NCBI GenBank assembly: GCA_026122225.1
Contig: JANEZZ010001497.1
Coordinates: 1,054,001 to 1,118,000, forward strand
DNA length: 64,000 nucleotides
From: Heloderma charlesbogerti
Lineage: Eukaryota > Chordata > Lepidosauria > Squamata > Helodermatidae
Reading direction: 5' to 3'
The number at the start of each line of letters is the position of its first letter. Position 1 is the first letter of the stretch. The notes under the pieces were generated by a model. The model had not been told where the DNA came from, did no database searches, and saw only the letters and a list, made by a program, of their open reading frames with translations. A program made the translations under genes and the position numbers. Below, in pieces: positions 1 to 64,000 of the stretch.

Positions 1-410
1 GCAATTAATAACTGGTGATTGGCTCATCGGTATCCCTTACTGATAAGAAAGGAATCCAAAGAACAGGTGTTGGGTTTGTCCATATTGGATGTATAGTAAC
101 ATCTCCCTCACAGTAGTGTAACCTAAAGAAATCAGCTTGTTAATAAAATCAGGTAATAGGAGGGAGCTTCTATGATATTAAACAAAAGAGTGGTGCTTTG
201 AGAGCGCCTACTCACAAGGCAGGATGAACTTAATTCTTGTTTTACAAGCATGCCTATAAGGTGTCATGGGATTCCAGAATATTTTATATGTATGTTGTTA
301 TAAATATTTATCTTGAGAAGAAGGAACATTATTTAGATGTAAGTGGTTTTAAAAATACACATGTATCCTTAAGAATGTAGCTTAATGGGACATAAATACA
401 TAAAGTAAAA
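1..410. repeat. duplicated non-coding block (first copy)
   Basis: No gene is visible. The first ~230 bases match 22112-22345 and the remainder matches 23862-24060, with shared runs such as ACTGATAAGAAAGGAATCC and ATGGGATTC. In the second locus the two halves are separated by ~1.5 kb that includes a beta-defensin exon. Part of it (about 360-400) also recurs inverted near 10210-10260. It could be a spacer of the duplicated defensin units or an uncatalogued interspersed repeat. Confidence 0.55.
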
Positions 411-579
411 ACAATTTAATACTAAACCAGTTGATGGCCTCATCACAGGGGGATTTGATGGGGAAGAATTCACTAAAGAATGATGGGGAAATTCACTGAA
501 GTTTAAAAAATAGACATGGAATTTGAAGGAATGGGAAAGAAGGAATGCCACGGATTAACCAAGTACCTCCCTGAGTTGT

Positions 580-1000
580 ATTGCTTTAAAATGTGGTCTA
601 GTGGGATCCGTATACCTGCTCCTATCTGTGAGGCTGATTTCACTGGTCAGGCATCAGTGACCCATGGATCAACTGAAGTATGCTTTGCTTTCCCAGTAGT
701 GGCATAATTTGCTTCTCACACAGTTACATTGTATGGAGCAGTGAGGGCTACCACATGTCTGCTTGACCCTTGCCTATCCAGGCTAATAAAATCTGCTCAG
801 TTACTAAGAACAGCAGGAGAGTCCCTTTGGAAGGTACCCTTGTTTACAGAGGCCTGCTTGTCAGGCACACGTAAAAAGGGTTTGTGTTGCTCCAAACCTC
901 TGGAACACACACCCTCTGAAGTTACAATTGGTCCAGACTCTCTTTGCATTCAGGAAGGGGGTCAAAACACATCTTTTTAATTTGGTTTTTTAAAAAAATA
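580..1000 (+). mobile_element. degenerate L2-type LINE remnant
   Basis: The sequence resembles two other stretches here (11515-12720 and 22485-22600), sharing the segment CTGGAACACAC...CATTCAGGAAG. The translation is broken but carries the L2-like phrase for 'CLLDPCLSRLIKSA'. It is old and non-functional. Bases 1000-1318 hold only AT-rich sequence with nothing I can name. Confidence 0.5.
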
Positions 1001-1318
1001 GTTGAAATTTTAAGGTTGTTTTTTACATCCTTCCCTTTTTTTTATTAAGTTGTTGTTCTGCTAGCACCATCATCCTAAAACTTTTTCCTACCACACCAAG
1101 AGTAATATAATATATATATTATACATCAGCCAATAAGAAATCCCTTCTCTGAATCACTTGAACAAGATATATACTTTTCACATTCACTTGTATATACAGT
1201 ATAAGTTTCTTAAATCCAACATTACCAATAAACAATTTTCTCTTCTTAATTTATCCATAAATTTTATAAATAACTAAATCAAGTTATTGAAAAACAAAAT
1301 TGAATACTTGGATATGAA

Positions 1319-1441
1319 GACTCCCCCTTCTGACATTGGGGCATGGTCTCTGACCTTGGAGGGGGGATCTCTAGTGTCTTATGGCCCTCAGACAATGTCT
1401 AGAGCCAAAAGGATTATGCCCTTATAGATTTTAGATACTGC
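1319..1441. repeat. Harbinger-like MITE end fragment
   Basis: Contains the terminal motif AAAAGGATTATGCCCTTA and is near-identical to 6490-6612. The similarity continues past the terminus into ATAGATTTTAGATACT, so the pair may be a small duplication and not two independent insertions. Confidence 0.45.
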
Positions 1442-1642
1442 TTTAGGTTTACAAAAATTAATAAAGCATGTCCCAAACTTTTAAAAATGTATCCCCTCTT
1501 TGTCTCTTTTCAGCCATTCTAATATAATATGTTAATTTTGCCATAATAGCGAAGTCCCACACTTTTTCCAACCCTTCATCCTTAGAATGTGCTGTTTGTC
1601 CTCTCCACTTTTTCACTTACAGTATTCAGCTGCAGCCAACAT

Positions 1643-4600
1643 TTTTTTGTTTGTTCAGTCATTAAGTTGTGTCCGACTCTCTGTGACCCCCTGGACCACA
1701 GCACGCCAGGCCCTCCTGTCCTCCACTCTCTTTCCTGGAGTGTGCTCAGATTCATATTCATTGCATCGCTGATGCTATCTAGCCATCTCATCCTCTGTCG
1801 TCCCCTTCTCCTTTTGCCTTTAATCTTTCCCAGCATCAGGGTCTTTTCCAGAGAGTTTTCTCTTTGCATTAGGTGGCCAAAATATTTGAGCTTCAGCTTC
1901 AGTATCTGTCCTTCCAATGAGCAGTCAGGGTTGATTTCCTTTAGGATGGACTGATTTGACCTCCTTGCAGTCCAGGGCACTCGTAAGAGTCTTCTCCAGC
2001 ACCACAGTTCGAAAGCATCAATTCTTCAGTGCTCAGCCTTCCTTATAGTCCAGCTCTCACAGCCATACATTACTACTGGGAAAACCATAGCTTGGACCTT
2101 TGTTGGCAAGGTGATGTCTCTGCTTCTTACTATGCTGTCTAGCTTTGCCATAGCTTTCCTCCTAAGGAGCAAGCGTCTTTTAATTTCATGGCTACAGTCA
2201 CCGTCTGCAGTGATCTTGGAGCCCAAGAAAATGAAATCTGTCACTGCTTCCATTTCTTCCCCTTCTATATGCCAGGAAGTGATGGCGCCAGATGCCATGA
2301 TCTTAGTTTTGTTAATGTTGAGTTTCAAACCAGCTTTTGCACTCTCCACTTTCACCCTCAACAAGAGGCTCTTTAGATCTTCTTCACTTCCTGCCATTAG
2401 GGTGGTATCGTCTGCGTACCTGAAGTTGTTGATAATTCTCCCGGCAATCTTAATTCCGACCTGTGATTCATCCAGCCCCGCGTTTCTCATGAAGTACTCT
2501 GCATATAAGTTAAATAAGCAGGGTGACAATATACAGCCTTGTCATACTCCTTTCCCAATTTGGAACCAATTGGTTGTTCCATGTCTGGTTCTTACTGTTG
2601 CTCCTTGACCCTCATACAGGTTTCTCAGGAGACAGGTAAGGTGGTCTGGTACTCCCATCTCTTTAAGAATTTGCCACAGTTTGTTGTGATCCACACAATC
2701 AAAGGCTTTAGCATAGTCAATGAAGCAGAAATTGATGTTTTTCTGGAATGCTCTTGCTTTCTCCATGATCCAGTGAATGTTGGTGATTTGATCTCTAGTT
2801 CCTCTGCCTCTTCGAAACCCAGGTTGTACTTCTGGTAGTTCTCGGTTCACATACTGCTGAAGCCTAGCTTGTAGGCTTTTTAGGGATGGGGGAGAATTTC
2901 TCCCCGAAACTTCGGGGGGCCGAGTGCCAACGTATTCGGCCCCCCAAAGTAGTTTCGGGGAGAAATTCTCTGCCCCCCCCGCCCCCTGCCCCCCCCCAGG
3001 ATGGGACTTACCTTTCCCAAATGTCCCTCCCGGCGGCGGGTCCCGGCAGCGGTTCGGCAGGTCATCGTCAGGGGCGGGGGCGGCAGCCAGTCTTTCGACC
3101 GGCTGCCGCCGCCGCCATTGAAATAAAAGTAAAAAAACAACAACGCCCCCATGATAGGCTACATGATGATTAACATAGCCTATCACTGCTAGATTTGCAA
3201 AGTCAGCCATGATAGGCTACGTAAATCGTCACGTAGCCTATCACGGGTGACTTTTAAAAAAAAAAGCGCATACGCAAATGGCGGCCCCCATAGGGAGCCG
3301 CCATTCGCGTTCCTTATTTGGTCGCTGTAGTCCACGTAAAGATTACGTAGACTACGGCGAAAATAAGGGCAAAGCGTATGCGCTTTTTTTTTTTTTTTTA
3401 CAAAGTCACCCGTGATAGGCTACGTGACGATTAACGTAGCCTATCATGGCTGACTTTGCAGATCTAGCTGTGATAGGCTATGTAAATCGTCACGTAGCCT
3501 ATCATGGGGGCGTTTTTTTTTTTTACTTTTTATTTTGCGGCCGGGCGAGGCGCCTCCTCCCCAGCCTGAATTTCGGCCGGGTGAGGAGGGAAGCCTCCCC
3601 CCCCAGCCTGAACTTTGGGGGGAGCAGCGAAGCGCCTCCCCCCACTGCGAAGCAAGCTGCGAGACCAGGTAAGTGGCTTTCGTGCACCCCTAAGGATTTT
3701 GAGCATAACCTTGCTGGCATGTGAAATGAGCACAACTGTATGGTAGTTTGAACACTCTTTGGCATTGCCCTTCTTTGGAATTGGAATGTAAACTGACCTT
3801 TTCCAGTCTTGTGGCCACTGCTGAGTGTTCCCAATTTGTTGGCATATTGAGTGCAGCACTTTAACAGCATCATCTTTTAGGATTTTAAATAGCTCAGCTG
3901 GACTACTGTCATCTCTGCTAGCTTTGTTGTTAGTAATGCTTCCTAAAGCCCACTTGACTTCACTCTCTAGGATGTCTGGCTCAAGTTCAGTGACCACACT
4001 ATCATGGCTATCAGGGACATTCAGATCTTTCCTGTATAGTTCTTTTGTGTATTCTTTCCACCTCTTCTTAATCTCATCTGCTTCTGTTAGGTCTCTGCCT
4101 TCTTTGTCCTTTATCATGCCAATCTTTGCACAAAACATTCCCTTGAGATCTCCGATTTTCATGAAGAGATCTCTATTCTTTCCCATTCTGTTGTTTTCCT
4201 CGATTTCTTTGCATTGTTCATTTAAGAAGGCCTTCTTGTCTCTCCTTGCTATTCTCTGGAACTCTGCATTCAGTTGGATATATCTTCCACTTTCTCCCTT
4301 GCTTTTCGCTTCCCTTCTTTCGTGAGCTACTTGTAAAGCCTCATCAGACAGCCACTTGGCTTTCTTGCATTTCTTTTTCTTGGGATGGATTTCGTTGCTG
4401 CCTCCCGAACAATGTTACGGACCTCCGTCCATAGTTCCTCAGGCACCCTGTCTATCAGGTCTAATCCCTGAAATCTATTCCTCACCTCCACTGTATATTC
4501 ATAAGGGATATGATTTAGGTCATACCTGAATGGTTTAGTGGTTTTCCCTACGTTCTTCAATTTAAGCCAAAATTTTGCAATAAGAAGCTCATGATCTGAG

Positions 4601-5674
4601 CCACAGTCAGCTCCAGGTCTTGTTTTTACTGACTGTATAGAGCTTCTCCATCTTTGGCTGCAAAGGACATAATCAATCTGATTTCGATATTGACCATCTG
4701 GTGATGTCCATGTGTAGAGTCGCCTCTTGTGCTGTTGCATATGCGTGTTTGCTATGATCAGCGTGTTCTCTTGGCAAAACTCTATTAGCCTTTGTCCTGC
4801 TTCATTTTGTACACCAAGGCTATGCTTGCCTGTTATCCTGGTGATTGCTTGACTTCCTACTTTAGCATTCCAATCCCCTATTATGAAAAGGACATTTTTT
4901 TTTGGTGTTATATCTAGAAGGTGTTGTAGGTCTTCATAGAACCGATCAACCTCAGCTTCTTCGGCCTCAGTGGTTGGGACATAGACTTGAATTACTGTGA
5001 TGTTGAATGGTTTGCCTTGGATTCGTACTGAGATCATTCTGTCGTTTTTGAGATTGTACTCCAGTACTGCTTTTCCCACACTTTTATTGACTATGAGTGC
5101 TACTACTCCATTTCTTCTTAGGGATTCTTGCTCACAGTAGTAGATATGATGGTCACCTGAATTAAATTCGCCCATGCCTGTCCATTTTAGTTCACTGATT
5201 CCCAAGATGTCGATGTTCAATCTTGCCATCTCATGTTTGACCACCTCTAGCTTACCTTGATTCATTGATCTGACATTCCAGGTTCCTAAACAATATTGTT
5301 CTTTACAGCATCGGATTTACTTTTCACCACCAGACACATCCACAGCTGAGTGTCCTTTTGCTTTGGCCTGGCCACTTCACTCTTTCTGGCGCTACTCAGA
5401 CATACCCTCTGCTCTTCCCCAGTAGTATATTGGACACCTTCTGACCTGAGGACCATCTTCCGACGTCACATCTTTTAGCCTTGTGATACGTTCCATGGGG
5501 TTTTCTTGGCAAGAATACTGGAGTGGGTTGCCATTTCCTTCTCCAGTGGACCACATTTTGTCAGAACTCTTCGCCATGACCTGTCTGTCTTGGGTGGCCC
5601 TGCATGGCATAGCTTATGGCTTCACTGAGTTACGCAAGCCCCTTCGCCACAACAAGGCAGTGATCCATGAAGGG
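1643..5674 (-). mobile_element. full-length Bov-B (RTE) LINE, interrupted by a hAT element
   Basis: A minus-strand Bov-B retrotransposon bounded by an 11-bp target-site duplication, GCAGCCAACAT, at 1632-1642 and 5675-5685. Without the inserted element it is about 3.2 kb, the usual full length. The apurinic endonuclease lies at 5265-4327 (GDWN near 4870, GSDHELL near 4590). The reverse transcriptase runs from 4186 to ~2000 and includes the YADDTTLM catalytic box near 2410. The 3' tail at 1643-1760 has the Bov-B ending with GTCCGACTCT. The frame is broken by shifts and by TGA codons where CGA is expected (near 2540 and 2020), consistent with CpG decay. It encodes no functional protein now. Confidence 0.93.
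2881..3692 (+). mobile_element. hAT-like palindromic element, family A, inside Bov-B
   Basis: Starts TAGGGATG and ends CACCCCTA. The flanking 8 bp are AGGCTTTT (2873-2880) and AGGATTTT (3693-3700), 7 of 8 matching. It splits the Bov-B reverse transcriptase frame, so it is younger than the LINE copy. It has the GAGAATTTCTCC left arm, the GCGAGACCAGGTAAGT right arm and hairpins built on GATAGGCTACGT. The centre is shortened: only one TAGTCTACGT hairpin is kept. Confidence 0.9.
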
Positions 5675-5685
5675 GCAGCCAACAT

Positions 5686-6130
5686 ATAAGATGTTAGTTC
5701 TTTATGTTGTTGATGAACAGACCAATCCATAACTTTAAGAAGATGAAACAAGGGATCTAATGAAATTTTGTAGTGTAATATTTTCTCCATATTTTTATTA
5801 ATCATAGAATCAATCATACAATCATTCTACAATATTTGTTTTGTCAAAGAGGATTCCCATCATAAATGATTTTTAAAAAATCCTATTTGTTTCTGACATT
5901 TCCAACAATTAATTGGATAATTCTTGTTTATTTTATTTATTTTAACTGTTGTTATATAATACCTCATCATCACCTTATACAGATTTTCTTGAATTGACAC
6001 GTTAGTGAAATATTATGGCTCTTACTCCAGAGGTTTTCCCGTATGTCCATTGGCATATTCTTTCCAATACTTTGTGTCCACATAACCATATAATGTTTAA
6101 CCTGTTCTCGTTCAGTTTCATTGTTTAAGA
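5686..6130. other. AT-rich sequence, nothing recognised
   Basis: No coding pattern, repeat termini or RNA gene was seen between the Bov-B target duplication and the next MITE. Confidence 0.6.
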
Positions 6131-6140
6131 GTAATTTAGA

Positions 6141-6600
6141 TTGCAATCCTATTGTGCCCTCAATGATTGGAAGCCCCTAAACTCAGAAGCTTCTGATCAT
6201 CCAATGAAGGGTGGGAGAAATGGTGGAGGGAATCTTCACCTACCTGTCCTCCCATTTTCATTAGACAGGCTTTTTAGCCCATCTAGTGATGGCACTTCAT
6301 AGGTGAAGGGACAGAGTCTGGAAGAGGCTCAGAATAACTCCTATCCTAGTCTTTCCAGTGCCCTCCCCTCCTTGCCCACCAGAATGGCCCCTTTGCCCCT
6401 CTCTAAGGTCAATTTTCTGATGTCGGTGGGCAACCAACATGGTTCTTTCTGTACCAGCTGTGAGGGGGTGAGGGAATAGGGCTGGATCTCTGACTCCCCC
6501 TTCTGATATTGGGGCACGGTCTCTGACTTTGGAGGGGAGATCTCCAATGTCTTATGGTCCCTCAGACAATGTCTAGGGCCAAAAGGATTATGCCCTTATA
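6141..6600. mobile_element. Harbinger-like MITE
   Basis: Begins near GATTGCAATCCTATTGTGCC and ends AAAGGATTATGCCCTTA, resembling the GGGCACAATCCTAT termini of the copies at 12868, 21634 and 55059. It has no coding capacity. The interior is moderately GC-rich. Confidence 0.5.
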
Positions 6601-6646
6601 GATTTTAGATACTAAACATTATTTATGCTTCGATACCAGTTCTAAA

Positions 6647-7341
6647 GAAACTCAACATTAAAAAAACGAAGATCATGGCATCTGGCCCCATCACTTCCTG
6701 GCATATGGAAGGGGAAGAAATGGAAGCAGTGACAGATTGTATTTTCTTGGGCTCCAAGATCACTGCAGACAGTGACTGTAGCCATGAAATTAAAAGACGC
6801 TTGCTCCTTGGGAAGAAAGCTATGGCAAACCTAGACAGCATAGTAAGAAGCAGAGACATCACCTTGCTGACAAAGGTCCATCTAATCAAAGCTATGGTTT
6901 TCCCAGTAGTAACATATGGCTGTGAGAGCTGGACTATAAGGAAGGCTGAGCACCAAAGAATTGATGCTTTCGAACTGTGGTGCTGGAGAAGACTCTTACG
7001 TGTGCCCTGGACTGCAAGGAGGTCAAATCAGTCCATCCTAAAGGAAATCAACCCTGACTGACTGCTCATTGGAAGGACAGATACTGAAGCTGAAGCTCAA
7101 ATATTTTGGCCACCTAATACGAAGAGAAAACTCCCTGGAAAAGACTCTGATTCTGTGAAAGACTGAAGACAAAAGGAGAAGGGGACGGCAGAGGATGAGA
7201 TGGCTAGATAGCATCACCAATGCAATGAATATGGACTTGAGCACACTCCGGGAGAGAGCGCAGGACAGGAAGGCCTGGAGTGCTATGGTCCATGGGGTTA
7301 CGAAGAGTCGGACACGACTGAAGGACTGAACAACAACAACA
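6647..7341 (+). mobile_element. 5'-truncated Bov-B LINE
   Basis: The 3' end of a Bov-B copy, flanked by the 12-bp duplication ACCAGTTCTAAA at 6635-6646 and 7342-7353. It covers the end of the reverse transcriptase/C-terminal region (e.g. SWTIRKAEH) and the 3' UTR, ending GAACAACAACAACAA. Truncation from the 5' side is typical of target-primed insertion. At the codon after AEH it reads CAA where the full-length copy reads TGA; both can derive from CGA. Confidence 0.92.
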
Positions 7342-7384
7342 ACCAGTTCTAAAACTCTATGATATCTCTTAGCTGCTGGTTTGA

Positions 7385-7790
7385 TTTAAGATATTTATTT
7401 ATTATTAAATTTATTAATCACCCATCTGGCTGGTCACCCAGCCACTCTGGGTGATGTACAACATACAATAAAACAATTTAAAACAATAAAATTCTACCAT
7501 AAAAACATTTTCTAAAATACCCTAACCCACCCCAAATGCCTGCCTGAACAACCACGTTTTTAATGCACGACGGAAGCTCATTAAAGAGGGGGTATGACGG
7601 AGTTCCCTAGGGAGGGAGTTCCACAGAGTGGGGGCCACCACAGAAAAGGCCCTCTCCCTCATCCCCACCAGTCTAGCTGTCCTGGCTGATGGGACAGAGA
7701 GAAGGCCATCAGAGGCTGATCTTGTTAAGCGGCCTGTCTGGTGTTGCTGGAGGCACTCCTTACGATAGGCTGGGCCGGAACCATCAGTGA
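7385..7790 (-). mobile_element. L2-clade LINE 3' end
   Basis: Reverse complement of the L2 3' region also seen at 62860-63100: the GCCCAGAGTGGCTGGG-like stretch and the AATAAATTTAATAATAA tail. It also includes the reverse of the conserved phrase for 'WNSLPR' near 7610. Non-coding remnant. Confidence 0.75.
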
Positions 7791-7859
7791 TAATTGATTG
7801 AATTTGTAAAAAAAATGAAACAATGGGCAGGGGAAAACACCATTTAATTTCCTTTTTAT

Positions 7860-8560
7860 TTCTCAGTCTGGTATTATATTATTATGCTCCAAAAAAAAAA
7901 AAAATCCTTACACCTAAAAAGGTCATTTTCCTTCCAGATTTAAGCTTACCCCTGCTTCTCATTTTTCTAGCGTTGATTTCTAAAGATACATACGAAGGCT
8001 TAACCTTTTTTAAAAAATATATTGATCCCATACTTTTAATACAGTTGAAATTAACACCTTTTTTCAATGATTGTTCTAGATATATTATTTCCCCATAACT
8101 TTCATGCAGAGGAGACTTTATCAGAGCTCTTTCAAATAAGGTGTATGTCATTTGCATAGAGTTCTATTTTTTTCTGTATAATTTCCTATTTTTATTCTGC
8201 AAATTTTGGCATTTTCTTTGATTTTTATTGCTAAAGTTTCTAAAGTGGATAGAAGATATTCTAAGGCAGATAATGGGTGTCCCTGACTAGTGCCTTTAGT
8301 GAATTCAAATACTGGCAATAATTTCCAATTTGTATGAATTCTTGTTTTATGGTTTAAATAGATACCCTGTACCCATTTATTAAACATTGGTCCAAAATTA
8401 AACACGTTCAGAAATATATGCAATCAGAAACACAAAAATATCTATATGCTCTTGTCAAAAGCTATTTTTGCATCTAAAAATAACAATAAAGTTTATTCTC
8501 TTAGTACAGATGCAAAATCTACAGTATGTAGGATTTTCCTCTTTTCATCTCCCATTCTTT
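7860..8560 (-). mobile_element. degenerate L1-type LINE reverse transcriptase fragment
   Basis: The minus-strand translation near 8470 reads LDAKIAFDKS, matching the L1 RT motif. It is followed at 8423-8150 by a stretch with the L1-like phrases 'NWKLLPVFEFTKGTSQGHPL' and 'LAIKIKENAKI'. The frame is interrupted. This is the only L1-like copy I see among the Bov-B, L2 and CR1 copies. Confidence 0.7.
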
Positions 8561-8610
8561 TAAATACTTTACTATGTCTTCATTTTTTAATGATTTTTTG
8601 TTCTGTTTTG

Positions 8611-9532
8611 TAGGGGTGCACGAAAGCCACTTACCTGGTCTCGCAGCATTTCGCGATGGGGGGGAAGTGCTTTGCTGCTCTCCCCCCCGAAGTTCAGGCT
8701 GGGGGGGGAGGCTTCCTGCCTCGCCTGGCCAAAATTCAGGCCGGGGAGGAGGCGCCTCGCCTCGCCCGGCCGCGAAATAAAAAGTTAAAAAAAAACACCC
8801 CCGTGATAGGCTACGTGATGATTAACGTAGCCTATCATGGCTAGATCTGCAAAGTCAGCCGTGATAGGCTACGTAAATCGTCATGTAGCCTATCATGGGT
8901 GACTTAAAAAAAAAAAAAAAGCGCATACGCAAATGGCGGCCCCCATAGGGAGCCGCCATTCGCGTTCCTTATTTGGTCGCTGTAGTCTACGTAAAGATTT
9001 ACGTAGACTACGGCGAAAATAAGAGCAATGCAAATAGCGTTGCCCTTATTTTCACCGTAGTCTATGTAATCTTTACGTAGACTACAGCGACCAAATAAGG
9101 AACGGGAATGGCGGCTCCTTATGGGGGCCGTCATTAGCCGTACACGCTTTTTTTTTTTTAAGTCACCCGTGGTAGGCTACGTGATGATTTACGTAGCCTA
9201 TCACGGCTGACTTTGCAAATCTAGCCGTGATAGGCTATGTTAATCGTCACGTAGCCTATCACGGGGCATTTTTTTTTTTTACTTTTATTGGAATGGCGGT
9301 GGCGGCAGCTGGTCGAAAGATCGGCTGCCGCCCCCGCCCCTAACGAAGACCCGACGAACCGCCGCCGGGACCCGCCGCCAGGAGGGACATTCGGGAAAGG
9401 TAAGTTCCATCCCGGGGGGGGCAGGGGGCGGGGGGAGTGCGGAGAATTTCTCCCCCGAAACTTCTTCGGGGGGCCGAACACATTGGCGCTCGGCCCCCCA
9501 AAGTTTCGGGGAGAAATTCTCCGCCAACCCTA
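8611..9532 (-). mobile_element. hAT-like palindromic element, family A, full core
   Basis: TAGGGGTG...CAACCCTA with the perfect 8-bp duplication CTGTTTTG at 8603-8610 and 9533-9540. Orientation is reversed relative to 18688-19576: the CTTACCTGGTCTCGCAG arm is on the left. All hairpin classes are present, including the central GCAACGCAAATAGCGTTGCC. Outward splice-donor motifs are AGGTAAGT on both arms. Confidence 0.93.
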
Positions 9533-9549
9533 CTGTTTTGTGATTTTGT

Positions 9550-9720
9550 TTATAATCTGTTTCAGAGTTATTTATGTATTTATTTCTATACCACCCAATA
9601 GCCAAAGTTCTCTGGGCTTCCACAATGGCAATATAGACATGCAATACATACATATTTACATACATACATACGTAAAGACCCAAACCAATGGGATCCAGTC
9701 ACCATAATTTCCAGCATACT
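9550..9720 (-). mobile_element. L2-type LINE 3' fragment
   Basis: Contains TTTATTTCTATACCACCCAA, the reverse complement of an L2 3' UTR, followed by a short imperfect (ACAT)n tract near 9645-9675. It precedes a stretch starting CCAGCATACTAGCTTATGG that recurs at 13365, so it belongs to the duplicated defensin-unit flank. Confidence 0.5.
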
Positions 9721-9899
9721 AGCTTATGGAATGTATAGTTTACAGCTGAACACATTCCTTTCCCCTACTATTACCTTCATGTAACTATGCTTGTTCTACA
9801 AATGTCTTGTGTCTAGTGGCAACATATGATTTATAGCCCCTAGCTCAGATATGAAGGTATCTGTACAATACTTTTAATTATGTAGGTTTTGGGGCTCAC

Positions 9900-10008
9900 C
9901 TTTTGCAGCACTGAACTCCTGTTGCACACAACCCAAGGAATACATCATTTTTGGAACATTTTGTTTGGCTGCATGTGCCTCCTCTAAATTTACAAAATGC
10001 TGCTGGAT
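9900..10008 (-). CDS. beta-defensin-like exon 2 (copy B)
   Basis: A 109-nt minus-strand exon encoding the six-cysteine core of a beta-defensin, a secreted cationic antimicrobial peptide family. Spacing is C-x6-C-x4-C-x9-C-x5-CC, with a GG pair before the second cysteine and no stop codon. The acceptor is a pyrimidine-rich tract ending CCAGAG. The donor is AAAAG|GTGAGC, so the final residues lie in a third exon I cannot locate. The two bases before the first full codon fit a phase-1 junction. It is a close paralogue of the exons at 13573 and 23687 but differs at many loop residues. No signal-peptide exon was identified upstream, so expression is unproven. Crotamine-type reptile toxins belong to the same fold family; nothing here shows a toxin role. 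Confidence 0.85.
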
Positions 10009-10029
10009 CTCTGGAGAAACAGAAATACA

Positions 10030-10270
10030 CAAAGTGAAATGCATCCCAGCAAGCCAAGAAATTAAAGCTTAAAGGTCACTAGACCAGAGTGGAAGTCTAG
10101 TACACAGGTGAAGAGCTGGAAGAGCTGGAGCTTGGAGAATCCCATGAATTAAAATTAAAAACTGAACTGAACTTCTATTTCTTCCAGAAAAATAATGTGA
10201 TCAGCATATCAAATTTTCTTCATTTATTTTCATTCCATTAAGCTACATTCTTAAGGATGCATTTAGAGGT
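10030..10270. other. defensin flank, no exon recognised
   Basis: Presumed intron 1 of copy B. It contains AAAGGTCACTAGACCA, shared with 13745-13760 beside copy A, and near its end an inverted match to 360-400. I looked for an ATG-led hydrophobic exon on the minus strand and did not see one. Confidence 0.5.
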
Positions 10271-10272
10271 AT

Positions 10273-10440
10273 AGAATCATAGTGGTTAGAAGGGGCCTAC
10301 AAGACCATCGAGTCCAACCTCCTGCTCAGGGCAGGAAGCCGGATTCCCAGGCAGTCTCCCATCCAAGTAATAACCAGGGCTGACCCTGCTTAGCTTCTGA
10401 GATCAGACGATATCAGAGGAGACCTGGGCAGCCCTCCCTT
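10273..10440 (-). mobile_element. 5S rRNA-derived SINE with CR1-type tail
   Basis: On the minus strand, 10430-10325 matches the internal part of 5S rRNA: CGTCTGATCTCAGAAGCTAA, GCAGGGTC, and TTGGATGGGAGACTGCCTGG. The A-box/intermediate-element/C-box promoter region of 5S genes is therefore recognisable. It runs directly into GGTTGGACTCGATGGTCTT and the CTATGATTCTA tail of CR1. A 5S-derived head with a LINE-derived tail is the SINE3 layout. It is not a 5S gene: the 5' part is missing or diverged and the 3' end is replaced. Confidence 0.7.
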
Positions 10441-10611
10441 TCTATGATTGAAATCACTTCTGTCTGAATAATGTTAATTCTTATCACGATAAATGAATAA
10501 GATACTCCCATACCTATATAGCCCCTAAACTAGGGATGCACAATAAGTTAGGTCTTCAAAACATGTGAACAAGTCCCATTTACAACACCAAACACAAACA
10601 TGAGCAGGAGA

Positions 10612-10947
10612 TAGGGATGGTGGAGAATTTCTGCCATGGATTTCCGGCCACAGACAGCCTGGTGCGGACTTAAATGGCATCCAAGCATGGCAAATCATGG
10701 TCCAAGGACGCAAATCACGGTCCAAGGATGGCAATGGCAGTGGCAGCAGCCCTGCCACGGCTGGCCAGGAGACCAGCCGCCGGAGCCGCTGGTGCCTCCG
10801 CTGCATCCGCCCCAGGTAAGTGCCATCCTGGGGGGATTCTGTGGGGGGGCAGGGGGGCAGGAGGCGGCTCTGCCATGGATTCCGGGGGGGCTGAACTACA
10901 GAATCCGGCCTCACTGGAATCCGTGGCGGAATTCTCCGCCATCCCTT
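10612..10947 (+). mobile_element. hAT-like element, core-less variant
   Basis: TAGGGATGG...CCATCCCT, with GAGAATTTC and GGAATTCTCC subterminal inverted repeats and the outward donor CCAGGTAAGT near 10812. It lacks the GATAGGCTACGT hairpins and carries instead a short series of ATGGCA/TCCAAG repeats. No 8-bp duplication was found, so one boundary may be altered. A further TAGGGATG start at 10531 may be an older element it landed in. Confidence 0.65.
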
Positions 10948-10955
10948 GTCATCAT

Positions 10956-11506
10956 TAGGGGTGCACGAAAGCCACTTACCTGGTCTCACAGCTTGCTTCG
11001 CGGTCGGGGGGAGGCACTTCGCTGCTCCCCCGAGGTTCAGGCCGGGGGGGGGAGGCTTCCCTCCTCGCCCGGCCGAAATTCAGGCCAGGGAGGAGGCGCC
11101 TCGCCTCGCCCAGCTGCGAAATAAAAAGTTTAAAAAAAACCACCCCCATGATAGGCTACGTGACGATTTACATAGCCTATCACAGCTAGATCTGCAAAGT
11201 CAGCCATGATAGGCTACGTTAATCATCACGTAGCCTATCACGGGGGCATTTTTTTTTTTTTTACTTTTATTGGAATGGCGGCGGTGGCAGCCGGTCGAAA
11301 GACCAGCTGCCGCCTCTGCCCCTGTCGAAGACCTTCCGAACCGCCGCCGGGACCCGCCACCGGGAGGGACATTCGGGAAAGGTAAGTCCCATCCAGGGGG
11401 GTGCAGGGTGTGTGTGGAGAATTTCTCCCCGAAACTACTTCGGGGGGCCGAATACATTGGCACTCGGCCCCCCAAAGTTTCGGGGAGAAATTCTCCCCCA
11501 TCCCTA
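10956..11506 (-). mobile_element. hAT-like element, family A, internal deletion
   Basis: TAGGGGTG...CATCCCTA with the perfect duplication GTCATCAT at 10948-10955 and 11507-11514. Both outer arms are intact, but only one pair of GATAGGCTACGT hairpins remains. The ATGGCGGCTCC and TAGTCTACG hairpins are gone. It sits directly beside the 10612 element. Confidence 0.9.
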
Positions 11507-11514
11507 GTCATCAT

Positions 11515-12860
11515 ACAGGGCGACCAAGGCTGTTTCTGTGCCAAAAGCTGGCCTGAACCCCAACTGAAATGGTGTAATGGCAGTAGTGGCATAATTCACT
11601 TCTCACAGAGTTATGGTGTCCAAAGAGATGGAGGCTGACACTTCTCTGCTTGATGCTTGCCAGTCCCAGCTAATTAAATCCCTTCAGTTACTAAGACCAG
11701 CAGGAGAGGCCCTTCGGAAGATACTCTCACTTAAAGAACCCTGTTCATCAGGCACATGGGAAAAGGGCTTTCTCCGGTGTTGCTCTGAAATTCTGGAACA
11801 CTAGGGATGGCAGAGAATTTCTCCACGAATCTCTGGGAGGCCGAATGCCAACGCATTCGGCCCCCCGAAATTGGTGGGGAAATTCTCCGCCACCCCCCTC
11901 AGGGATGGGACTTACCTCTGTCGAATGTCCCCCTTGGCGGCGCATCCTGGCGGCGTTTCGGCGGCGTTTCGGCAGGGGCAGGGGCGATGGCCGGTCTTCC
12001 GACCGGCTGCCGCCGCCACCATTTCCCAGTAAAATAAAACAAAAAACAAAAAAAGTGATAGGCTACGTAACGATTTACGTAGCCTATCACGGCTAGATTT
12101 TCAAAGTCAGATTTACGTAGACTATGGCGAAAATAAGGGCAACGCAAATAGCCCTTAAGCGTTGCCCTTATTTTCACTGTAGTCTACGTAAATCTTTACG
12201 TAGACTACCCGTGCCCAAATAAGGAACGCAAATGGCGGCACCCATGGCCGCCGCCATTTGCGTACGTGCTTTTTTTTTTTTTTTCCAAAGTCACGCGTGA
12301 TAGGCTACATAAAGATTTACGTAGCCTATCACGGCTGACTTTTAAAATCTAGCTGTGATAGGCTACATAAATCGTTATGTAGCCTATCATGTGTGTTTTT
12401 TTTTACAATTTACTTTTTTATTTCACGGCCGGGGAGACGGGGCGCTCCCCCCCGGCCAGAATTTCGGTGGGGAGGGATGGGGTGCCTCCCCCCCGGCCTG
12501 AACTTCGGCCAGGAGGGGCGGGGCGCCTCCTCCCCCACCAAGAATTTCGGGGGAAGAACCAGAGCACCTCCCCCCCACACCGAAAACAGCTGCGGGGCCA
12601 GGTAAGGGACTTTCGTCCATCCTTGGAACACACTCCCTCTGGAGTTATGACCAGTCCCCATTATCTCTGCATTCAGGAAGACTCGTCTTTTTGATTTTGC
12701 GTTTCCAATTGTTGTCATGGTTTTTAATTTTTTGTTTTTGTGTTTTACTATGTATTTATTTGTTTATGATTTTTGTTTTCTGTCTATATATATATGTTGG
12801 GGAAAGTACCTCAGTTGCTTCCACAATGGCAGCATTCAAGTGCAATAAATAAATAAGTAA
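11515..12860 (+). mobile_element. degenerate L2-type LINE, split by a hAT element
   Basis: Includes GCGACCAAGGCTGTTTCTGT, found also in the L2 copy near 35860, then the GGAACACACTCCCTCTGGAG segment shared with 900 and 22491, and an AATAAATAAATAAG tail. The element at 11802-12623 interrupts it. No intact frame. Confidence 0.6.
11802..12623 (+). mobile_element. hAT-like palindromic element, family A
   Basis: TAGGGATG...CATCCT with the perfect duplication TGGAACAC at 11794-11801 and 12624-12631. The left half of the core has lost one GATAGGCTACGT hairpin and the ATGGCGGC hairpin, whereas the right half is complete. The asymmetric deletion makes the large palindrome one-sided. Confidence 0.9.
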
Positions 12861-12867
12861 ATCAGTA

Positions 12868-13327
12868 AGCAAGGGCGCAATCCTATCGGGATAGGCGGTC
12901 GCCTCCAAACTTGGAGACGACCACCTATGCAATGCAGGGCAGGAGAAGCACAGAGGGGATCATCTCCCCTCTGCTTCAGCTGCCCTGCATTTATGGCTAG
13001 ACAGCCAATTTCGGCTGTCTAGCTGTGGGACCGCAGAGTGTGGGAAGTGGCAGCAGGATGACACATAGGATGTGTCGTGCCGGCATTTCTGACTTCCCCG
13101 CCCCAGCACGCCCCCAGGAATGCCCTGTTTCTGCCACTCTGCGCTCCTCTTCTGAGCGTGGAGTGTGGGGCCATTCCATGCTGCCTATGAAGCAACACAG
13201 GAAGGGGTGGAGGTCTGTTCTCCGGGAACTGACCTCGGAATGCGGGTTCAGAAGACGGATCCCAGGAACCAACCTATCCTATGGCTGTCTAGGCACTGAC
13301 TGTCTAGGCCACAGAATTGCACCCTAA
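12868..13327. mobile_element. Harbinger-like MITE
   Basis: Starts GGGCGCAATCCTATCGGGATAGG and ends AGAATTGCACCCTAA, flanked by CAA/TAA triplets. The interior resembles 55059-55495 (GGCACACCCCCAGGAATGCCC-like and GGATCATCTCCCCTCTGC segments). There is no ORF of interest. Confidence 0.65.
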
Positions 13328-13572
13328 GTGATCCAAATCAATTAGATCAAGCTAACGTAATTCCCAGCATACTAGCTTATGGAAGGTGTCTTTTTCAGCT
13401 GAACTCATTCCCTTCCCCTATTATTAATTTCCTATAAGTATGCTTGTTATATGCACTTGTTTTGTCTATTTACAACATATCATTCATAGGCCCCTACTTA
13501 AGACATGTAAACATCTGTAACATTGTTGTTGTTGTTGTTATGCATATGAACTAGTTAAGCTTTGGGGCTCAC

Positions 13573-13681
13573 CTTTTGCAGCATTGAAGTCCTGTTGCAC
13601 ACTCTCCAAGGGATATGTCAATTTCAGTACATCCTGCTAGGGTACATTCGCCTCCTTGAAATTTACAGTATGCTACTGGAT
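13573..13681 (-). CDS. beta-defensin-like exon 2 (copy A)
   Basis: Minus-strand 109-nt exon with an open frame and the cysteine pattern C-x6-C-x4-C-x9-C-x5-CC. It has the same GTGAGC donor and CCAGAG acceptor as copies B and C. Compared with them the core has the same length and cysteines, but the loop between cysteines 3 and 4 is acidic. Flanking DNA (13365-13560 and 13682-13760) aligns with 9725-9890 and 10009-10090, showing duplication of the whole unit. The signal-peptide exon and terminal exon were not found, so completeness is unknown. Confidence 0.85.
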
Positions 13682-13689
13682 CTCTGGAG

Positions 13690-14310
13690 AAACAGGGAGT
13701 TCAGAAAGTGAAATGCATGCCCCAAAATTTAAACTTATAAGTTATAGGTCACTAGACCACTAGAGACAGCAGGCTCCTTTTGGAATTCCTCAGCTAGGCT
13801 CACACATGTATGTTCTTCACTTGATGACTGTAATGTCAAGTGACATCTTTTATATCTGAATGGGCCCTTTCAGTTATTCAATTATCAAAAAAAAAAAAAA
13901 ATCTGCCTGGTTTACAAACCAGAGTTAAGGCTATCTTATGTTGGTCCAAACTCCAAAACCCCAGGAAATTAGAAGCTAATGCTGATGCCTTAATTGATGT
14001 GCACTGTGATCGGTGATGATGCTGTTCAGTGTCACATATTGTGCATTTTTACAATTTACCTTCCATGCACCCACACTTTACCTTGGTTTTTCATTCCCAA
14101 ATCCAGATGGGGAGGGTGGAGTGCCTGGAACTAGCAAAGATGTCCCTCATTGTCCTGTTGTTGTACTGCCTTATGAAGCATCTGAGACTTAATCTATTGC
14201 TAGAGGAATCCTCCTGTAAGTTGACCCTTGCCAGTTTGTTGTTTACATCACTAGTTTGCAGGGTGGATTGAACAGTGATGGGGATCCCTTTTAATACAAA
14301 ATTTATATAC
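13690..14310. other. unassigned single-copy-like sequence
   Basis: Presumed upstream/intron DNA of defensin copy A. It holds an A13-14 tract near 13890. I see no hydrophobic minus-strand exon, repeat boundary or RNA gene. Confidence 0.5.
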
Positions 14311-14316
14311 CGCTCC

Positions 14317-15274
14317 TAGGGATGGGGGAGAATTTCTCCCTGAAACTTTGGGGGGCCAAGTGCCAACGCATTCGGCCCCCCGAAATCGGCGGTGAAATTC
14401 TCTGCCCCCTGCCCCCCTCCTGGGATGGGACTTACCTTTGATGAATGTCCCTCCTGCCGGCGGGTTCCGGCGGCAGTTCGACGGGTTTTCGTCAGGGGTG
14501 GGGGCGGCAGCTGGTCTTTTGACTGGCTGCCGCTGCCGCCATTACAATTGAAGTAAAAAAACCCCAACAACCCTGTGATAGGCTACGTGATGATTAACGT
14601 AGCCTATCACAGCTAGATCTCCGAAGTCAGCCGTGATAGGCTACGTTAATCGTTACGTAGCCTATCACGGGTGACTTTGAAAAAAAAAAAAAGCGCGTAT
14701 GCAAATGCCGGGGCCCTATGGGCGCCACCATTTGCGTTCCTTATTTGGTCCCGGTAGTCTACGTAAAGATTTACGTAGACTATGGTGAAAATAAGGGCAA
14801 CGCAAATAGCGTTGCCTTTATTTTCACCATAGTCTACGTAAATCTTTACGTAGACTACAGGGACCAAATAAGGAACGCAAATGGTGGCGCCCTATGGGCG
14901 CCGCCATTTGCGTACGCACTTTTTTTTTTTCAAAGTCACCCGTGATAGGCTACGTGACGATTTGCGTAGCCTATTACAGCTGACTTTGGAAATCTAGCCA
15001 TGATAGGCTACGTAAATCGTTACGTAGCCTATCATGGGGGTGGTTTTTTGTTTTTGTTTTTACTTTTTTTTCTTGGCCGGGTAGATGGGGCGCTTCTACC
15101 TGACCTGAATTTTGCCTGTGAGGGATGGGGCGCCTCCCCCCTGGCCTGAATTTTGGCCAGGCGAGACGGGGCACCTCCCCCCCTCGCCTGAACTTCGGGG
15201 GGAGAACCGAAGTGCCTCCCCCCCCACCGCGAAGCAAGCTTCGAGGACAGGTAAGGGACTTTCGCCCATCCCTA
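14317..15274 (+). mobile_element. hAT-like palindromic element, family A, full core
   Basis: TAGGGATG...CATCCCTA with both arms and a complete mirrored core: GATAGGCTACGT hairpins, ATTTGCGT...ACGCAAAT ends around a GGCGCCC/GGGCGCC block, and the central GCAACGCAAATAGCGTTGCC. The flanking 8 bp (ACCGCTCC and AGTCCACT) do not match, so the TSD is lost or the copy is recombinant. Confidence 0.85.
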
Positions 15275-15387
15275 AGTCCACTCCACATCAGGAGATTTCG
15301 GAGCAGTAAACAACAAAGATAAATAATAAAACACCAGGTTTAAACTGTTAAAACATTACATAACATTACATAAACTGTTAAAACCGT

Positions 15388-15747
15388 TTGCGTCCCTGCA
15401 GTCAGCCGTGATAGGATACGTAAATGTTTATGTAGCCTATCACGGTGTTTTATTAAAATCTAGCCTTGATAGGCTACATAAATCTTTACATAGCCTATTA
15501 CGTTTGTTTGTTTGGTTTTTTTACTTGGAAATGGCGGCGGCGGCAGCCGGTCAGAAGACCGGCCGCCGCAGCCACCGCCGCCGCCGAACCACTGCTGAAC
15601 TGCCACCGGAGCCACCGCCGCCAGGGACATTCGAACAAGGTAAGTCCCATCCCGGGGGGGGGGGCGGGGGGGCAGACCGTTTCTCCACCCATTTCGGGAT
15701 TTCTCCACCAATTTCAAGATTTGTGGAGAAATTCTCTGACATCCCTA
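15388..15747 (+). mobile_element. hAT-like element, family A, 5'-truncated
   Basis: Lacks the left terminus and ends GACATCCCTA. It keeps two TAGGCTACRTAAA hairpins and an ATGGCGGCGGCGGCAGCC arm with donor CAAGGTAAGTCCC. The arm starts with an ATG-led GC-rich frame, but other copies have stops at the same place, so I do not call it coding. Confidence 0.8.
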
Positions 15748-15749
15748 GG

Positions 15750-16250
15750 AGTCCTAGATGCTTGTTTGTTATAGAATGGGTTGGGGTAGTCTAGATGAAA
15801 AAGTATTCATTCTGTACTGTACCACATTCAGATTTCAGCGTGCATGCATGCTGCATGACCTATCTGTGGTTACTTTGGATCTTGAGATACTTGGTGAGGA
15901 TAAAACAGTTTTGGTGGTACGGTGTTGCAGTTAAAAAGAAGTGACAAGTGGAAGGGTTCAGCCCCCTATTCCAGCACACTACTTGTTTGCTTCAAATTAC
16001 ATTCTCCCAACATCACTTCACACCAGAAAATATGTGTGGGTTCATGTCTGTGAGACTGATTGTCTAACTTCATATTCCATCTAAGCCCCTGTGAACACCT
16101 TTTAGAAGAGAAAAGGCACTAGTCTACAAATGTAATTTATTATAAATAATTAAGCAACCCATACCTGCTTGAAATAAACATATTCCCCACCCCATGCTGC
16201 CAAGATGCACATTTTCTTACTGCCTTTTAAAAATCCATGAAATTGGTATA
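15750..16250. other. unassigned AT-rich sequence
   Basis: No coding signature, repeat terminus or structural RNA was recognised. Includes ATATATATTTTT just before the next element, which serves as its target site. Confidence 0.5.
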
Positions 16251-16260
16251 TATATATTTT

Positions 16261-17232
16261 TAGGGATGGTGGAGAATTTCTCCCCGAAACTTCTGGGGGC
16301 CGAGCGCCAACATGTTCGGCCCCCCGAACAAGTTTCGGGGAGAAATCCTCCGCCCTCCCACCCCCCGCCCCCCCCCGGGACGGGACTTACCTTCCCTGAA
16401 TGTTCCTCCCGGCGGCGGGTCCGGCTGGCGGTTTGTCAGGTGTTCGAGTGGGGCGGGAGCGGCAGCCGGTCTTTCGACCGGCTGCTGCCGCCGCCATTGC
16501 AATAAAAGGAAAAAAAAAAAAAGTCCCCTGATAGGCTACGTGACGATTCACGTAGCCTATCATGGCTAGATTTGCAAAGTCAGCCATGATAGGCTACGTG
16601 AATCATCACGTAGCCTATCACGGGTGACTTAAAAAAAAAAAAAAAAGTGTGTACGGATAATGGCGGCCCCATAGGGAGCTGCCATTCCCGTTCCTTATTT
16701 GGTCACTGTAGTCTATGTAAACGTTTACGTAGACTACGGCGAAAATAAGGGCAACACTATTTGCGTTGCCCTTATTTGGTCACTGTAGTCTACGTAAACA
16801 TTTACGTAGACTACAGCAACAAAATAAGGAACGCGAATGGCAGCTCCCTATGGGGGCTGCCATTCGCGTATGCGCTTTGTTTTTTTTTTTAAGTCACCCG
16901 TGATAGGCTACGTGACGATTCACGTAGCCTATCACGGCTGACTTTGCAGATCTAGCCGTGATAGGCTACGTGAATCGTCACGTAGCCTATCAGGGGAAGT
17001 TTGTTTGTTTTTTTTTTACTTTCGCGTTCGCGGCCGGGCAAGGCGAGGCGCCTCCTCCCCGGCCTGAATTTCGGCCAGGCCAGGCGGGAAGCCTCCCCCC
17101 CGGCCTGAATTTCGGCTGGGCGAGGCAGGAAGCCTCCCCCCCCGGCCTGAACTTCGCGTGGGGAGCAGCGAAGCGCTCCCACCCAACGCGAACAAGCTGC
17201 GAGAAAAGGTAAGTGACTTTCGTCCACCCCTA
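16261..17232 (+). mobile_element. hAT-like palindromic element, family A, full core
   Basis: TAGGGATG...CACCCCTA with the perfect duplication TATATTTT at 16253-16260 and 17233-17240. At 972 bp this is the longest standard copy. The right outer arm has an extra GGCCTGAATTTCGGC hairpin repeat, appearing twice before GCCTGAACTTCGCG. Confidence 0.93.
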
Positions 17233-17334
17233 TATATTTTTCAAAACATGCTTTGACATTTTGTACCATACAAGCAGCAGCATCAGTCACAACGATGCTA
17301 GAAAATACAGCTACAAGCACCACACCCCAAACAT

Positions 17335-17830
17335 TATTTTTATTATGTATGTATTTACTTAAAACATTTGTATCCCGCCCTATATCATTAAGATCTCAGG
17401 GTGGCGTACAGATAAAATCAATTTAAACAGTATAAAACAAATGATTTAAACAGCTAAGAACAAATGAGCCAATACCAATTAAAACCTAAAACAATAAAAC
17501 AGTTAAAACAGTGTGCTACCTTAGGGAATGCATTTAGCCCTCAAAGGCTTTAGTAAAAAGCCATGTTTTTACTTGGCACCAAAATGAGACCAATGTCTGC
17601 ACCAATCGGGCCTCCAAAGGCAGGGCATTCTACAACTGGGGTGCCACAGCAGAGAAGGCCCTCTCCCATGTCCCACCATAGTGTATGTCTCATACTGGTG
17701 GGTTGCATAGGAGGGCCCATCCAACAGATCTCAGTCCTCAGGCAGGCATAGACAGGGATCATTAGCAACATTACTACTCTCATCCTGGCTGTAACAACAG
17801 AAACCCCCATGTCTCACTGTCAACTCACCC
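17335..17830 (-). mobile_element. L2-type LINE 3' region
   Basis: Reverse complement of an L2 3' end: a TATTTACTTAAAACATTTGT start, CCGCCCTATATCATTAAG, and 'aaccatgtttttact...aaggcagggcattcta' UTR-like text. Non-coding. About 17830-18080 has no assignment. Confidence 0.6.
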
Positions 17831-18139
17831 AGGAAGGTCATGAGATCAGCTTACAAAATAAAGGTGTTAGCCAACTCACTGGAGGATTCCTCTAGCAATA
17901 CAGTAAAGATCACATACTTCAAAAGGCAATACAGGACCAGGACAATGTGAAGCATTTTTTCTGGTCACAGGAACTCTATCATTCCCATAAGATCTGGACA
18001 CTACCCAAAAAGAAAGAAGCTGCACTAGAACCTCTGCCAATGGTGACCCCTACCCATGAGAAACTGTTCAGAATGTCTCCTCCCACTAGAGATATTTGGT
18101 GAAACTGCCCCCTCAATTTGTGTGCCCACAAATAGGGTG

Positions 18140-18687
18140 GAGAATTTCAAGAGGCCATTTGCATACAGCTCGATTTATTACCATTGAGCACGGTATCCTC
18201 CCGGATAAGCTGTCTAAGTTTGGTATGGGAGGCATTGCTTGGTGGTGGTTCTGCTCCTTCTTGGATCAGCATTTTCAGAAGGTGGTGCTGTGAAATTACT
18301 GCTCAATCACTTGACAAGTTTGGGGATTCCACAGGGTTTTTTCCTTTCTCCCATGCAGTTAAACATCTACATGAAATCACAGAGATCATGTGGAATTTGG
18401 GTCTCAGGTGTCACCAGTATGTGGATGACACCCAGATTTTTCTGTCATTGTCATCAGGAACAGGTAAGGTGTGATTGCCCTCAACCAGTGCATGGTGAGG
18501 TAATGGAGAGAGTCCAGAAGAGATGGAGGTATGGTTGATGAATGATGTTCAGCTTATTCTATATGGGGTTGCACTCCCCCTAAAAGATCAAGTTCACAGT
18601 TTGACGTGCTTATTGATCCAGCAGTGTCATTACATGTGCAAGCGACCTCTGCACCTCAAAGCTCCTTTTATTGCTTTTGGCTTAAAT
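18140..18687 (+). mobile_element. L2-type LINE reverse transcriptase fragment
   Basis: Broken translation with CHQYVDDTQIFL (the YADD-box equivalent), TGFFPFSHAV in place of GVPQGSVLSPM, and a later DQVHSLGVL-like segment. It continues beyond the hAT insertion at 19585-19760 with GGATAGAGATAGCTTGG, as in the L2 copy at 47140. Pseudogenic. Confidence 0.75.
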
Positions 18688-19576
18688 TAGGGATGGCGGA
18701 GAATTTCTCCCCGAAACTTCGGGGGGCCGAGCGCCAACGCGTTCGCCCCCCCGAACAAGTTTCGGTGAGAAATCCTCCGCCCCCCCGCCCCCCGCACCCC
18801 CCCGGGACGGGACTTACCTTCCCTGAATGTCCCTCCCGGCGGCGGGTCCAGCTGGCGGTTCGTCCGGTGTTCGAGTGGGGCGGGAGCGGCAGCCGGTCTT
18901 TCGACCGGCTGCCGCCCCCGCCATTGCAATGAAAGAAAAAAACAACAACACGTCCCCTGATAGGCTACGTGACGATTCACGTAGCCTATCACGGCTAGAT
19001 TTGCCAAGTCAGCTGTGATAGGCTACGTGAATCGTCACGTAGCCTATCCCGGGTGACTTAAAAAAAAAAAAAAAAGTGTGTACGGATAATGGCGGCCCCC
19101 ATAGGGAGCCGCCATTCCCGTTCCTTATTTGGTGGCTGTCGTCTACGTAAATCTTTACGTAGACTACGGCGAAAATAAGGGCAACGCTATTTGCGTTGCC
19201 CTTATTTTCGCCGTAGTCTACGTAAAGATTTACGTAGACAACAGCCACTAAATAAGGAACGCGAATGGCGGCTCCCTATGGGGGCCGCCATTCGCGTACG
19301 CACTTTTTTTTTTAAAGTCACCCGGGATAGGCTACATGACGATTCACGTAGCCTATCACGGCTGACTTTGCAGATCTAGCCGTGATAGGCTACGTGAATC
19401 GTCACGTAGCCTATCAGGGGGCGTTTTTTTTGTTTTTTTTTTACTTTCGCGTTCGCGGCCGGGAGAGGCGACGCGCCTCCTCCCCCCGGCCTGAACTTTG
19501 CGGGGGGAGCAGCGAAGCGCTCCCCCCCACCGCGAACGGCCTTCAACAACAGGTAAGCGACTTTCGTCCACCCCTA
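18688..19576 (+). mobile_element. hAT-like palindromic element, family A (best reference copy)
   Basis: TAGGGATG...CACCCCTA with the perfect duplication GCTTAAAT at 18680-18687 and 19577-19584. Hairpins in order: 18715-18775 (CCGAAAC..GTTTCGG); 18893-18920 (CGGCAGCCGGTC mirrored); 18959-18990 and 19017-19048 (GATAGGCTACGTGA...CACGTAGCCTATC); 19088-19115 (AATGGCGGC..GCCGCCATT); 19141-19165 (GTCTACGTAAATCTTTACG); and a central GGGCAACGC..GCGTTGCCC at 19179-19201. The series then repeats in mirror image to 19415. The whole core 18957-19417 is one inverted repeat centred near 19188. Outward donors: the complement of ACTTACCTT near 18815, and CAGGTAAGC near 19550. Confidence 0.95.
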
Positions 19577-19920
19577 GCTTAAATGCCAGGTACAAGCTTA
19601 CCTGGATAGAGATAGCTTGGGAACAATTGCGTACCATGATCTGGTAAACTTCCTTTTGGACTACTCCAATGCAATACATAGGTCTGCCTTTACAATAGGT
19701 TCAGAAAGTGCTGTTGGTCCAAAAGTAAGGGCCCGCTTACAAGAAGGTCTTTGTGCCCTTGTTTGGGGAAGAGCAACAGGTTGAATGGAAACACAAGCTT
19801 AGGATTTTGCTAAAGTTTTCAGGGAACATGCTCTCCTGATCGAATTTCTGTTTGGTGTTGTGAACAGGACATGTTCACATGATTTGCAGACATACATTCT
19901 CATACATCCCTAGTTTAGAG

Positions 19921-20607
19921 TAGGGATGGTGCAGGTGCCCGATTCAGTCCAAGAATCCAGCAGAACTGTCCCTGTCCATGCACCCGTGCCCTGCTCACCA
20001 AGCCCCTGCCCCTACTTGCCCCCTGCCTGTGTTCAGAGAATGCCCTGCACTCACCTTGGCAGCCTCATTGAGCTTTGTGGTTGCCATTTTTTGAGAAATA
20101 AAATGGTGATCGCAAACATGTGCCTATTTGTGCACATGTGAAAATGTGCATTTTCGTGAGTGCACATATCCATGTATGAGAAAATGTGAATTTTGTGAAT
20201 GTGTATATTTGCATATGCACAAAAATGCAATTTTTTTTTCAATGTGCATTTTTGCACACACACAAATCATAGAATCATAGAATAGTAGGGTTGGAAGGGG
20301 CCTATAAGACCATCGAGTCCAACACCCAAAATGTGAGCCTTCAATAAAGTGTGCATTTTGCACATGAGAATATGCGCATTTGCAGAAATGCACATTTTCG
20401 TGCATACAAAAACGCACGCATTTCTGCTATCACCATTTTATTTTCTGAAAAAATGGCAACTGCAGAGCTTGATGAGGCTGCCAGAATGAGTGTGGGATGC
20501 TCACCGAGCATGGTGGGGCTCAAATGCATTCCAGGGACTGGCAAGCAGGGGCAAGGGCTGGGCAGGCATCCGGAGAACCCAGACGGGGGTGAGTTTGCAC
20601 ATCCCTA
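19921..20607 (+). mobile_element. hAT-like element, family B (TGCAAA palindromes)
   Basis: TAGGGATG...CATCCCTA with the perfect duplication GTTTAGAG at 19913-19920 and 20608-20615. The interior is AT-rich and palindromic, with many ATGTGCATTTT/AAAATGCACAT units between two inverted GCCATTTT...AAAATGGC blocks. The left arm carries the outward donor AAGGTGAGT (complement, near 20055). A CR1 tail is nested at 20271-20326. Confidence 0.9.
20271..20326 (-). mobile_element. CR1 3' tail fragment nested in the hAT element
   Basis: TCATAGAATCATAGAATAG followed by GGTTGGAAGGGGCC and CATCGAGTCCAAC is the reverse complement of the CR1 3' end. Only ~55 bp, a heavily 5'-truncated insertion. Confidence 0.85.
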
Positions 20608-20814
20608 GTTTAGAGACTATGGGGGTATGGGGAGTGTCTTACTGCACCTGAGATCCCACACCAAGAAATAAAGGTTAAACTGCAGTTTCCAGGGTCAACT
20701 TCTTCCTCCATTTCTTTTCCACCTCTTTCTCACACTCTCCTTCTCTGCAGGGATGGCTCTCCCATGAGGTGGAATGAACCTCTTGCCTCAAGCAGCAGAG
20801 CAGGAGCAGCAGCA

Positions 20815-21055
20815 TATGTATTTATTTATTACATTTACATCCAGCCTTTTTTCCTCCAAGGAACTCGAGGTGGTGTACATAATCGTCCTCCTCCATTTTG
20901 TCCTCACACCAACAACCCTGTGAGGTGGGTTGGGCTGAGAGTCTGTGGCTGGCCCAAAGTCACCCAGTGAGCTTCCATGGCTGAGTGGGGACTAGAACCC
21001 GGATCTCCCGGCTCCCAGTCCAGCACTCAAGCCACTACACCATGCTGGCTCTCCA
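20815..21055 (-). mobile_element. Sauria-type tRNA-derived SINE
   Basis: Minus-strand SINE. The head reads AGAGCCAGCATGGTGTAGTG with a tRNA-like B box (GGTTCTAGTCCC), then GGAAGCTCACTGGGTGAC and CACAGGGTTGTTG, ending in a TAAATAAATAC tail. It is the same family as 41019-41276 and 43086-43335. Sauria SINEs are diagnostic of squamates. Confidence 0.9.
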
Positions 21056-21630
21056 TTGCGCATTCACCCTGCCCCCAACCATCACGGCCTTGCTCCAGTG
21101 AGGCGACACTATAGCAGGTGCCCTAGAAAGACCCACTGGCTGCCAGTCCCACTATGGCAAATGCCGCTCTGAGAGGGTTGTCTGCAGGGCTTTCCAGAGC
21201 AGCTGCCTATCCTCTCTTTCATCCTGAGGACCCCATCAGAGCTAGACAAGGGATGCAGATGGTCTCTCCAGAGCAGCCCTTCACTTTCTGGAGTGCTTTG
21301 AGGAGATACTCAGAATGAAACAGGATGGGTGGCTGCACTCAGCCACTGATCTCTCTTTTGCTTTGAGAATCCTCTCAGCCTGACCCAGAGGGTGGGTGGG
21401 CCATGTTGGAAAGAGAAGTGCATCTCTCCAGATAGCCAGCCAGGCCCAAATGCTTGGCTTGGAGGGGGTCCTTCCTCAGAGCCAGGGAGTGTGACATGGC
21501 AAAACTTTCATATTTGTTACCCAACTGCCCAATTAGGAAATACAATACTTACATTCCTCCCAGAGAATTCTGGATGAAAATATGGTATTCCAAAGCCCAA
21601 TGCAACTTTACTTGGCCTTTGCAAGCGTTA
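21056..21630. other. unassigned sequence
   Basis: GC-moderate DNA with no recognised repeat. A 195-codon plus-strand open frame (21454-22041) runs from here into the following MITE; its composition and overlap with the repeat argue against a gene. Confidence 0.5.
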
Positions 21631-21633
21631 TTA

Positions 21634-22064
21634 AGGGCACAATCCTATGGAAGTAGTTGCCAGCCTCCAAACATGGAGGCTGATGATTATCCAATGCAGG
21701 GTAGCCAGAGACCAGAAGCAATTCTCCGGCTACCCTGCATTTTTGGTGAGACAGGCCATTTCGCTTGTTTAGCCAGGGAGCTTGGGGGGTGGGGTGGGGA
21801 GGCTATTTGGAACATAGGAGCTGCACAATGTGGCTTCCGTGGTCTCCTCCCTTCCCCATCCCAAGGACCGCTCCCCCATTTTCGAGAGGGGAGATATATC
21901 TGGCACAGAGAGAACCAAGATAACAATGAGCAGGGGGTGGGGGCATGGAGCACAGTATCTGTGAACCGTGGTCGGAGTCCTGGCTCTGACCTCAGTTCCC
22001 AGAAACCAAAAAAGTCCTATGGCCCTCTGGTCAGTTTCTAGTGGCCATAGGATTGTGCCCTAAA
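21634..22064. mobile_element. Harbinger-like MITE, intact ends
   Basis: GGGCACAATCCTATGG...CCATAGGATTGTGCCC flanked on both sides by TAA, matching the TWA target preference of PIF/Harbinger elements. The ~15-bp terminal repeats match perfectly. No transposase. Confidence 0.75.
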
Positions 22065-22111
22065 TTTGCCTTATCTTTCAGGCTTCCTAGATGAGAGACA
22101 GAGGTGCCAAA

Positions 22112-22345
22112 GAATTAGTAATTGGAGACTGGCTCATTGGCTTCTTTACTGATAAGAAAGGAATCCAAGTGCATCAGGAGTTCAGTGCCCATATGAGATT
22201 TAGAGTAACATCTCACTCACAGTGGCACAAATATAACCATAAAAACAAGTAGCTTGATAATAAAACCAAGGAAGGAAGCATCCCAGGTCCTAAATACAAG
22301 AGATGTGTTTAGAGAACACATATTCACAAGACAGGATTGTCGTGT
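22112..22345. repeat. duplicated block (second copy)
   Basis: Homologous to 1-230, sharing GGCTCAT, ACTGATAAGAAAGGAATCC and AGTAACATCTC. Lies ~1.3 kb from defensin exon copy C. Confidence 0.55.
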
Positions 22346-22431
22346 TATTTACTCAACTGGGACTTTATCAACCTCCATCTTTCTCTTCCAAGTCCAGATC
22401 TAAAACCCAGGGTAGCATCTCCAAGTGGTTA

Positions 22432-22483
22432 AGGGCACAATCCTAGGGCCACTAGACAGTGGCTAGACAGTCATAGGATTGTT
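22432..22483. mobile_element. very short Harbinger-like MITE
   Basis: GGGCACAATCCTAGGGCCAC...CATAGGATTG in ~52 bp: essentially two terminal repeats with a GGCCACTAGACAGTGGC hairpin between them. An internal deletion product of the family at 21634. Confidence 0.55.
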
Positions 22484-22484
22484 A

Positions 22485-22600
22485 CTCTGGAACACACTTT
22501 GTCTGGAGTTACAAGTGGTCCTCACTCTCGCTGCATTCAGGAATGGGGTCGAGACACATCTTTTTAATTTTGCTTTTTCAATTGTTGTTATGGTTTATTA
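22485..22600 (+). mobile_element. L2-type LINE remnant
   Basis: CTCTGGAACACACTTTGTCTGG...CATTCAGGAATGGGG, homologous to 895-990 and 12624-12690. This places copy C in the same duplicated context as copy A. Confidence 0.55.
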
Positions 22601-22608
22601 GGTTGCAT

Positions 22609-23525
22609 TAGGGATGGACGAAAGGGACTTACCTTGTCCCACAGCTTGCTTCGCGGTGGGGGGGAGGCACTTCGGTTCTCCCCCCGAAGTTCAGGCGAGG
22701 GGGGGAGGCGCCCCACCTCGCCCAGCCGAAATTCAGGCCAGGGAGGAGCGCCCCGTCTCCCCGGCCACGAAAAAAAGTAAAAAAACAAACAAATACACAC
22801 ACCCGTGATAGGCTACGTAACGATTTGCGTAGCCTATCATGGCTAGATTTCCAAAGTCAGCCGTGATAGGCTACGTAAATCATCATGTAGCCTATCACAG
22901 GTGACTTTGGGGGAAAAAAGCGCATACGCAAATGGCGGCGCCCCATGGGCGCCGCCATTTGCGTTCCTTATTTTGGCACGTCTAGTCTACGTAAAGATTT
23001 ACGCAGACTACGGTGAAAATAAGGGCAACGCAAATAGCGTTCCCTTATTTTCGCAGTAGTCTACGTAAATCTTTACGTAGACTACCCCTGTCCAAATAAG
23101 GAACGCAAATGGCGGCGCCCATGGGGCGCTGCCATTTGCACGCACGCTTTTTTTTTTCTCAAAGTCACCCGGGATAGACTATGTGACGATTTACGTAGCC
23201 TATCCTGGCTGACTTTGGAAATGTAGCCGTGATAGGCTACGTAAATCATCACGTAGCCTATCACGGGTGTGGTGTTTTTTTTTTTTTACTGTACTTTTTT
23301 ATTTTGTAATGGCGGCAGCGGCAGCCGGTTGGGAGACCGGCTGCCGCCCTCACCCCCGCCGAAACGCCGCCGGGACCCGCCGCCGAGAGGGACATTCACC
23401 GAAGGTAAGTCCCATCCCAGGGGGGGCGGGGGGCCGGTGGAGAATTTCCCCAACACTTTTGCGGGGCCGAATGCATCGGCACTCGGCCTCCCAAAGATTC
23501 ATGGAGAAATTCTCCGCCATCCCTA
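22609..23525 (-). mobile_element. hAT-like palindromic element, family A, full core
   Basis: TAGGGATGG...CATCCCTA with the perfect duplication GGTTGCAT at 22601-22608 and 23526-23533. Reversed orientation, with complement donor ACTTACCTTG at the left and GAAGGTAAGTCCC at 23401. It lies ~160 bp from the donor side of defensin exon copy C, within its presumed intron 2 or 3' region. Confidence 0.93.
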
Positions 23526-23686
23526 GGTTGCATTGCATTTAACATTTTAAGGAGTTTGTATTTCTATGCTTGCTATATGCTTTGTCTACTGGCAACATAT
23601 CATATATAGGCCACCATTTAATTTATGCATGAATCTGCATGATGTTTTTCATCATGCATATTAATCATTTAGGCTATGGGGCTCAC

Positions 23687-23795
23687 CTTTTGCAGCATGG
23701 AAGTCCTACTGCACACTCCCCAAGGAATACATCGTGTTCAGCACATCTCGGTCGGGTGCATTTGCCTCCTTGAAATTCACAATGTGCTACGGGAT
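23687..23795 (-). CDS. beta-defensin-like exon 2 (copy C)
   Basis: Minus-strand 109-nt exon, open throughout, with C-x6-C-x4-C-x9-C-x5-CC. Donor AAAAG|GTGAGC and acceptor TTTCTCCAGAG are the same as in copies A and B. It is richer in Arg/Lys between cysteines 2 and 3 and acidic/His after cysteine 3. Intronic sequence on both sides aligns with the other copies. The signal-peptide exon should lie at higher coordinates, but I found none between 23.8 and 29.6 kb. The copy may therefore lack exon 1, or its exon 1 may be too diverged to recognise. Confidence 0.85.
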
Positions 23796-23839
23796 CTCTG
23801 GAGAAACAGAAAATTCAGAAAGTGAAATGCATGCTCATA

Positions 23840-24060
23840 AGACAGGAGAAAGTTAAAGAAGTATTTATTGTGTCACAAGCACACCTGTAACATGCCATGG
23901 GATTCTGGAATGCTTTTATATGTATGTCGTTTAAATCATTTTTCTTGATTAGAAGTAATATGATTTAGGCATAAGTGATTTAAGGAATGGAGACATATAC
24001 TTAAGTTTGCAGCTGAATGGTCCATAAATAAATGAAGGAAGAAACAATCTAAGCATATTT
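23840..24060. repeat. duplicated block (second part)
   Basis: Homologous to about 230-410: ATGGGATTC, TTTTATATGTATGT and GTCCATAAATA are shared. Sits on the acceptor side of defensin exon copy C. Confidence 0.55.
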
Positions 24061-24720
24061 TATAGTCTCCAAAAAGTAAATAAAGAAGACTTTGAATATG
24101 CAACTACCAATGTGTTGCCTATAAACCATCTTGGTAAATTGAAACTAGCAACTGTTATTGCTATCCATAAATCCTCAGGTTAAGATGATGTTGAATGTAT
24201 CATGTGTTTGAATCTCTGCATGTGGAAGTATTTATTCATAACTTCGGTACAAATCAGGCCAGGTTGCCAATTCCCTCCACCCCGAAATTGCTGTTTACGC
24301 AACTTGCAGCTGCGATCCACATAATTTGAACAAATTACAGCTGGAATTTGTGCAAATTACGCACAATTTGCATTATTTGCAGCCACAAAGTGCATGAATG
24401 GAAATTTTAGAAGGGGGGGGGAACCTGAGAAATTTCCCAGATTCTGGGAAAAAGTCCATGGCTTGGCTCATAAATGCAAGCTGAACTCAGGGCCCTGGGG
24501 AAATCTGTCGAGCCCCCAGAGGGCCAGATTTCCCTGTGATGGCCATCCCTATGTATAAGCTTTGGTACTGTTATGCTAAGGATTTTCTAGTAAAAGATAC
24601 AAAGGACCATGAGAGTGATTCCATGGCGGGGGGGGGGACCACCCTATATCTAGGGTGATTCATTTATTCTCACTCTGATAGCAGCTGTTGTTGTGAGGAA
24701 ACTGAATATATTAAGTAAAC
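24061..24720. other. AT-rich spacer with a possible hAT remnant
   Basis: No gene. Around 24290-24551 an AATTTGC/GCAAATT-rich palindromic stretch ends GGCCATCCCTA, which looks like the right end of another TAGGGATG-type element, but its left end is not visible. Confidence 0.4.
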
Positions 24721-25200
24721 TAGGGATGGTGCAGGTGCCTGATCGGGTCAAGGAGTCTGGTGGACTCCCCTCCCCACCTGTGCCCCCAAACTGTGCCGGC
24801 TGAGCTCCTGACCGCAGTCAAGTCCCCTGTTCCCCCGCACTTGCTGAGTGGGCACACTCACCCTGGACCCAGCCATGACCTCCATTTTGTGAAAGAAAAT
24901 GGTGATCGCATATATGCATATATCTAGTCTTATACAAAATGGTGCCGTGAATGAGCGATATATGCAAGACATCACAGGCATATATTGACCATTTATGCCT
25001 GTAATCTTGTGCATATCAGCCATTCATGGTGCCATTTTGCATAAGACTAGATGTGTGCATATTCACGATCAACATTTTCTCTTGCAAAATGGAGCTCGCA
25101 CTGCTTGCGGATAGGTCCCGGGTGGGTGGGGCTGTTGGCCAAATGGAGGGAAGCTCGAGTGTGGGGCCGGGGTGAACTGGGGAGCATCTGTCCATCCCTA
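24721..25200 (+). mobile_element. hAT-like element, family B (short)
   Basis: TAGGGATGG...CCATCCCTA with the perfect duplication AAGTAAAC at 24713-24720 and 25201-25208. The centre is a mirrored ATGCATATATC...CATTTATGCCTG stretch between inverted ATTTTGC(A)AAGA blocks. The outward donor AGGGTGAGT lies on the complement near 24860. Confidence 0.9.
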
Positions 25201-25434
25201 AAGTAAACTGGTAGCATGGAGTTGCCTACATACTGAGAACATATTTTGGGAGAACCTCTGAACTAGGGTCTATTTCACAGTAGGTGGGGTTTTCCAGGAG
25301 ATTGTGTGCACCACCAGATTGTCATTATGAGCCAGGCATTGGCAATGGGATTGGGGTGGGGGATGATGCAATGGCAATGTGGGGCAATTTATGCATGTAT
25401 TCAAATGTATAAATTGACATTTATATTAAAACAA

Positions 25435-26130
25435 TGGGACTGTCGGGAAATTTGGAAAAAAAAAAACCAGTACTGGCCCGTTTAAAATGGTACATATGTT
25501 CAGCCTAGCTCTATGTGGGTTGCCTTTGAAGACAGTTTGGAAGTTGCCACTCATGCAAAATGTTAGATTGATAACTAGGACTAGAAGGTCCACACATACA
25601 AGACGAACCCTGGCCCGGTTGCACTGGCTGCCTATATGCTTCCAAGTGCAATTCAAGGTGCTGGTTTTAAGCTATAAAGCCCTACATGGCTTGGGAGGGC
25701 AATACCTGATGGCACAACTCTCCCAGAATGAACTTATGCATACTCTACATACAGCATCTAAGGTCCTCCTCTGAGTGTCTCCTCCAAGGGAAGCTCAGAA
25801 GGCGGCAACAAGGGAGAGGGCCTTCTCATTAGTGGCCCCCCATTTGTGGAACAAGCTCCCTGATGAGGTCTGCCAGGCGCCAACATTGTTATCTTTTTGC
25901 TGCCAGGTTAAGATCTATCTCCTTCTTTGTATAGTCCCAATCATGCTGTTTCTCCTTCCTTGGAAATGTCTATTTCCCTCTTCTTTTATTCCCTTGAAGC
26001 GATATCTGTGCCTCTTGAATCATAATCATCACACAGCATGTCATTACATTCTCTCCCGAAGTTTAAGACAAATACAGGCAGGAGGTTTTGTGCTGCGTGG
26101 CTTTAAAGCTGGGTTTTATTAAAAGGGGAA
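25435..26130 (+). mobile_element. L2-type LINE C-terminal and 3' region
   Basis: Translation includes RLHWLPICFQVQFKVLVLSY, the L2 phrase after the reverse transcriptase, then ERAFSLVAPHLWNKLPDEV. A TGA at the boundary (25771) breaks the frame. 25208-25434 and 26131-26680 have no assignment beyond low-complexity patches. Confidence 0.8.
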
Positions 26131-26680
26131 ATGGAATTTGAGGATGTTCATATCCATCATCTACCCCTGGTTTCCAAAAGTGAAGTTGTTGTTGTTGCTT
26201 TATGTTCTCCTAACCCACTACCGAGAACAACTTGGTAGCCAAGTTAGGTAATCATACAAATAACCTTTGTGTTGTTCAAATGTTAAGTCATTCAAAAGTT
26301 GTATTATGCAAGCTGATAGAAAAAGTCACCAATAACAATGTGAAAAGCTAAGTGAGTAGTCCAGTAGTCTTCTGGAACCCGAAACCCTGATAAAGCATAC
26401 CCATTTCTCCTCCCCCTCTTTGCAGACTTCATTGCTACTCTCTACAGAGCATTCAACAGTGTTCTGAAGAAGACGAAATAATTATAGAACAGGTTTCCTC
26501 CCAAATTCGAACCCTCCAGATGTGCTGGACTTCAAATCCCATAATTCTTAGCTAGCAATGGCCATAATGACTAGGAATTGTGGGAGTTGGTTCAACACAT
26601 CTGGAGGGGGCCAAGTTGGTGAAGATTATTCTAGAACATGGGAACCCCTTTTCTAACAAGTCATGTAAACTTGTTAACAG

Positions 26681-27399
26681 TAGGGATGTACGAAAGTAAC
26701 TTACCTGGTCTCGCAGCTTGCTTCGCGGTGGGGGGGAGGCGCTTCGCTGCTCCCCCTGAAGTTCAGGCCGGGGGGGAGGCTTCCCGCCTCGCCCGGCCAA
26801 AATTCAGGCCGGGGGGGAGGCTTCCCGCCTTGCCTGGCCGAAATTCAGGCCAGGGAGAAGCGCCCTGTCTCCCTGGCCGCGAACTTCAAAAGAAAAAAAA
26901 AAGCTATTTGAGTTGCCCTTATTTTCGCCGTAGTCTACGTAAATCTTTACGTAGACTACAGGGATCAAATAAGGAACGCGAATGGCGGCTCCCTATGGGG
27001 GCCGCCATTAGCCATACGCACTTTTTTTTTTTTTTAAAGTCACCCGTGATAGGCTACGTGACAATTAACGTAGCCTATCACGGCTGACTTTGCAAATCTA
27101 GCCGTAATAGGCTACGTTAATCGTTACGTAGCCTATCACAGGGGCGTTTGTTTTTTTTTACTTTTCTTGTAATGGTGGCGGTGGCAGCTAGTCAAAAGAC
27201 CGGCTGCCGCCCCCGCCCCTGACGAAGACCTGCCGAACCGCCGCCGGGACATGCCGCCGGGAGGGACATTCGTGAAAGGTAAGTCCCATCCGGGGGGGGG
27301 TGGGGGGCGGAGAATTTCTCCCCAAACAACCTTCGGAGGACCGAATGCGTTGGCACTCGGCCCCCTGAAGTTTCGGGGAGAAATTCTCCCCCATCCCTA
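26681..27399 (-). mobile_element. hAT-like element, family A, half core deleted
   Basis: TAGGGATG...CATCCCTA. The left arm jumps straight to GCTATTTGAGTTGCCC at the palindrome centre, so the large inverted repeat is gone while the right half is complete. The flanking 8 bp (GTTAACAG, GGTAAGGC) do not match. Confidence 0.85.
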
Positions 27400-27599
27400 G
27401 GTAAGGCAGGGCAGTGATGCAAGATACTATCCAATATGTCTTTCTTAACAGGAATTGCTGCACTGTGTTTGTCTATCTTGCTCTCCCCTCTTATTATTTT
27501 GTAGGTCTTGCAGTCTAAATCATATTTTATTGATCAATATGTAAAGCATGAAGTTAATCCACTTCTATGTTGGTCCAGTCAAATCCCAGGATGTTCTGC

Positions 27600-28013
27600 T
27601 AGGGATGTTGGAGAAATCTGCAATGGAACCGATTGAGTACAGCTTTTCATGAATCTGCCCATGGATTCCACAGTGGAGCCCAGCTTTTCCCCTGTCAGGT
27701 GCATTCCATGGACTTGCGCACTGATTTTCTAACCTTTGGGAATTTTGCACAAATTCCATTACAGACAAATAGGCAAAATAAAAAACCCAGCCAAAAATGT
27801 GCATTTCCCCCATAGGCTAAAGTGAGAAAATGCACACTTTGGGGAATTTGTGCATTTGTGCAAATGCGAAATTGTGCATTTGTGCAGATGTGAATTTGTG
27901 CAAATTTGGAAATAAAAAACCCTCTGATTCTGTTGATGGGCAGATGGTGGAACGACAGGTGCCTGACAATCTGTGAAACACAGAACAGATTTTAGACCAT
28001 CTGTACATCCCTA
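27600..28013 (+). mobile_element. hAT-like element, short AT-rich family
   Basis: TAGGGATG...CATCCCTA with the perfect duplication TGTTCTGC at 27592-27599 and 28014-28021. The interior has GTGCATTTGTGCAAATG repeats and no CG-rich arms. Related to 48794-49172 (shared GGAGAAATCTGCAATGGAACC, inverted there). Confidence 0.88.
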
Positions 28014-28363
28014 TGTTCTGCCACTCTGCATAGGCTTATAAATGACATGGAATGTCAATAAGCAACAAAACATGCATGCACAGACACCGGGAAGAGGCAC
28101 AGCTGCATTGTAATGGCACACACTATGCACGCACCACTTTATCTCATGCCACTCTGCAGTCCAACTGTTTCCTTTAAAAAGGCCTTCTGTGTAGTGAAGG
28201 ATATGGGTCATTCAATGCAGAAGGGTTTGGGGGAAGCAGTTTCTGCCCCAGTCCCTTAGGCCTCACCCAAGACTCCACCCACATTAGGTGTCCAAGTATG
28301 CCACAGGCACAAGTGCACAATTTATCTAATAACCTGCTCCAGCACAATTTCTTGGGTCCCACC

Positions 28364-29216
28364 TAGCGTTGGCGGAGAATTTCTCCCTGAAACTTCGGGG
28401 GGCCGAGCGCCAACGTGTTCGGCCCCCTGAACAAGTTTCAGGGAGAAATCCTCCGAACCCCCCCGCCCCCCGCACCCCCCCCGGGATGGGACTTACCTTC
28501 ACCGAATGTCCCTCCCGGCGGCGGGTCCGGCTGGCGGTTCGGCGGGTGTTTGAGCGGGGCGGGAGCGGCAGCCGGTCTTTCGACCGGCTGCCGCCGCCGC
28601 CATTGCAATAAAAGAAAAAAAAAAGCCCCCTGATAGGCTACGTAATGATTAACGTAGCCTATCACGGCTAGATTTGCAAAGTCAGCCGTGATAGGCTACG
28701 TCAATCGTCACGTAGCCTATCACGGGTGACTTAAAAAAAAAAAAAGTGTGTACGGATAATGGCGGCCCCCATAGGGAGCTGCCATTCCCATTCCTTATTT
28801 GGTCGCTGTAGTCTACGTAAACATTTACGTAGACTACAGCGACTAAATAAGGAACGCGAATGGCGGCTCCCTATGGGGGCCGCCATTAGCGTACGCGCTT
28901 TTTTTTTTTTTTTAAGTCACCCATGATAGGCTACGTGACGATTGACATAGCCTATCACGGCTGACTTTGCAGATCTAGCCATGATAGGCTACGTGAATCA
29001 TCACGTAGCCTATCAGGGGGCTTTTTTTTTTTAAAAAAAACCTTTCGCGTTCGCGGCCGGGCGAGGCAGGAAGCCTCCTCCCCAGCCTGAATTTCGGCCG
29101 GGGTGAGGCGGGAAGCCTCCCCCCCTGGCCTGAACTTCGCGGGGGGAGCAGCGAAGCGCCTCCCCCCCACCGAGAACGTCCTTCGAGGACAGGTAAGGGA
29201 CTTTCGTCCACCCCTA
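28364..29216 (+). mobile_element. hAT-like palindromic element, family A
   Basis: Starts with a mutated terminus (TAGCGTTGG) and ends CACCCCTA. Perfect duplication GTCCCACC at 28356-28363 and 29217-29224. The centre has a single TAGTCTACGTAAACATTTACG hairpin, the compact-core variant also seen at 30017 and 60770. The right end donor is ACAGGTAAGG. Confidence 0.92.
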
Positions 29217-29570
29217 GTCCCACCTGGAGAAATTTTCTGCATGCCTGTCTGGCATCTACCCACCTACTTTCCTGCAAACATGACATTAGCTCCCTCTCCG
29301 TTGTGCATCCTCTGGCAAGCAAAGACATGTTTTAATTCATTTGGCTTTGAAGATGATTTGTTTCCTGAAGTAGATTTTAACTGGTGGGTGCTGTTTAATA
29401 TGATTGTTTTAACTGCTTTTAATTAATTATTTTTTATTTTTTTATGTTATAATTATAATTCTGTATTTTAACTGCATTTAACTACTGTTATCTGCTTTGA
29501 ACACTATTTTTAGTAGAAAGGCATGGCATACATTTGATAAATAATTAATTACATTATTATTATCACTTAT
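29217..29570 (+). mobile_element. L2-type LINE 3' tail
   Basis: From ~29390: TTTTAACTGCTTTTAATTAA, TGTTATCTGCTTTGAACAC and TAAATAATTAATTAC, as in the L2 tail at 48580-48660. The portion before 29390 is unassigned and could hold the terminal exon of the neighbouring defensin gene. Confidence 0.5.
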
Positions 29571-29673
29571 CTGTGAAAAGCCAACAGTGGCATGTACATC
29601 AGTGTATGCACATTTTTAATTTTTGATTTCACATACAGAATTCTGTCCACCCAATGTCACCTGAAGTATTTAC

Positions 29674-29800
29674 CTTTTACAACAGGGAACACCCTCCTCA
29701 CACAATCCATAGAAAATATAATCTTCACCACAATAAGCTCTTGTGCAATGAGCACCAAAGTCTGTACACGTACTCTTCAATATATATTTTCTTGTGAGAC
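29674..29800 (-). CDS. beta-defensin exon 2 (copy E)
   Basis: 127-nt exon, 18 nt longer than copies A-C because of extra residues before the first cysteine. Open frame. The loop between cysteines 3 and 4 is acidic/aromatic. The donor GTAAAT differs from the GTGAGC of the other copies, supporting an older split. Confidence 0.85.
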
Positions 29801-31076
29801 CTGAACAAGAAAAAAGTATCAATGGACAGGGTGTTTGCCTTGAATCCACCTGTTTTTACTTGAAGTGAAACTTGCAGGCAAGTTTCAAGTTTTCTGGTGT
29901 GGCAAAACATCCCAGAGATTTTGAACACAGCAAAACATGTTTTAATTAGAGCAGTGCAGTATTTCAGAGTGTGTTTGAACAGCTTGACCAGAGAGCCACA
30001 TAAAATGTGAATACGATAGGGGTGTCAGAGAATTTCTCGCTGAAACTTCGGGGGGCCGAGTGCCAATGTATTCGACCCCCCGAAGTAGCTTCGGGGAGAA
30101 ATTCTCCGCCCCCCCGCCCCCCCCAGGATGGGACTTACCTTTCCCGAATGTCGCTCCCGGTGGCGGGTCGCAGCGGCGGTTTGGCAGGACTTCGACAGGG
30201 GCGGGGGTGGCAGCTGGTCTTTCGACTGGCTGCCGCCGCTGCCATTCCAAGAAAAGTAAAAAAAAAAAAATGCCCCCGTGATAGGCTACGTGACGATTAA
30301 CGTAGCCTATCACGGCTAGATTTGCAAAGTCAGCCATGATAGGCTACGTAAATCATCACGTAGCCTGTCACGGGTGACTTAAAAAAAAAAAAAAAAGCAC
30401 GTACGCAAATGGCGGCCCCCATAGGGAGCCGCCATTCGCGTTCCTTATTTGGTCGCTGTAGTCTACGTAAAGATTACGTAGACTACAGCGACCAAATAAG
30501 GAACGCGAATGGCGGCTCCCTATGGGGGCCGCCATTTGCGTACGCGTTTTTTTTTTTTTAAGTCACCCGTGATAGGCTATGTGACGATTAACATAGCCTA
30601 TCACGGCTGACTTTGCAGATCTAGCCGTCATAGGCTATGTAAATCGTCACGTAGCCTATCACGGGGGCGTTTTTGTTTTTTGTTTTTACTTTTTATTTCG
30701 TGGCCAGGCAAGGCGAGGCGCCTCCTGAATTTCGGCCAGGCGAGGCAAGGCGCCTCCCCCCCTGGCCTGAATTTTGGGGGGAGAAGCGAAGCGCCTCCCC
30801 CCCACCGTGAAGCAACCTGCGAGATGAGGTAAGTGACTTTCGAGCACTCCTAGAATATGAGACTGTTGGTTTAGCTCAGCCTTTCCCAGACTGGTGTCTT
30901 CAAGTTGTTTTGTCCCATAACTCCCAGCATGCCCAGCCTGCTGTGAAAAGTGGCCAGAAGTCTATTCTCTACTTTTCATCAGTATTCCTTTTAAATTGTC
31001 TCTTGAAATAGATCATACCTGGACCTATCAGGAGTGCCAGGAAGAGAACTGTAGAAAGAAGGCCAAAGAATTTCAT
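29674..31076 (-). CDS. beta-defensin-like gene (copy E), exons 1 and 2
   Basis: The best-supported host gene. Exon 1 (31076-31019) begins MKFF and encodes 19 residues of a typical secretory signal peptide with a leucine-rich core. It ends in one base of a split codon at CCAG|GTATGA. Exon 2 (29800-29674) resumes in phase after TTCAG and encodes a Lys/Arg-rich stretch, then C-x6-C-x4-C-x9-C-x5-CC and AAAAG|GTAAAT. Splicing gives a Gly codon across the junction. A terminal exon with the last residues is expected below 29674 but was not identified. Intron 1 (29801-31018) holds the hAT element 30017-30852. The predicted product is a secreted antimicrobial-type peptide. Crotamine-like paralogues in snakes have this same exon layout, but function here is not shown. 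Confidence 0.85.
30017..30852 (+). mobile_element. hAT-like palindromic element, family A, in a defensin intron
   Basis: TAGGGGTG...CACTCCTA with flanks GAATACGA (30009-30016) and GAATATGA (30853-30860), 7 of 8 matching. Compact single-centre core. On the gene's strand (minus), the outward donor of the left arm (complement of ACTTACC near 30135) points in the direction of transcription, ~340 bp before exon 2. Confidence 0.9.
31019..31076 (-). CDS. beta-defensin exon 1, signal peptide (copy E)
   Basis: 58 coding bases. An ATG in context TTGCCATGA, then a hydrophobic leader with residues LLSTVLFLALLIG, and a GTATGA donor. The upstream minus-strand sequence (31077-31150) is presumably 5' UTR. 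I see no TATA box. Confidence 0.82.
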
Positions 31077-31149
31077 GGCAAAAGTTGACTGATATCTCAA
31101 TGTCACTGAAAGAGAGAGAAGATACCAAGAAAGCAACTCAGAACTTAAG

Positions 31150-31290
31150 AAAGACTCCAGTTCTTGACAGATTCAGTCCTGTGTATACTTACTTGGGAGT
31201 AAATCTGATTGAACTCTATGGGACCTTTGTCTGAGTAGACTTATCTAGATTGTGTTATTACTATATTAAAACAAGAGCTGTAGATATACC
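31150..31290. repeat. reptile interspersed palindrome fragment
   Basis: CTTACTTGGGAGTAAATCTGATTGAACTCTATGGGAC followed by GAGTAGAC is the same motif found in both arms of the foldback 38329-40001 (ACTCAGAAGTAAGTCTTACT). It is an old fragment. Confidence 0.45.
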
Positions 31291-31588
31291 ATCCTGAGCC
31301 CCCGAAATTGCTGCTTTGCCCAACTTGTTGAGGAACACATTTCATCCTCCCAACCCAAAGGCTTTCATTTCATGGGATTGGGGCCCAAAATGGTTTGCAC
31401 CATTTTCGGGTGGAGAGGCACCCTGTGAAGGGAGGATACTGGCAGTAGCCAAAGCCAGCAACGTCCAAGCTGTTCAAAGGAAGGAAAACTGGAGAGTGCG
31501 TTGCAGCCGCATAACACCGTAAGCTTCACCTCATCATTAAAATGACTTGGAAGGTTTCAGAAACGTACACCCTGAAAATCACCAAAGG

Positions 31589-32647
31589 TAGGGATGTGTG
31601 ACACTGGGGATTCCATTCTGTTTATGCCCAATGGAACTTCACAGTGTTTCCATTCCAATTAGTGGTGAGCACTGCGGCAGATATTCTTTTTCAATTCTGG
31701 AAATGTTTTACGCTTTTTTGTTCAGGTCCCATGATATGCGCAAGTGGTGATTTGTGCAAATTAGATCTCTCTTTTTTCTGGGTCTTTCAGTTTGCTCAAA
31801 CTGGGCTTTTTTATTGTTTTTATCGGCAGTCTTGTGCACAAGCACATTATTGCACTTGTGCCTGTCCATCATGTAGCCCCACAGAGGCGTATTCCCTTCT
31901 TGTAAATATCTTGGTCAGTTTCATCCTCTCCACATACTACTTCATTTAGCCCAGCAGAGCTATATTCTGTACTTATCAAAGAACTGGTCAATTTCACCCT
32001 CCACTTTGGTGATTCCCAAACCTGGGGGGGGCGAAGTTCCAAAGGGGAGGATGAAATTGACAAGTTGTTTGATAAGTATGGACTATGGCTATGCTGAAGA
32101 GAAAACTCACTGGAAAAGACCCTGATGCTGGGAAAGATTGAAAGCAAAAGGAGGGGGGGATGACAGAGGATGAGATGGCTAGATAGCATCACCGATGCAA
32201 TGAATATGAACTTGAGCACATTCCAGGAGACAGTGGAGGACAGGAAGACCTGGCGTGCTACGGCCCATGGGGTCATGAAGAATCGGACATGACTTAACAA
32301 CTGAACAACAACAAATGGCTATGCTGGGTTAAATGAAATAGTGCACGGACAGGGTGAAACTGTCAACAATATTTGCAAGAGGGGAATATGCTTCTGAGGG
32401 GTTACATGGTGGAGAGGTAGACTAACTTATGATGGTGTGCACATGCACAAGATGGCTGATTTTTTTTTTAAAACAAGTTAAAAATATGGACCCATTTGTT
32501 GTTCAGTCATTAAGTCGTGTCCGACTCTTCGCATTTAAAGACCCCCCCTTTTATGGGGGGTGGGGGATGGAATGAAATCTGCCAGGGCCAAACCAGTAAA
32601 ATCCATTGCGATTTCACCCCTCCAAACAGAATTCTCATACATCCCTA
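31589..32647 (+). mobile_element. hAT-like foldback element with a nested Bov-B
   Basis: TAGGGATG...CATCCCTA with flanks ACCAAAGG and CCCAAAGC (6 of 8). The interior is an inverted repeat of ~200 bp arms (31850-32080 against 32040-32096 plus 32327-32430: GCCCAGCAGAGCTAT versus ATGGCTATGCTGGGT). A Bov-B fragment has landed in the right arm. Confidence 0.7.
32097..32314 (+). mobile_element. Bov-B 3' end fragment
   Basis: GAGAAAACTCACTGGAAAAG through AACAACTGAACAACAACA, flanked by the 12-bp duplication ATGGCTATGCTG (32085-32096, 32315-32326). A second, smaller Bov-B tail in the opposite orientation lies at ~32498-32536 (GTTGTTCAGTCATTAAGTCG). Confidence 0.88.
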
Positions 32648-32928
32648 CCCAAAGCAGGCACCCCTTTTCTCATCCATATAGCACCCATAGCAGCAGAATT
32701 AGTCAACAAATTCCAGATTGGAAATTAAAAGCCAGCTTCCTAGAACTTAGTGAGAGCATGCTGGGCTTCCTTTGGAACGAAGTTCGACAATGAGGGAAGC
32801 ACCACTGAAAGGGCCTTTGTTTTGTAACCGTCCATCTCAGTAGCTGGATGTGGTTAAAGCGGTTATAGGACTGCAGCTTGAAATTCTTTTCTAAATTCTA
32901 CTTAGAAAATAGAGGGATGTGTTTATTG

Positions 32929-33720
32929 TAGAACTGTGCTGAAAATTTTGATTCTTCCCATTTCATGTGCTGTGCAGGGTGAAGCAAACACTCTAGTGAA
33001 AGAAACTGGGGAGGTGAGAATTTTGAGTAACTTTCTTCTTGGGAAAGTGGACAGGATTTCCACTTACCTTTTTCAGCGTATGTAGTAGCTGAGAATCTTC
33101 TATTATTTTTTAACTTTACAAAACCCCCACCTCCCCTGCACTTGCAGCTGCCTAGGGTGCTTAGAGGGAACCTGCAGACCAACAGCTGTTTCTGAACTCC
33201 CAGGAGACCATGTCACCTCATCCTCTCCTATAGGCATGCAGGAAGGGCTCTGGAGCTGCAGAAGAACAAACAAGAACAAATGAGAACATAGAGCTTTAGA
33301 AAAATTATCTTCTTCCTTGCAGCAGCATAGAGCAAGCAAGATAACTTTTTTTCTACAGCTCCAAAAGTCCCATTTGTTTTTGTTTGCAACAGCTTGGGAC
33401 TCTTTGAAAAGATTCTGCAGCCTGGGAATTTTCCCTGAATGTCTGTAGGAGAGGCCATGTGGTCTCGTGGAAGTTCAGGAAGTGCTGCTGGGCTGGAGAA
33501 ATCTCTCTGTAAAGAGACTCGTCCTAGGGGGCATTTTTCAAGAAAAAAAAATGGAGAAGATTCTTCAGCCACCTCCCAAACTTAAAAAGGTATGTGTCCC
33601 CCTCCCCAAGGAGAAAATTCTGAAATTCCCCCCTCCCTGCAAAAAGAGGCAGAAAAAATAATAATGGAGGGAGAGAAAAAAAAATCCCCAAAAGAGGGGG
33701 CAGGATTCCGCACAGCACTA
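32929..33720. mobile_element. foldback element with 8-bp duplication, different termini
   Basis: TAGAACTGTGCTGAAAATTTTG...CGGATTCCGCACAGCACTA with the perfect duplication GTTTATTG at 32921-32928 and 33721-33728. Internal arms 33165-33245 and 33425-33490 are inverted (GGAGACCATGTCACC versus GGCCATGTGGTCTC). The 8-bp duplication and TA-rich ends fit hAT, but the termini are TAGWRCTGTGC and not TAGGGATG. Confidence 0.8.
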
Positions 33721-33728
33721 GTTTATTG

Positions 33729-34440
33729 CTTCATACTATGGACATAAACATCACCAATTTCTCATTGTTTGATTTAAGCTTGTCACTTCACTTTAGCAAA
33801 TGGATCTAGTTCTTGCTATAATTTCCAGAGGGGTAGCTGCATTAGGCTGTTGCCTGCAGCAAAACCAACAGTCATGTGTGGCATCTTAAAGACTTAACAC
33901 ATTTCATTCTGGATTCTTCCTTTACTCTTTATACTTGAACTTCACAGGGAGAATCCAGTGGAATTAATATCCAGAACAGTTCCTTCAGCTGTGGTTTGAA
34001 TCAAGATTTATTTATTTTTTATCACGCTACAGTGGTTAGTTCACTTATCAAGGCCATGATGTTGATCAACACTATTTGTGAATGGTCACAGTAATTATTT
34101 TACATATATCTTAACATGGTTGGTATTGTCTGCATTCATTCATCATCATCTTTTACTTACACACCATGTATAAGTACATGGGTGTGTATGTGTATGCATG
34201 CATGCACACGCACGCACGCACGCATGCGCGTGCACACACACACACACACACGCACACACCAGTTCAGGCTCTGGCACATGGAAATGTGCGCCATAATAAA
34301 TTTGTTAGCCTTGAAGATGTCACAAGTCCCTGTTGTGCTTGATATCAGGTTATGAAATTGTGCCCCCCCCTTTTCTAGCTAAAGAAAAAGAATTCCAACT
34401 GACAGAAACCTTAACATGTCACAAATGTAACCGACAAGAA
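33729..34440. other. unassigned sequence with an (AC)n tract
   Basis: No gene or repeat boundary. A CA/CACG dinucleotide microsatellite lies at about 34192-34259. Confidence 0.5.
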
Positions 34441-34445
34441 AAAAA

Positions 34446-36650
34446 CATTGTAACTGCTAAATATTTATTCATTTCATTTCTATGCCACCCAATAGCCAAA
34501 GCACTCTGGGTGGTTCACAAAAATCGAAACCACAAAGCACAGCATAAACAATATAAAATATGAACGCTTAAAAACCACAATATGACAGTAAAACCAGAAT
34601 AAAACCTAGTAGCAATGCAGAGATCTAAAATGCGTATATAAAACACCAGAGCTAAAAGACTAGGATGCTAAAATACTAAAATATTGGGAGAAAAAAAAGG
34701 TCTTCACCTGGCACCGGAAGGAGTACAAGATAGGTGCCACGAGACCGTCTGTAAGGAGCACATTCCACAGCCAGGGTGCCACAGCAGAAAAGGCTGTCTT
34801 CCTGGTAGCCCCCCACCTCACTTTCTTTGGCAGGGGCTTATGGAGAAGGACCCCTGAAAATGGTCTTAGGGTTCAGGCAGGCACATATGGGAGGAAGTGA
34901 ACCTTGCCCCCAAAACATTCAGGGCTTTGAATGTTAATACCAGCACTTTGAATTGGGGCCAGAAATGGACTGGCAGCCAATGCAGCTGGAAACATACTCG
35001 TGTAATGTGATCTTGTTGGCCAGTCCCTGTTAATAAATCTTGCTGCCCTATTCTGGACTAGCTTTCCAGAGCATTTTCAAAGGCAGCCCCATATATAACA
35101 TATTGCAGTAACCCAGATGAGAGGTCATAAGAGCATGGATCACTGTAGCTAGGCTACCTCTGTCCAGATAAGGGCTCCATTGGTATATCAACCCCTAAGC
35201 TGATAAAAAAAATGCTCCATGCCACTGAGTTCACCTGTGCCTCAAGTGCCAGTTCTGGATCCAAGAGTACCCCCAGACTATGAACCTGATCCTTTAGGGG
35301 GAGTGCAACCCCCTCCAGAAAAGGTTGAACATCATATAGCCAAGCAGACAAACCACCCACTAACAATACCTCCATCTAATCTGGATTAAGTTTCAGTGTA
35401 TTGGTCCTCATCCAGTCCATTACTGTGTCCAGGCACTGATTCAAAGCAGCCACTGCCTCACTTGGGGTTGATGAAAAGGAGAGGTAGAGCTGGGTGTCAT
35501 CCACATATTGATGGCACCTCAGCCCACACCTCTGGATAACCTCCCCCAGTGGTTTCATGTAGATGTTAAACAGCATGGGGGATAAAACAGATCCCTGTGG
35601 AACCCCATGGCACAATTGCCATGGCACAGAGCAATAATCCCCCAGCACCACCTTCTGGAATCGGCCATCCAATTAGGAGCGGAACCACTCCAGTGCGGTG
35701 CCTCCAACTCCCAACCCAGTCAAGCTATCCAGAAGGATACCATGGATGATGGTATCGAAAGCCACTGAGACATCCAGGAAAGTTGCTGAGAAGTCCAGGA
35801 AAATCAATAGAATCGCACTCCCCCTGTCCCTCTTCTGGCAAAAGTCATCCCAAAGGGTGACCAAGGCAGTTTCTGTTCCAAAACTAGGGATGTTGGAGAA
35901 TTCCACCATGGACTCCAGTGAGGCCAGATTCTTTAGAATCTGCCCCCCCCGAGTCTGTGGCAGAATGGACTACCCCCCCCCTGAAATCCCTGCTGGAGTG
36001 GACCTACCTGGCAGCGGTGGTGGCTCCAGGGGTGGCTCCAGAGGCGGCTCCGAGTTGTCTTCTGGCCACAGCCGGGCCGCTACGCCAACCGCCATTTGCG
36101 TCCCTGCCAAGCCATGATAGGCTACGTAAGTATCTACATAGCCTACACAGCAAAAGACAGGGACGCAAATGCCGTAGTGGTCGCCATTTGTGTCCCTGCC
36201 TTTTGCCGTGATAGGCTACGTAGATACCTATCATGGCTTGGCAGGGATGTAAATGGAGGCTCCATGGAGTCGCCGCAGAGCGGAGCCAGCCAAGGAGGAT
36301 TCTGGGAGGAGGGGCAGAGTGCCCCCCCCCATGGATTCCCCTGAACGGAGCCAGGTAAGGGATTCATACATCCATATCCAAAACTAGGCTTGAAGCCCAA
36401 CCGGTTACATTCAAGAGTGCCTGGAGCTGTCCCGCAACCACCCGCTCAAGCACCTTGCCCAGGAAGAGCTGTTGGCCACCGGCCTATAGTTGTTAACGTC
36501 CTCTGGATCCAGGTTAGGCTTTCCAGGAGTGGCCTGATTACTGCCTCTTTTGAAGAGGCCGGCACTGCGCCCTATCTCAAGGAGGAATTTTCAACCTCTT
36601 GGACTCAGTCAGACATCCCCTCCTTATTTGATGTAATAACCCATGAAGGG
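34446..36650 (-). mobile_element. L2-clade LINE, partial, interrupted by a hAT element
   Basis: Minus-strand copy running from a reverse-transcriptase portion near 36600 to the 3' UTR at 34446. The translation near 35600-35500 shows GVPQGSVLSPMLFNIYMKPL and HQYVDDTQLYLSF (the YADD-type box). LKDQVHSLGVLLDPEL follows near 35280. Stops and frameshifts separate the pieces, so it is inactive. Confidence 0.88.
35885..36376 (+). mobile_element. hAT-like element, family A2 (short core)
   Basis: TAGGGATG...CATCCATA with the perfect duplication TCCAAAAC at 35877-35884 and 36377-36384, inside the L2. The core uses ATAGGCTACGTAAGTATCTAC hairpins separated by GGGACGCAAATG blocks. The right end donor is CCAGGTAAGG. 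Confidence 0.9.
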
Positions 36651-36848
36651 CAAGGGTCCAGCATGCAGGTGGTCGACCAGACTTGGCCAAGCACCTTGTC
36701 TGCATATAGAGTCACAAATCCTAGAAAAGAGGAAGGCCAGAAGAGACTAAGACTACTTACCTCCTTATCAAGTAACCAGGAAAATCTGTCTTCTGGTTTC
36801 AACTCAGTTCTTATAATGAGTTTTGTGTGTACATGCATGTTGTTGTAC

Positions 36849-36942
36849 TTTTGATCACAAAGATATTGTGTGCTCCTGCAAAGATACCAATCTTTCTGGA
36901 ACATTTTGTCCGCCTCAGCCTTCGGAATGGTCCAAATGTGCT
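36849..36942 (-). pseudogene. decayed beta-defensin exon 2
   Basis: On the minus strand, ACAAAATGTTCC and the following ~40 bases align to exon 2 of copy B around its third cysteine. The flanking parts (TTCCGAAGG, then ATCAAAAG at the donor) also align with small gaps. Only one cysteine codon of the six survives and the GT donor has become TA. I read it as a dead copy at the distal edge of the cluster; chance similarity cannot be excluded. Confidence 0.45.
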
Positions 36943-37436
36943 TAAGTAATTTTATGACTGTCATATCTCATAAAACCCTAGGATCAACTTGCACATGTGG
37001 GAGTTATTACTGATGTCACTAATACCAAATGGGTGCATCTTAGGAACCTTCCTGCTTATACTAGGCTGACCAAGAAAAGGAGAGAATGCATCATTATAAT
37101 TATAGCTCAGGTCAGGTGTCTACAGGATGCCAATGTATGCCAGTTACCCACGTGCAATTACAACTGCACAACTGTAATTAGGCTCCTAAAAGAATATTTT
37201 CACATATGTGATCTTTAATGAGACAAACATGTATAAAATATTTTGTAGGGGGACTTCCATATTTGTTTTCTTACCATCTGAGATATTGTTATTATTTCAG
37301 TTCTTACTGTTGCTGTAATTTAACTTTCTTAGATTCCTTTCTCAAAAAAATTCTCAAAATATCTTATAATACAATTAAAATATACACATTTTATAATGGT
37401 TATGACAATTATCAAATCCCCCAAGGGAACTGAAAC
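36943..37436. other. unassigned AT-rich sequence
   Basis: No exon, repeat boundary or RNA gene recognised. Confidence 0.5.
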
Positions 37437-37444
37437 AACAGTGA

Positions 37445-38042
37445 TAGGGATGTGCAAACCCACCAGGTTCTCGGGGTGCCTGCCCAGCCCCGGCTTCTGC
37501 TCTCCGGTCCTAAGACCACCCTTGAGCCCCTCCTGTGCTCAGTGAGCAGCCCACATTCTTCCCGGCAACATCATCAAGCTCCATGATCACCATTTTTTGA
37601 AAGATAAAATGGCAACCAGAAAAACGTGCTTATTTGCATATGTGCAAAAATGTGTATTTTTGTGAATGCATGGAAATTTGCATTTTTGCAAATGTACATA
37701 TTTGTGCATGCACAAAAATGTGCATTTTTGCACGTACACATAATAACATATGCATACATAAATATGTGTGTTTGCAAATATGCGCACATTTGCGCATGTG
37801 TGAATATGTGCATTTGTGGAAATACGCCTTTCCGCACATACACAAATATGCGCATTTTTGCGAACACCATTTAATTTTTTTAAAAATGGCGACTGCGAAG
37901 CTTGACAAGTTTGCCAGGGTGAGTGTGGGCTGCTCACTGAGTGCAGGCAGGGGGCAGGAGCTCTGTGAGTGGGGCTCGGGGGCTGCAGTCGGGGGGGTTC
38001 CGCCAGCTTCCAGGATGGAATCAGGTGCCCACACCATCCCTA
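37445..38042 (+). mobile_element. hAT-like element, family B
   Basis: TAGGGATG...CATCCCTA with flanks AACAGTGA (37437-37444) and AACTGTGA (38043-38050), 7 of 8. The interior is a dense run of TGCATTTTTGCA/ATATTTGTGCA palindromes between inverted CACCATTTT/AAAATGGCGAC blocks. The right outward donor is AGGGTGAGT near 37917; the left one is mutated. Confidence 0.9.
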
Positions 38043-38328
38043 AACTGTGACAGCCATAAGAAATGTGATTGATGCATTAAACAGACCATTATATGTCATC
38101 AAATGCCTGGAAATAGAGGGAAGTCTTATTAACATGGCCCTGAAAAGATGAAAATGTTGGTGCCAGACAGGCCTTGCTTGGGAGAGTGTTCCATAATCTG
38201 AGGGTCACCTCTAAAAGGTTCTGTCTGTGTCATAATGCAAAACTCTGAATTTCCCTCAGAAGTAGGGATGGGTGAACAAGGGATGTTCAACAGTCACCAT
38301 GATTCTACAAACATGAGCTTGCTGCTTG
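38043..38328 (+). mobile_element. L2-like 3' fragment plus a hAT end
   Basis: GGCCCTGAAAAGATG...GGCCTTGCTTGGGAGAG resembles an L2 3' region. A TAGGGATG start at 38263 opens a short element remnant that the next element interrupts. Confidence 0.4.
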
Positions 38329-38651
38329 TAGGGATGTACGAATTGTGTACCTTCCGTGCCGCTTGACTTCCGTAGTTTGCGGCCAGTGCTCCATACCATC
38401 ATTCGCAAGCCCCCAGAATTCTCCTCTTTTTTTTCTGCTCCGAAAATTACGAAGATAAATCCATACCAACAGCCATAATTCTGCATAACTTCCGTAAGAA
38501 AGGCTATTTTTCATAGATACTTATGTATTTTTCCCCCTGCCCTGAGACATGCAGTAATTACTTTCAGCCAAAACACTTCCTCCTCCTTGGGGCTTCCCAA
38601 AACAAGGCTGCCCCAGGTGTGCCTGTACTCTTGGTTTAAAGCAATGCTGTT

Positions 38652-38653
38652 GA

Positions 38654-38693
<40 letters not shown>

Positions 38694-38694
38694 A
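38652..38694. repeat. (GAAA)n microsatellite, left arm
   Basis: About ten GAAA units. The mirror tract is in the right arm of the same element. Confidence 0.97.
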
Positions 38695-39199
38695 CCTTTT
38701 AAAATGACCATGCCAGTCTGGAGCCCTGCATGAGTATTATTCCCCCTGCTAGGCTTTGTATTTCCACATCCAGCCTTGTTGGTGACATGGTGAGGCTAAA
38801 ATGGAGAGGAGAACCAACTCTGTGCATGTCTACTCAGAAGTAAGTCTTACTGAGTTCAATGCAACTTACTCCTACGCATGTCAGCACCCCACTTGCCCCC
38901 AGCTCAGCTTTGTATTTCCATATCCAGCTCATTAGCAAACCTGTTAGTTCTCTCACTGGGTGACTTTGGGCTGGACTCTAACCACTACACCACACTTCTG
39001 TTATGAAACTCATGAAAAAGAGACAGTATAATGGAAAGTTCTTTCTGAAGCAGTCACACTTGTACAAATGCAGCATGAAGGGAAAGATCAGCAACCTTCT
39101 CTTTGTTTGAATAAAAAGCACACTCTGCACATGTTCAGGGAATGGACAAAATGAGGAATAAACATACCAGGGAATATGAAGAACTATATTCTTCCATTA

Positions 39200-39232
39200 T
39201 GTGTGTGTGTGTGTGTGTGTGCGTGTGTGTGT
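39200..39232. repeat. (GT)n microsatellite in foldback spacer
   Basis: Fifteen or so GT repeats with one GC interruption, in the loop between the two arms. Confidence 0.95.
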
Positions 39233-39561
39233 GATCTCCCTCCATCCAGCTGTTCCCTGGAAACTCCCCCCCCCTTCACTGAAGGGTCTTCTGAGATAAC
39301 TAACAGGAGGTTTGATAATGAGCTGCATGTGGAAATACAAAGCTGAGCTGGGGGCAAGTGGGGTGCTGACATGTGCAGGAGTAAGTCGCATTGAACTCAG
39401 TAAGACTTAGTTCTGAGTAGACATGCACAGAGTTGGTTCTCCTCTCCATTTTAGCCTCACCATGTCACCGGCAAGGCTGGATGTGGAAATACAAAGCCTA
39501 GCAGGGGGAATAATACTCGTGCAGGGCTCCAGACTGGCATAGTCATTTTAAAAAGGTCTTT

Positions 39562-39566
39562 CTTTT

Positions 39567-39614
<48 letters not shown>

Positions 39615-39616
39615 TC
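39562..39616. repeat. (TTTC)n microsatellite, right arm
   Basis: About thirteen TTTC units, the reverse complement of the left-arm tract but longer. Confidence 0.97.
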
Positions 39617-40428
39617 AAACAGCGTTGCTTTAAACCAAGAGTGCATCGCTCAGGCACACTTAGGGCAGCCTTCTTTTGGGAAGCCCCTACAAGGAAGAGG
39701 AAGTGTTTTGGCTGAAAGTAAAGGGAGACGGAGGATTTCAATTGAAAAAGAACACCCACAAACAAGGCAGTGAGCACAATTCATTAAAAAAAAAAAAACC
39801 TTACGTATTTATTATCGGAATATACTACCTTGCATTTTTATTTACGGAAATTTCATGATTCTGTGCAGATGACAAAAACAAAGCCGCATGACTGCTGGCT
39901 CCGCAGGACCTCATGGTGCCGTTCCGCAGAGGATTCCGTGGCACAGACTGAAGGGAATTCGGTCCCATTTCAGTCCGTGGCAGAATTCTCTGACATCCCT
40001 AGCTGCTTGTCTCTCCTTGATTTGCACTCGCATTTGCGATCACTCTGTGTTTTTCATGAATGAGAACATGCAAGATGAACTGCTATTGAATGTGAAAGTT
40101 TTGCAAACAATTCCCAAATTTGTGCAATTTTCCAAAATTATATCAAATTCTCCATAGACTTTGGAGAATCAAGTGTGAATCAAGACATCAAGTGTGGGTG
40201 ATTTTAAAAGTGCACATTTTGAGACGTTGCACATTTTGAGAAAGTTGTGCATTTTGAGAAAGTTGCGCATTTTTCAAGGTCATATTTTGTGGACATGAAG
40301 GCAAGTTCAGGAATTTGCTAACATTTTCAGAGAAAATCTACTCTTATTTGTGTTCACATTCAGTTCCTACTCAGAAGATGTTGCTTGGATGTTCTTGGTT
40401 TGCACAGTGTTCAGCTGCTCTTTGCAAG

Positions 40429-41363
40429 TAGGGATGTGGGAAATCTCCCCATCTGGGTTTTCTAGACTCCTGCCCAGCCCCTGCGCTGGCTCACTCGTCC
40501 CCAGACTGTGCTCGAGCCCCTCCCACTCTCTGCAAGCAGCCCGCACTCACCCCAGTGGCCTCATCGAGCTCTGCAATCACCATTTCTAAAAAAAAATAAA
40601 ATGGTGATTGCAAAAATGTGCATGTTTTTGCATTTACAAAAATGTGCATTTTTGCAAATGCCCATACGCTCAAGTATGAAGTGTGCATTTTTGTGAAGCC
40701 ATACATCAGTCTGTGTAGAAAAATGTGCATTTTTCATAAAATACCCATTTCTGCACATATGCAAATATGTGCATTAGCATAGTGTGCATTTTCGCATGTG
40801 CACAATTTTGCGCACTGTTGCGATTGCCATTTTATTTCTCAGAAAATGGTGACTGCAAAACTCAATAAGGCTGCCAGGGTGAGTGCAGGCCATTTGCCGA
40901 GAGGGGGCAGGGCCAGGGGGCGAGCAGGGGCAGGGGCTTGGCGAGCAGAGCTTGAGGGTGCAGGCAGGAACAGGTCCTACACAATACTAGACACTTAATA
41001 ATCATTTAAGTGACAAAGAGAGCCAGTGTGGTGTAGTGGCAAGAGTGTTGGACTAGGAGCTGGGAGATCTGGGTTCTAGTCCCCACTCAGCCATGGAAGC
41101 TCACTGGGTGACTTTGGGCCAGTCACACACTCTCAGCCTAACCCACCTCACAGGGTTGTTGTTGTGAGGATAAAAAGGAGAGGAGGAGGAGAATGTAAGC
41201 CGCCTTGGGTTCCTTGCAAGAGGAAAAAAGGCAGGGTATAAATGCAATCAATCATTCAATCAATCAATCAATCAATCAAAGCCAACTCAAACATATGTGC
41301 TCAACCAACTCTGAGCAGGTCCGCCAGATTCCTGGACTGAATCAGGCACCCGAGCCATTCCTA
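40429..41363 (+). mobile_element. hAT-like element, family B, with nested insertions
   Basis: TAGGGATG...CATTCCTA with the perfect duplication TTTGCAAG at 40421-40428 and 41364-41371. TGCATTTTTGCA palindromes lie between inverted CACCATTT/AAAATGGTG blocks. Outward donors GGTGAGTGC are present on both arms (complement near 40548; plus near 40876). A short repeat (~40975-41310) and a Sauria SINE are nested in the right arm. Confidence 0.9.
41019..41276 (+). mobile_element. Sauria-type tRNA-derived SINE
   Basis: Head AGAGCCAGTGTGGTGTAGTG, B box GGTTCTAGTCCC, then CCTCACAGGGTTGTTG and AGCCGCCTTGGGTTCC, with a (CAAT)n-type tail. Flanked by CAAAG. It interrupts a short repeat whose uninterrupted copy lies at 42866-42920. 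Confidence 0.92.
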
Positions 41364-41772
41364 TTTGCAAGTCAGTAATTGGAGAACATGCAGTGTTGTT
41401 TGCACTGAAGGGCCTCAGAATATTCACCAATGTATCTTGTCTGCTATTTTCTTCCTTTACCAATACTGTAACTTCCTTTCGTGAACAAACCAAGTAACTT
41501 ATCATATTGTTATACTAAGCCTCACCATAGCCCAGCAGTATAATGTACGTGGGGAAATACCCCAGCCTGTAACCAACCAAGGGAGCAAAGATTTCCTGCT
41601 TAGCTCTGGTAACAGATGACTAGCTATCCCTACAATGCCAGAGAATGAATGCACAGTTTATGAATTCATGAAATGTATTAATGGATTGCTTCTCTGTTCA
41701 AGGCAATAGACAAATTATATTAAGCGGCAACAATGATAAAACACAACAAATAAAACAGTAATGTATCAAAAC

Positions 41773-42153
41773 TAGGAATGTGCAAATCAGCAAAACTCCA
41801 AATTCCATCCAGATGCTCATTCTGACTCAAGTCTGTATCAGATTGAGAGCTTTGGTGTTTCTTCCCCTTTATGCATGAAAATCTGTGCATATTTTCCCAA
41901 ATGTGTGCATCAGTTATGCACATCTTTGAAATGAATGCATTCTTTTCCCATTGATTAAAGTATATATGTGCACATTTTTCAAATTTACGCATGTTGTTGA
42001 ACACTTTTTGGGGGTCCATGAATCACATTGCAAGCTTGGAAATGCACAGACTTTGACTGCATATCTCATCCAAGTCCATGATCCATGTGGAAGGTGCAAA
42101 CTGGGTAAATCCTGATCAAAAACAAAGTGAAATGAATTTATCATGCATCCCTG
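41773..42153 (+). mobile_element. hAT-like element, short AT-rich family
   Basis: TAGGAATG...CATCCCTG with flanks ATCAAAAC and ACGAAAAC (6 of 8). Interior GTGCATATTTTCCCAAATG-type repeats. Older than most copies, judged by its mutated ends. Confidence 0.65.
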
Positions 42154-43080
42154 ACGAAAACAGACACTTAAAAACAGAAGCAAAGATCTTCCTTAGAAGA
42201 AAACATAGAATAAACATTAAAAGTGATTAAAAGCTTGTTGAAACAGTACTGTCTTTACTGCCCATATGAAACATTGTATAGGGGCCACATGAACCGTACT
42301 TTAGGCATCATGTGAGGTGTGTGCAGCCCTTTCTTTAGGTTTTGTATATGGTGAACAGCAACACTCACCAGATGTCTTCAAACTCAGCAACTATTTATAA
42401 TAACTTACAGAAACAATCTTCTTTGACTTGTAATAGGAGCACCAAGAACTTAACTGAACAATTATTCTTGGTTACTTGTACAATCATGTAGATCCAGTAT
42501 TGTCCTGTAGGTTCAGAACTGATCTGGCATCACAGGAGGTTATGCAGGCCCAAATGCTCCTAATGACTTCTGCCCAACAGTGGAAGCATCCTCTTTTATT
42601 CCTCTCACATGGCTTTTGAGGACTTGCCTCCTAACAAGGCAGTACACATCACCAGGAATTACTCACAGTTCTTCCCCACATAATAGCTGGCAAACTCAGC
42701 CATACTATGGTCATTCCTCCATGCTTCCTCATGAAACTCTATCTCTTTGTGGGGCAAATCCACATTCCTTTCCCCATTATTAGACGTGGGAGGGGGGTGT
42801 TAATACTTTCCCACTACATTTGCACAGTCTGTTCCGCTGATGGAATGCGCTGATATAACCTCATTTCCTACACAATACTAGCCACTTAATAATCATTTAA
42901 GTGACAAAGCTAACTCAAGAATACACTCTCACAAAAAGGTAGAAATAATACTATAGCTTAATCCATCACAGACATGCTTGCACACTTAATGTCACAGCAC
43001 GGATGCTTGAGGAATTTGATCTTTGTAAATTCTGGTAGGAACTGACTTAATCTGCACCACCTACACTAATGAGTTGTTCA
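42154..43080. other. mostly unassigned sequence
   Basis: No gene. The only repeat noted is 42866-42920, whose CACTTAATAATCATTTAAGT palindrome recurs at 40980-41018. Confidence 0.5.
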
Positions 43081-43085
43081 GAAGT

Positions 43086-43335
43086 TATTTATTTATTTAT
43101 TTGTTTGACTTTATATCCCACCTTTTTTTCCTCTTGCAAGGAACCCAAGTTGGCTTACATTATCTTCCTCTTCTCCAGTTTATCCCTAGAACAACAACCT
43201 TGTGAGGTAGGTTGGGCTGAGAGTCTGTGACTGGGCCAAAGTCACCCAGTGAGCTTTCATGGTCAGCTGGGGACTAGAACCCAGATCTCCTGGTTCCCAG
43301 TCCAACACTCTCACTGCTACACCACACTGGAAAAA
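43086..43335 (-). mobile_element. Sauria-type tRNA-derived SINE
   Basis: Reverse-complement copy: a TTTATTTATTTATTTG tail, CTTGTGAGGTAGGTTGGG, GTCACCCAGTGAGC, and the tRNA-like head ending CTACACCACACTGG. 43336-43775 has no assignment. Confidence 0.9.
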
Positions 43336-43775
43336 GTGATGTACCCCTTTTGCTTTTGCTTAAAGTTCTGACGTTCCAATGTACAGGTAAAAAATCCATC
43401 AGCAAAAAATGGATTTGAAAACCTAAGGATCAGCCACAGAAGTTAGTATCCACCTCTTGTTCAACATTTCTTTTCTTTTTTTCATTTGTGGCATTATGTA
43501 CATTTGGTATCCAGTTAGACAACCAAAGCCATTTCCCTGTAGCATTGGAGAGGGTTTTTTTTTTTTTCTTGTTTGGGAAATAAAAGCTTACTTTAGACCT
43601 GGATGCTGGTGGGTGGCACTGTAAGGGCTACTGGAAAGGGAATCCAAAAAGGAAAAGGAAGGGAGGAGAGAAGTGCGACCCAAAGTGACTGGCAGGACAG
43701 GAGATCTGAGCTTGGGCATATGATAGTGCCTCTTCCACAGTTCTTTCTCACGTCACTTGCAGTGAGAAAGTTCCA

Positions 43776-44098
43776 TAAGGGTGTACAGATTCCACACCAT
43801 CTGTTCCAGTGGGAAATCTGTGCGGGGGGGAGGCGATCCTTTCCTCCCCCCCCCTCGGAATCCTCCAGAGCGGTTACACTCTGCTCGGATTCCATGGGGG
43901 GGGGGAACTGGCTTGGGGGCGCTTACCTTCCCTCCTGCCAGCCAGAGCCGTTCATGTCCTCCCTGTCCCTGCCAATTGCCAAGTCTTTAAAAAAAAAAAA
44001 GGTGATCGGGAGGATGTGCCCATGGACTTATATGCAAATAGAGTCATGAATCTTGTGTATAAGTCTATGTGTCCATAGGCTCGGTCTTTTCCGTACAT
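43776..44098 (+). mobile_element. probable hAT-like A2 fragment
   Basis: TAAGGGTGTAC start, a GGGGGGAGGCGATCC arm and a GGCGCTTACC complement donor resemble the arms at 63140 and 50148. No right terminus before the next element at 44099, so it is partial or interrupted. Confidence 0.45.
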
Positions 44099-44884
44099 TA
44101 GGGATGTACAAATGTTCTGCCACGGATCTCGGGGAGGCCGAATGCCAGTGCATTCAGCCCTCCGAAATCGGTGGTGGGACGGCCCGCCCCCTGCCCCCCC
44201 GGGACGGGACTTACCTTGGGCGGATCTTCCTGGTGGCGGCGACTCCGGCAGCGGCTCCGGCAGTGGTTTGGCGGCGGTTCGGTGGCGGCGGCTGCGGAGG
44301 CCGGTCATCCGACCGGCTGCTGCCGCCACCATTCCCAGTTTAAAAACAAACAAACAAACAAAAAAAGTGATAGGCTACGTAAAGATTTACGTAGCCTATC
44401 ATGGCTAGATTTTTTAAAAAAACACCGTGATAGGCTACATAAATGTTTATGTAGCATGTCACGGCTGACTTAAAAAACCCCACAAACACGCTCGTACGTA
44501 AATGGCGGTGGCCATGGCCCCCGCCATTTGCGTTTCTTATTTCGGCACGTCTTAGTCTACGTAAATATTTACGTAGACTAAGATGGCGAAAATAAGGGGA
44601 ACGCAAATAGCGTAGTGTCTACCTATCACGTTTGTTTGTTTTGTTTTGTTTTTTAATTGGAAATGGCGGTGGCGGCAGCCGGTCGGAAGACCGGCCGCTG
44701 CCGCCGTTGCTGCTGCACCGCTGCTGCACCGCCGCCGGAGCTACCACTGCCAGGGACATTCGAACAAGGTAAGTCCCATCCCGGGGGGGGCGGGGGCAGA
44801 CCGTTTCTCCACCAATTTTGGGGGGCCAAATGCGCTGACATTCGGCCTCCCCGAGATTCATGGAGAAATTCTCTGACATCCCTA
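44099..44884 (+). mobile_element. hAT-like element, family A
   Basis: TAGGGATG...CATCCCTA. Left arm complement donor ACTTACCTTG, right donor CAAGGTAAGTCCC. The core has TAGGCTACGTAAA and TTAGTCTACGTAAATATTTACG hairpins but is shortened on the right. Flanks CCGTACAT and GTTCCGTC do not match, so the copy is rearranged or nested. Confidence 0.75.
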
Positions 44885-45705
44885 GTTCCGTCCCTCCTCC
44901 CGGAATCCTTGCCAGGGGGGAGGCGCTCCGTTCCTCCCCCCCGGAATCCTGGCAAGCTGGCTGTGCTCTGCAGCAATTCCGCGGAGCCGCAGGTCGGCTC
45001 TTCCAGCACCTGGACATCCGGCTGCTGGCTAGCAGGGATGCAAAGACATCCGGCCGCTGGCTAGCAGGGATACCGTTTGTGTCCCTACAGTCAGCCGTGA
45101 TAGGCTACGTAAATGTTTACATAGCCTATCATGGCTGACTTAAAGAAAAACACAAAATAACATGCGTACGCAAAAACGTGCGTGTGTTCCTTATTTTGGC
45201 ATGTCTTAGTCTATGTAAAAATTTACGAAGACTAAGACGGCGAAAATTAGGGATGGACGAAAGTCCCTTACCTGTCCTCGAAGCTTGCTTTGTGGTGGGG
45301 GGGAGGCGCTTCGCTTCTCCCCCTGAAGTTCATGTGAGGGGGGGGAGGTGCCCCACCTCGCCTGGCCGAAATTCAGGCCAGGCGGGAGGCGCCCCATCCC
45401 TCGCCGGCAAAATTCAGGCCGGGTAGAAGCGCCCCATCTACCAGGCCGCAAAAAAAACAAAAACAAAACACCCCCGTGATAGGCTACGTAACGATTTACG
45501 TAGCCTATCACGGCTAGATTTCCAAAGTCAGCCATGATAGGCTACGTAAATCGTCACGTAGCCTATCACGGTTGACTTTGAAAGAAAAAAAAAGCACGTA
45601 CGCAAATGGCGGCCCCCATAGGGAGCCGCCGTTTGCATTCCTTATTTGGTCCCTGTAGTCTACGTAAAGATTTACGTAGACTACGGCGAAAATAAGGGCA
45701 ACACA
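44885..45705. mobile_element. nested/chimeric hAT-like A elements
   Basis: 44885-45247 is an interior piece of an A2-type element (GGGGGGAGGCGCTCC arm, TAGGCTACGTAAATGTTTAC hairpin). At 45248 a second element starts TAGGGATGG after GCGAAAAT and runs through the right-type arm, two GATAGGCTACGT hairpins and the first TAGTCTACG hairpin. It stops at GGGCAACAC (~45705) without a right terminus, where L2 sequence begins. This looks like a recombination end point at the palindrome centre. Confidence 0.65.
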
Positions 45706-48665
45706 ATAACCACCATCTGCCCAATTTTGTGGGATCGGTTTCAGCTGCTGTGGCCTGATGATGTAGACAAGGTACTTGCAGAAATGTGACCGACCATGTG
45801 CCCTCTCGCTCTCTGCCCCTCCTGGCTAATAAAAGCTAGCTGGGTATGACTGGATATGACTGGGTGGGTTCAGGGAGTGGTGTGTGTCACATCTTGGCTG
45901 TGTCACATCATGTTTGGGCCAAAATCTGTTGTTCTAGTTGTTCTTCTTGTTATCGTTAGATCACGTTTACCACTGTGCCCCAGCCTCATCAATGCTGCTG
46001 TCATTAAAAGAAGAAGAATTAACCTTCCTTTAGACCTATCAGACATCTCTGATGCCACCATCGGCCCAATTTTGTGGGATCAGTTCCAGTTGTTGCGGCC
46101 TGATGATGTGGACGAGGTGCTTGCAGGAATGCAACCAACCACATGCCTTTTCAACCCCTGCCCCTCCTGGCTAATATAAGCTAGCCGAGGGGGTATGACT
46201 GGGTGGGTCCAGGGAGTGAAAAATGCTTCCCTGCAGGAAAGGGGTGGTTCCTGCTGTCTGTAAGGATGTAGCAGTGAGACCACTTCTGAAGAAGCTGACT
46301 CTGGACCTAATGGTACTAGACAACTACGGCCCAGAAAATACCCCTTTCCTAGGTTAGATATGTGAGAGAGTTGTGGTGGAGCAGCTGTGGGCACTCTTGA
46401 AGGATACTGATTATCTAAACCCATTCCAGTCTGGGTTTCAGTTTGGTTATGGGACTCAATCAGCCTTGGTTACCCTGATGGATGACCTTTATTGAGAGAG
46501 GAACAGGGAGAGTGCAACCCTGTTAATTTTGCTCGAACTCTTTCATTGGCTTTTGATACCATCAACCATGGTATCCTCCTGCATTGACTCTGTGGGATGG
46601 GCATTGGAGGCACTGTGTTGCAGTGGTCCTGGTCCTACCTGAGGGGCTAATTTCAGACAGTAACATTGGGTGACCATTCCTCAGCCCCTTGGCAACTGAA
46701 CTATGGGGTTCCTCAGGATACCATCTTGTCCCCAATGTTATTTCACATCTATATGAAGCCTCTGGGAGCAGTCATTAGGGGATTTGGAGCCAAGTGCCAT
46801 CAGTATGCTGATGACATGCAGCTCTACCTCCCTGTGACATCTGAATCAGGAGAGGCTGTGCAAGTCCTGAATCAGTATCTGAACTCAGGAATGGGCTGGA
46901 TGAGAGCCAATAAACTGAAGCTGAATCCTGGCAAGATGAAAGGCCTGTGGCTGAGTGGTTCCCGAGATAGGCTCATTCCCTGTTCTGGATGGGGTTGCAC
47001 TCCTTCTGAAAGATCAGGTCCGTAGTTTGGGGGTACTACTTGATCCATCACTGTCGCTGGAGGTCCAAGTGGCCATGGTGGCTTGGAGTACCTTTAACCA
47101 GCTTCAGCTGGTTTGCCAACTACAGCATGTCCTGGACAGGGATAGCTTGACCACAGTGATACAGGCATTAGTAACCTCAAGACTGGATCACTGCAATGCA
47201 CTCTGTGTGGGGCTGCCCTTAAGGCTGCTCTGAAAAACGCTGCTCTGGAAGCTGTTGTCATGTTTGCAGCATGTGACACCTTTGCTGAGGAACTCTACTG
47301 GCTGCCTATTCACTACCGGGCCGGGTTTAAGGTTTTAGTACTAGTGTACAAAGCCCTAAACAGCTTGGGACCAGGATACCTGAGAAAGCACCTTCTCCCT
47401 TACTGACCTGCCCAGTCACTGAGGTCATCGGAGGGCACCTATGGCCCAATTGGAGTCCATCAGGAGAAAAGCCTTCACTGTGGTGGCCCCCTTTCTTTGG
47501 AATTCCCTGCCCCTGGAGGTCAAGCAGGCACCAACACTGTGTTGTTTCTAGGGATGGCGGAGAATTTCTCCCCAAATATTCGGGGGGCCGAGCGCCAATG
47601 CATTCGGCCCCCCGAAATCGGCGGTAAAATTCTTTCCCCCCCCGCCCCCCTGGGACGGGACTTACCTTTGGCGAATGTCCCTCCCGGCGGCGGGTCCCGG
47701 CGGCGGTTCGGCGGCGTTTCATCGCGGGCGGGGGTGGCGGCCAGTCTCCCGACTGGCTGCCGCCGCCACCATTGCAAAAAAAACACACTAAAGTAAAAAA
47801 AAACCCACACACCCGTGCATAGGCTACATAACGATTTATGTAGCCTATCATGGCTAGATTTCCAAATTCGGCCGTGATAGGCTACGTAAATCGTCATGGG
47901 CGCCGCCATTTGCGTTCCTTATTTTGGCATGTCTAGTCTACGTAAAGATTTACATAGACTACGGCAAAAATAAGGGCACGCTATTTTCGCCGTAGTCTAT
48001 GTAAATCTTTACGTAGACTAGATGTGCCAAAATAAGGAACGCAAATGGTGGTGCCCATGGGCTGCCGCCATTTGCGTATGCGCTTTTTTTTTTTTTCAAA
48101 GTCACCCGTGATAGGCTACGTGATGATTTACGTAGCCTATCATGGCTGACTTTGGAAATCTAGCTGTGATAGGCTACGTAAATCGTCACGTAGCCTATCA
48201 CGGGGTCTTTTTTTTTTTACTTTTTGTTTCGCAGCCGGGGAGATGGGGCGCTTCTCCCTGGCCTGAATTTTGGCAGGGCGAGGCGGGAAGCCTCCCCCTC
48301 GGCCTGAATTTCGGCCGGGCGAGGCGGGAAGCCTCCCCCCCTTCGCCTGAACTTCGGGGGGGAAAGCGAAGCGCCTCCCCCCCACTGCGAAGGCAAGCTG
48401 CGAAAAGGTAAGTGACTTTCGTACATCCCTAGTTGTTTCCAGTGCCTCCTGAAAATAGCACTGTTCCAGGAGGCATTCCTTAACTGACCAGCCATGGTTT
48501 TTATTGGCATTCTGTGTTTTGCTTGTTTTTTTAAAGCATAATCTTAATATGGTGTTTTAATCTATTTATTCTTTTACCATTTTACTTTTTTATGTTCACT
48601 GCTCTGAAATCTGTTTTAGATATGGAATGGTGTACAGATATTGTAAATAAATAAATAAAATAAAC
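45706..48665 (+). mobile_element. L2-clade LINE, 3' half, interrupted by a hAT element
   Basis: Contains the RT palm: PLGAVIRGFGAKCHQYADDM at 46760-46830, preceded by GVPQDTILSPMLFHIYM and followed by LKDQVRSLGVLLDPSLSLE. The C-terminal YWLPIHYRAGFK-like region lies near 47300. The copy continues after the hAT insertion at 48432 and ends ATAAATAAATAAAATAAAC. Several frameshifts. The start duplicates an internal segment (GATGATGTAGACAAGGTACTTGC at 45758 and again near 46104). Confidence 0.88.
47549..48431 (+). mobile_element. hAT-like palindromic element, family A
   Basis: TAGGGATG...CATCCCTA with the perfect duplication GTTGTTTC at 47541-47548 and 48432-48439, inside the L2 3' region. The left half of the core lost sequence (GTAAATCGTCATGGGCGCCG junction near 47890). 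Just before the right arm, TTTTTTTTTTACTTTTTGTTTCGCAG resembles a splice acceptor; the outward donor AAAGGTAAGT follows ~190 bp later. Confidence 0.92.
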
Positions 48666-48793
48666 ACAAAGCTCCAGAGATGGTCCTGGAACTTGCAGGA
48701 ATTCCAGAGGAACATTGAGCATGTCCTGGGGAATAAGAATGTTATCACAGATGCTCTTTCCCCAGAGTAAAGACAGTTTAGCTGTCTTCTGTT

Positions 48794-49172
48794 TAGGGAT
48801 GTATGGATTCTGTAAAATCCATTCCATGTGTATTTCGTGGATTGTCAGGCACCTTTTGTTCCATCATCCACCCATTGACAAAATCAGGGAGGTGGGGCTA
48901 CTTTTGAATTTGCACAAATTTTTGCATGCGAAAATGCAAGCATTCCCACCAACTGTGCAATTTCATGCTTTAGCCTACAGGGGAAATGCACATTTTTGGC
49001 CAGATTTTTTATCATGAATTTTGTGCAAAATTTGGGGAAATTAGAAAACTGGTCCACAAGTCCATGGAAGACACCTGACAAGGGAAAACCTGGCCCACTA
49101 ACGAATTCGCAGATCAGATTCAGGAAAATCTGAACTTATTTGGTTCTGTTGCAGATTTCTCTGACATCCCTA
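48794..49172 (-). mobile_element. hAT-like element, short AT-rich family
   Basis: TAGGGATG...CATCCCTA with flanks CTTCTGTT and TTTCTGTT (7 of 8). Shares CAGATTTCTC and CCCATTGACA-type segments with 27600-28013 in the opposite orientation. Confidence 0.85.
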
Positions 49173-49249
49173 TTTCTGTTAAGTTGGACATTTCACAATT
49201 TTCCTTAGTTAAGAGAAAAAAATGTTCCACTTTAAAAGAACGGGAGGGG

Positions 49250-49690
49250 GGGAAGTGTGAAGGTTTGAGGCCTACAGAGGCAAGGAAAAAGGTCAGGCCT
49301 AGAGGCCTGGAGTTTTTTTTTATTGGGAGGGGGTAACCCTGAGAAGAGTAGTTTCATTTCCCTGGTTAAGTTTCATTTCTCCAGGTTTGAAGCAGTACTT
49401 TCAGTTTTGAGGGAGGAGGGTATAAAAAGAGAGTCAAAAAGACCAGAGCAGTAACAGCAGAGTGGGAAGAAGCAGCCTGAAGAGAGAGCATGAAGAAGCA
49501 GCCTGGAGAAGCCTAAGTACCACTAGGGTAAAGGAACTTGTGTTTTGCAACATTTATTTCCTCTTAATACCTTTTGTATCACTCAGCTCTGTTGTGTAAA
49601 TACCTTTAGTTGTGATTGGCTTGATTTAATTTACCAGTAAACTGTTGTGGTTAAAACCTCAGGTGTCTGGAGTGTCAGTCATCCCATGTC
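49250..49690 (+). mobile_element. possible solo LTR
   Basis: Has the promoter/leader look of a retroviral LTR: TATAAAAAG at ~49421, a purine-rich GAAGAAGCAGCC leader repeated twice, a T-rich CTCTTAATACCTTTTGTATCAC stretch and CCAGTAAACTGTTGTGG near the end. Exact ends, TSD and primer-binding site were not found. Confidence 0.35.
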
Positions 49691-50147
49691 TACAGCCTAA
49701 ACCCCATGTTACTGGGAAGGGGAAGTTTAAAAGAAGGAAGGTGGGATTCTTAAGGAGACAACAGATCGTTAAGGGGTTGCTGCTTACATTTAAATGGAAT
49801 CTATTGCATATGTTCCAAAGCAAAAAACACACAACAAAAAACAAAACTTGGCTGACTCTGCCCAGGTTCTCAAGCAGGGAACAGGTCCCCCCAACTCCAT
49901 TACTAGTCAATCACCCAAGGACCCTCAGCTCCATCTAAACTTCTGGAAGAGAATTCAGAGGGCACACCGTGATGACAGAGTGTGTAGCTCCAGCCCTTTA
50001 CATTTGTGGTAACTCTCAGCTTGGTGGCAGGGTGGGGGAGGTGCTCTGGCCTGGGTCTACACATGTAGCCAAGTGAGGAAGGCATGAGCTTTTAGGCATC
50101 TGTGGTGGGCTGTACTATGTCAGGTTGCAAGTGGGAGGGGGAATCAC
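49691..50147. other. unassigned sequence
   Basis: Could be internal or flanking DNA of the possible LTR. No coding domain recognised. Confidence 0.4.
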
Positions 50148-50644
50148 TAGGGGTGTATGAACCCCACTTACCTGGGTCCACTGGGGGGTCCAAAGAGGGG
50201 GAGGCAATCTTGTCCTCCCCCCGGAATCCTCCCTGGCCGGCTTCGCTCCGCAGCAAGGCCGTGGAGCTGCTGGCCAAGGCCGGCTGCTGCCGGATTTTCG
50301 GCTGCAGCCAGTCTGTGTCCGCAAATGGCATCTGGAGTAGCAGATGCCATTTGTGTCCCTGCTGTTTACCATGATAGGCTACGTAAATCTTTACGTAGCC
50401 TATCACGTTAAAGAGCAGGGATGCAAATGCCATAGCGGATGCCATTTGCATCCGCAGTCTGGCCATACGGCCATGGCAGCCATATCGCTGGGTCTTCGGA
50501 GCCGGGGGCAGGGAGGATCCGCCAGTGAGGACTTTGCACTGGAAGACAAGGTAGGAGATCCAATCCTCCAAGGACTTCGGGGGGGCTGGATTCTATTGAA
50601 TCCAGCCTCATTGGGGTCCGTGGAGGATTTCTCCAACATCCCTA
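50148..50644 (+). mobile_element. hAT-like element, family A2
   Basis: TAGGGGTG...CATCCCTA with flanks GGAATCAC and GGAATCAT (7 of 8). A single GATAGGCTACGTAAATCTTTACG hairpin lies between inverted ATGGCATC...GATGCCAT stretches, far simpler than family A. Left complement donor CACTTACCTGGG; right donor AAGGTAGGA. Confidence 0.9.
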
Positions 50645-51984
50645 GGAATCATGTGTTTTAATGTTATCTTGTACAGATAAATTTCAGCAGGCACAATCTG
50701 GTTGAGAAATCCTGTGGTACTGGCATTTGTAACTACAGTAGCCATAACAGCAACTGCCACAGTACCGTTTATTGTCTTCGGAAAAGAAAGTCCTGGGTTA
50801 GATCATGATGGGGCTAGAGAAAGAGTTGCAAGTCGGGATGTGAGCTTTGGCTGATGATGCAAGAGCAGGGGTTCAGAACCTCAGCCCCAGGGTCCCAATC
50901 TGGTTCTTCAGGGTGCCCCAGATGCCTCTTCCCCTGGCCCCCACCACTGACTGTTCAGTGGTTTCCCAGTTTTCGCACAGGTTTTTACCCATTCAAAATG
51001 ATGGAAATGCCTCTCCAAAGGCTTTGTTAGTGGCAGTAAAGCTTTAAGCTAAAATATGCCAGTATGGCCTGCTCCTTTTGCCTCTGGATCCACCCACTTT
51101 ACTTTCAGCCCCCCACTGGAAGGTGGCTCCTGAAAGCTTCTCTAAGATGGTCTTTCTTCCTTCATCTGAAAGAGTCTCTGAACCCCTGCTCAAGAGGCCC
51201 ATGAATCGAGACAGAGGGAGCCTCTGCAGATATGACTCAGATGGAGGGAGTCCAGCCCAGGAATCCCTCAGATGCCAAGCCAGCCTGAAGTCCAGTCAGA
51301 GAGTGTCCATCTTGCTTGCCACTCAAAGAAAGAGGACAAAATAGCTGACTCTCTCTGAGTCCTCAAGCTAGGAACAGACCCCCCCCCACACACACAGCTC
51401 CATTAAGTCACCAATTGCTCAAGGGCCCTCAACAGAGGACACAACCTGGGGCCATCAAGAAAATTAAATCTAGATTGATTATGCTTAATTCCAAATGTAC
51501 ATACTAGACCATACTCGACCACTGAGGAAGTATTTGTGCCGAGACACAGTTGGTTTTGGTTCCGCTTGGTACTGGTTACTTCTGGTATTGTAGGACATTA
51601 CAGCACTGTATTGTAGGACATTACAGCACTGAGGTTCAGAACCTCAGGCCCAGGGTCCCAATCTTGTTCTCTTTACAACTCTCTGGTTCTATTGCTGAGC
51701 TGATATGGAGGTGTTTTTAAAGCAATGTGTTTCAAAGCCCCATACACCCCATCTTCTGGCATCTTTGCAGCTGTGCCATTAAAAGGGATCAAACTGTTTG
51801 CACATTGCATATACCATCCCCTTCGGAGTGAGGTTCTTGTGTGAGACCTCTCCTTGAGCAATATTTTGAATGATTGCAAGGGGCCAAATGTTGCTATAGA
51901 GGCTGGATCCATCCCTAAGTCAGCCATCACCATTCTGAATGACCTCTAGCCCTTTCTCTGCATCTTCACTCTATACTTCTATCT
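50645..51984. other. mostly unassigned sequence
   Basis: The segment GGTTCAGAACCTCAG(C/G)CCCAGGGTC occurs at 50872 and again at 51635. No gene recognised. Confidence 0.45.
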
Positions 51985-52100
51985 TATGTATGTATGTATG
52001 TATGTATGTATGTATGTATGTATGTATGTATTTGTTGGTCGCCTTTCAGAACAGGAGCCCTCCCAAGGTGATGTACAACAGTAAAACATATAACAAAAAC
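51985..52100 (-). repeat. (TATG)n microsatellite and L2 3' tail
   Basis: Eleven or so TATG units at 51985-52031 lead into TTGTTGGTCGCCTTTCAG and CCCAAGGTGATGTACAACA, the reverse complement of an L2-like 3' UTR. Confidence 0.75.
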
Positions 52101-52370
52101 CAACGCGGGAATACATCTGAATGTTTTAAATGTTGATGTATGCCTGCTCTTACCTGAAGAAAGCAAGAACTTCCCTGAAAGGACAGCAAGGAAAAGCCAG
52201 CCCATCTGCATGGTTGAAGGTTGACCAGGATCTCAAGCTGGACAGCAAGAGAAGAAAATGGAGCCAAAGGACTCTGAAGGTTCTGTGTCTTTCAAAAGAC
52301 TGAATGAACACCTATTTACCTACCTCTTGAATATACTGACACGTAAGCACTGCGCATTAGCGATCTTTAT

Positions 52371-52690
52371 GCAATATGTCAGGTGACAGAAACTCTTGGC
52401 ATGTTATTCCTCACAAAGTCACAGTGTGCCAGAGAGAGGAAGTTCACATTATTTTATGATGTATTTTGCAGTTTTAATTGTTGAGAAGTGCCCAGGGAGC
52501 TTCGGCTGTTGGGGGCTACACATGGGCTGTGGTATACTAACACATCCACCATGTCCGTTAATGATTGTGATGCAATGTGTCAGGTGGAAGAAACTCTTGG
52601 CACGTTATTCCTCAAGAAGACACAGGGCTTTAATAACAAATAAAATAAAAGCTGTCTTTTACTGAGTCAGACACTTGGTGCATCTATCCC
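52371..52690. repeat. direct repeats ~200 bp apart
   Basis: GCAATRTGTCAGGTG followed by AGAAACTCTTGGCA and GTTATTCCTCA occurs at 52371 and 52572. The second copy is followed by AAATAAAATAAAAGCTG and ACTGAGTCAGACACTTGGTG, which resembles a common reptile interspersed repeat. 52691-53362 is unassigned. Confidence 0.5.
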
Positions 52691-53362
52691 GGTATTGTAC
52701 TGAATTGAGTACAGTCAATTCACTACATGTGTGGAGTAGAAAGGGTGGGGGGGGGATTTATGTAAAACTTAGAGGGATCTCCGTTGAGCTGAAAGCTACC
52801 TGCAAATATACTTAACTCTCACTGCCCCCACCAGCGAGGGGGAAAATGCCCACCTGGCAAGGGTGGTGTTTTGCTTTGCATAGTTGCCCATACCTGCCTG
52901 GCCCTGTATGGGGGTTTTCTTTCCCACTGCTGCCAGCACCTATGGGGAAACTGCTCCTTCACTGGGCAATCCCCCCTACAGGGCTTCTTAGTTTTAGCAA
53001 ATGGTTATATTTCCAAGAACTCTCTGCCACTATAATTCAGAGTTCTACAATTTGAGCCTTTTCTGCTGCCACCAGTTCTCTGAGAATACTTCAAAACCTC
53101 TTAATAGCTTAGTATAAGTAGTTTAGGCATGAGATAGGCACGAGCGCTCGAGACCAGATGAACTATTAAACAAGTTCATTTACTAAAGCAGTATCTTACA
53201 CATTAGGGAGTACTAATATTTACTTAGGGATTTTCAAAATACTGTTTAGTGACAATTGTTAAAGACTCCTGCGAGATCGTCCCTACTGTAAGCCTGTTAA
53301 TGATTTCGTATTCATCAGGCCAAATCCCCTAAACGTCCACTCCAGCCAACATGCACAACCAG

Positions 53363-54724
53363 TAGGGACAGCAGAGAATTCCGCCATGGATCTCGGTGAG
53401 GCCCCAAATCTGTGGTGGAACGGCCTGCCGCCCCCCCCGCCCCCCTGCAGATCCCCCCCCCCCGGGATGAGACTTACCTGGGGTGGATCTTCTGGGCGGC
53501 TCCGGCAGTGGCAGCTCCGGCGGCTGGTATTTCGACTGGCTGCCACCGCCGCCATTTGCAGACTTGTGGTGTTTTTTCTTTCTTTCCCCAAGACATGATA
53601 GGCTACATAAAGATTTACGTAGCCTATCATGGCTGGGTAAAAAAAAAATGCGTACGTAAGCAGTCCTTATTTTTGGTGTCTTATTCTATGTAAATATTTA
53701 CGTCGACTAAGACGGCGAAAATAAGGGGAATGCAAATAGCGTAGCGGGCCCTATTTGCATCCCTTTTTGATTCGCCGTTTTAGCCTACGTAAATATTTAC
53801 ATAGGCTAAAACAGCGAGTCAAAAAGGGACGCAAATAGTGCCCGCTACGCTATTTGCGTTCTCCTTTATTTTCACCATCATAGTCTACTTAAATATTTAC
53901 ATAGACTAAGACGGCCAAAAATAAGGAACGCAAATGGCGACGGCCATAGGTGCCGCCATTTGTGTACGTGGTTTTTGTTTTGTTTTTTTACGCCATAGCT
54001 GCCGTTTGTGTCCCTGTAGTCAGCCGTGATAGGCTATGTAAATCTTTACATAGCCTATCACGTCTGACTTTTAAAAAAAACCACACACATGCACGTACGC
54101 AAATGGCGGCGGCTACAGCCGCCGCCATTTGTGTTCCTTATTTTGGCCTGTCTTAGTCTACGTAAATATTTACGTAGACTAAGACGGCAAAAATAAGGGG
54201 AACGCAAATAGCGTAGCGGACGCTATTTACGTTCCCCTTATTTTCGCCGTCTTAGTCTACGTAAATATTTACATAGACTATGGCAGGCCAAAATAAAGAA
54301 CGCAAATGGCGACGGCTGTAGCCGCCGCCATTTGCGTAAGTACATTTTTTTTTTAAAGTCAGATGTGATAGGCTACGTAAAGCCTATCAGAAAGATTTAT
54401 GAAGCCTATCACATTTTTTTTAACCTAGCTGTGATAGGCTACGTAAATATTTACGTAGCCTACCACGTCTTTTTTTTTTTTTTTTACATGGGAAATGGTG
54501 GCGGTGGCAGCCAGTCAGAAGACCGGCCACCGTAGCCGCTGAACCGCCACTGGAGCTGCCACCGGAGCTGCGGCCACCCGGAAGATCCACCCGAGGTAAG
54601 TCTCGTCCCAGGGGGATCCGTGGGGGGGCGGGGGGGCAGGCTGTTCCGCCACAGATTTCGGGGGGCCAAATGTGCTGGCATTTGGCCTCCCAGAGATCCG
54701 TGGTGGAATTCTCTGACATCCCTA
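53363..54724 (+). mobile_element. hAT-like palindromic element, family A, expanded core
   Basis: TAGGGACAG...CATCCCTA, 1362 bp, the largest family A copy. The core holds at least five long TAGTCTACGTAAATATTTACG or TAGCCTACGTAAATATTTAC hairpins and two GCAAATAGCGTAGCGG/CCGCTACGCTATTTGC centres, so the palindrome unit seems amplified. Both outer arms with outward donors are present. Flanks ACAACCAG and GAAAACGT do not match. Confidence 0.88.
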
Positions 54725-54936
54725 GAAAACGTCCAGAAAATGACCAGCCTGTCCTGTGCCACCGCCGCTGTAGCAAGGATGAGGGAAGGAGGAGAGGTGC
54801 TGCCTTCTCTCCATTTCCTTGCTGAGGGAGCCGGCGCCTGAGCCAAGCAAGAGCTCAGGTCTGCGAGCTGGTGTCCAGGGAGGCCGAACCAGCAACCTCT
54901 TGCCAGGCTTTGAGCCCCAATGGGACATCCCTAGTT
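54725..54936 (+). mobile_element. possible hAT-like right-end fragment
   Basis: Ends GGGACATCCCTA. The GC-rich interior is not shared with other copies here and no left end is seen. Confidence 0.3.
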
Positions 54937-55058
54937 TAAGACTATGGATGATGGTTAAACAGCACAGGATTATCCCTGCTCTTGTCAGGGACTGAGATGT
55001 TATTTACACACGACATTGGCCTCAAGCAGAAGCTGCATGGATGACAAATGAAACATGG

Positions 55059-55495
55059 AGGGCACAATCCTATCGGGATAGGCAGCCACCTCCGAACTCA
55101 GAGGCGACCGCCTATGCAATGGAGGTCAGGAAAACGCAGAGGGGATCATCCCCTCTGCACTTCAGCCACCCTGCATTCGCAGGTAGTCAGCCAATTTTGG
55201 AGGTCGGAATGGGGGTGGGGCAGATGCTGGACGATGCAAAGGAAGCATCGGAATGGCACTTCTGCCCTCCCCGCCCTGGCACACCCCCAGGAATGCCCTG
55301 TTTTTGCCACTCCGCACTCCTCTTCCTAGTGTGGAGCACGGGGCCGTTCCGCGCTGCTATGAGGCAGCGTGGCGGGGGGGAGGTCGGTTCTCAGGGAACC
55401 GACCTTGGAGCGAGGGCTCCAAGGTCAGTTCCCAGGAACCAACCTATCCCATGGCCATGTAGCCGCTGACTAGCGGCTATAGGATTGTGCCCTAA
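55059..55495. mobile_element. Harbinger-like MITE
   Basis: GGGCACAATCCTATCGGGATAGG...GCGGCTATAGGATTGTGCCC. Shares interior blocks with 12868-13327 (AGAGGGGATCATC, CACCCCCAGGAATGCCC). Confidence 0.7.
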
Positions 55496-55599
55496 AAGAC
55501 TGAAAGATAATGCCCATGAAAGTGAATGGGACACAGAATGAGCAGAATGCGGAATGATGACTAACAGCAAAAAAAAAGAAAAGAAAAATGGAACAGAGA

Positions 55600-56026
55600 C
55601 CAGGCCACTGGAGAATGAGGACATCAGCAATCCTGTCTCTAGCTAAGGTTTCAGATGTCAATAATAAAGAGTTAGAAAAAGGCCTTTATGTCATTAGACA
55701 TCACCTCAAATCTGCAGTTAGGGTTCCTTTATACGACTTGCAGGCATTGAGTGATGCTCTGGCTATTTCTGCTATACATACACATCTTGTGGAAACTGTA
55801 ATAGTGTTGAATGAGGACAGAGTTCCTTCTGAACTCATAGGTGCGTATCACTTGCTACAGTAGTCAGATGAGTACATGAACATCATTCCGCATTCTGTTC
55901 AAGCCACAGTTTTTAATATCCATAAATATAAGGACCTGTCTTCACCTAAGGAACTGCCAAGTACTGCCGGTCGATGGCAGGTGTGGTTTCTATTATCTAT
56001 GTGCACTCTGGAAAGAGTCTTTGAGA
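55600..56026 (+). pseudogene. possible old retroviral coding fragment, first part
   Basis: An open plus-strand stretch (with one stop at 55861) has ordinary protein-like composition, unlike the surrounding repeats: acidic/basic helices followed by a Trp- and Cys-containing segment near 55975-56015. It could be a degraded retroviral envelope-type or other captured coding region. I do not recognise a diagnostic motif and do not assign a function. Two hAT elements interrupt the region immediately downstream. Confidence 0.25.
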
Positions 56027-56494
56027 TAGGGGTGTACGGAACATACTCGCCAGTCCGCTGGGGGAGTCCGCAAGGGGGGTTAGGAAATCCCTCCCTCCCC
56101 CCAGAATCCTCCCCAGCTGGCTCCGCTCCACCTTGAGTCTGCGGAGCCGCCAGCAAGGGCCGCCCGCAGCCGGACTTCTGTCCACTGCTGGGCTGCGACT
56201 GCAAATGGCGTCCGGTATAGGGAATGCCATTTGAGTCCCTGCCCTTTGCTGTGATTGGCTATGTAAATATTTAAGTAGCCTATCATGGCAAAGAGCAGGG
56301 ATGCAAATAGCGTCTGCTACGCTGGATGCCATTTTGTTCCGCAGCCCAGCAGCGGATAGCAGCGGAATGAAGACGACAACCCAGACCAGCTGCTGGCAGG
56401 TAGGGTCCATCCTGGGGGGGTTCCAGGGGGTGGGGGGGTACTCCATTTCGCCACGGACTCCGGGAGTCCGTGGCGGATTTCTCTGCCTTCCCTA
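56027..56494 (+). mobile_element. hAT-like element, family A2
   Basis: TAGGGGTG...CTTCCCTA with flanks CTTTGAGA and CCTTGAGT (6 of 8). Core: one TTGGCTATGTAAATATTTAAG hairpin between inverted GCAAATGGCGTCC-type blocks. Its right flank is the landing site of the next element. Confidence 0.75.
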
Positions 56495-56501
56495 CCTTGA
56501 G

Positions 56502-57110
56502 TAGGGATGTGCGAAAGTCACTTACTGTTTCGCGGATCTGCTTCGCGGTGGGGGGGAGGTGCTCCGTCCCTCCCCCTGGAATCCTGCCCAGCCGGCTCTG
56601 CTCCGTGCGGATTCTGCGGAGCCGCCAGCTGGCTCTGCCGGCTGGCTCCGTCAGCTGGCTTTGCCGGCAGCCGGTCATCCGGCTGCTTTGCAGCAGGGAC
56701 GCAAATGGTGGCGGCCATAGCCACCGCCATTTGTGTCCCTGTACTTAACCATGATAAGCTATGTAAATATTTATGTAGCCTATCAAGGCAAAGTAAAAAA
56801 AAACGTGTACGCAAATGGCGGTGGCTACGGTGGCCGCAATTTGTGTTGGCTATTTTTCGCCGTTCTAGTCTACGTAAATATTTACGTAGCTAAACATAGC
56901 TTACATAGCTAGAACAGCTAAAAATAGCGAACACAAATGGCGGCTGCCGTAGCTACCGCCATTTGCGTATGCTGTGCCCAGCCGTGGCTGGCCAGGAGAC
57001 CAGTCGCCCCTGCCCCCGCCGCCTCCGCCACCCCCATCGCCGCCCCTGCTGCTACCGCTGCTGCCTCCACTGCTGCCGCACCTGCCGCCCCCACCGCCGC
57101 ATCTCCCATA
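56502..57110 (+). mobile_element. hAT-like element, family A/A2, 3'-truncated
   Basis: Starts TAGGGATGTGCGAAAGTCAC. Contains ATGATAAGCTATGTAAATATT, AAATGGCGGTGGCTACGG and TAGTCTACGTAAATATTTACG hairpins, then a (CCGCCNCC)n GC-rich stretch to ~57110. No right terminus is found. Confidence 0.7.
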
Positions 57111-57114
57111 CCTT

Positions 57115-57480
57115 CCGATTTTAATCCTTTGCCCTATGCCTGCAATTCCCATTACAATTGGATGGTTTGTGGCAACACAAATTGCATGTCTGGGCATCCT
57201 GTTCCAGATTGGGGCTACAACCAGGGGGCAAATAATTATTCGCCCCTAAATCCTCCCTCCCCACTGCCCCCATGCTAGAGTGTTAGTCTGGGTATCAACA
57301 TGTGTTCTGACCTTTTGAGTCACATTGCATAGTTAAAGGAATAGACATTGGAGTACTGGAGATAGAGTACGGTAGAACATAGATTCTCTTGGAAAATATC
57401 GGCATGCTCACAGCACTGTACCTTAAGAATGAAACTTCGCATGGGTCATGGATGACATTACTTTGCCAGCAGTTGCTGTC
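57115..57480 (+). pseudogene. possible old retroviral coding fragment, second part
   Basis: 57115-57270 reads as an open Cys/Trp/Asn/Pro-rich stretch up to a stop at 57275, followed by broken frames. It may belong with 55600-56026. The evidence is compositional only; no family assignment. Confidence 0.22.
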
Positions 57481-57602
57481 ATAAGCTTTATGAGAGCCAG
57501 GGCCTGCAGGAGAAGCTGCCACCATTGGGAAAAGTCGTGCCTGCTGCTGCTGCCGGGCTGCTGCTGCCGCTGCCACCAACACCAGGCCTTCCCTGCAGAC
57601 TT

Positions 57603-59780
57603 ATAGAATCATAGAATAGTAGGGCTGGAAGGGGCCCACAAGGCCACCAAGTCCAACCCCCTGCTCAATGCAGGAATCCAAGTCAGAGCATCCCTGACAG
57701 ATGGCTGTCCAGCCTCGTCTTGAAGGCCTCCAGTGTGGGAGAGCCCACCACCTCCCCAGGTAATTGGTTCCATTGTCGTATTGCTCTTACAGTCAGAAAG
57801 TTTTTCCTGATGTTCAGCTGGAATCTGGCTTCCTGTCACTTGAGCCCATTATTCCGTGTCCTGCACTCTGGGATGATCAAGAAGAGATCCTGGCCTTCTT
57901 CTCTGTGACAACCTTTCAAGTACTTGAAGAGTGCTATCGTATCTCCCCTCAGTCTTCTCTTCTCAAGGCTAAACATGCCCAGTTCTTTCAGTCTCTCTTC
58001 ATAGGGCTTTGTTTCCAGTCCCCTGATCATTTTTGTTGCCCTCCTTTGAACCCTCTCCAGTTTGTCTGCATCCTTCGTCAAGTGTGGTGCCCAGAACTGG
58101 ACACAGTACTCCAGATGAGGCCTAACCAGTGCTGAGTAGAGTGGAACTAGTACTTCCCGGGATTTGGAAGTGATGCTTCTATGAATGCAGCCCAAAAGAG
58201 CATTTGCCTTTTTTGCAGCCACATAACATTGTTGGCTCATATTCAGCTTGTGATCGACAACAATTCCAAGATCCTTCTCACTCGTAGTGTGGTTGAGCCA
58301 CGTATCCCCCATCTTGTAACTGTGCATTTGGTTTCTTTTTCCTAGGTGCAGAACTTGGCATTTGTCCCTATTAAATGTCATTCTGTTGTTTTCTGCCCAG
58401 CGCTCCAGTCTATCCAGATCACTTTGAATGTTGTTTCTGTCTTCCAAAGTATTAGCTATCTCTCCCAATTTTGTGTCATCTGCAAATTTGATCAGCATTC
58501 CCTGCACCTCCTCCTCCAAGTCATTCATAAAAATGTTGAAGAGCACTGGGCCCAGGACTGAGCCCTGCGGTACCCCACTTGTTACCTCTCCCCAGTTTGA
58601 GAAGGTCCCATTGATAAGCACTCTTTGAGTCCGATTCTGTAGCCAACTGTGGATCCAGGGGATCATTGTTTCATCTAGCCCACTTTGAGCTAGTTTGCTC
58701 ATCAGGATATCATGGGGCACTTTGTCGAAAGCTTTGCTGAAGTCGAGGTATATGATGTCTACAGCATCCCCACGGTCTACAAGGGAGGTGACTTGATCAA
58801 AAAATGAGATCAGATTTGTCTGGCAGGACTTGTTTTTGACAAATCCATGTTGGCTTCGAGTAATCACGGCATTGTTGTCAAGGTGCTTCCAGATGGATTG
58901 CTTTATGATCTGCTCCAGAATTTTCCCAGGGATTGATGTCAGACTGACTGGTCTGTAGTTCCCAGGTTCCTCCTTTTTACCCTTTTTGAAGATAGGGACA
59001 ACGTTAGCCCTCCTCCAGTCATCTGGCACTTCCCCCGTCCTCCATGATTTCTCAAAGAGAATAGACAGCGGTTCTGAGAGTTCTTCTGCCAGTTCCTTTA
59101 TGACTCTAGGATGCAGCTCATCTGGCCCTGGAGATTTGAACTCATTCAAAGTAATGAGGTGTTCCTTGACCATATGCCTGTTGATCTCAAGCTGCAATCC
59201 TGCCCCTTCAGCCTGTACTTCACCTTTGCCAGGGGGGTCATAGACCTTCTTTTGGGAGAAGACTGAGCCAAAGTAGGAATTGAGCACCTCTGCCTTTTCT
59301 TTGTCATCTGTTATCGTTTTGCCATCCTTATTTAATAGCTGAACCACCATTTCTTTCCTCTGCCTTTTACTATGCACGTAGCTGAAGAAAGCCTTTTTGT
59401 TGTTTTTAACATCCCTTGCTAACCTCAGCTCATTCTCAGCTTTAGCCTTCCTGACGCCATCCCTGCAATTCTGTGCTACCTGCGTGTACTCTTCCTTTGT
59501 TACTTGGCCTTCTTTCCACTTCCTATATGTGTCCTTTTTTGTTTTCAGGTCATCCCTAAGCTTTTTGTGAAGCCACATTGTCTTCTTCTGTTGTCTTCCA
59601 CCTTTTCTTCTTGTTGGAATTGCTTGTGATTGTGCCTTGAGAATTTCCTTTTTTGAAAGCTCCCACCCATCTTGGACTCCTTTTCTCGCTAGCATCGCTT
59701 GCCATGGGACCTTCCTGATCATTGTTCTGAGTTTATGAAAATCAGCTTTCCTAAAATCCAGGGTTTTGACTTCTGCCTGT
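57603..59780 (-). mobile_element. CR1 LINE, 5'-truncated with intact RT ORF
   Basis: Minus-strand CR1. The 3' end at 57603-57660 has the ATAGAATCATAGAATAG tail (complement) and GGTTGGACTTGGTGG. The ORF from 59722 to 57836 is 628 codons without a stop. It begins downstream of the endonuclease domain, then has the reverse transcriptase: SPGPDELHPRVIKE, NYRPVSLTS, DFSKAFDKVPH, GVPQGSVLGPVLFN, and the catalytic FADDTKLG. The C-terminal region has RPHLEYCVQFW and ends near NNGLK, as CR1 proteins do. The coding frame continues upstream to ~59777 (VKTLDFRKADF). Lack of decay indicates a fairly recent insertion, but without the endonuclease it is not autonomous. Confidence 0.95.
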
Positions 59781-59933
59781 CAGACTACCAGTCCCTGCAG
59801 GACCAGGCCCCCAGGTACCGAGCCAGCTGTGCTGCTTCCACCTGCCCCTCCCTGGAGGGGCTACATAAGCTGGCTGGCTGAGGTGGCTTGGGAGAGCCAG
59901 GGCCTGCAGGAGAAGCCGCCGCCACCGCCACCG

Positions 59934-59983
<50 letters not shown>

Positions 59984-59994
59984 GGGGAAGAGGG

Positions 59995-60048
<54 letters not shown>
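59934..60048. repeat. (CTA)n and (CAG)n trinucleotide tracts
   Basis: About 16 CTA units (59934-59982), then CTGGGGAAGAGGGC, then about 17 CAG units (59998-60048), in the L2 5' region. Open frames through them (poly-Thr, poly-Gln, poly-Ser) are composition artefacts. Confidence 0.97.
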
Positions 60049-60052
<4 letters not shown>

Positions 60053-60769
60053 GCCTTCCCTGTTGACTCCTGCCTGGCATTATTTTTAAGGGTATTTTTA
60101 ACTGTTTTTTTGTTTTTGTTTTGTTTTTTTAATTTCTAGGGGATTTTGTTGTGTTTTTAGGGGTGGGTAGCCTGCCTGATAGGTGGGAGTGAGGGGGCAT
60201 GTGTCCACCAGATGGAGGCAGTGGGGGGACTGTTGGGGGCCAGAACATACCAAAACTGGGTGGCAGGGACTGGCAGAGTGCTAGGGGCAGGCCATGCCAG
60301 GTAAGGGGAACAAAGGAGAGATGTGTAGTATCTGTCCCCTGCTCCGGGCCTGTCCAGAGCCAAAGGACGGTTGGGGGAGGCGTGACCCCATCTTCTGGCC
60401 TTCGTTTGCTGCTCTGCAATGCCAGGTCTGTTACCCAGAAAACCTCCCTCATCCATGACTTGATCCTGGATGAGGGTGCAGACCTGGCATGTATTACGGA
60501 GACCTGGCTGGCTGAGACCATTCCTCCAACCCTTGCAGCCATGTGTCCAGCCGGATTTTCATATGTACAGCAGCTGAGGGCTGGGGACCGGGGAGAGGGA
60601 GTGGCTGTTAGCTACCAAGGGTCCTTGGTCTTCACCAGACCCGCTCTCCAGAAGACCAAGGTTGCTGAGTGCATGTACTGGAGGTTGGGCCCAAAGGGCA
60701 GTCTGGGGATTCTGCTTGTGTACCGTCCACCCCGCTGCATGACTGACTCCCTGGCTGAGAAGCTTGAAG

Positions 60770-61631
60770 TAGGGATGTACGAAAGTCACTTACCTGGTCT
60801 CACAGCTTGCTTCGCGGTGTGGGGGAGGCGCTTCGCTTCTCCCCCCGAAGTTCAGGCTGGGGGGGAGAGGCTTCCCGCCTCGCCCGGCCGAAATTCAGGC
60901 CAGGGGGAAGCGCCCCATCTCCCCGGCCACGAACTTCAACAGAAAACTAAAACAAACAAACAAAAAACGCCCCGTGATAGGCTACGTGACGATTTACGTA
61001 GCCTATCATGGCTAGATCTGCAAAGTCAGCCATGATAGGCTACATTAATCATCACGTAGCCTATCACGGGTGACTTAAAAAAAAAAAAAAAGCGCGTACG
61101 CAAATGGCCCCCATAGGGAGCCGCCATTCGCGTTCCTTATTTGGTCGCCGTAGTCTACGTAATCTTTACGTAGACTACAGCGATCAAATAAGGAACGCGA
61201 ATGGCGGCACCCTATGGGGGGCACCATTAGCCGTACGCGCTTTTTTTTTTTTTTAAGTCACCCGTGATAGGCTACGCGATGATTAATGTAGCCTATCACG
61301 GCTGACTTTGCAGATCTAGCCGTGTGATATGCTACGTTAATCGTCACGTAGCCTATCATGGGGGCTTTTATTTTTTTTACTTTACTTGGAATGGTGGCGG
61401 TGGCAGCCAGTCGAAAGACCAGCTGCCGCCACCGCCCCTGTCGAAGCCCTGCCGAACCGCTGCTGAGACCCGCCACCGGGAGCGACATTCGGGAAAGGTA
61501 AGTCCCATCCTGGGGGGGGGTGCGGGGTGCGGGGAGGTGCGGAGAATTTCTCCCCGAAACTACTTCGGGGGGCCGAATACGTTGGCACTCGCCCCCCCAA
61601 AGTTTCGGCGAGAAATTCTCTGACACCCCTA
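60770..61631 (-). mobile_element. hAT-like palindromic element, family A, in the L2 endonuclease
   Basis: TAGGGATG...CACCCCTA with the perfect duplication GCTTGAAG at 60762-60769 and 61632-61639. Reversed orientation, compact single-centre core (TAGTCTACGTAATCTTTACG). Left complement donor ACTTACCTGG; right donor AAAGGTAAGTCCC. Confidence 0.95.
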
Positions 61632-61987
61632 GCTTGAAGTGGTCTCTGATGTGCGTGTACAGTCCCCTAACGTACTGGTGTTGGGGGACTTCAACGTACA
61701 TTCAGAGGCCATCCTCACAGGAGCACCTCAGGACTTCATGGAGATCATGGCTTCCTGGGAGCTGCACCATATTCTAACTGGGCCAACCCAGGTAGCTGGT
61801 CATACGCTAGACCTTGTGTTTGTTTCTGGAGAAGCAGGTAGTGATCTGGAAGTCGGGGGTATATCCACCACCCCCTTGTCATGGTCAGATCACTATCTGC
61901 TGACGTTGGACTTCTTGGTTCCACTACCCCTCTGCAGGGGTGGAGGACCCATTAAAATGGTCCGCCCCAGGCATCTTATTCACGGCT

Positions 61988-62205
61988 GAATACAGGGACA
62001 CAAATGGTGGTGGCTACGGCCACCGCCATTTGCATCCCTCCTAGCCAGCGGCCGGATGTCCGGCTGGTGGCAGAGCTAGCTGGCAGCTCCACGGAATCCC
62101 CACGGAGGGGATCCATCCATCCAGGATTCCAGGGGAGGGACGCAGTGGCTCCCCCATCCAGCGGAACCTGGCGGAGCCAGGTAAGCGGGGTTTCGTACAT
62201 CCCTA
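61988..62205 (+). mobile_element. hAT-like element fragment, family A2
   Basis: GGGACACAAATGGTGGTGG...CCACCGCCATTTGC hairpin, an outer arm with CCAGGTAAGCGGGG and the terminus CATCCCTA. The left end is missing, replaced by L2 coding sequence. Confidence 0.7.
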
Positions 62206-63139
62206 GAAGGCAGCAAAAAAGGAATATTATGCTGCCTCTATCGCGTCTGCAGAGTGCTGTCCCAGGAGGCTGTTCCAAGTGGTTCAGAACATGGTCGGTC
62301 TTGTGGCTCCTGAACCACTGGAGCATTCTAAGCCCTCCTGTGAGGCCTTGGCAAGGCACTTTGCAGATAAAATTGATCAGATTAGGAGTGTTACTCCGTG
62401 CGCTGTGGATACAGTTAGTGAGCAAGAGGCGGCCTGGGGCAAACCAGTTTTGTGGGATTGGTTCCAGCTTCTTCCTCCTGATGAAGTGGACAAGGTGCTT
62501 TCATCTGTAAGGCCGACCACCTGCTTACTTGATCCTTGCCCATCTTGGCTCATTATGGGCTGCAGAGAGAGACTGGGAGAGGGGATCAGGGCGGTGGTGA
62601 GTGCCTCCCTTGAGGAGGGAGTGATGCCATCAGCCTTTAAGGAGGCAGGGATCAGACCACAGTTAAAGAAGCCCTCCTTGGATCCCCAGGTCTTGAACAA
62701 CTTTCGCCCAGTCTCAAATCTGCCATTTTTGGGCAAGGTGATTGAGCGGGTGGTGGTGATGTAGTTGAAGGCACACTTGGAAGAAACCGATTATCTAGAC
62801 CCATTTCAGTCGGGCTTCAGGCCTGGGCATGGGACAGAAACGGCCTCCACTCTGTGGAACTCCCTCCCACGGGAACTCTGCCATGTCTTTAATGAGCTTC
62901 TGCCGTGCATTAAAAATGTGGTTGTTCAGGCAGGCATTTGGGGTGGGTTAGGGTATTTTAGAAAATGTATTTATTGTAGAATTTTATTGTTTTAAACTGT
63001 TTTAATATATGCTGTACATTGCCCAGAGTGGCTGGGTGATCAGCCAGATGGGCGATTAATAAATTTAATAATAATAAATAAATAAATAAATAAATAAGCT
63101 ATAATGGAAGGAAAACCTTATTAGCATTTGAATTGCTGC

Positions 63140-63460
63140 TAGGGATGTACGAATCCCTTACTTTGCCATCCGCTGGGGTTCCGCCGGGGGGGGAGGCGAT
63201 CCGTTCCTCCACTCCGGAATCCTCGCCACCCAGCTCTGCTCTGTGGCAATTCCACGGAGCTGCTGGCCAACTCCGAAAGGCCAGCGATATGGCCGCCATG
63301 CCGTATCGCTGGCTGAAGGGGACCTGATGTATTGCGGCCACAAATGGCGTCCAGGACACCATTTGCAGCCATAAAGGCCTTAGTTTAAGGTAAATGCAGC
63401 CACCATTTGCATCCATGCTTTTCGTTAACGCTGTAGGCTATACAAATATTTACAGTGCTT
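63140..63460 (+). mobile_element. hAT-like element, family A2, 3'-truncated
   Basis: Starts TAGGGATGTACGAATCCC after ATTGCTGC. Inverted GGCCAGCGATATGG/CCGTATCGCTGG and AAATGGCGTCC/GGACACCATTT segments. It is cut off at GTAGGCTATACAAATATTTAC by a CR1 tail. Confidence 0.75.
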
Positions 63461-63584
63461 CACACTGGAGGCATTCAAGACAAGGCTGGACAGGGATCTG
63501 TCGGGAATGCTTTACCTTGGAGGGGGTTGGACTCGATGGTCTTCTAGGCCCCTTCCAATCCTACTATTCTATGATTCTAAGCCT
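63461..63584 (+). mobile_element. CR1 3' end fragment
   Basis: CACACTGGAGGCATTCAAG, GGTTGGACTCGATGGTCTT and the CTATTCTATGATTCTA tail. Heavily 5'-truncated. Confidence 0.9.
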
Positions 63585-64000
63585 GAATAATGAACTTAAA
63601 TGGCATTCACAAACATTTTAAAGAAATATATGACACAACATGCCACAGATTGGAATATAAAGAACCAATATGTCAATTTTCAGCACATTTGTACTTGTTG
63701 TACCTGTGACAATTTTGAATGGATTGCAGATCTCATATGGTAGATCATGAATACCAAGTTTCAAGTTGTTAGCCCAATGGGTATCATTTTGATAAGCAAG
63801 GGAAGTCTGTGGTTTAGAATAGTGGATTTTTAAAAAAAATATTTTTGCAACTCCCTTTAAGAAAAGGGGAACTCCTGTACCCCTGTAGGAGATTTATTCC
63901 AAGGCAGGAAAAGCTGGATAAATAGGAATGATTTAAAGGACACTTAGATTGTTGCTCAATTAATACTGATGTATAATTTAAATGGAACTTAAATGAAGCC
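63585..64000. other. unassigned AT-rich sequence
   Basis: No exon, repeat end or RNA gene recognised to the window edge. Confidence 0.5.

What the first reader, a model, noticed from the sequence alone, without database searches (positions are those of the whole stretch)
9900..36942. Hidden minus-strand beta-defensin cluster inside repeat-dense DNA
Four short exons (9900-10008, 13573-13681, 23687-23795, 29674-29800) each translate without stops to the same cysteine framework C-x6-C-x4-C-x9-C-x5-CC, end in AAAAG followed by GTGAGC or GTAAAT, and begin after a pyrimidine-rich acceptor. Exon length (109 nt) is identical in three. Four independent hits with identical spacing and splice signals cannot be chance. 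Such exons are below normal ORF thresholds and lie among transposons, so automatic annotation may miss them.
Basis: partly seen in the sequence, partly recalled or inferred. Interest (0 to 1): 0.9.

Follow-up and report, generated by a model that had tools for sequence, protein, structure and literature searches.

The report
Multi-domain defensin gene in beaded lizard
The four hidden exons are real beta-defensin exons, but they most likely belong to one gene that strings several defensin domains together by repeating an exon of fixed reading phase, in a lizard genome that fits a beaded lizard, a genus whose venom protein helofensin is likewise a chain of defensin domains.

Summary
In detail: four minus-strand exons with exact C-x6-C-x4-C-x9-C-x5-CC, against none in 600 simulated windows. 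They are beta-defensin domains, but probably not four genes. The three "109-nt" exons are 111 nt (tandem acceptor CAG|AG), phase 2 at both ends, joining in frame as CCK-R-D. Exon 29674-29800 (phase 1 to 2) is the Komodo VkBD40 ortholog. The one convincing signal-peptide exon found lies just upstream (31019-31076). A fifth domain exon lies 214 bases outside the window. Best model: one polydefensin gene of signal, "head" domain and four "extender" domains. On the plus strand of the same contig, 6 head exons each precede 2-3 extenders in fixed order; 5 of 6 units have four domains, the number reported for helofensin. All 22 extenders found have lengths divisible by three and a GT donor whose letters also hold an in-frame TGA. 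Assembly size best fits Heloderma charlesbogerti, where helofensin escaped gene prediction because of short exons. No RNA was available, so splicing is inferred; no helofensin sequence was compared.

The parts
31019..31076 (-). Signal-peptide exon: ATG to phase-1 donor, MKFFGLLSTVLFLALLIGP + G|GTATGA (58 nt)
   Evidence: Between 31.1 kb and -12.4 kb it is the only candidate with both a strong hydrophobic core and a good phase-1 donor (donor score 4.18); weaker candidates at 17955 (donor 2.99), 15630 and -2044 were judged chance. Prediction from sequence; no RNA.
29674..29800 (-). Head domain exon (127 nt, phase 1 to 2): beta-defensin domain LTRKYILKSTC...CCK; ortholog of Komodo VkBD40
   Evidence: 67% identity over 42 aa, E 1.6e-18; 67.4% over 43 aa; donor score 5.02. 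Only copy in the genome search (the next matches, E 0.07 and 0.46, are two extenders of this same gene).
23687..23797 (-). Extender domain exon 1 (111 nt, phase 2-2) DPVAHC...CCK; VkBD39-like
   Evidence: (64% to VkBD39 third domain); donor score 6.74.
13573..13683 (-). Extender domain exon 2 (111 nt, phase 2-2) DPVAYC...CCK; VkBD39-like
   Evidence: (58% to VkBD39 second domain); donor score 6.74.
9900..10010 (-). Extender domain exon 3 (111 nt, phase 2-2) DPAAFC...CCK; VkBD39-like. Extender 4 lies outside the window at C1315:1053676-1053786 (window -324 to -214)
   Evidence: (56% to VkBD39 first and third domains); donor score 6.74. Extender 4.

Best explanation
The exons are parts of one minus-strand polydefensin gene. 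A signal exon (phase 1) joins a head domain exon (phase 1 to 2), which joins a row of extender domain exons of phase 2-2, four of them here, each coding one complete six-cysteine defensin domain plus a K-R-D linker. Because the extenders are symmetric and multiples of three, copies can be added or lost without breaking the frame; that is how domain number grows. Each extender also carries a built-in end: unspliced, its donor AG|GTGA reads as KR-stop, so the last exon of the row can close the protein. Shown by sequence: exons, phases, candidate signal exon, homology, order. Inferred: splicing, which exon is last, secretion, and function as a secreted defence (or oral-gland) protein of several linked domains. 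Whether the K-R linkers are cut is unknown.
For: One convincing signal exon for five domain exons. Phases fit along the chain, including the non-duplicate step from head (donor phase 2) to extender (acceptor phase 2). Of 22 extender exons on the contig, all have first-AG-to-donor length divisible by 3 (16 of 111, 5 of 114, 1 of 117), 22 keep GT, 21 keep the first AG, 17 keep the second AG; 4 keep the first and lack the second. Donor +1..+6 is 91% identical between the 19 copies aligned, pyrimidine tract 81%, exon 63%. On the other strand 6 head exons each precede 2-3 extenders in fixed order, 5 of 6 units with four domains. Komodo VkBD39 (three domains joined CCKRDP/CCKKDP) and VkBD40 are homologs in the same order; anole LzBD52/53/55 are reported to hold a VkBD40-type second exon and a VkBD39-type third exon.
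Against: No transcript was seen. Every extender donor also reads as an in-frame stop (22 of 22), so a one-domain reading of any exon cannot be excluded from sequence. Donor-like letters after the last cysteines also occur in defensin exons that look single-domain (L002 and L047, the latter a VkBD37 ortholog), so a donor there is not proof of splicing. The head donor GTAAAT is only fair (5.02). The introns would be 1.2, 5.9, 10.0, 3.6 and 10.1 kb. No separate terminal exon was identified. Poly(A) signals do not discriminate. The 54 bases after the donor are also 75% identical, so shared descent explains part of the conservation. The Komodo gene structures are themselves predictions 'subject to confirmation'. 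One extender on the other strand (854972) has lost its acceptor AG.
Confidence: 0.8

Rival explanations
1. Four or five separate one-domain beta-defensin genes, each ending at the KR-stop just after the sixth cysteine; the second AG of the acceptor (G|AT CC) would fit a phase-1 signal exon.
For: Unspliced reading gives CCKR-stop in all four window exons and in the fifth; with the second AG the frame fits a phase-1 signal exon.
Against: No further convincing signal exon between the extenders; 4 of 22 extenders keep the first AG but lack the second, so the second-AG reading fails for them; on the plus strand 17 extenders fall behind 6 heads in fixed order and an eighteenth, 854972, is an orphan.
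Confidence: 0.12
2. The window gene is itself a helofensin gene, that is, a venom-gland product of this lizard (compatible with the one-gene model).
For: Genome statistics fit H. charlesbogerti; helofensin is described as four tandem defensin domains and was missed there by gene prediction for its short exons.
Against: The window gene has five domain exons and a direct Komodo counterpart; the six-unit array, mostly of four domains, is the better candidate. No helofensin sequence was compared.
Confidence: 0.12
3. A decaying relic: domain exons still open among transposons but no longer spliced.
For: Long repeat-filled introns; one distant paralog has lost its acceptor.
Against: All five domain exons of the window gene are open with six cysteines and intact splice dinucleotides; dN is below dS in 6 of 6 pairs of its extenders (dN 0.19-0.36, dS 0.28-0.37) and in 13 of all 14 pairs computed, though such short exons give weak estimates.
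Confidence: 0.06

Closest known systems
Komodo dragon VkBD39 + VkBD40 (and VkBD43), PMC6716921
   Same: VkBD40 is 67% identical to the head exon; VkBD39 domains are 47-64% identical to the four extenders, with the same CCKRDP joint; same order beside VkBD37 and VkBD38.
   Different: In print they are two genes (three domains and one domain); here the head and four extenders look like one five-domain gene. The printed VkBD39 starts with D rather than a residue from a signal exon, so the Komodo pair may be one gene too (inference).
Anole LzBD52, LzBD53, LzBD55 (as described in PMC6716921)
   Same: Second exon VkBD40-type, third exon VkBD39-type: the head-extender order found here.
   Different: Two domains, against five here. 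Sequences not seen.
Heloderma helofensin (lethal toxin family)
   Same: Several tandem beta-defensin domains from one gene (PMC9138766, Introduction read; one passage of PMC8402328). The plus-strand units of head plus three extenders have the same number of domains.
   Different: The window gene has five domain exons; sequences not compared; expression unknown.
Avian AvBD11
   Same: Two defensin domains on separate exons of one gene.
   Different: Its two domains have different ancestors and cysteine spacings; here the extenders are duplicates of one exon.

Membership tests
Beta-defensin | Six cysteines ending in CC, spacing as in the family (C-x6-C-x4-C-x9-C-x5-CC here) | tested here: met
   4 of 4 window exons; also extender 4. 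[quoted passage not shown]
Beta-defensin | Sequence similarity to the Pfam Defensin_beta profile | tested here: inconclusive
   best family in 4 of 4 exons, E 0.0018-0.011, but 16.2-18.6 bits against a curated cut-off of 21. In the own genome 8 other exons exceed the cut-off, two on this contig (150 of 671 candidates scored).
Beta-defensin | Three-stranded defensin fold | tested here: inconclusive
Beta-defensin | Disulfides 1-5, 2-4, 3-6 | not testable with these tools
   No structure or peptide chemistry.
Beta-defensin | Signal-peptide exon followed by domain exon, within a defensin gene cluster | tested here: met
   predicted signal exon; neighbours, Komodo order.
VkBD39/VkBD40-type polydefensin | VkBD40-type exon followed by VkBD39-type exons in matching phase | tested here: met
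Helofensin | Four tandem defensin domains from one gene | tested here: inconclusive
   Window gene: five domain exons. Plus-strand array: 5 of 6 units have four.
Helofensin | Sequence identity to helofensin and presence in venom | not tested
   No helofensin sequence was fetched or typed; no expression data.

The most novel reading that the evidence does not exclude
Defensin domains in these lizards are a plug-in exon system. A head exon (phase 1 to 2) starts the chain, and symmetric 2-2 extenders lengthen it. Because a phase-2 donor of the form G|GTRA always reads as an in-frame stop, any extender can serve as an internal or as the last exon without a separate terminal exon. One gene could then make a nested set of 1- to 5-domain proteins by choice of splicing or polyadenylation, and the same grammar produced the four-domain venom helofensins by duplication of whole units.
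Probability: 0.25. Interest if true: 0.75.

Novelty: new variant of a known kind. Interest (0 to 1): 0.55.

Why it matters
Multi-domain defensins are rare in vertebrates, and why and how they arise is called an open question (PMC9138766, Introduction). The exon phases here give a simple, testable answer for lizards, put a probable immune gene and a helofensin-like array within about 0.54 Mb of one contig, and explain why gene prediction misses such genes.

Tried and rejected
Four independent genes: rejected as the main reading (signal exons, phases, array order). Other defensin exons in the window: the loose cysteine pattern found none beyond the four; tblastn with 34 of the Komodo domain sequences and 23 own-genome exons over 264 kb gave, in the window outside the four, only short or stop-broken matches with E of 0.005 or worse. 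A relative search in 5.8 billion predicted proteins with published VkBD39 found nothing (1 candidate, none at E 0.01). Poly(A) signals: not informative; the seven control exons vary as much. DNA search with the signal exon found only itself. A terminal exon after extender 4 was looked for by eye in 1.2 kb and not identified. CTSB (PF08127): one match, on C376, 31.9 bits against 32.7. TRAM2 was not tested (the accession I recalled is not in the library) and XPO1 (PF08389) did not complete. Order against my reading: the best match to Komodo VkBD36 (1178920, plus strand) lies beyond VkBD40, out of Komodo order, and 1017264, between the VkBD37 and VkBD38 matches, has no clear Komodo partner (38% to VkBD38) among the 34 compared. 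Signal exons of the plus-strand units were seen for one unit only; the DNA before the others was not fetched. Papers: nine searches of the PMC library and passages in PMC4280549, PMC5577576, PMC4078517 and PMC12961865. I met no description of this exon grammar in what I saw; the main helofensin paper (Fry 2010, seen only as a reference-list entry) was not among the 9 papers listed for 'helofensin' and was not read.

Full report

Where it is. The window is bases 1054001-1118000 of a 1.66 Mb contig (C1315) in an assembly of 2,302,168,690 bases and 3246 contigs. The published Heloderma charlesbogerti draft has 2,308,465,658 bases in 3551 contigs; Gila monster 2.56 Gb, Shinisaurus 2.00 Gb, Dopasia 1.78 Gb, Komodo 1.51 Gb. 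Together with close matches to Komodo defensins (77% to VkBD38, 67% to VkBD37 and VkBD40) this points to a beaded lizard; the species is inferred, not shown. That genome paper says helofensin was missed by gene prediction, probably for its short exons, and found once by alignment (section 'Venom genes' read).

One gene, not four. The acceptor of the three repeated exons is TTTCTCCAG|AG. With the first AG each exon is 111 nt and of phase 2 at both ends, so CCK-AG|A-GAT-CC joins as CCKRDP, the joint printed between the first two domains of Komodo VkBD39 (the second joint is CCKKDP). The fourth exon, 29674-29800, is of phase 1 to 2 and 67% identical to Komodo VkBD40. A signal-peptide exon ending in phase 1 lies 1.2 kb upstream (31019-31076). 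I found no other convincing one down to -12.4 kb, where the signal exon of the VkBD38 ortholog stands; candidates at 17955, 15630 and -2044 scored lower and were set aside. A fifth domain exon lies at -324 to -214. The order VkBD37 (962638), VkBD38 (1041058), VkBD39-type (1053676-1077797), VkBD40-type (1083674), all on the minus strand, repeats the Komodo numbering; VkBD36 does not fit it and one exon in between has no partner. The Komodo paper states that VkBD40 and VkBD39 are homologous to the second and third exons of single anole genes, which is the order the window shows.

The paralogous array. One search with an extender finds 20 matches, all on C1315: 4 of the window gene, 15 on the plus strand and one of another type (L047, dropped from the counts). 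Two further extenders came (read) and one (read), giving 22: 4 in the window gene and 18 on the plus strand. A head search finds 6 strong plus-strand matches, E 4e-28 to 3e-16, the remaining 9 above 0.4. Their order is head-A-C-D (546899, 553297, 560521, 568705), head-A-C-D (590373, 592823, 594715, 603229), head-B-C-D (618894, 622273, 625162, 628055), head-B-C (653164, 654649, 661761; no D found), head-B-C-D (718737, 723849, 727112, 730080), head-A-C-D (798753, 802122, 805969, 814574), and an orphan B at 854972 with a lost acceptor. The D at 814574 scored only E 0.52, but its sequence shows six cysteines and the same splice letters. Letters A-D are my labels by eye. Four of the 6 heads were read: each 136 nt, phase 1 to 2. 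A signal exon was seen before the third unit; the others were not fetched.

Splice grammar. Of 22 extenders, lengths are 111 (16), 114 (5) and 117 (1); GT and the in-frame TGA within the donor are kept in 22, the first AG in 21, the second AG in 17. The length variants change whole codons. In the 19 copies aligned, donor letters +1 to +6 and the pyrimidine tract are more alike (91% and 81%) than the exon (63%), but the 54 bases after the donor are also alike (75%), so recent duplication explains part of this. A phase-2 donor G|GTRA always reads as a stop; this follows from the code, is not special to this gene, and occurs after the last cysteines of some defensin exons taken as single-domain (L002, L047). 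It means that any extender could end the protein.

Selection. Of 14 pairs computed, 13 have dN below dS; between the four extenders of the window gene dN is 0.19-0.36 and dS 0.28-0.37. The exons are too short for a firm statement.

How it most likely works (inferred). A secreted chain of five small disulfide-rich domains, made in epithelium or glands, acting on microbes as other defensins do; the K-R-D linkers may be cut to release single domains, or the chain may act whole. The plus-strand array is the likelier source of helofensin because most of its units have four domains. No sequence comparison with helofensin was made.

Noticed in passing
52154-52211 (-): A second signal-peptide exon (MQMGWLFLAVLSGKFLLSS + G|GTAAGA, phase 1), 75% identical to the one before a plus-strand array unit, with no defensin domain exon found below it before 31 kb: an alternative first exon of the window gene, or a relic.
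   Followed up: partly
C1315:1132916-1133044 (-), L014, window +78.9 kb: A defensin exon with a likely signal exon at 1143875 (L015) and a phase-2 donor AGAAG|GTAAGT but no extender seen between it and the window gene; in phase it could join the window extenders.
   Followed up: partly
10326-10440 (-): 5S rRNA-like stretch, 48.6 bits, close to exon 9900; possibly a 5S-derived SINE (the SINE idea is a guess).
   Followed up: no
throughout the window, e.g. 30280-30680: Abundant inverted-repeat element with TAGCCTATCACGG / GATAGGCTACGT; 41 and 39 matches of GATAGGCTACGT on the two strands.
   Followed up: no
57836-59779 (-), 4327-5316 (-), 2026-2541 (-): LINE pieces: a 647-aa open frame with reverse transcriptase, an endonuclease frame and another RT fragment.
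   Followed up: partly
C376 (other contig): Six further defensin exons over the Pfam cut-off, some very like Komodo VkBD4 and VkBD5 by eye, and the CTSB propeptide match 83 kb from the nearest.
   Followed up: partly
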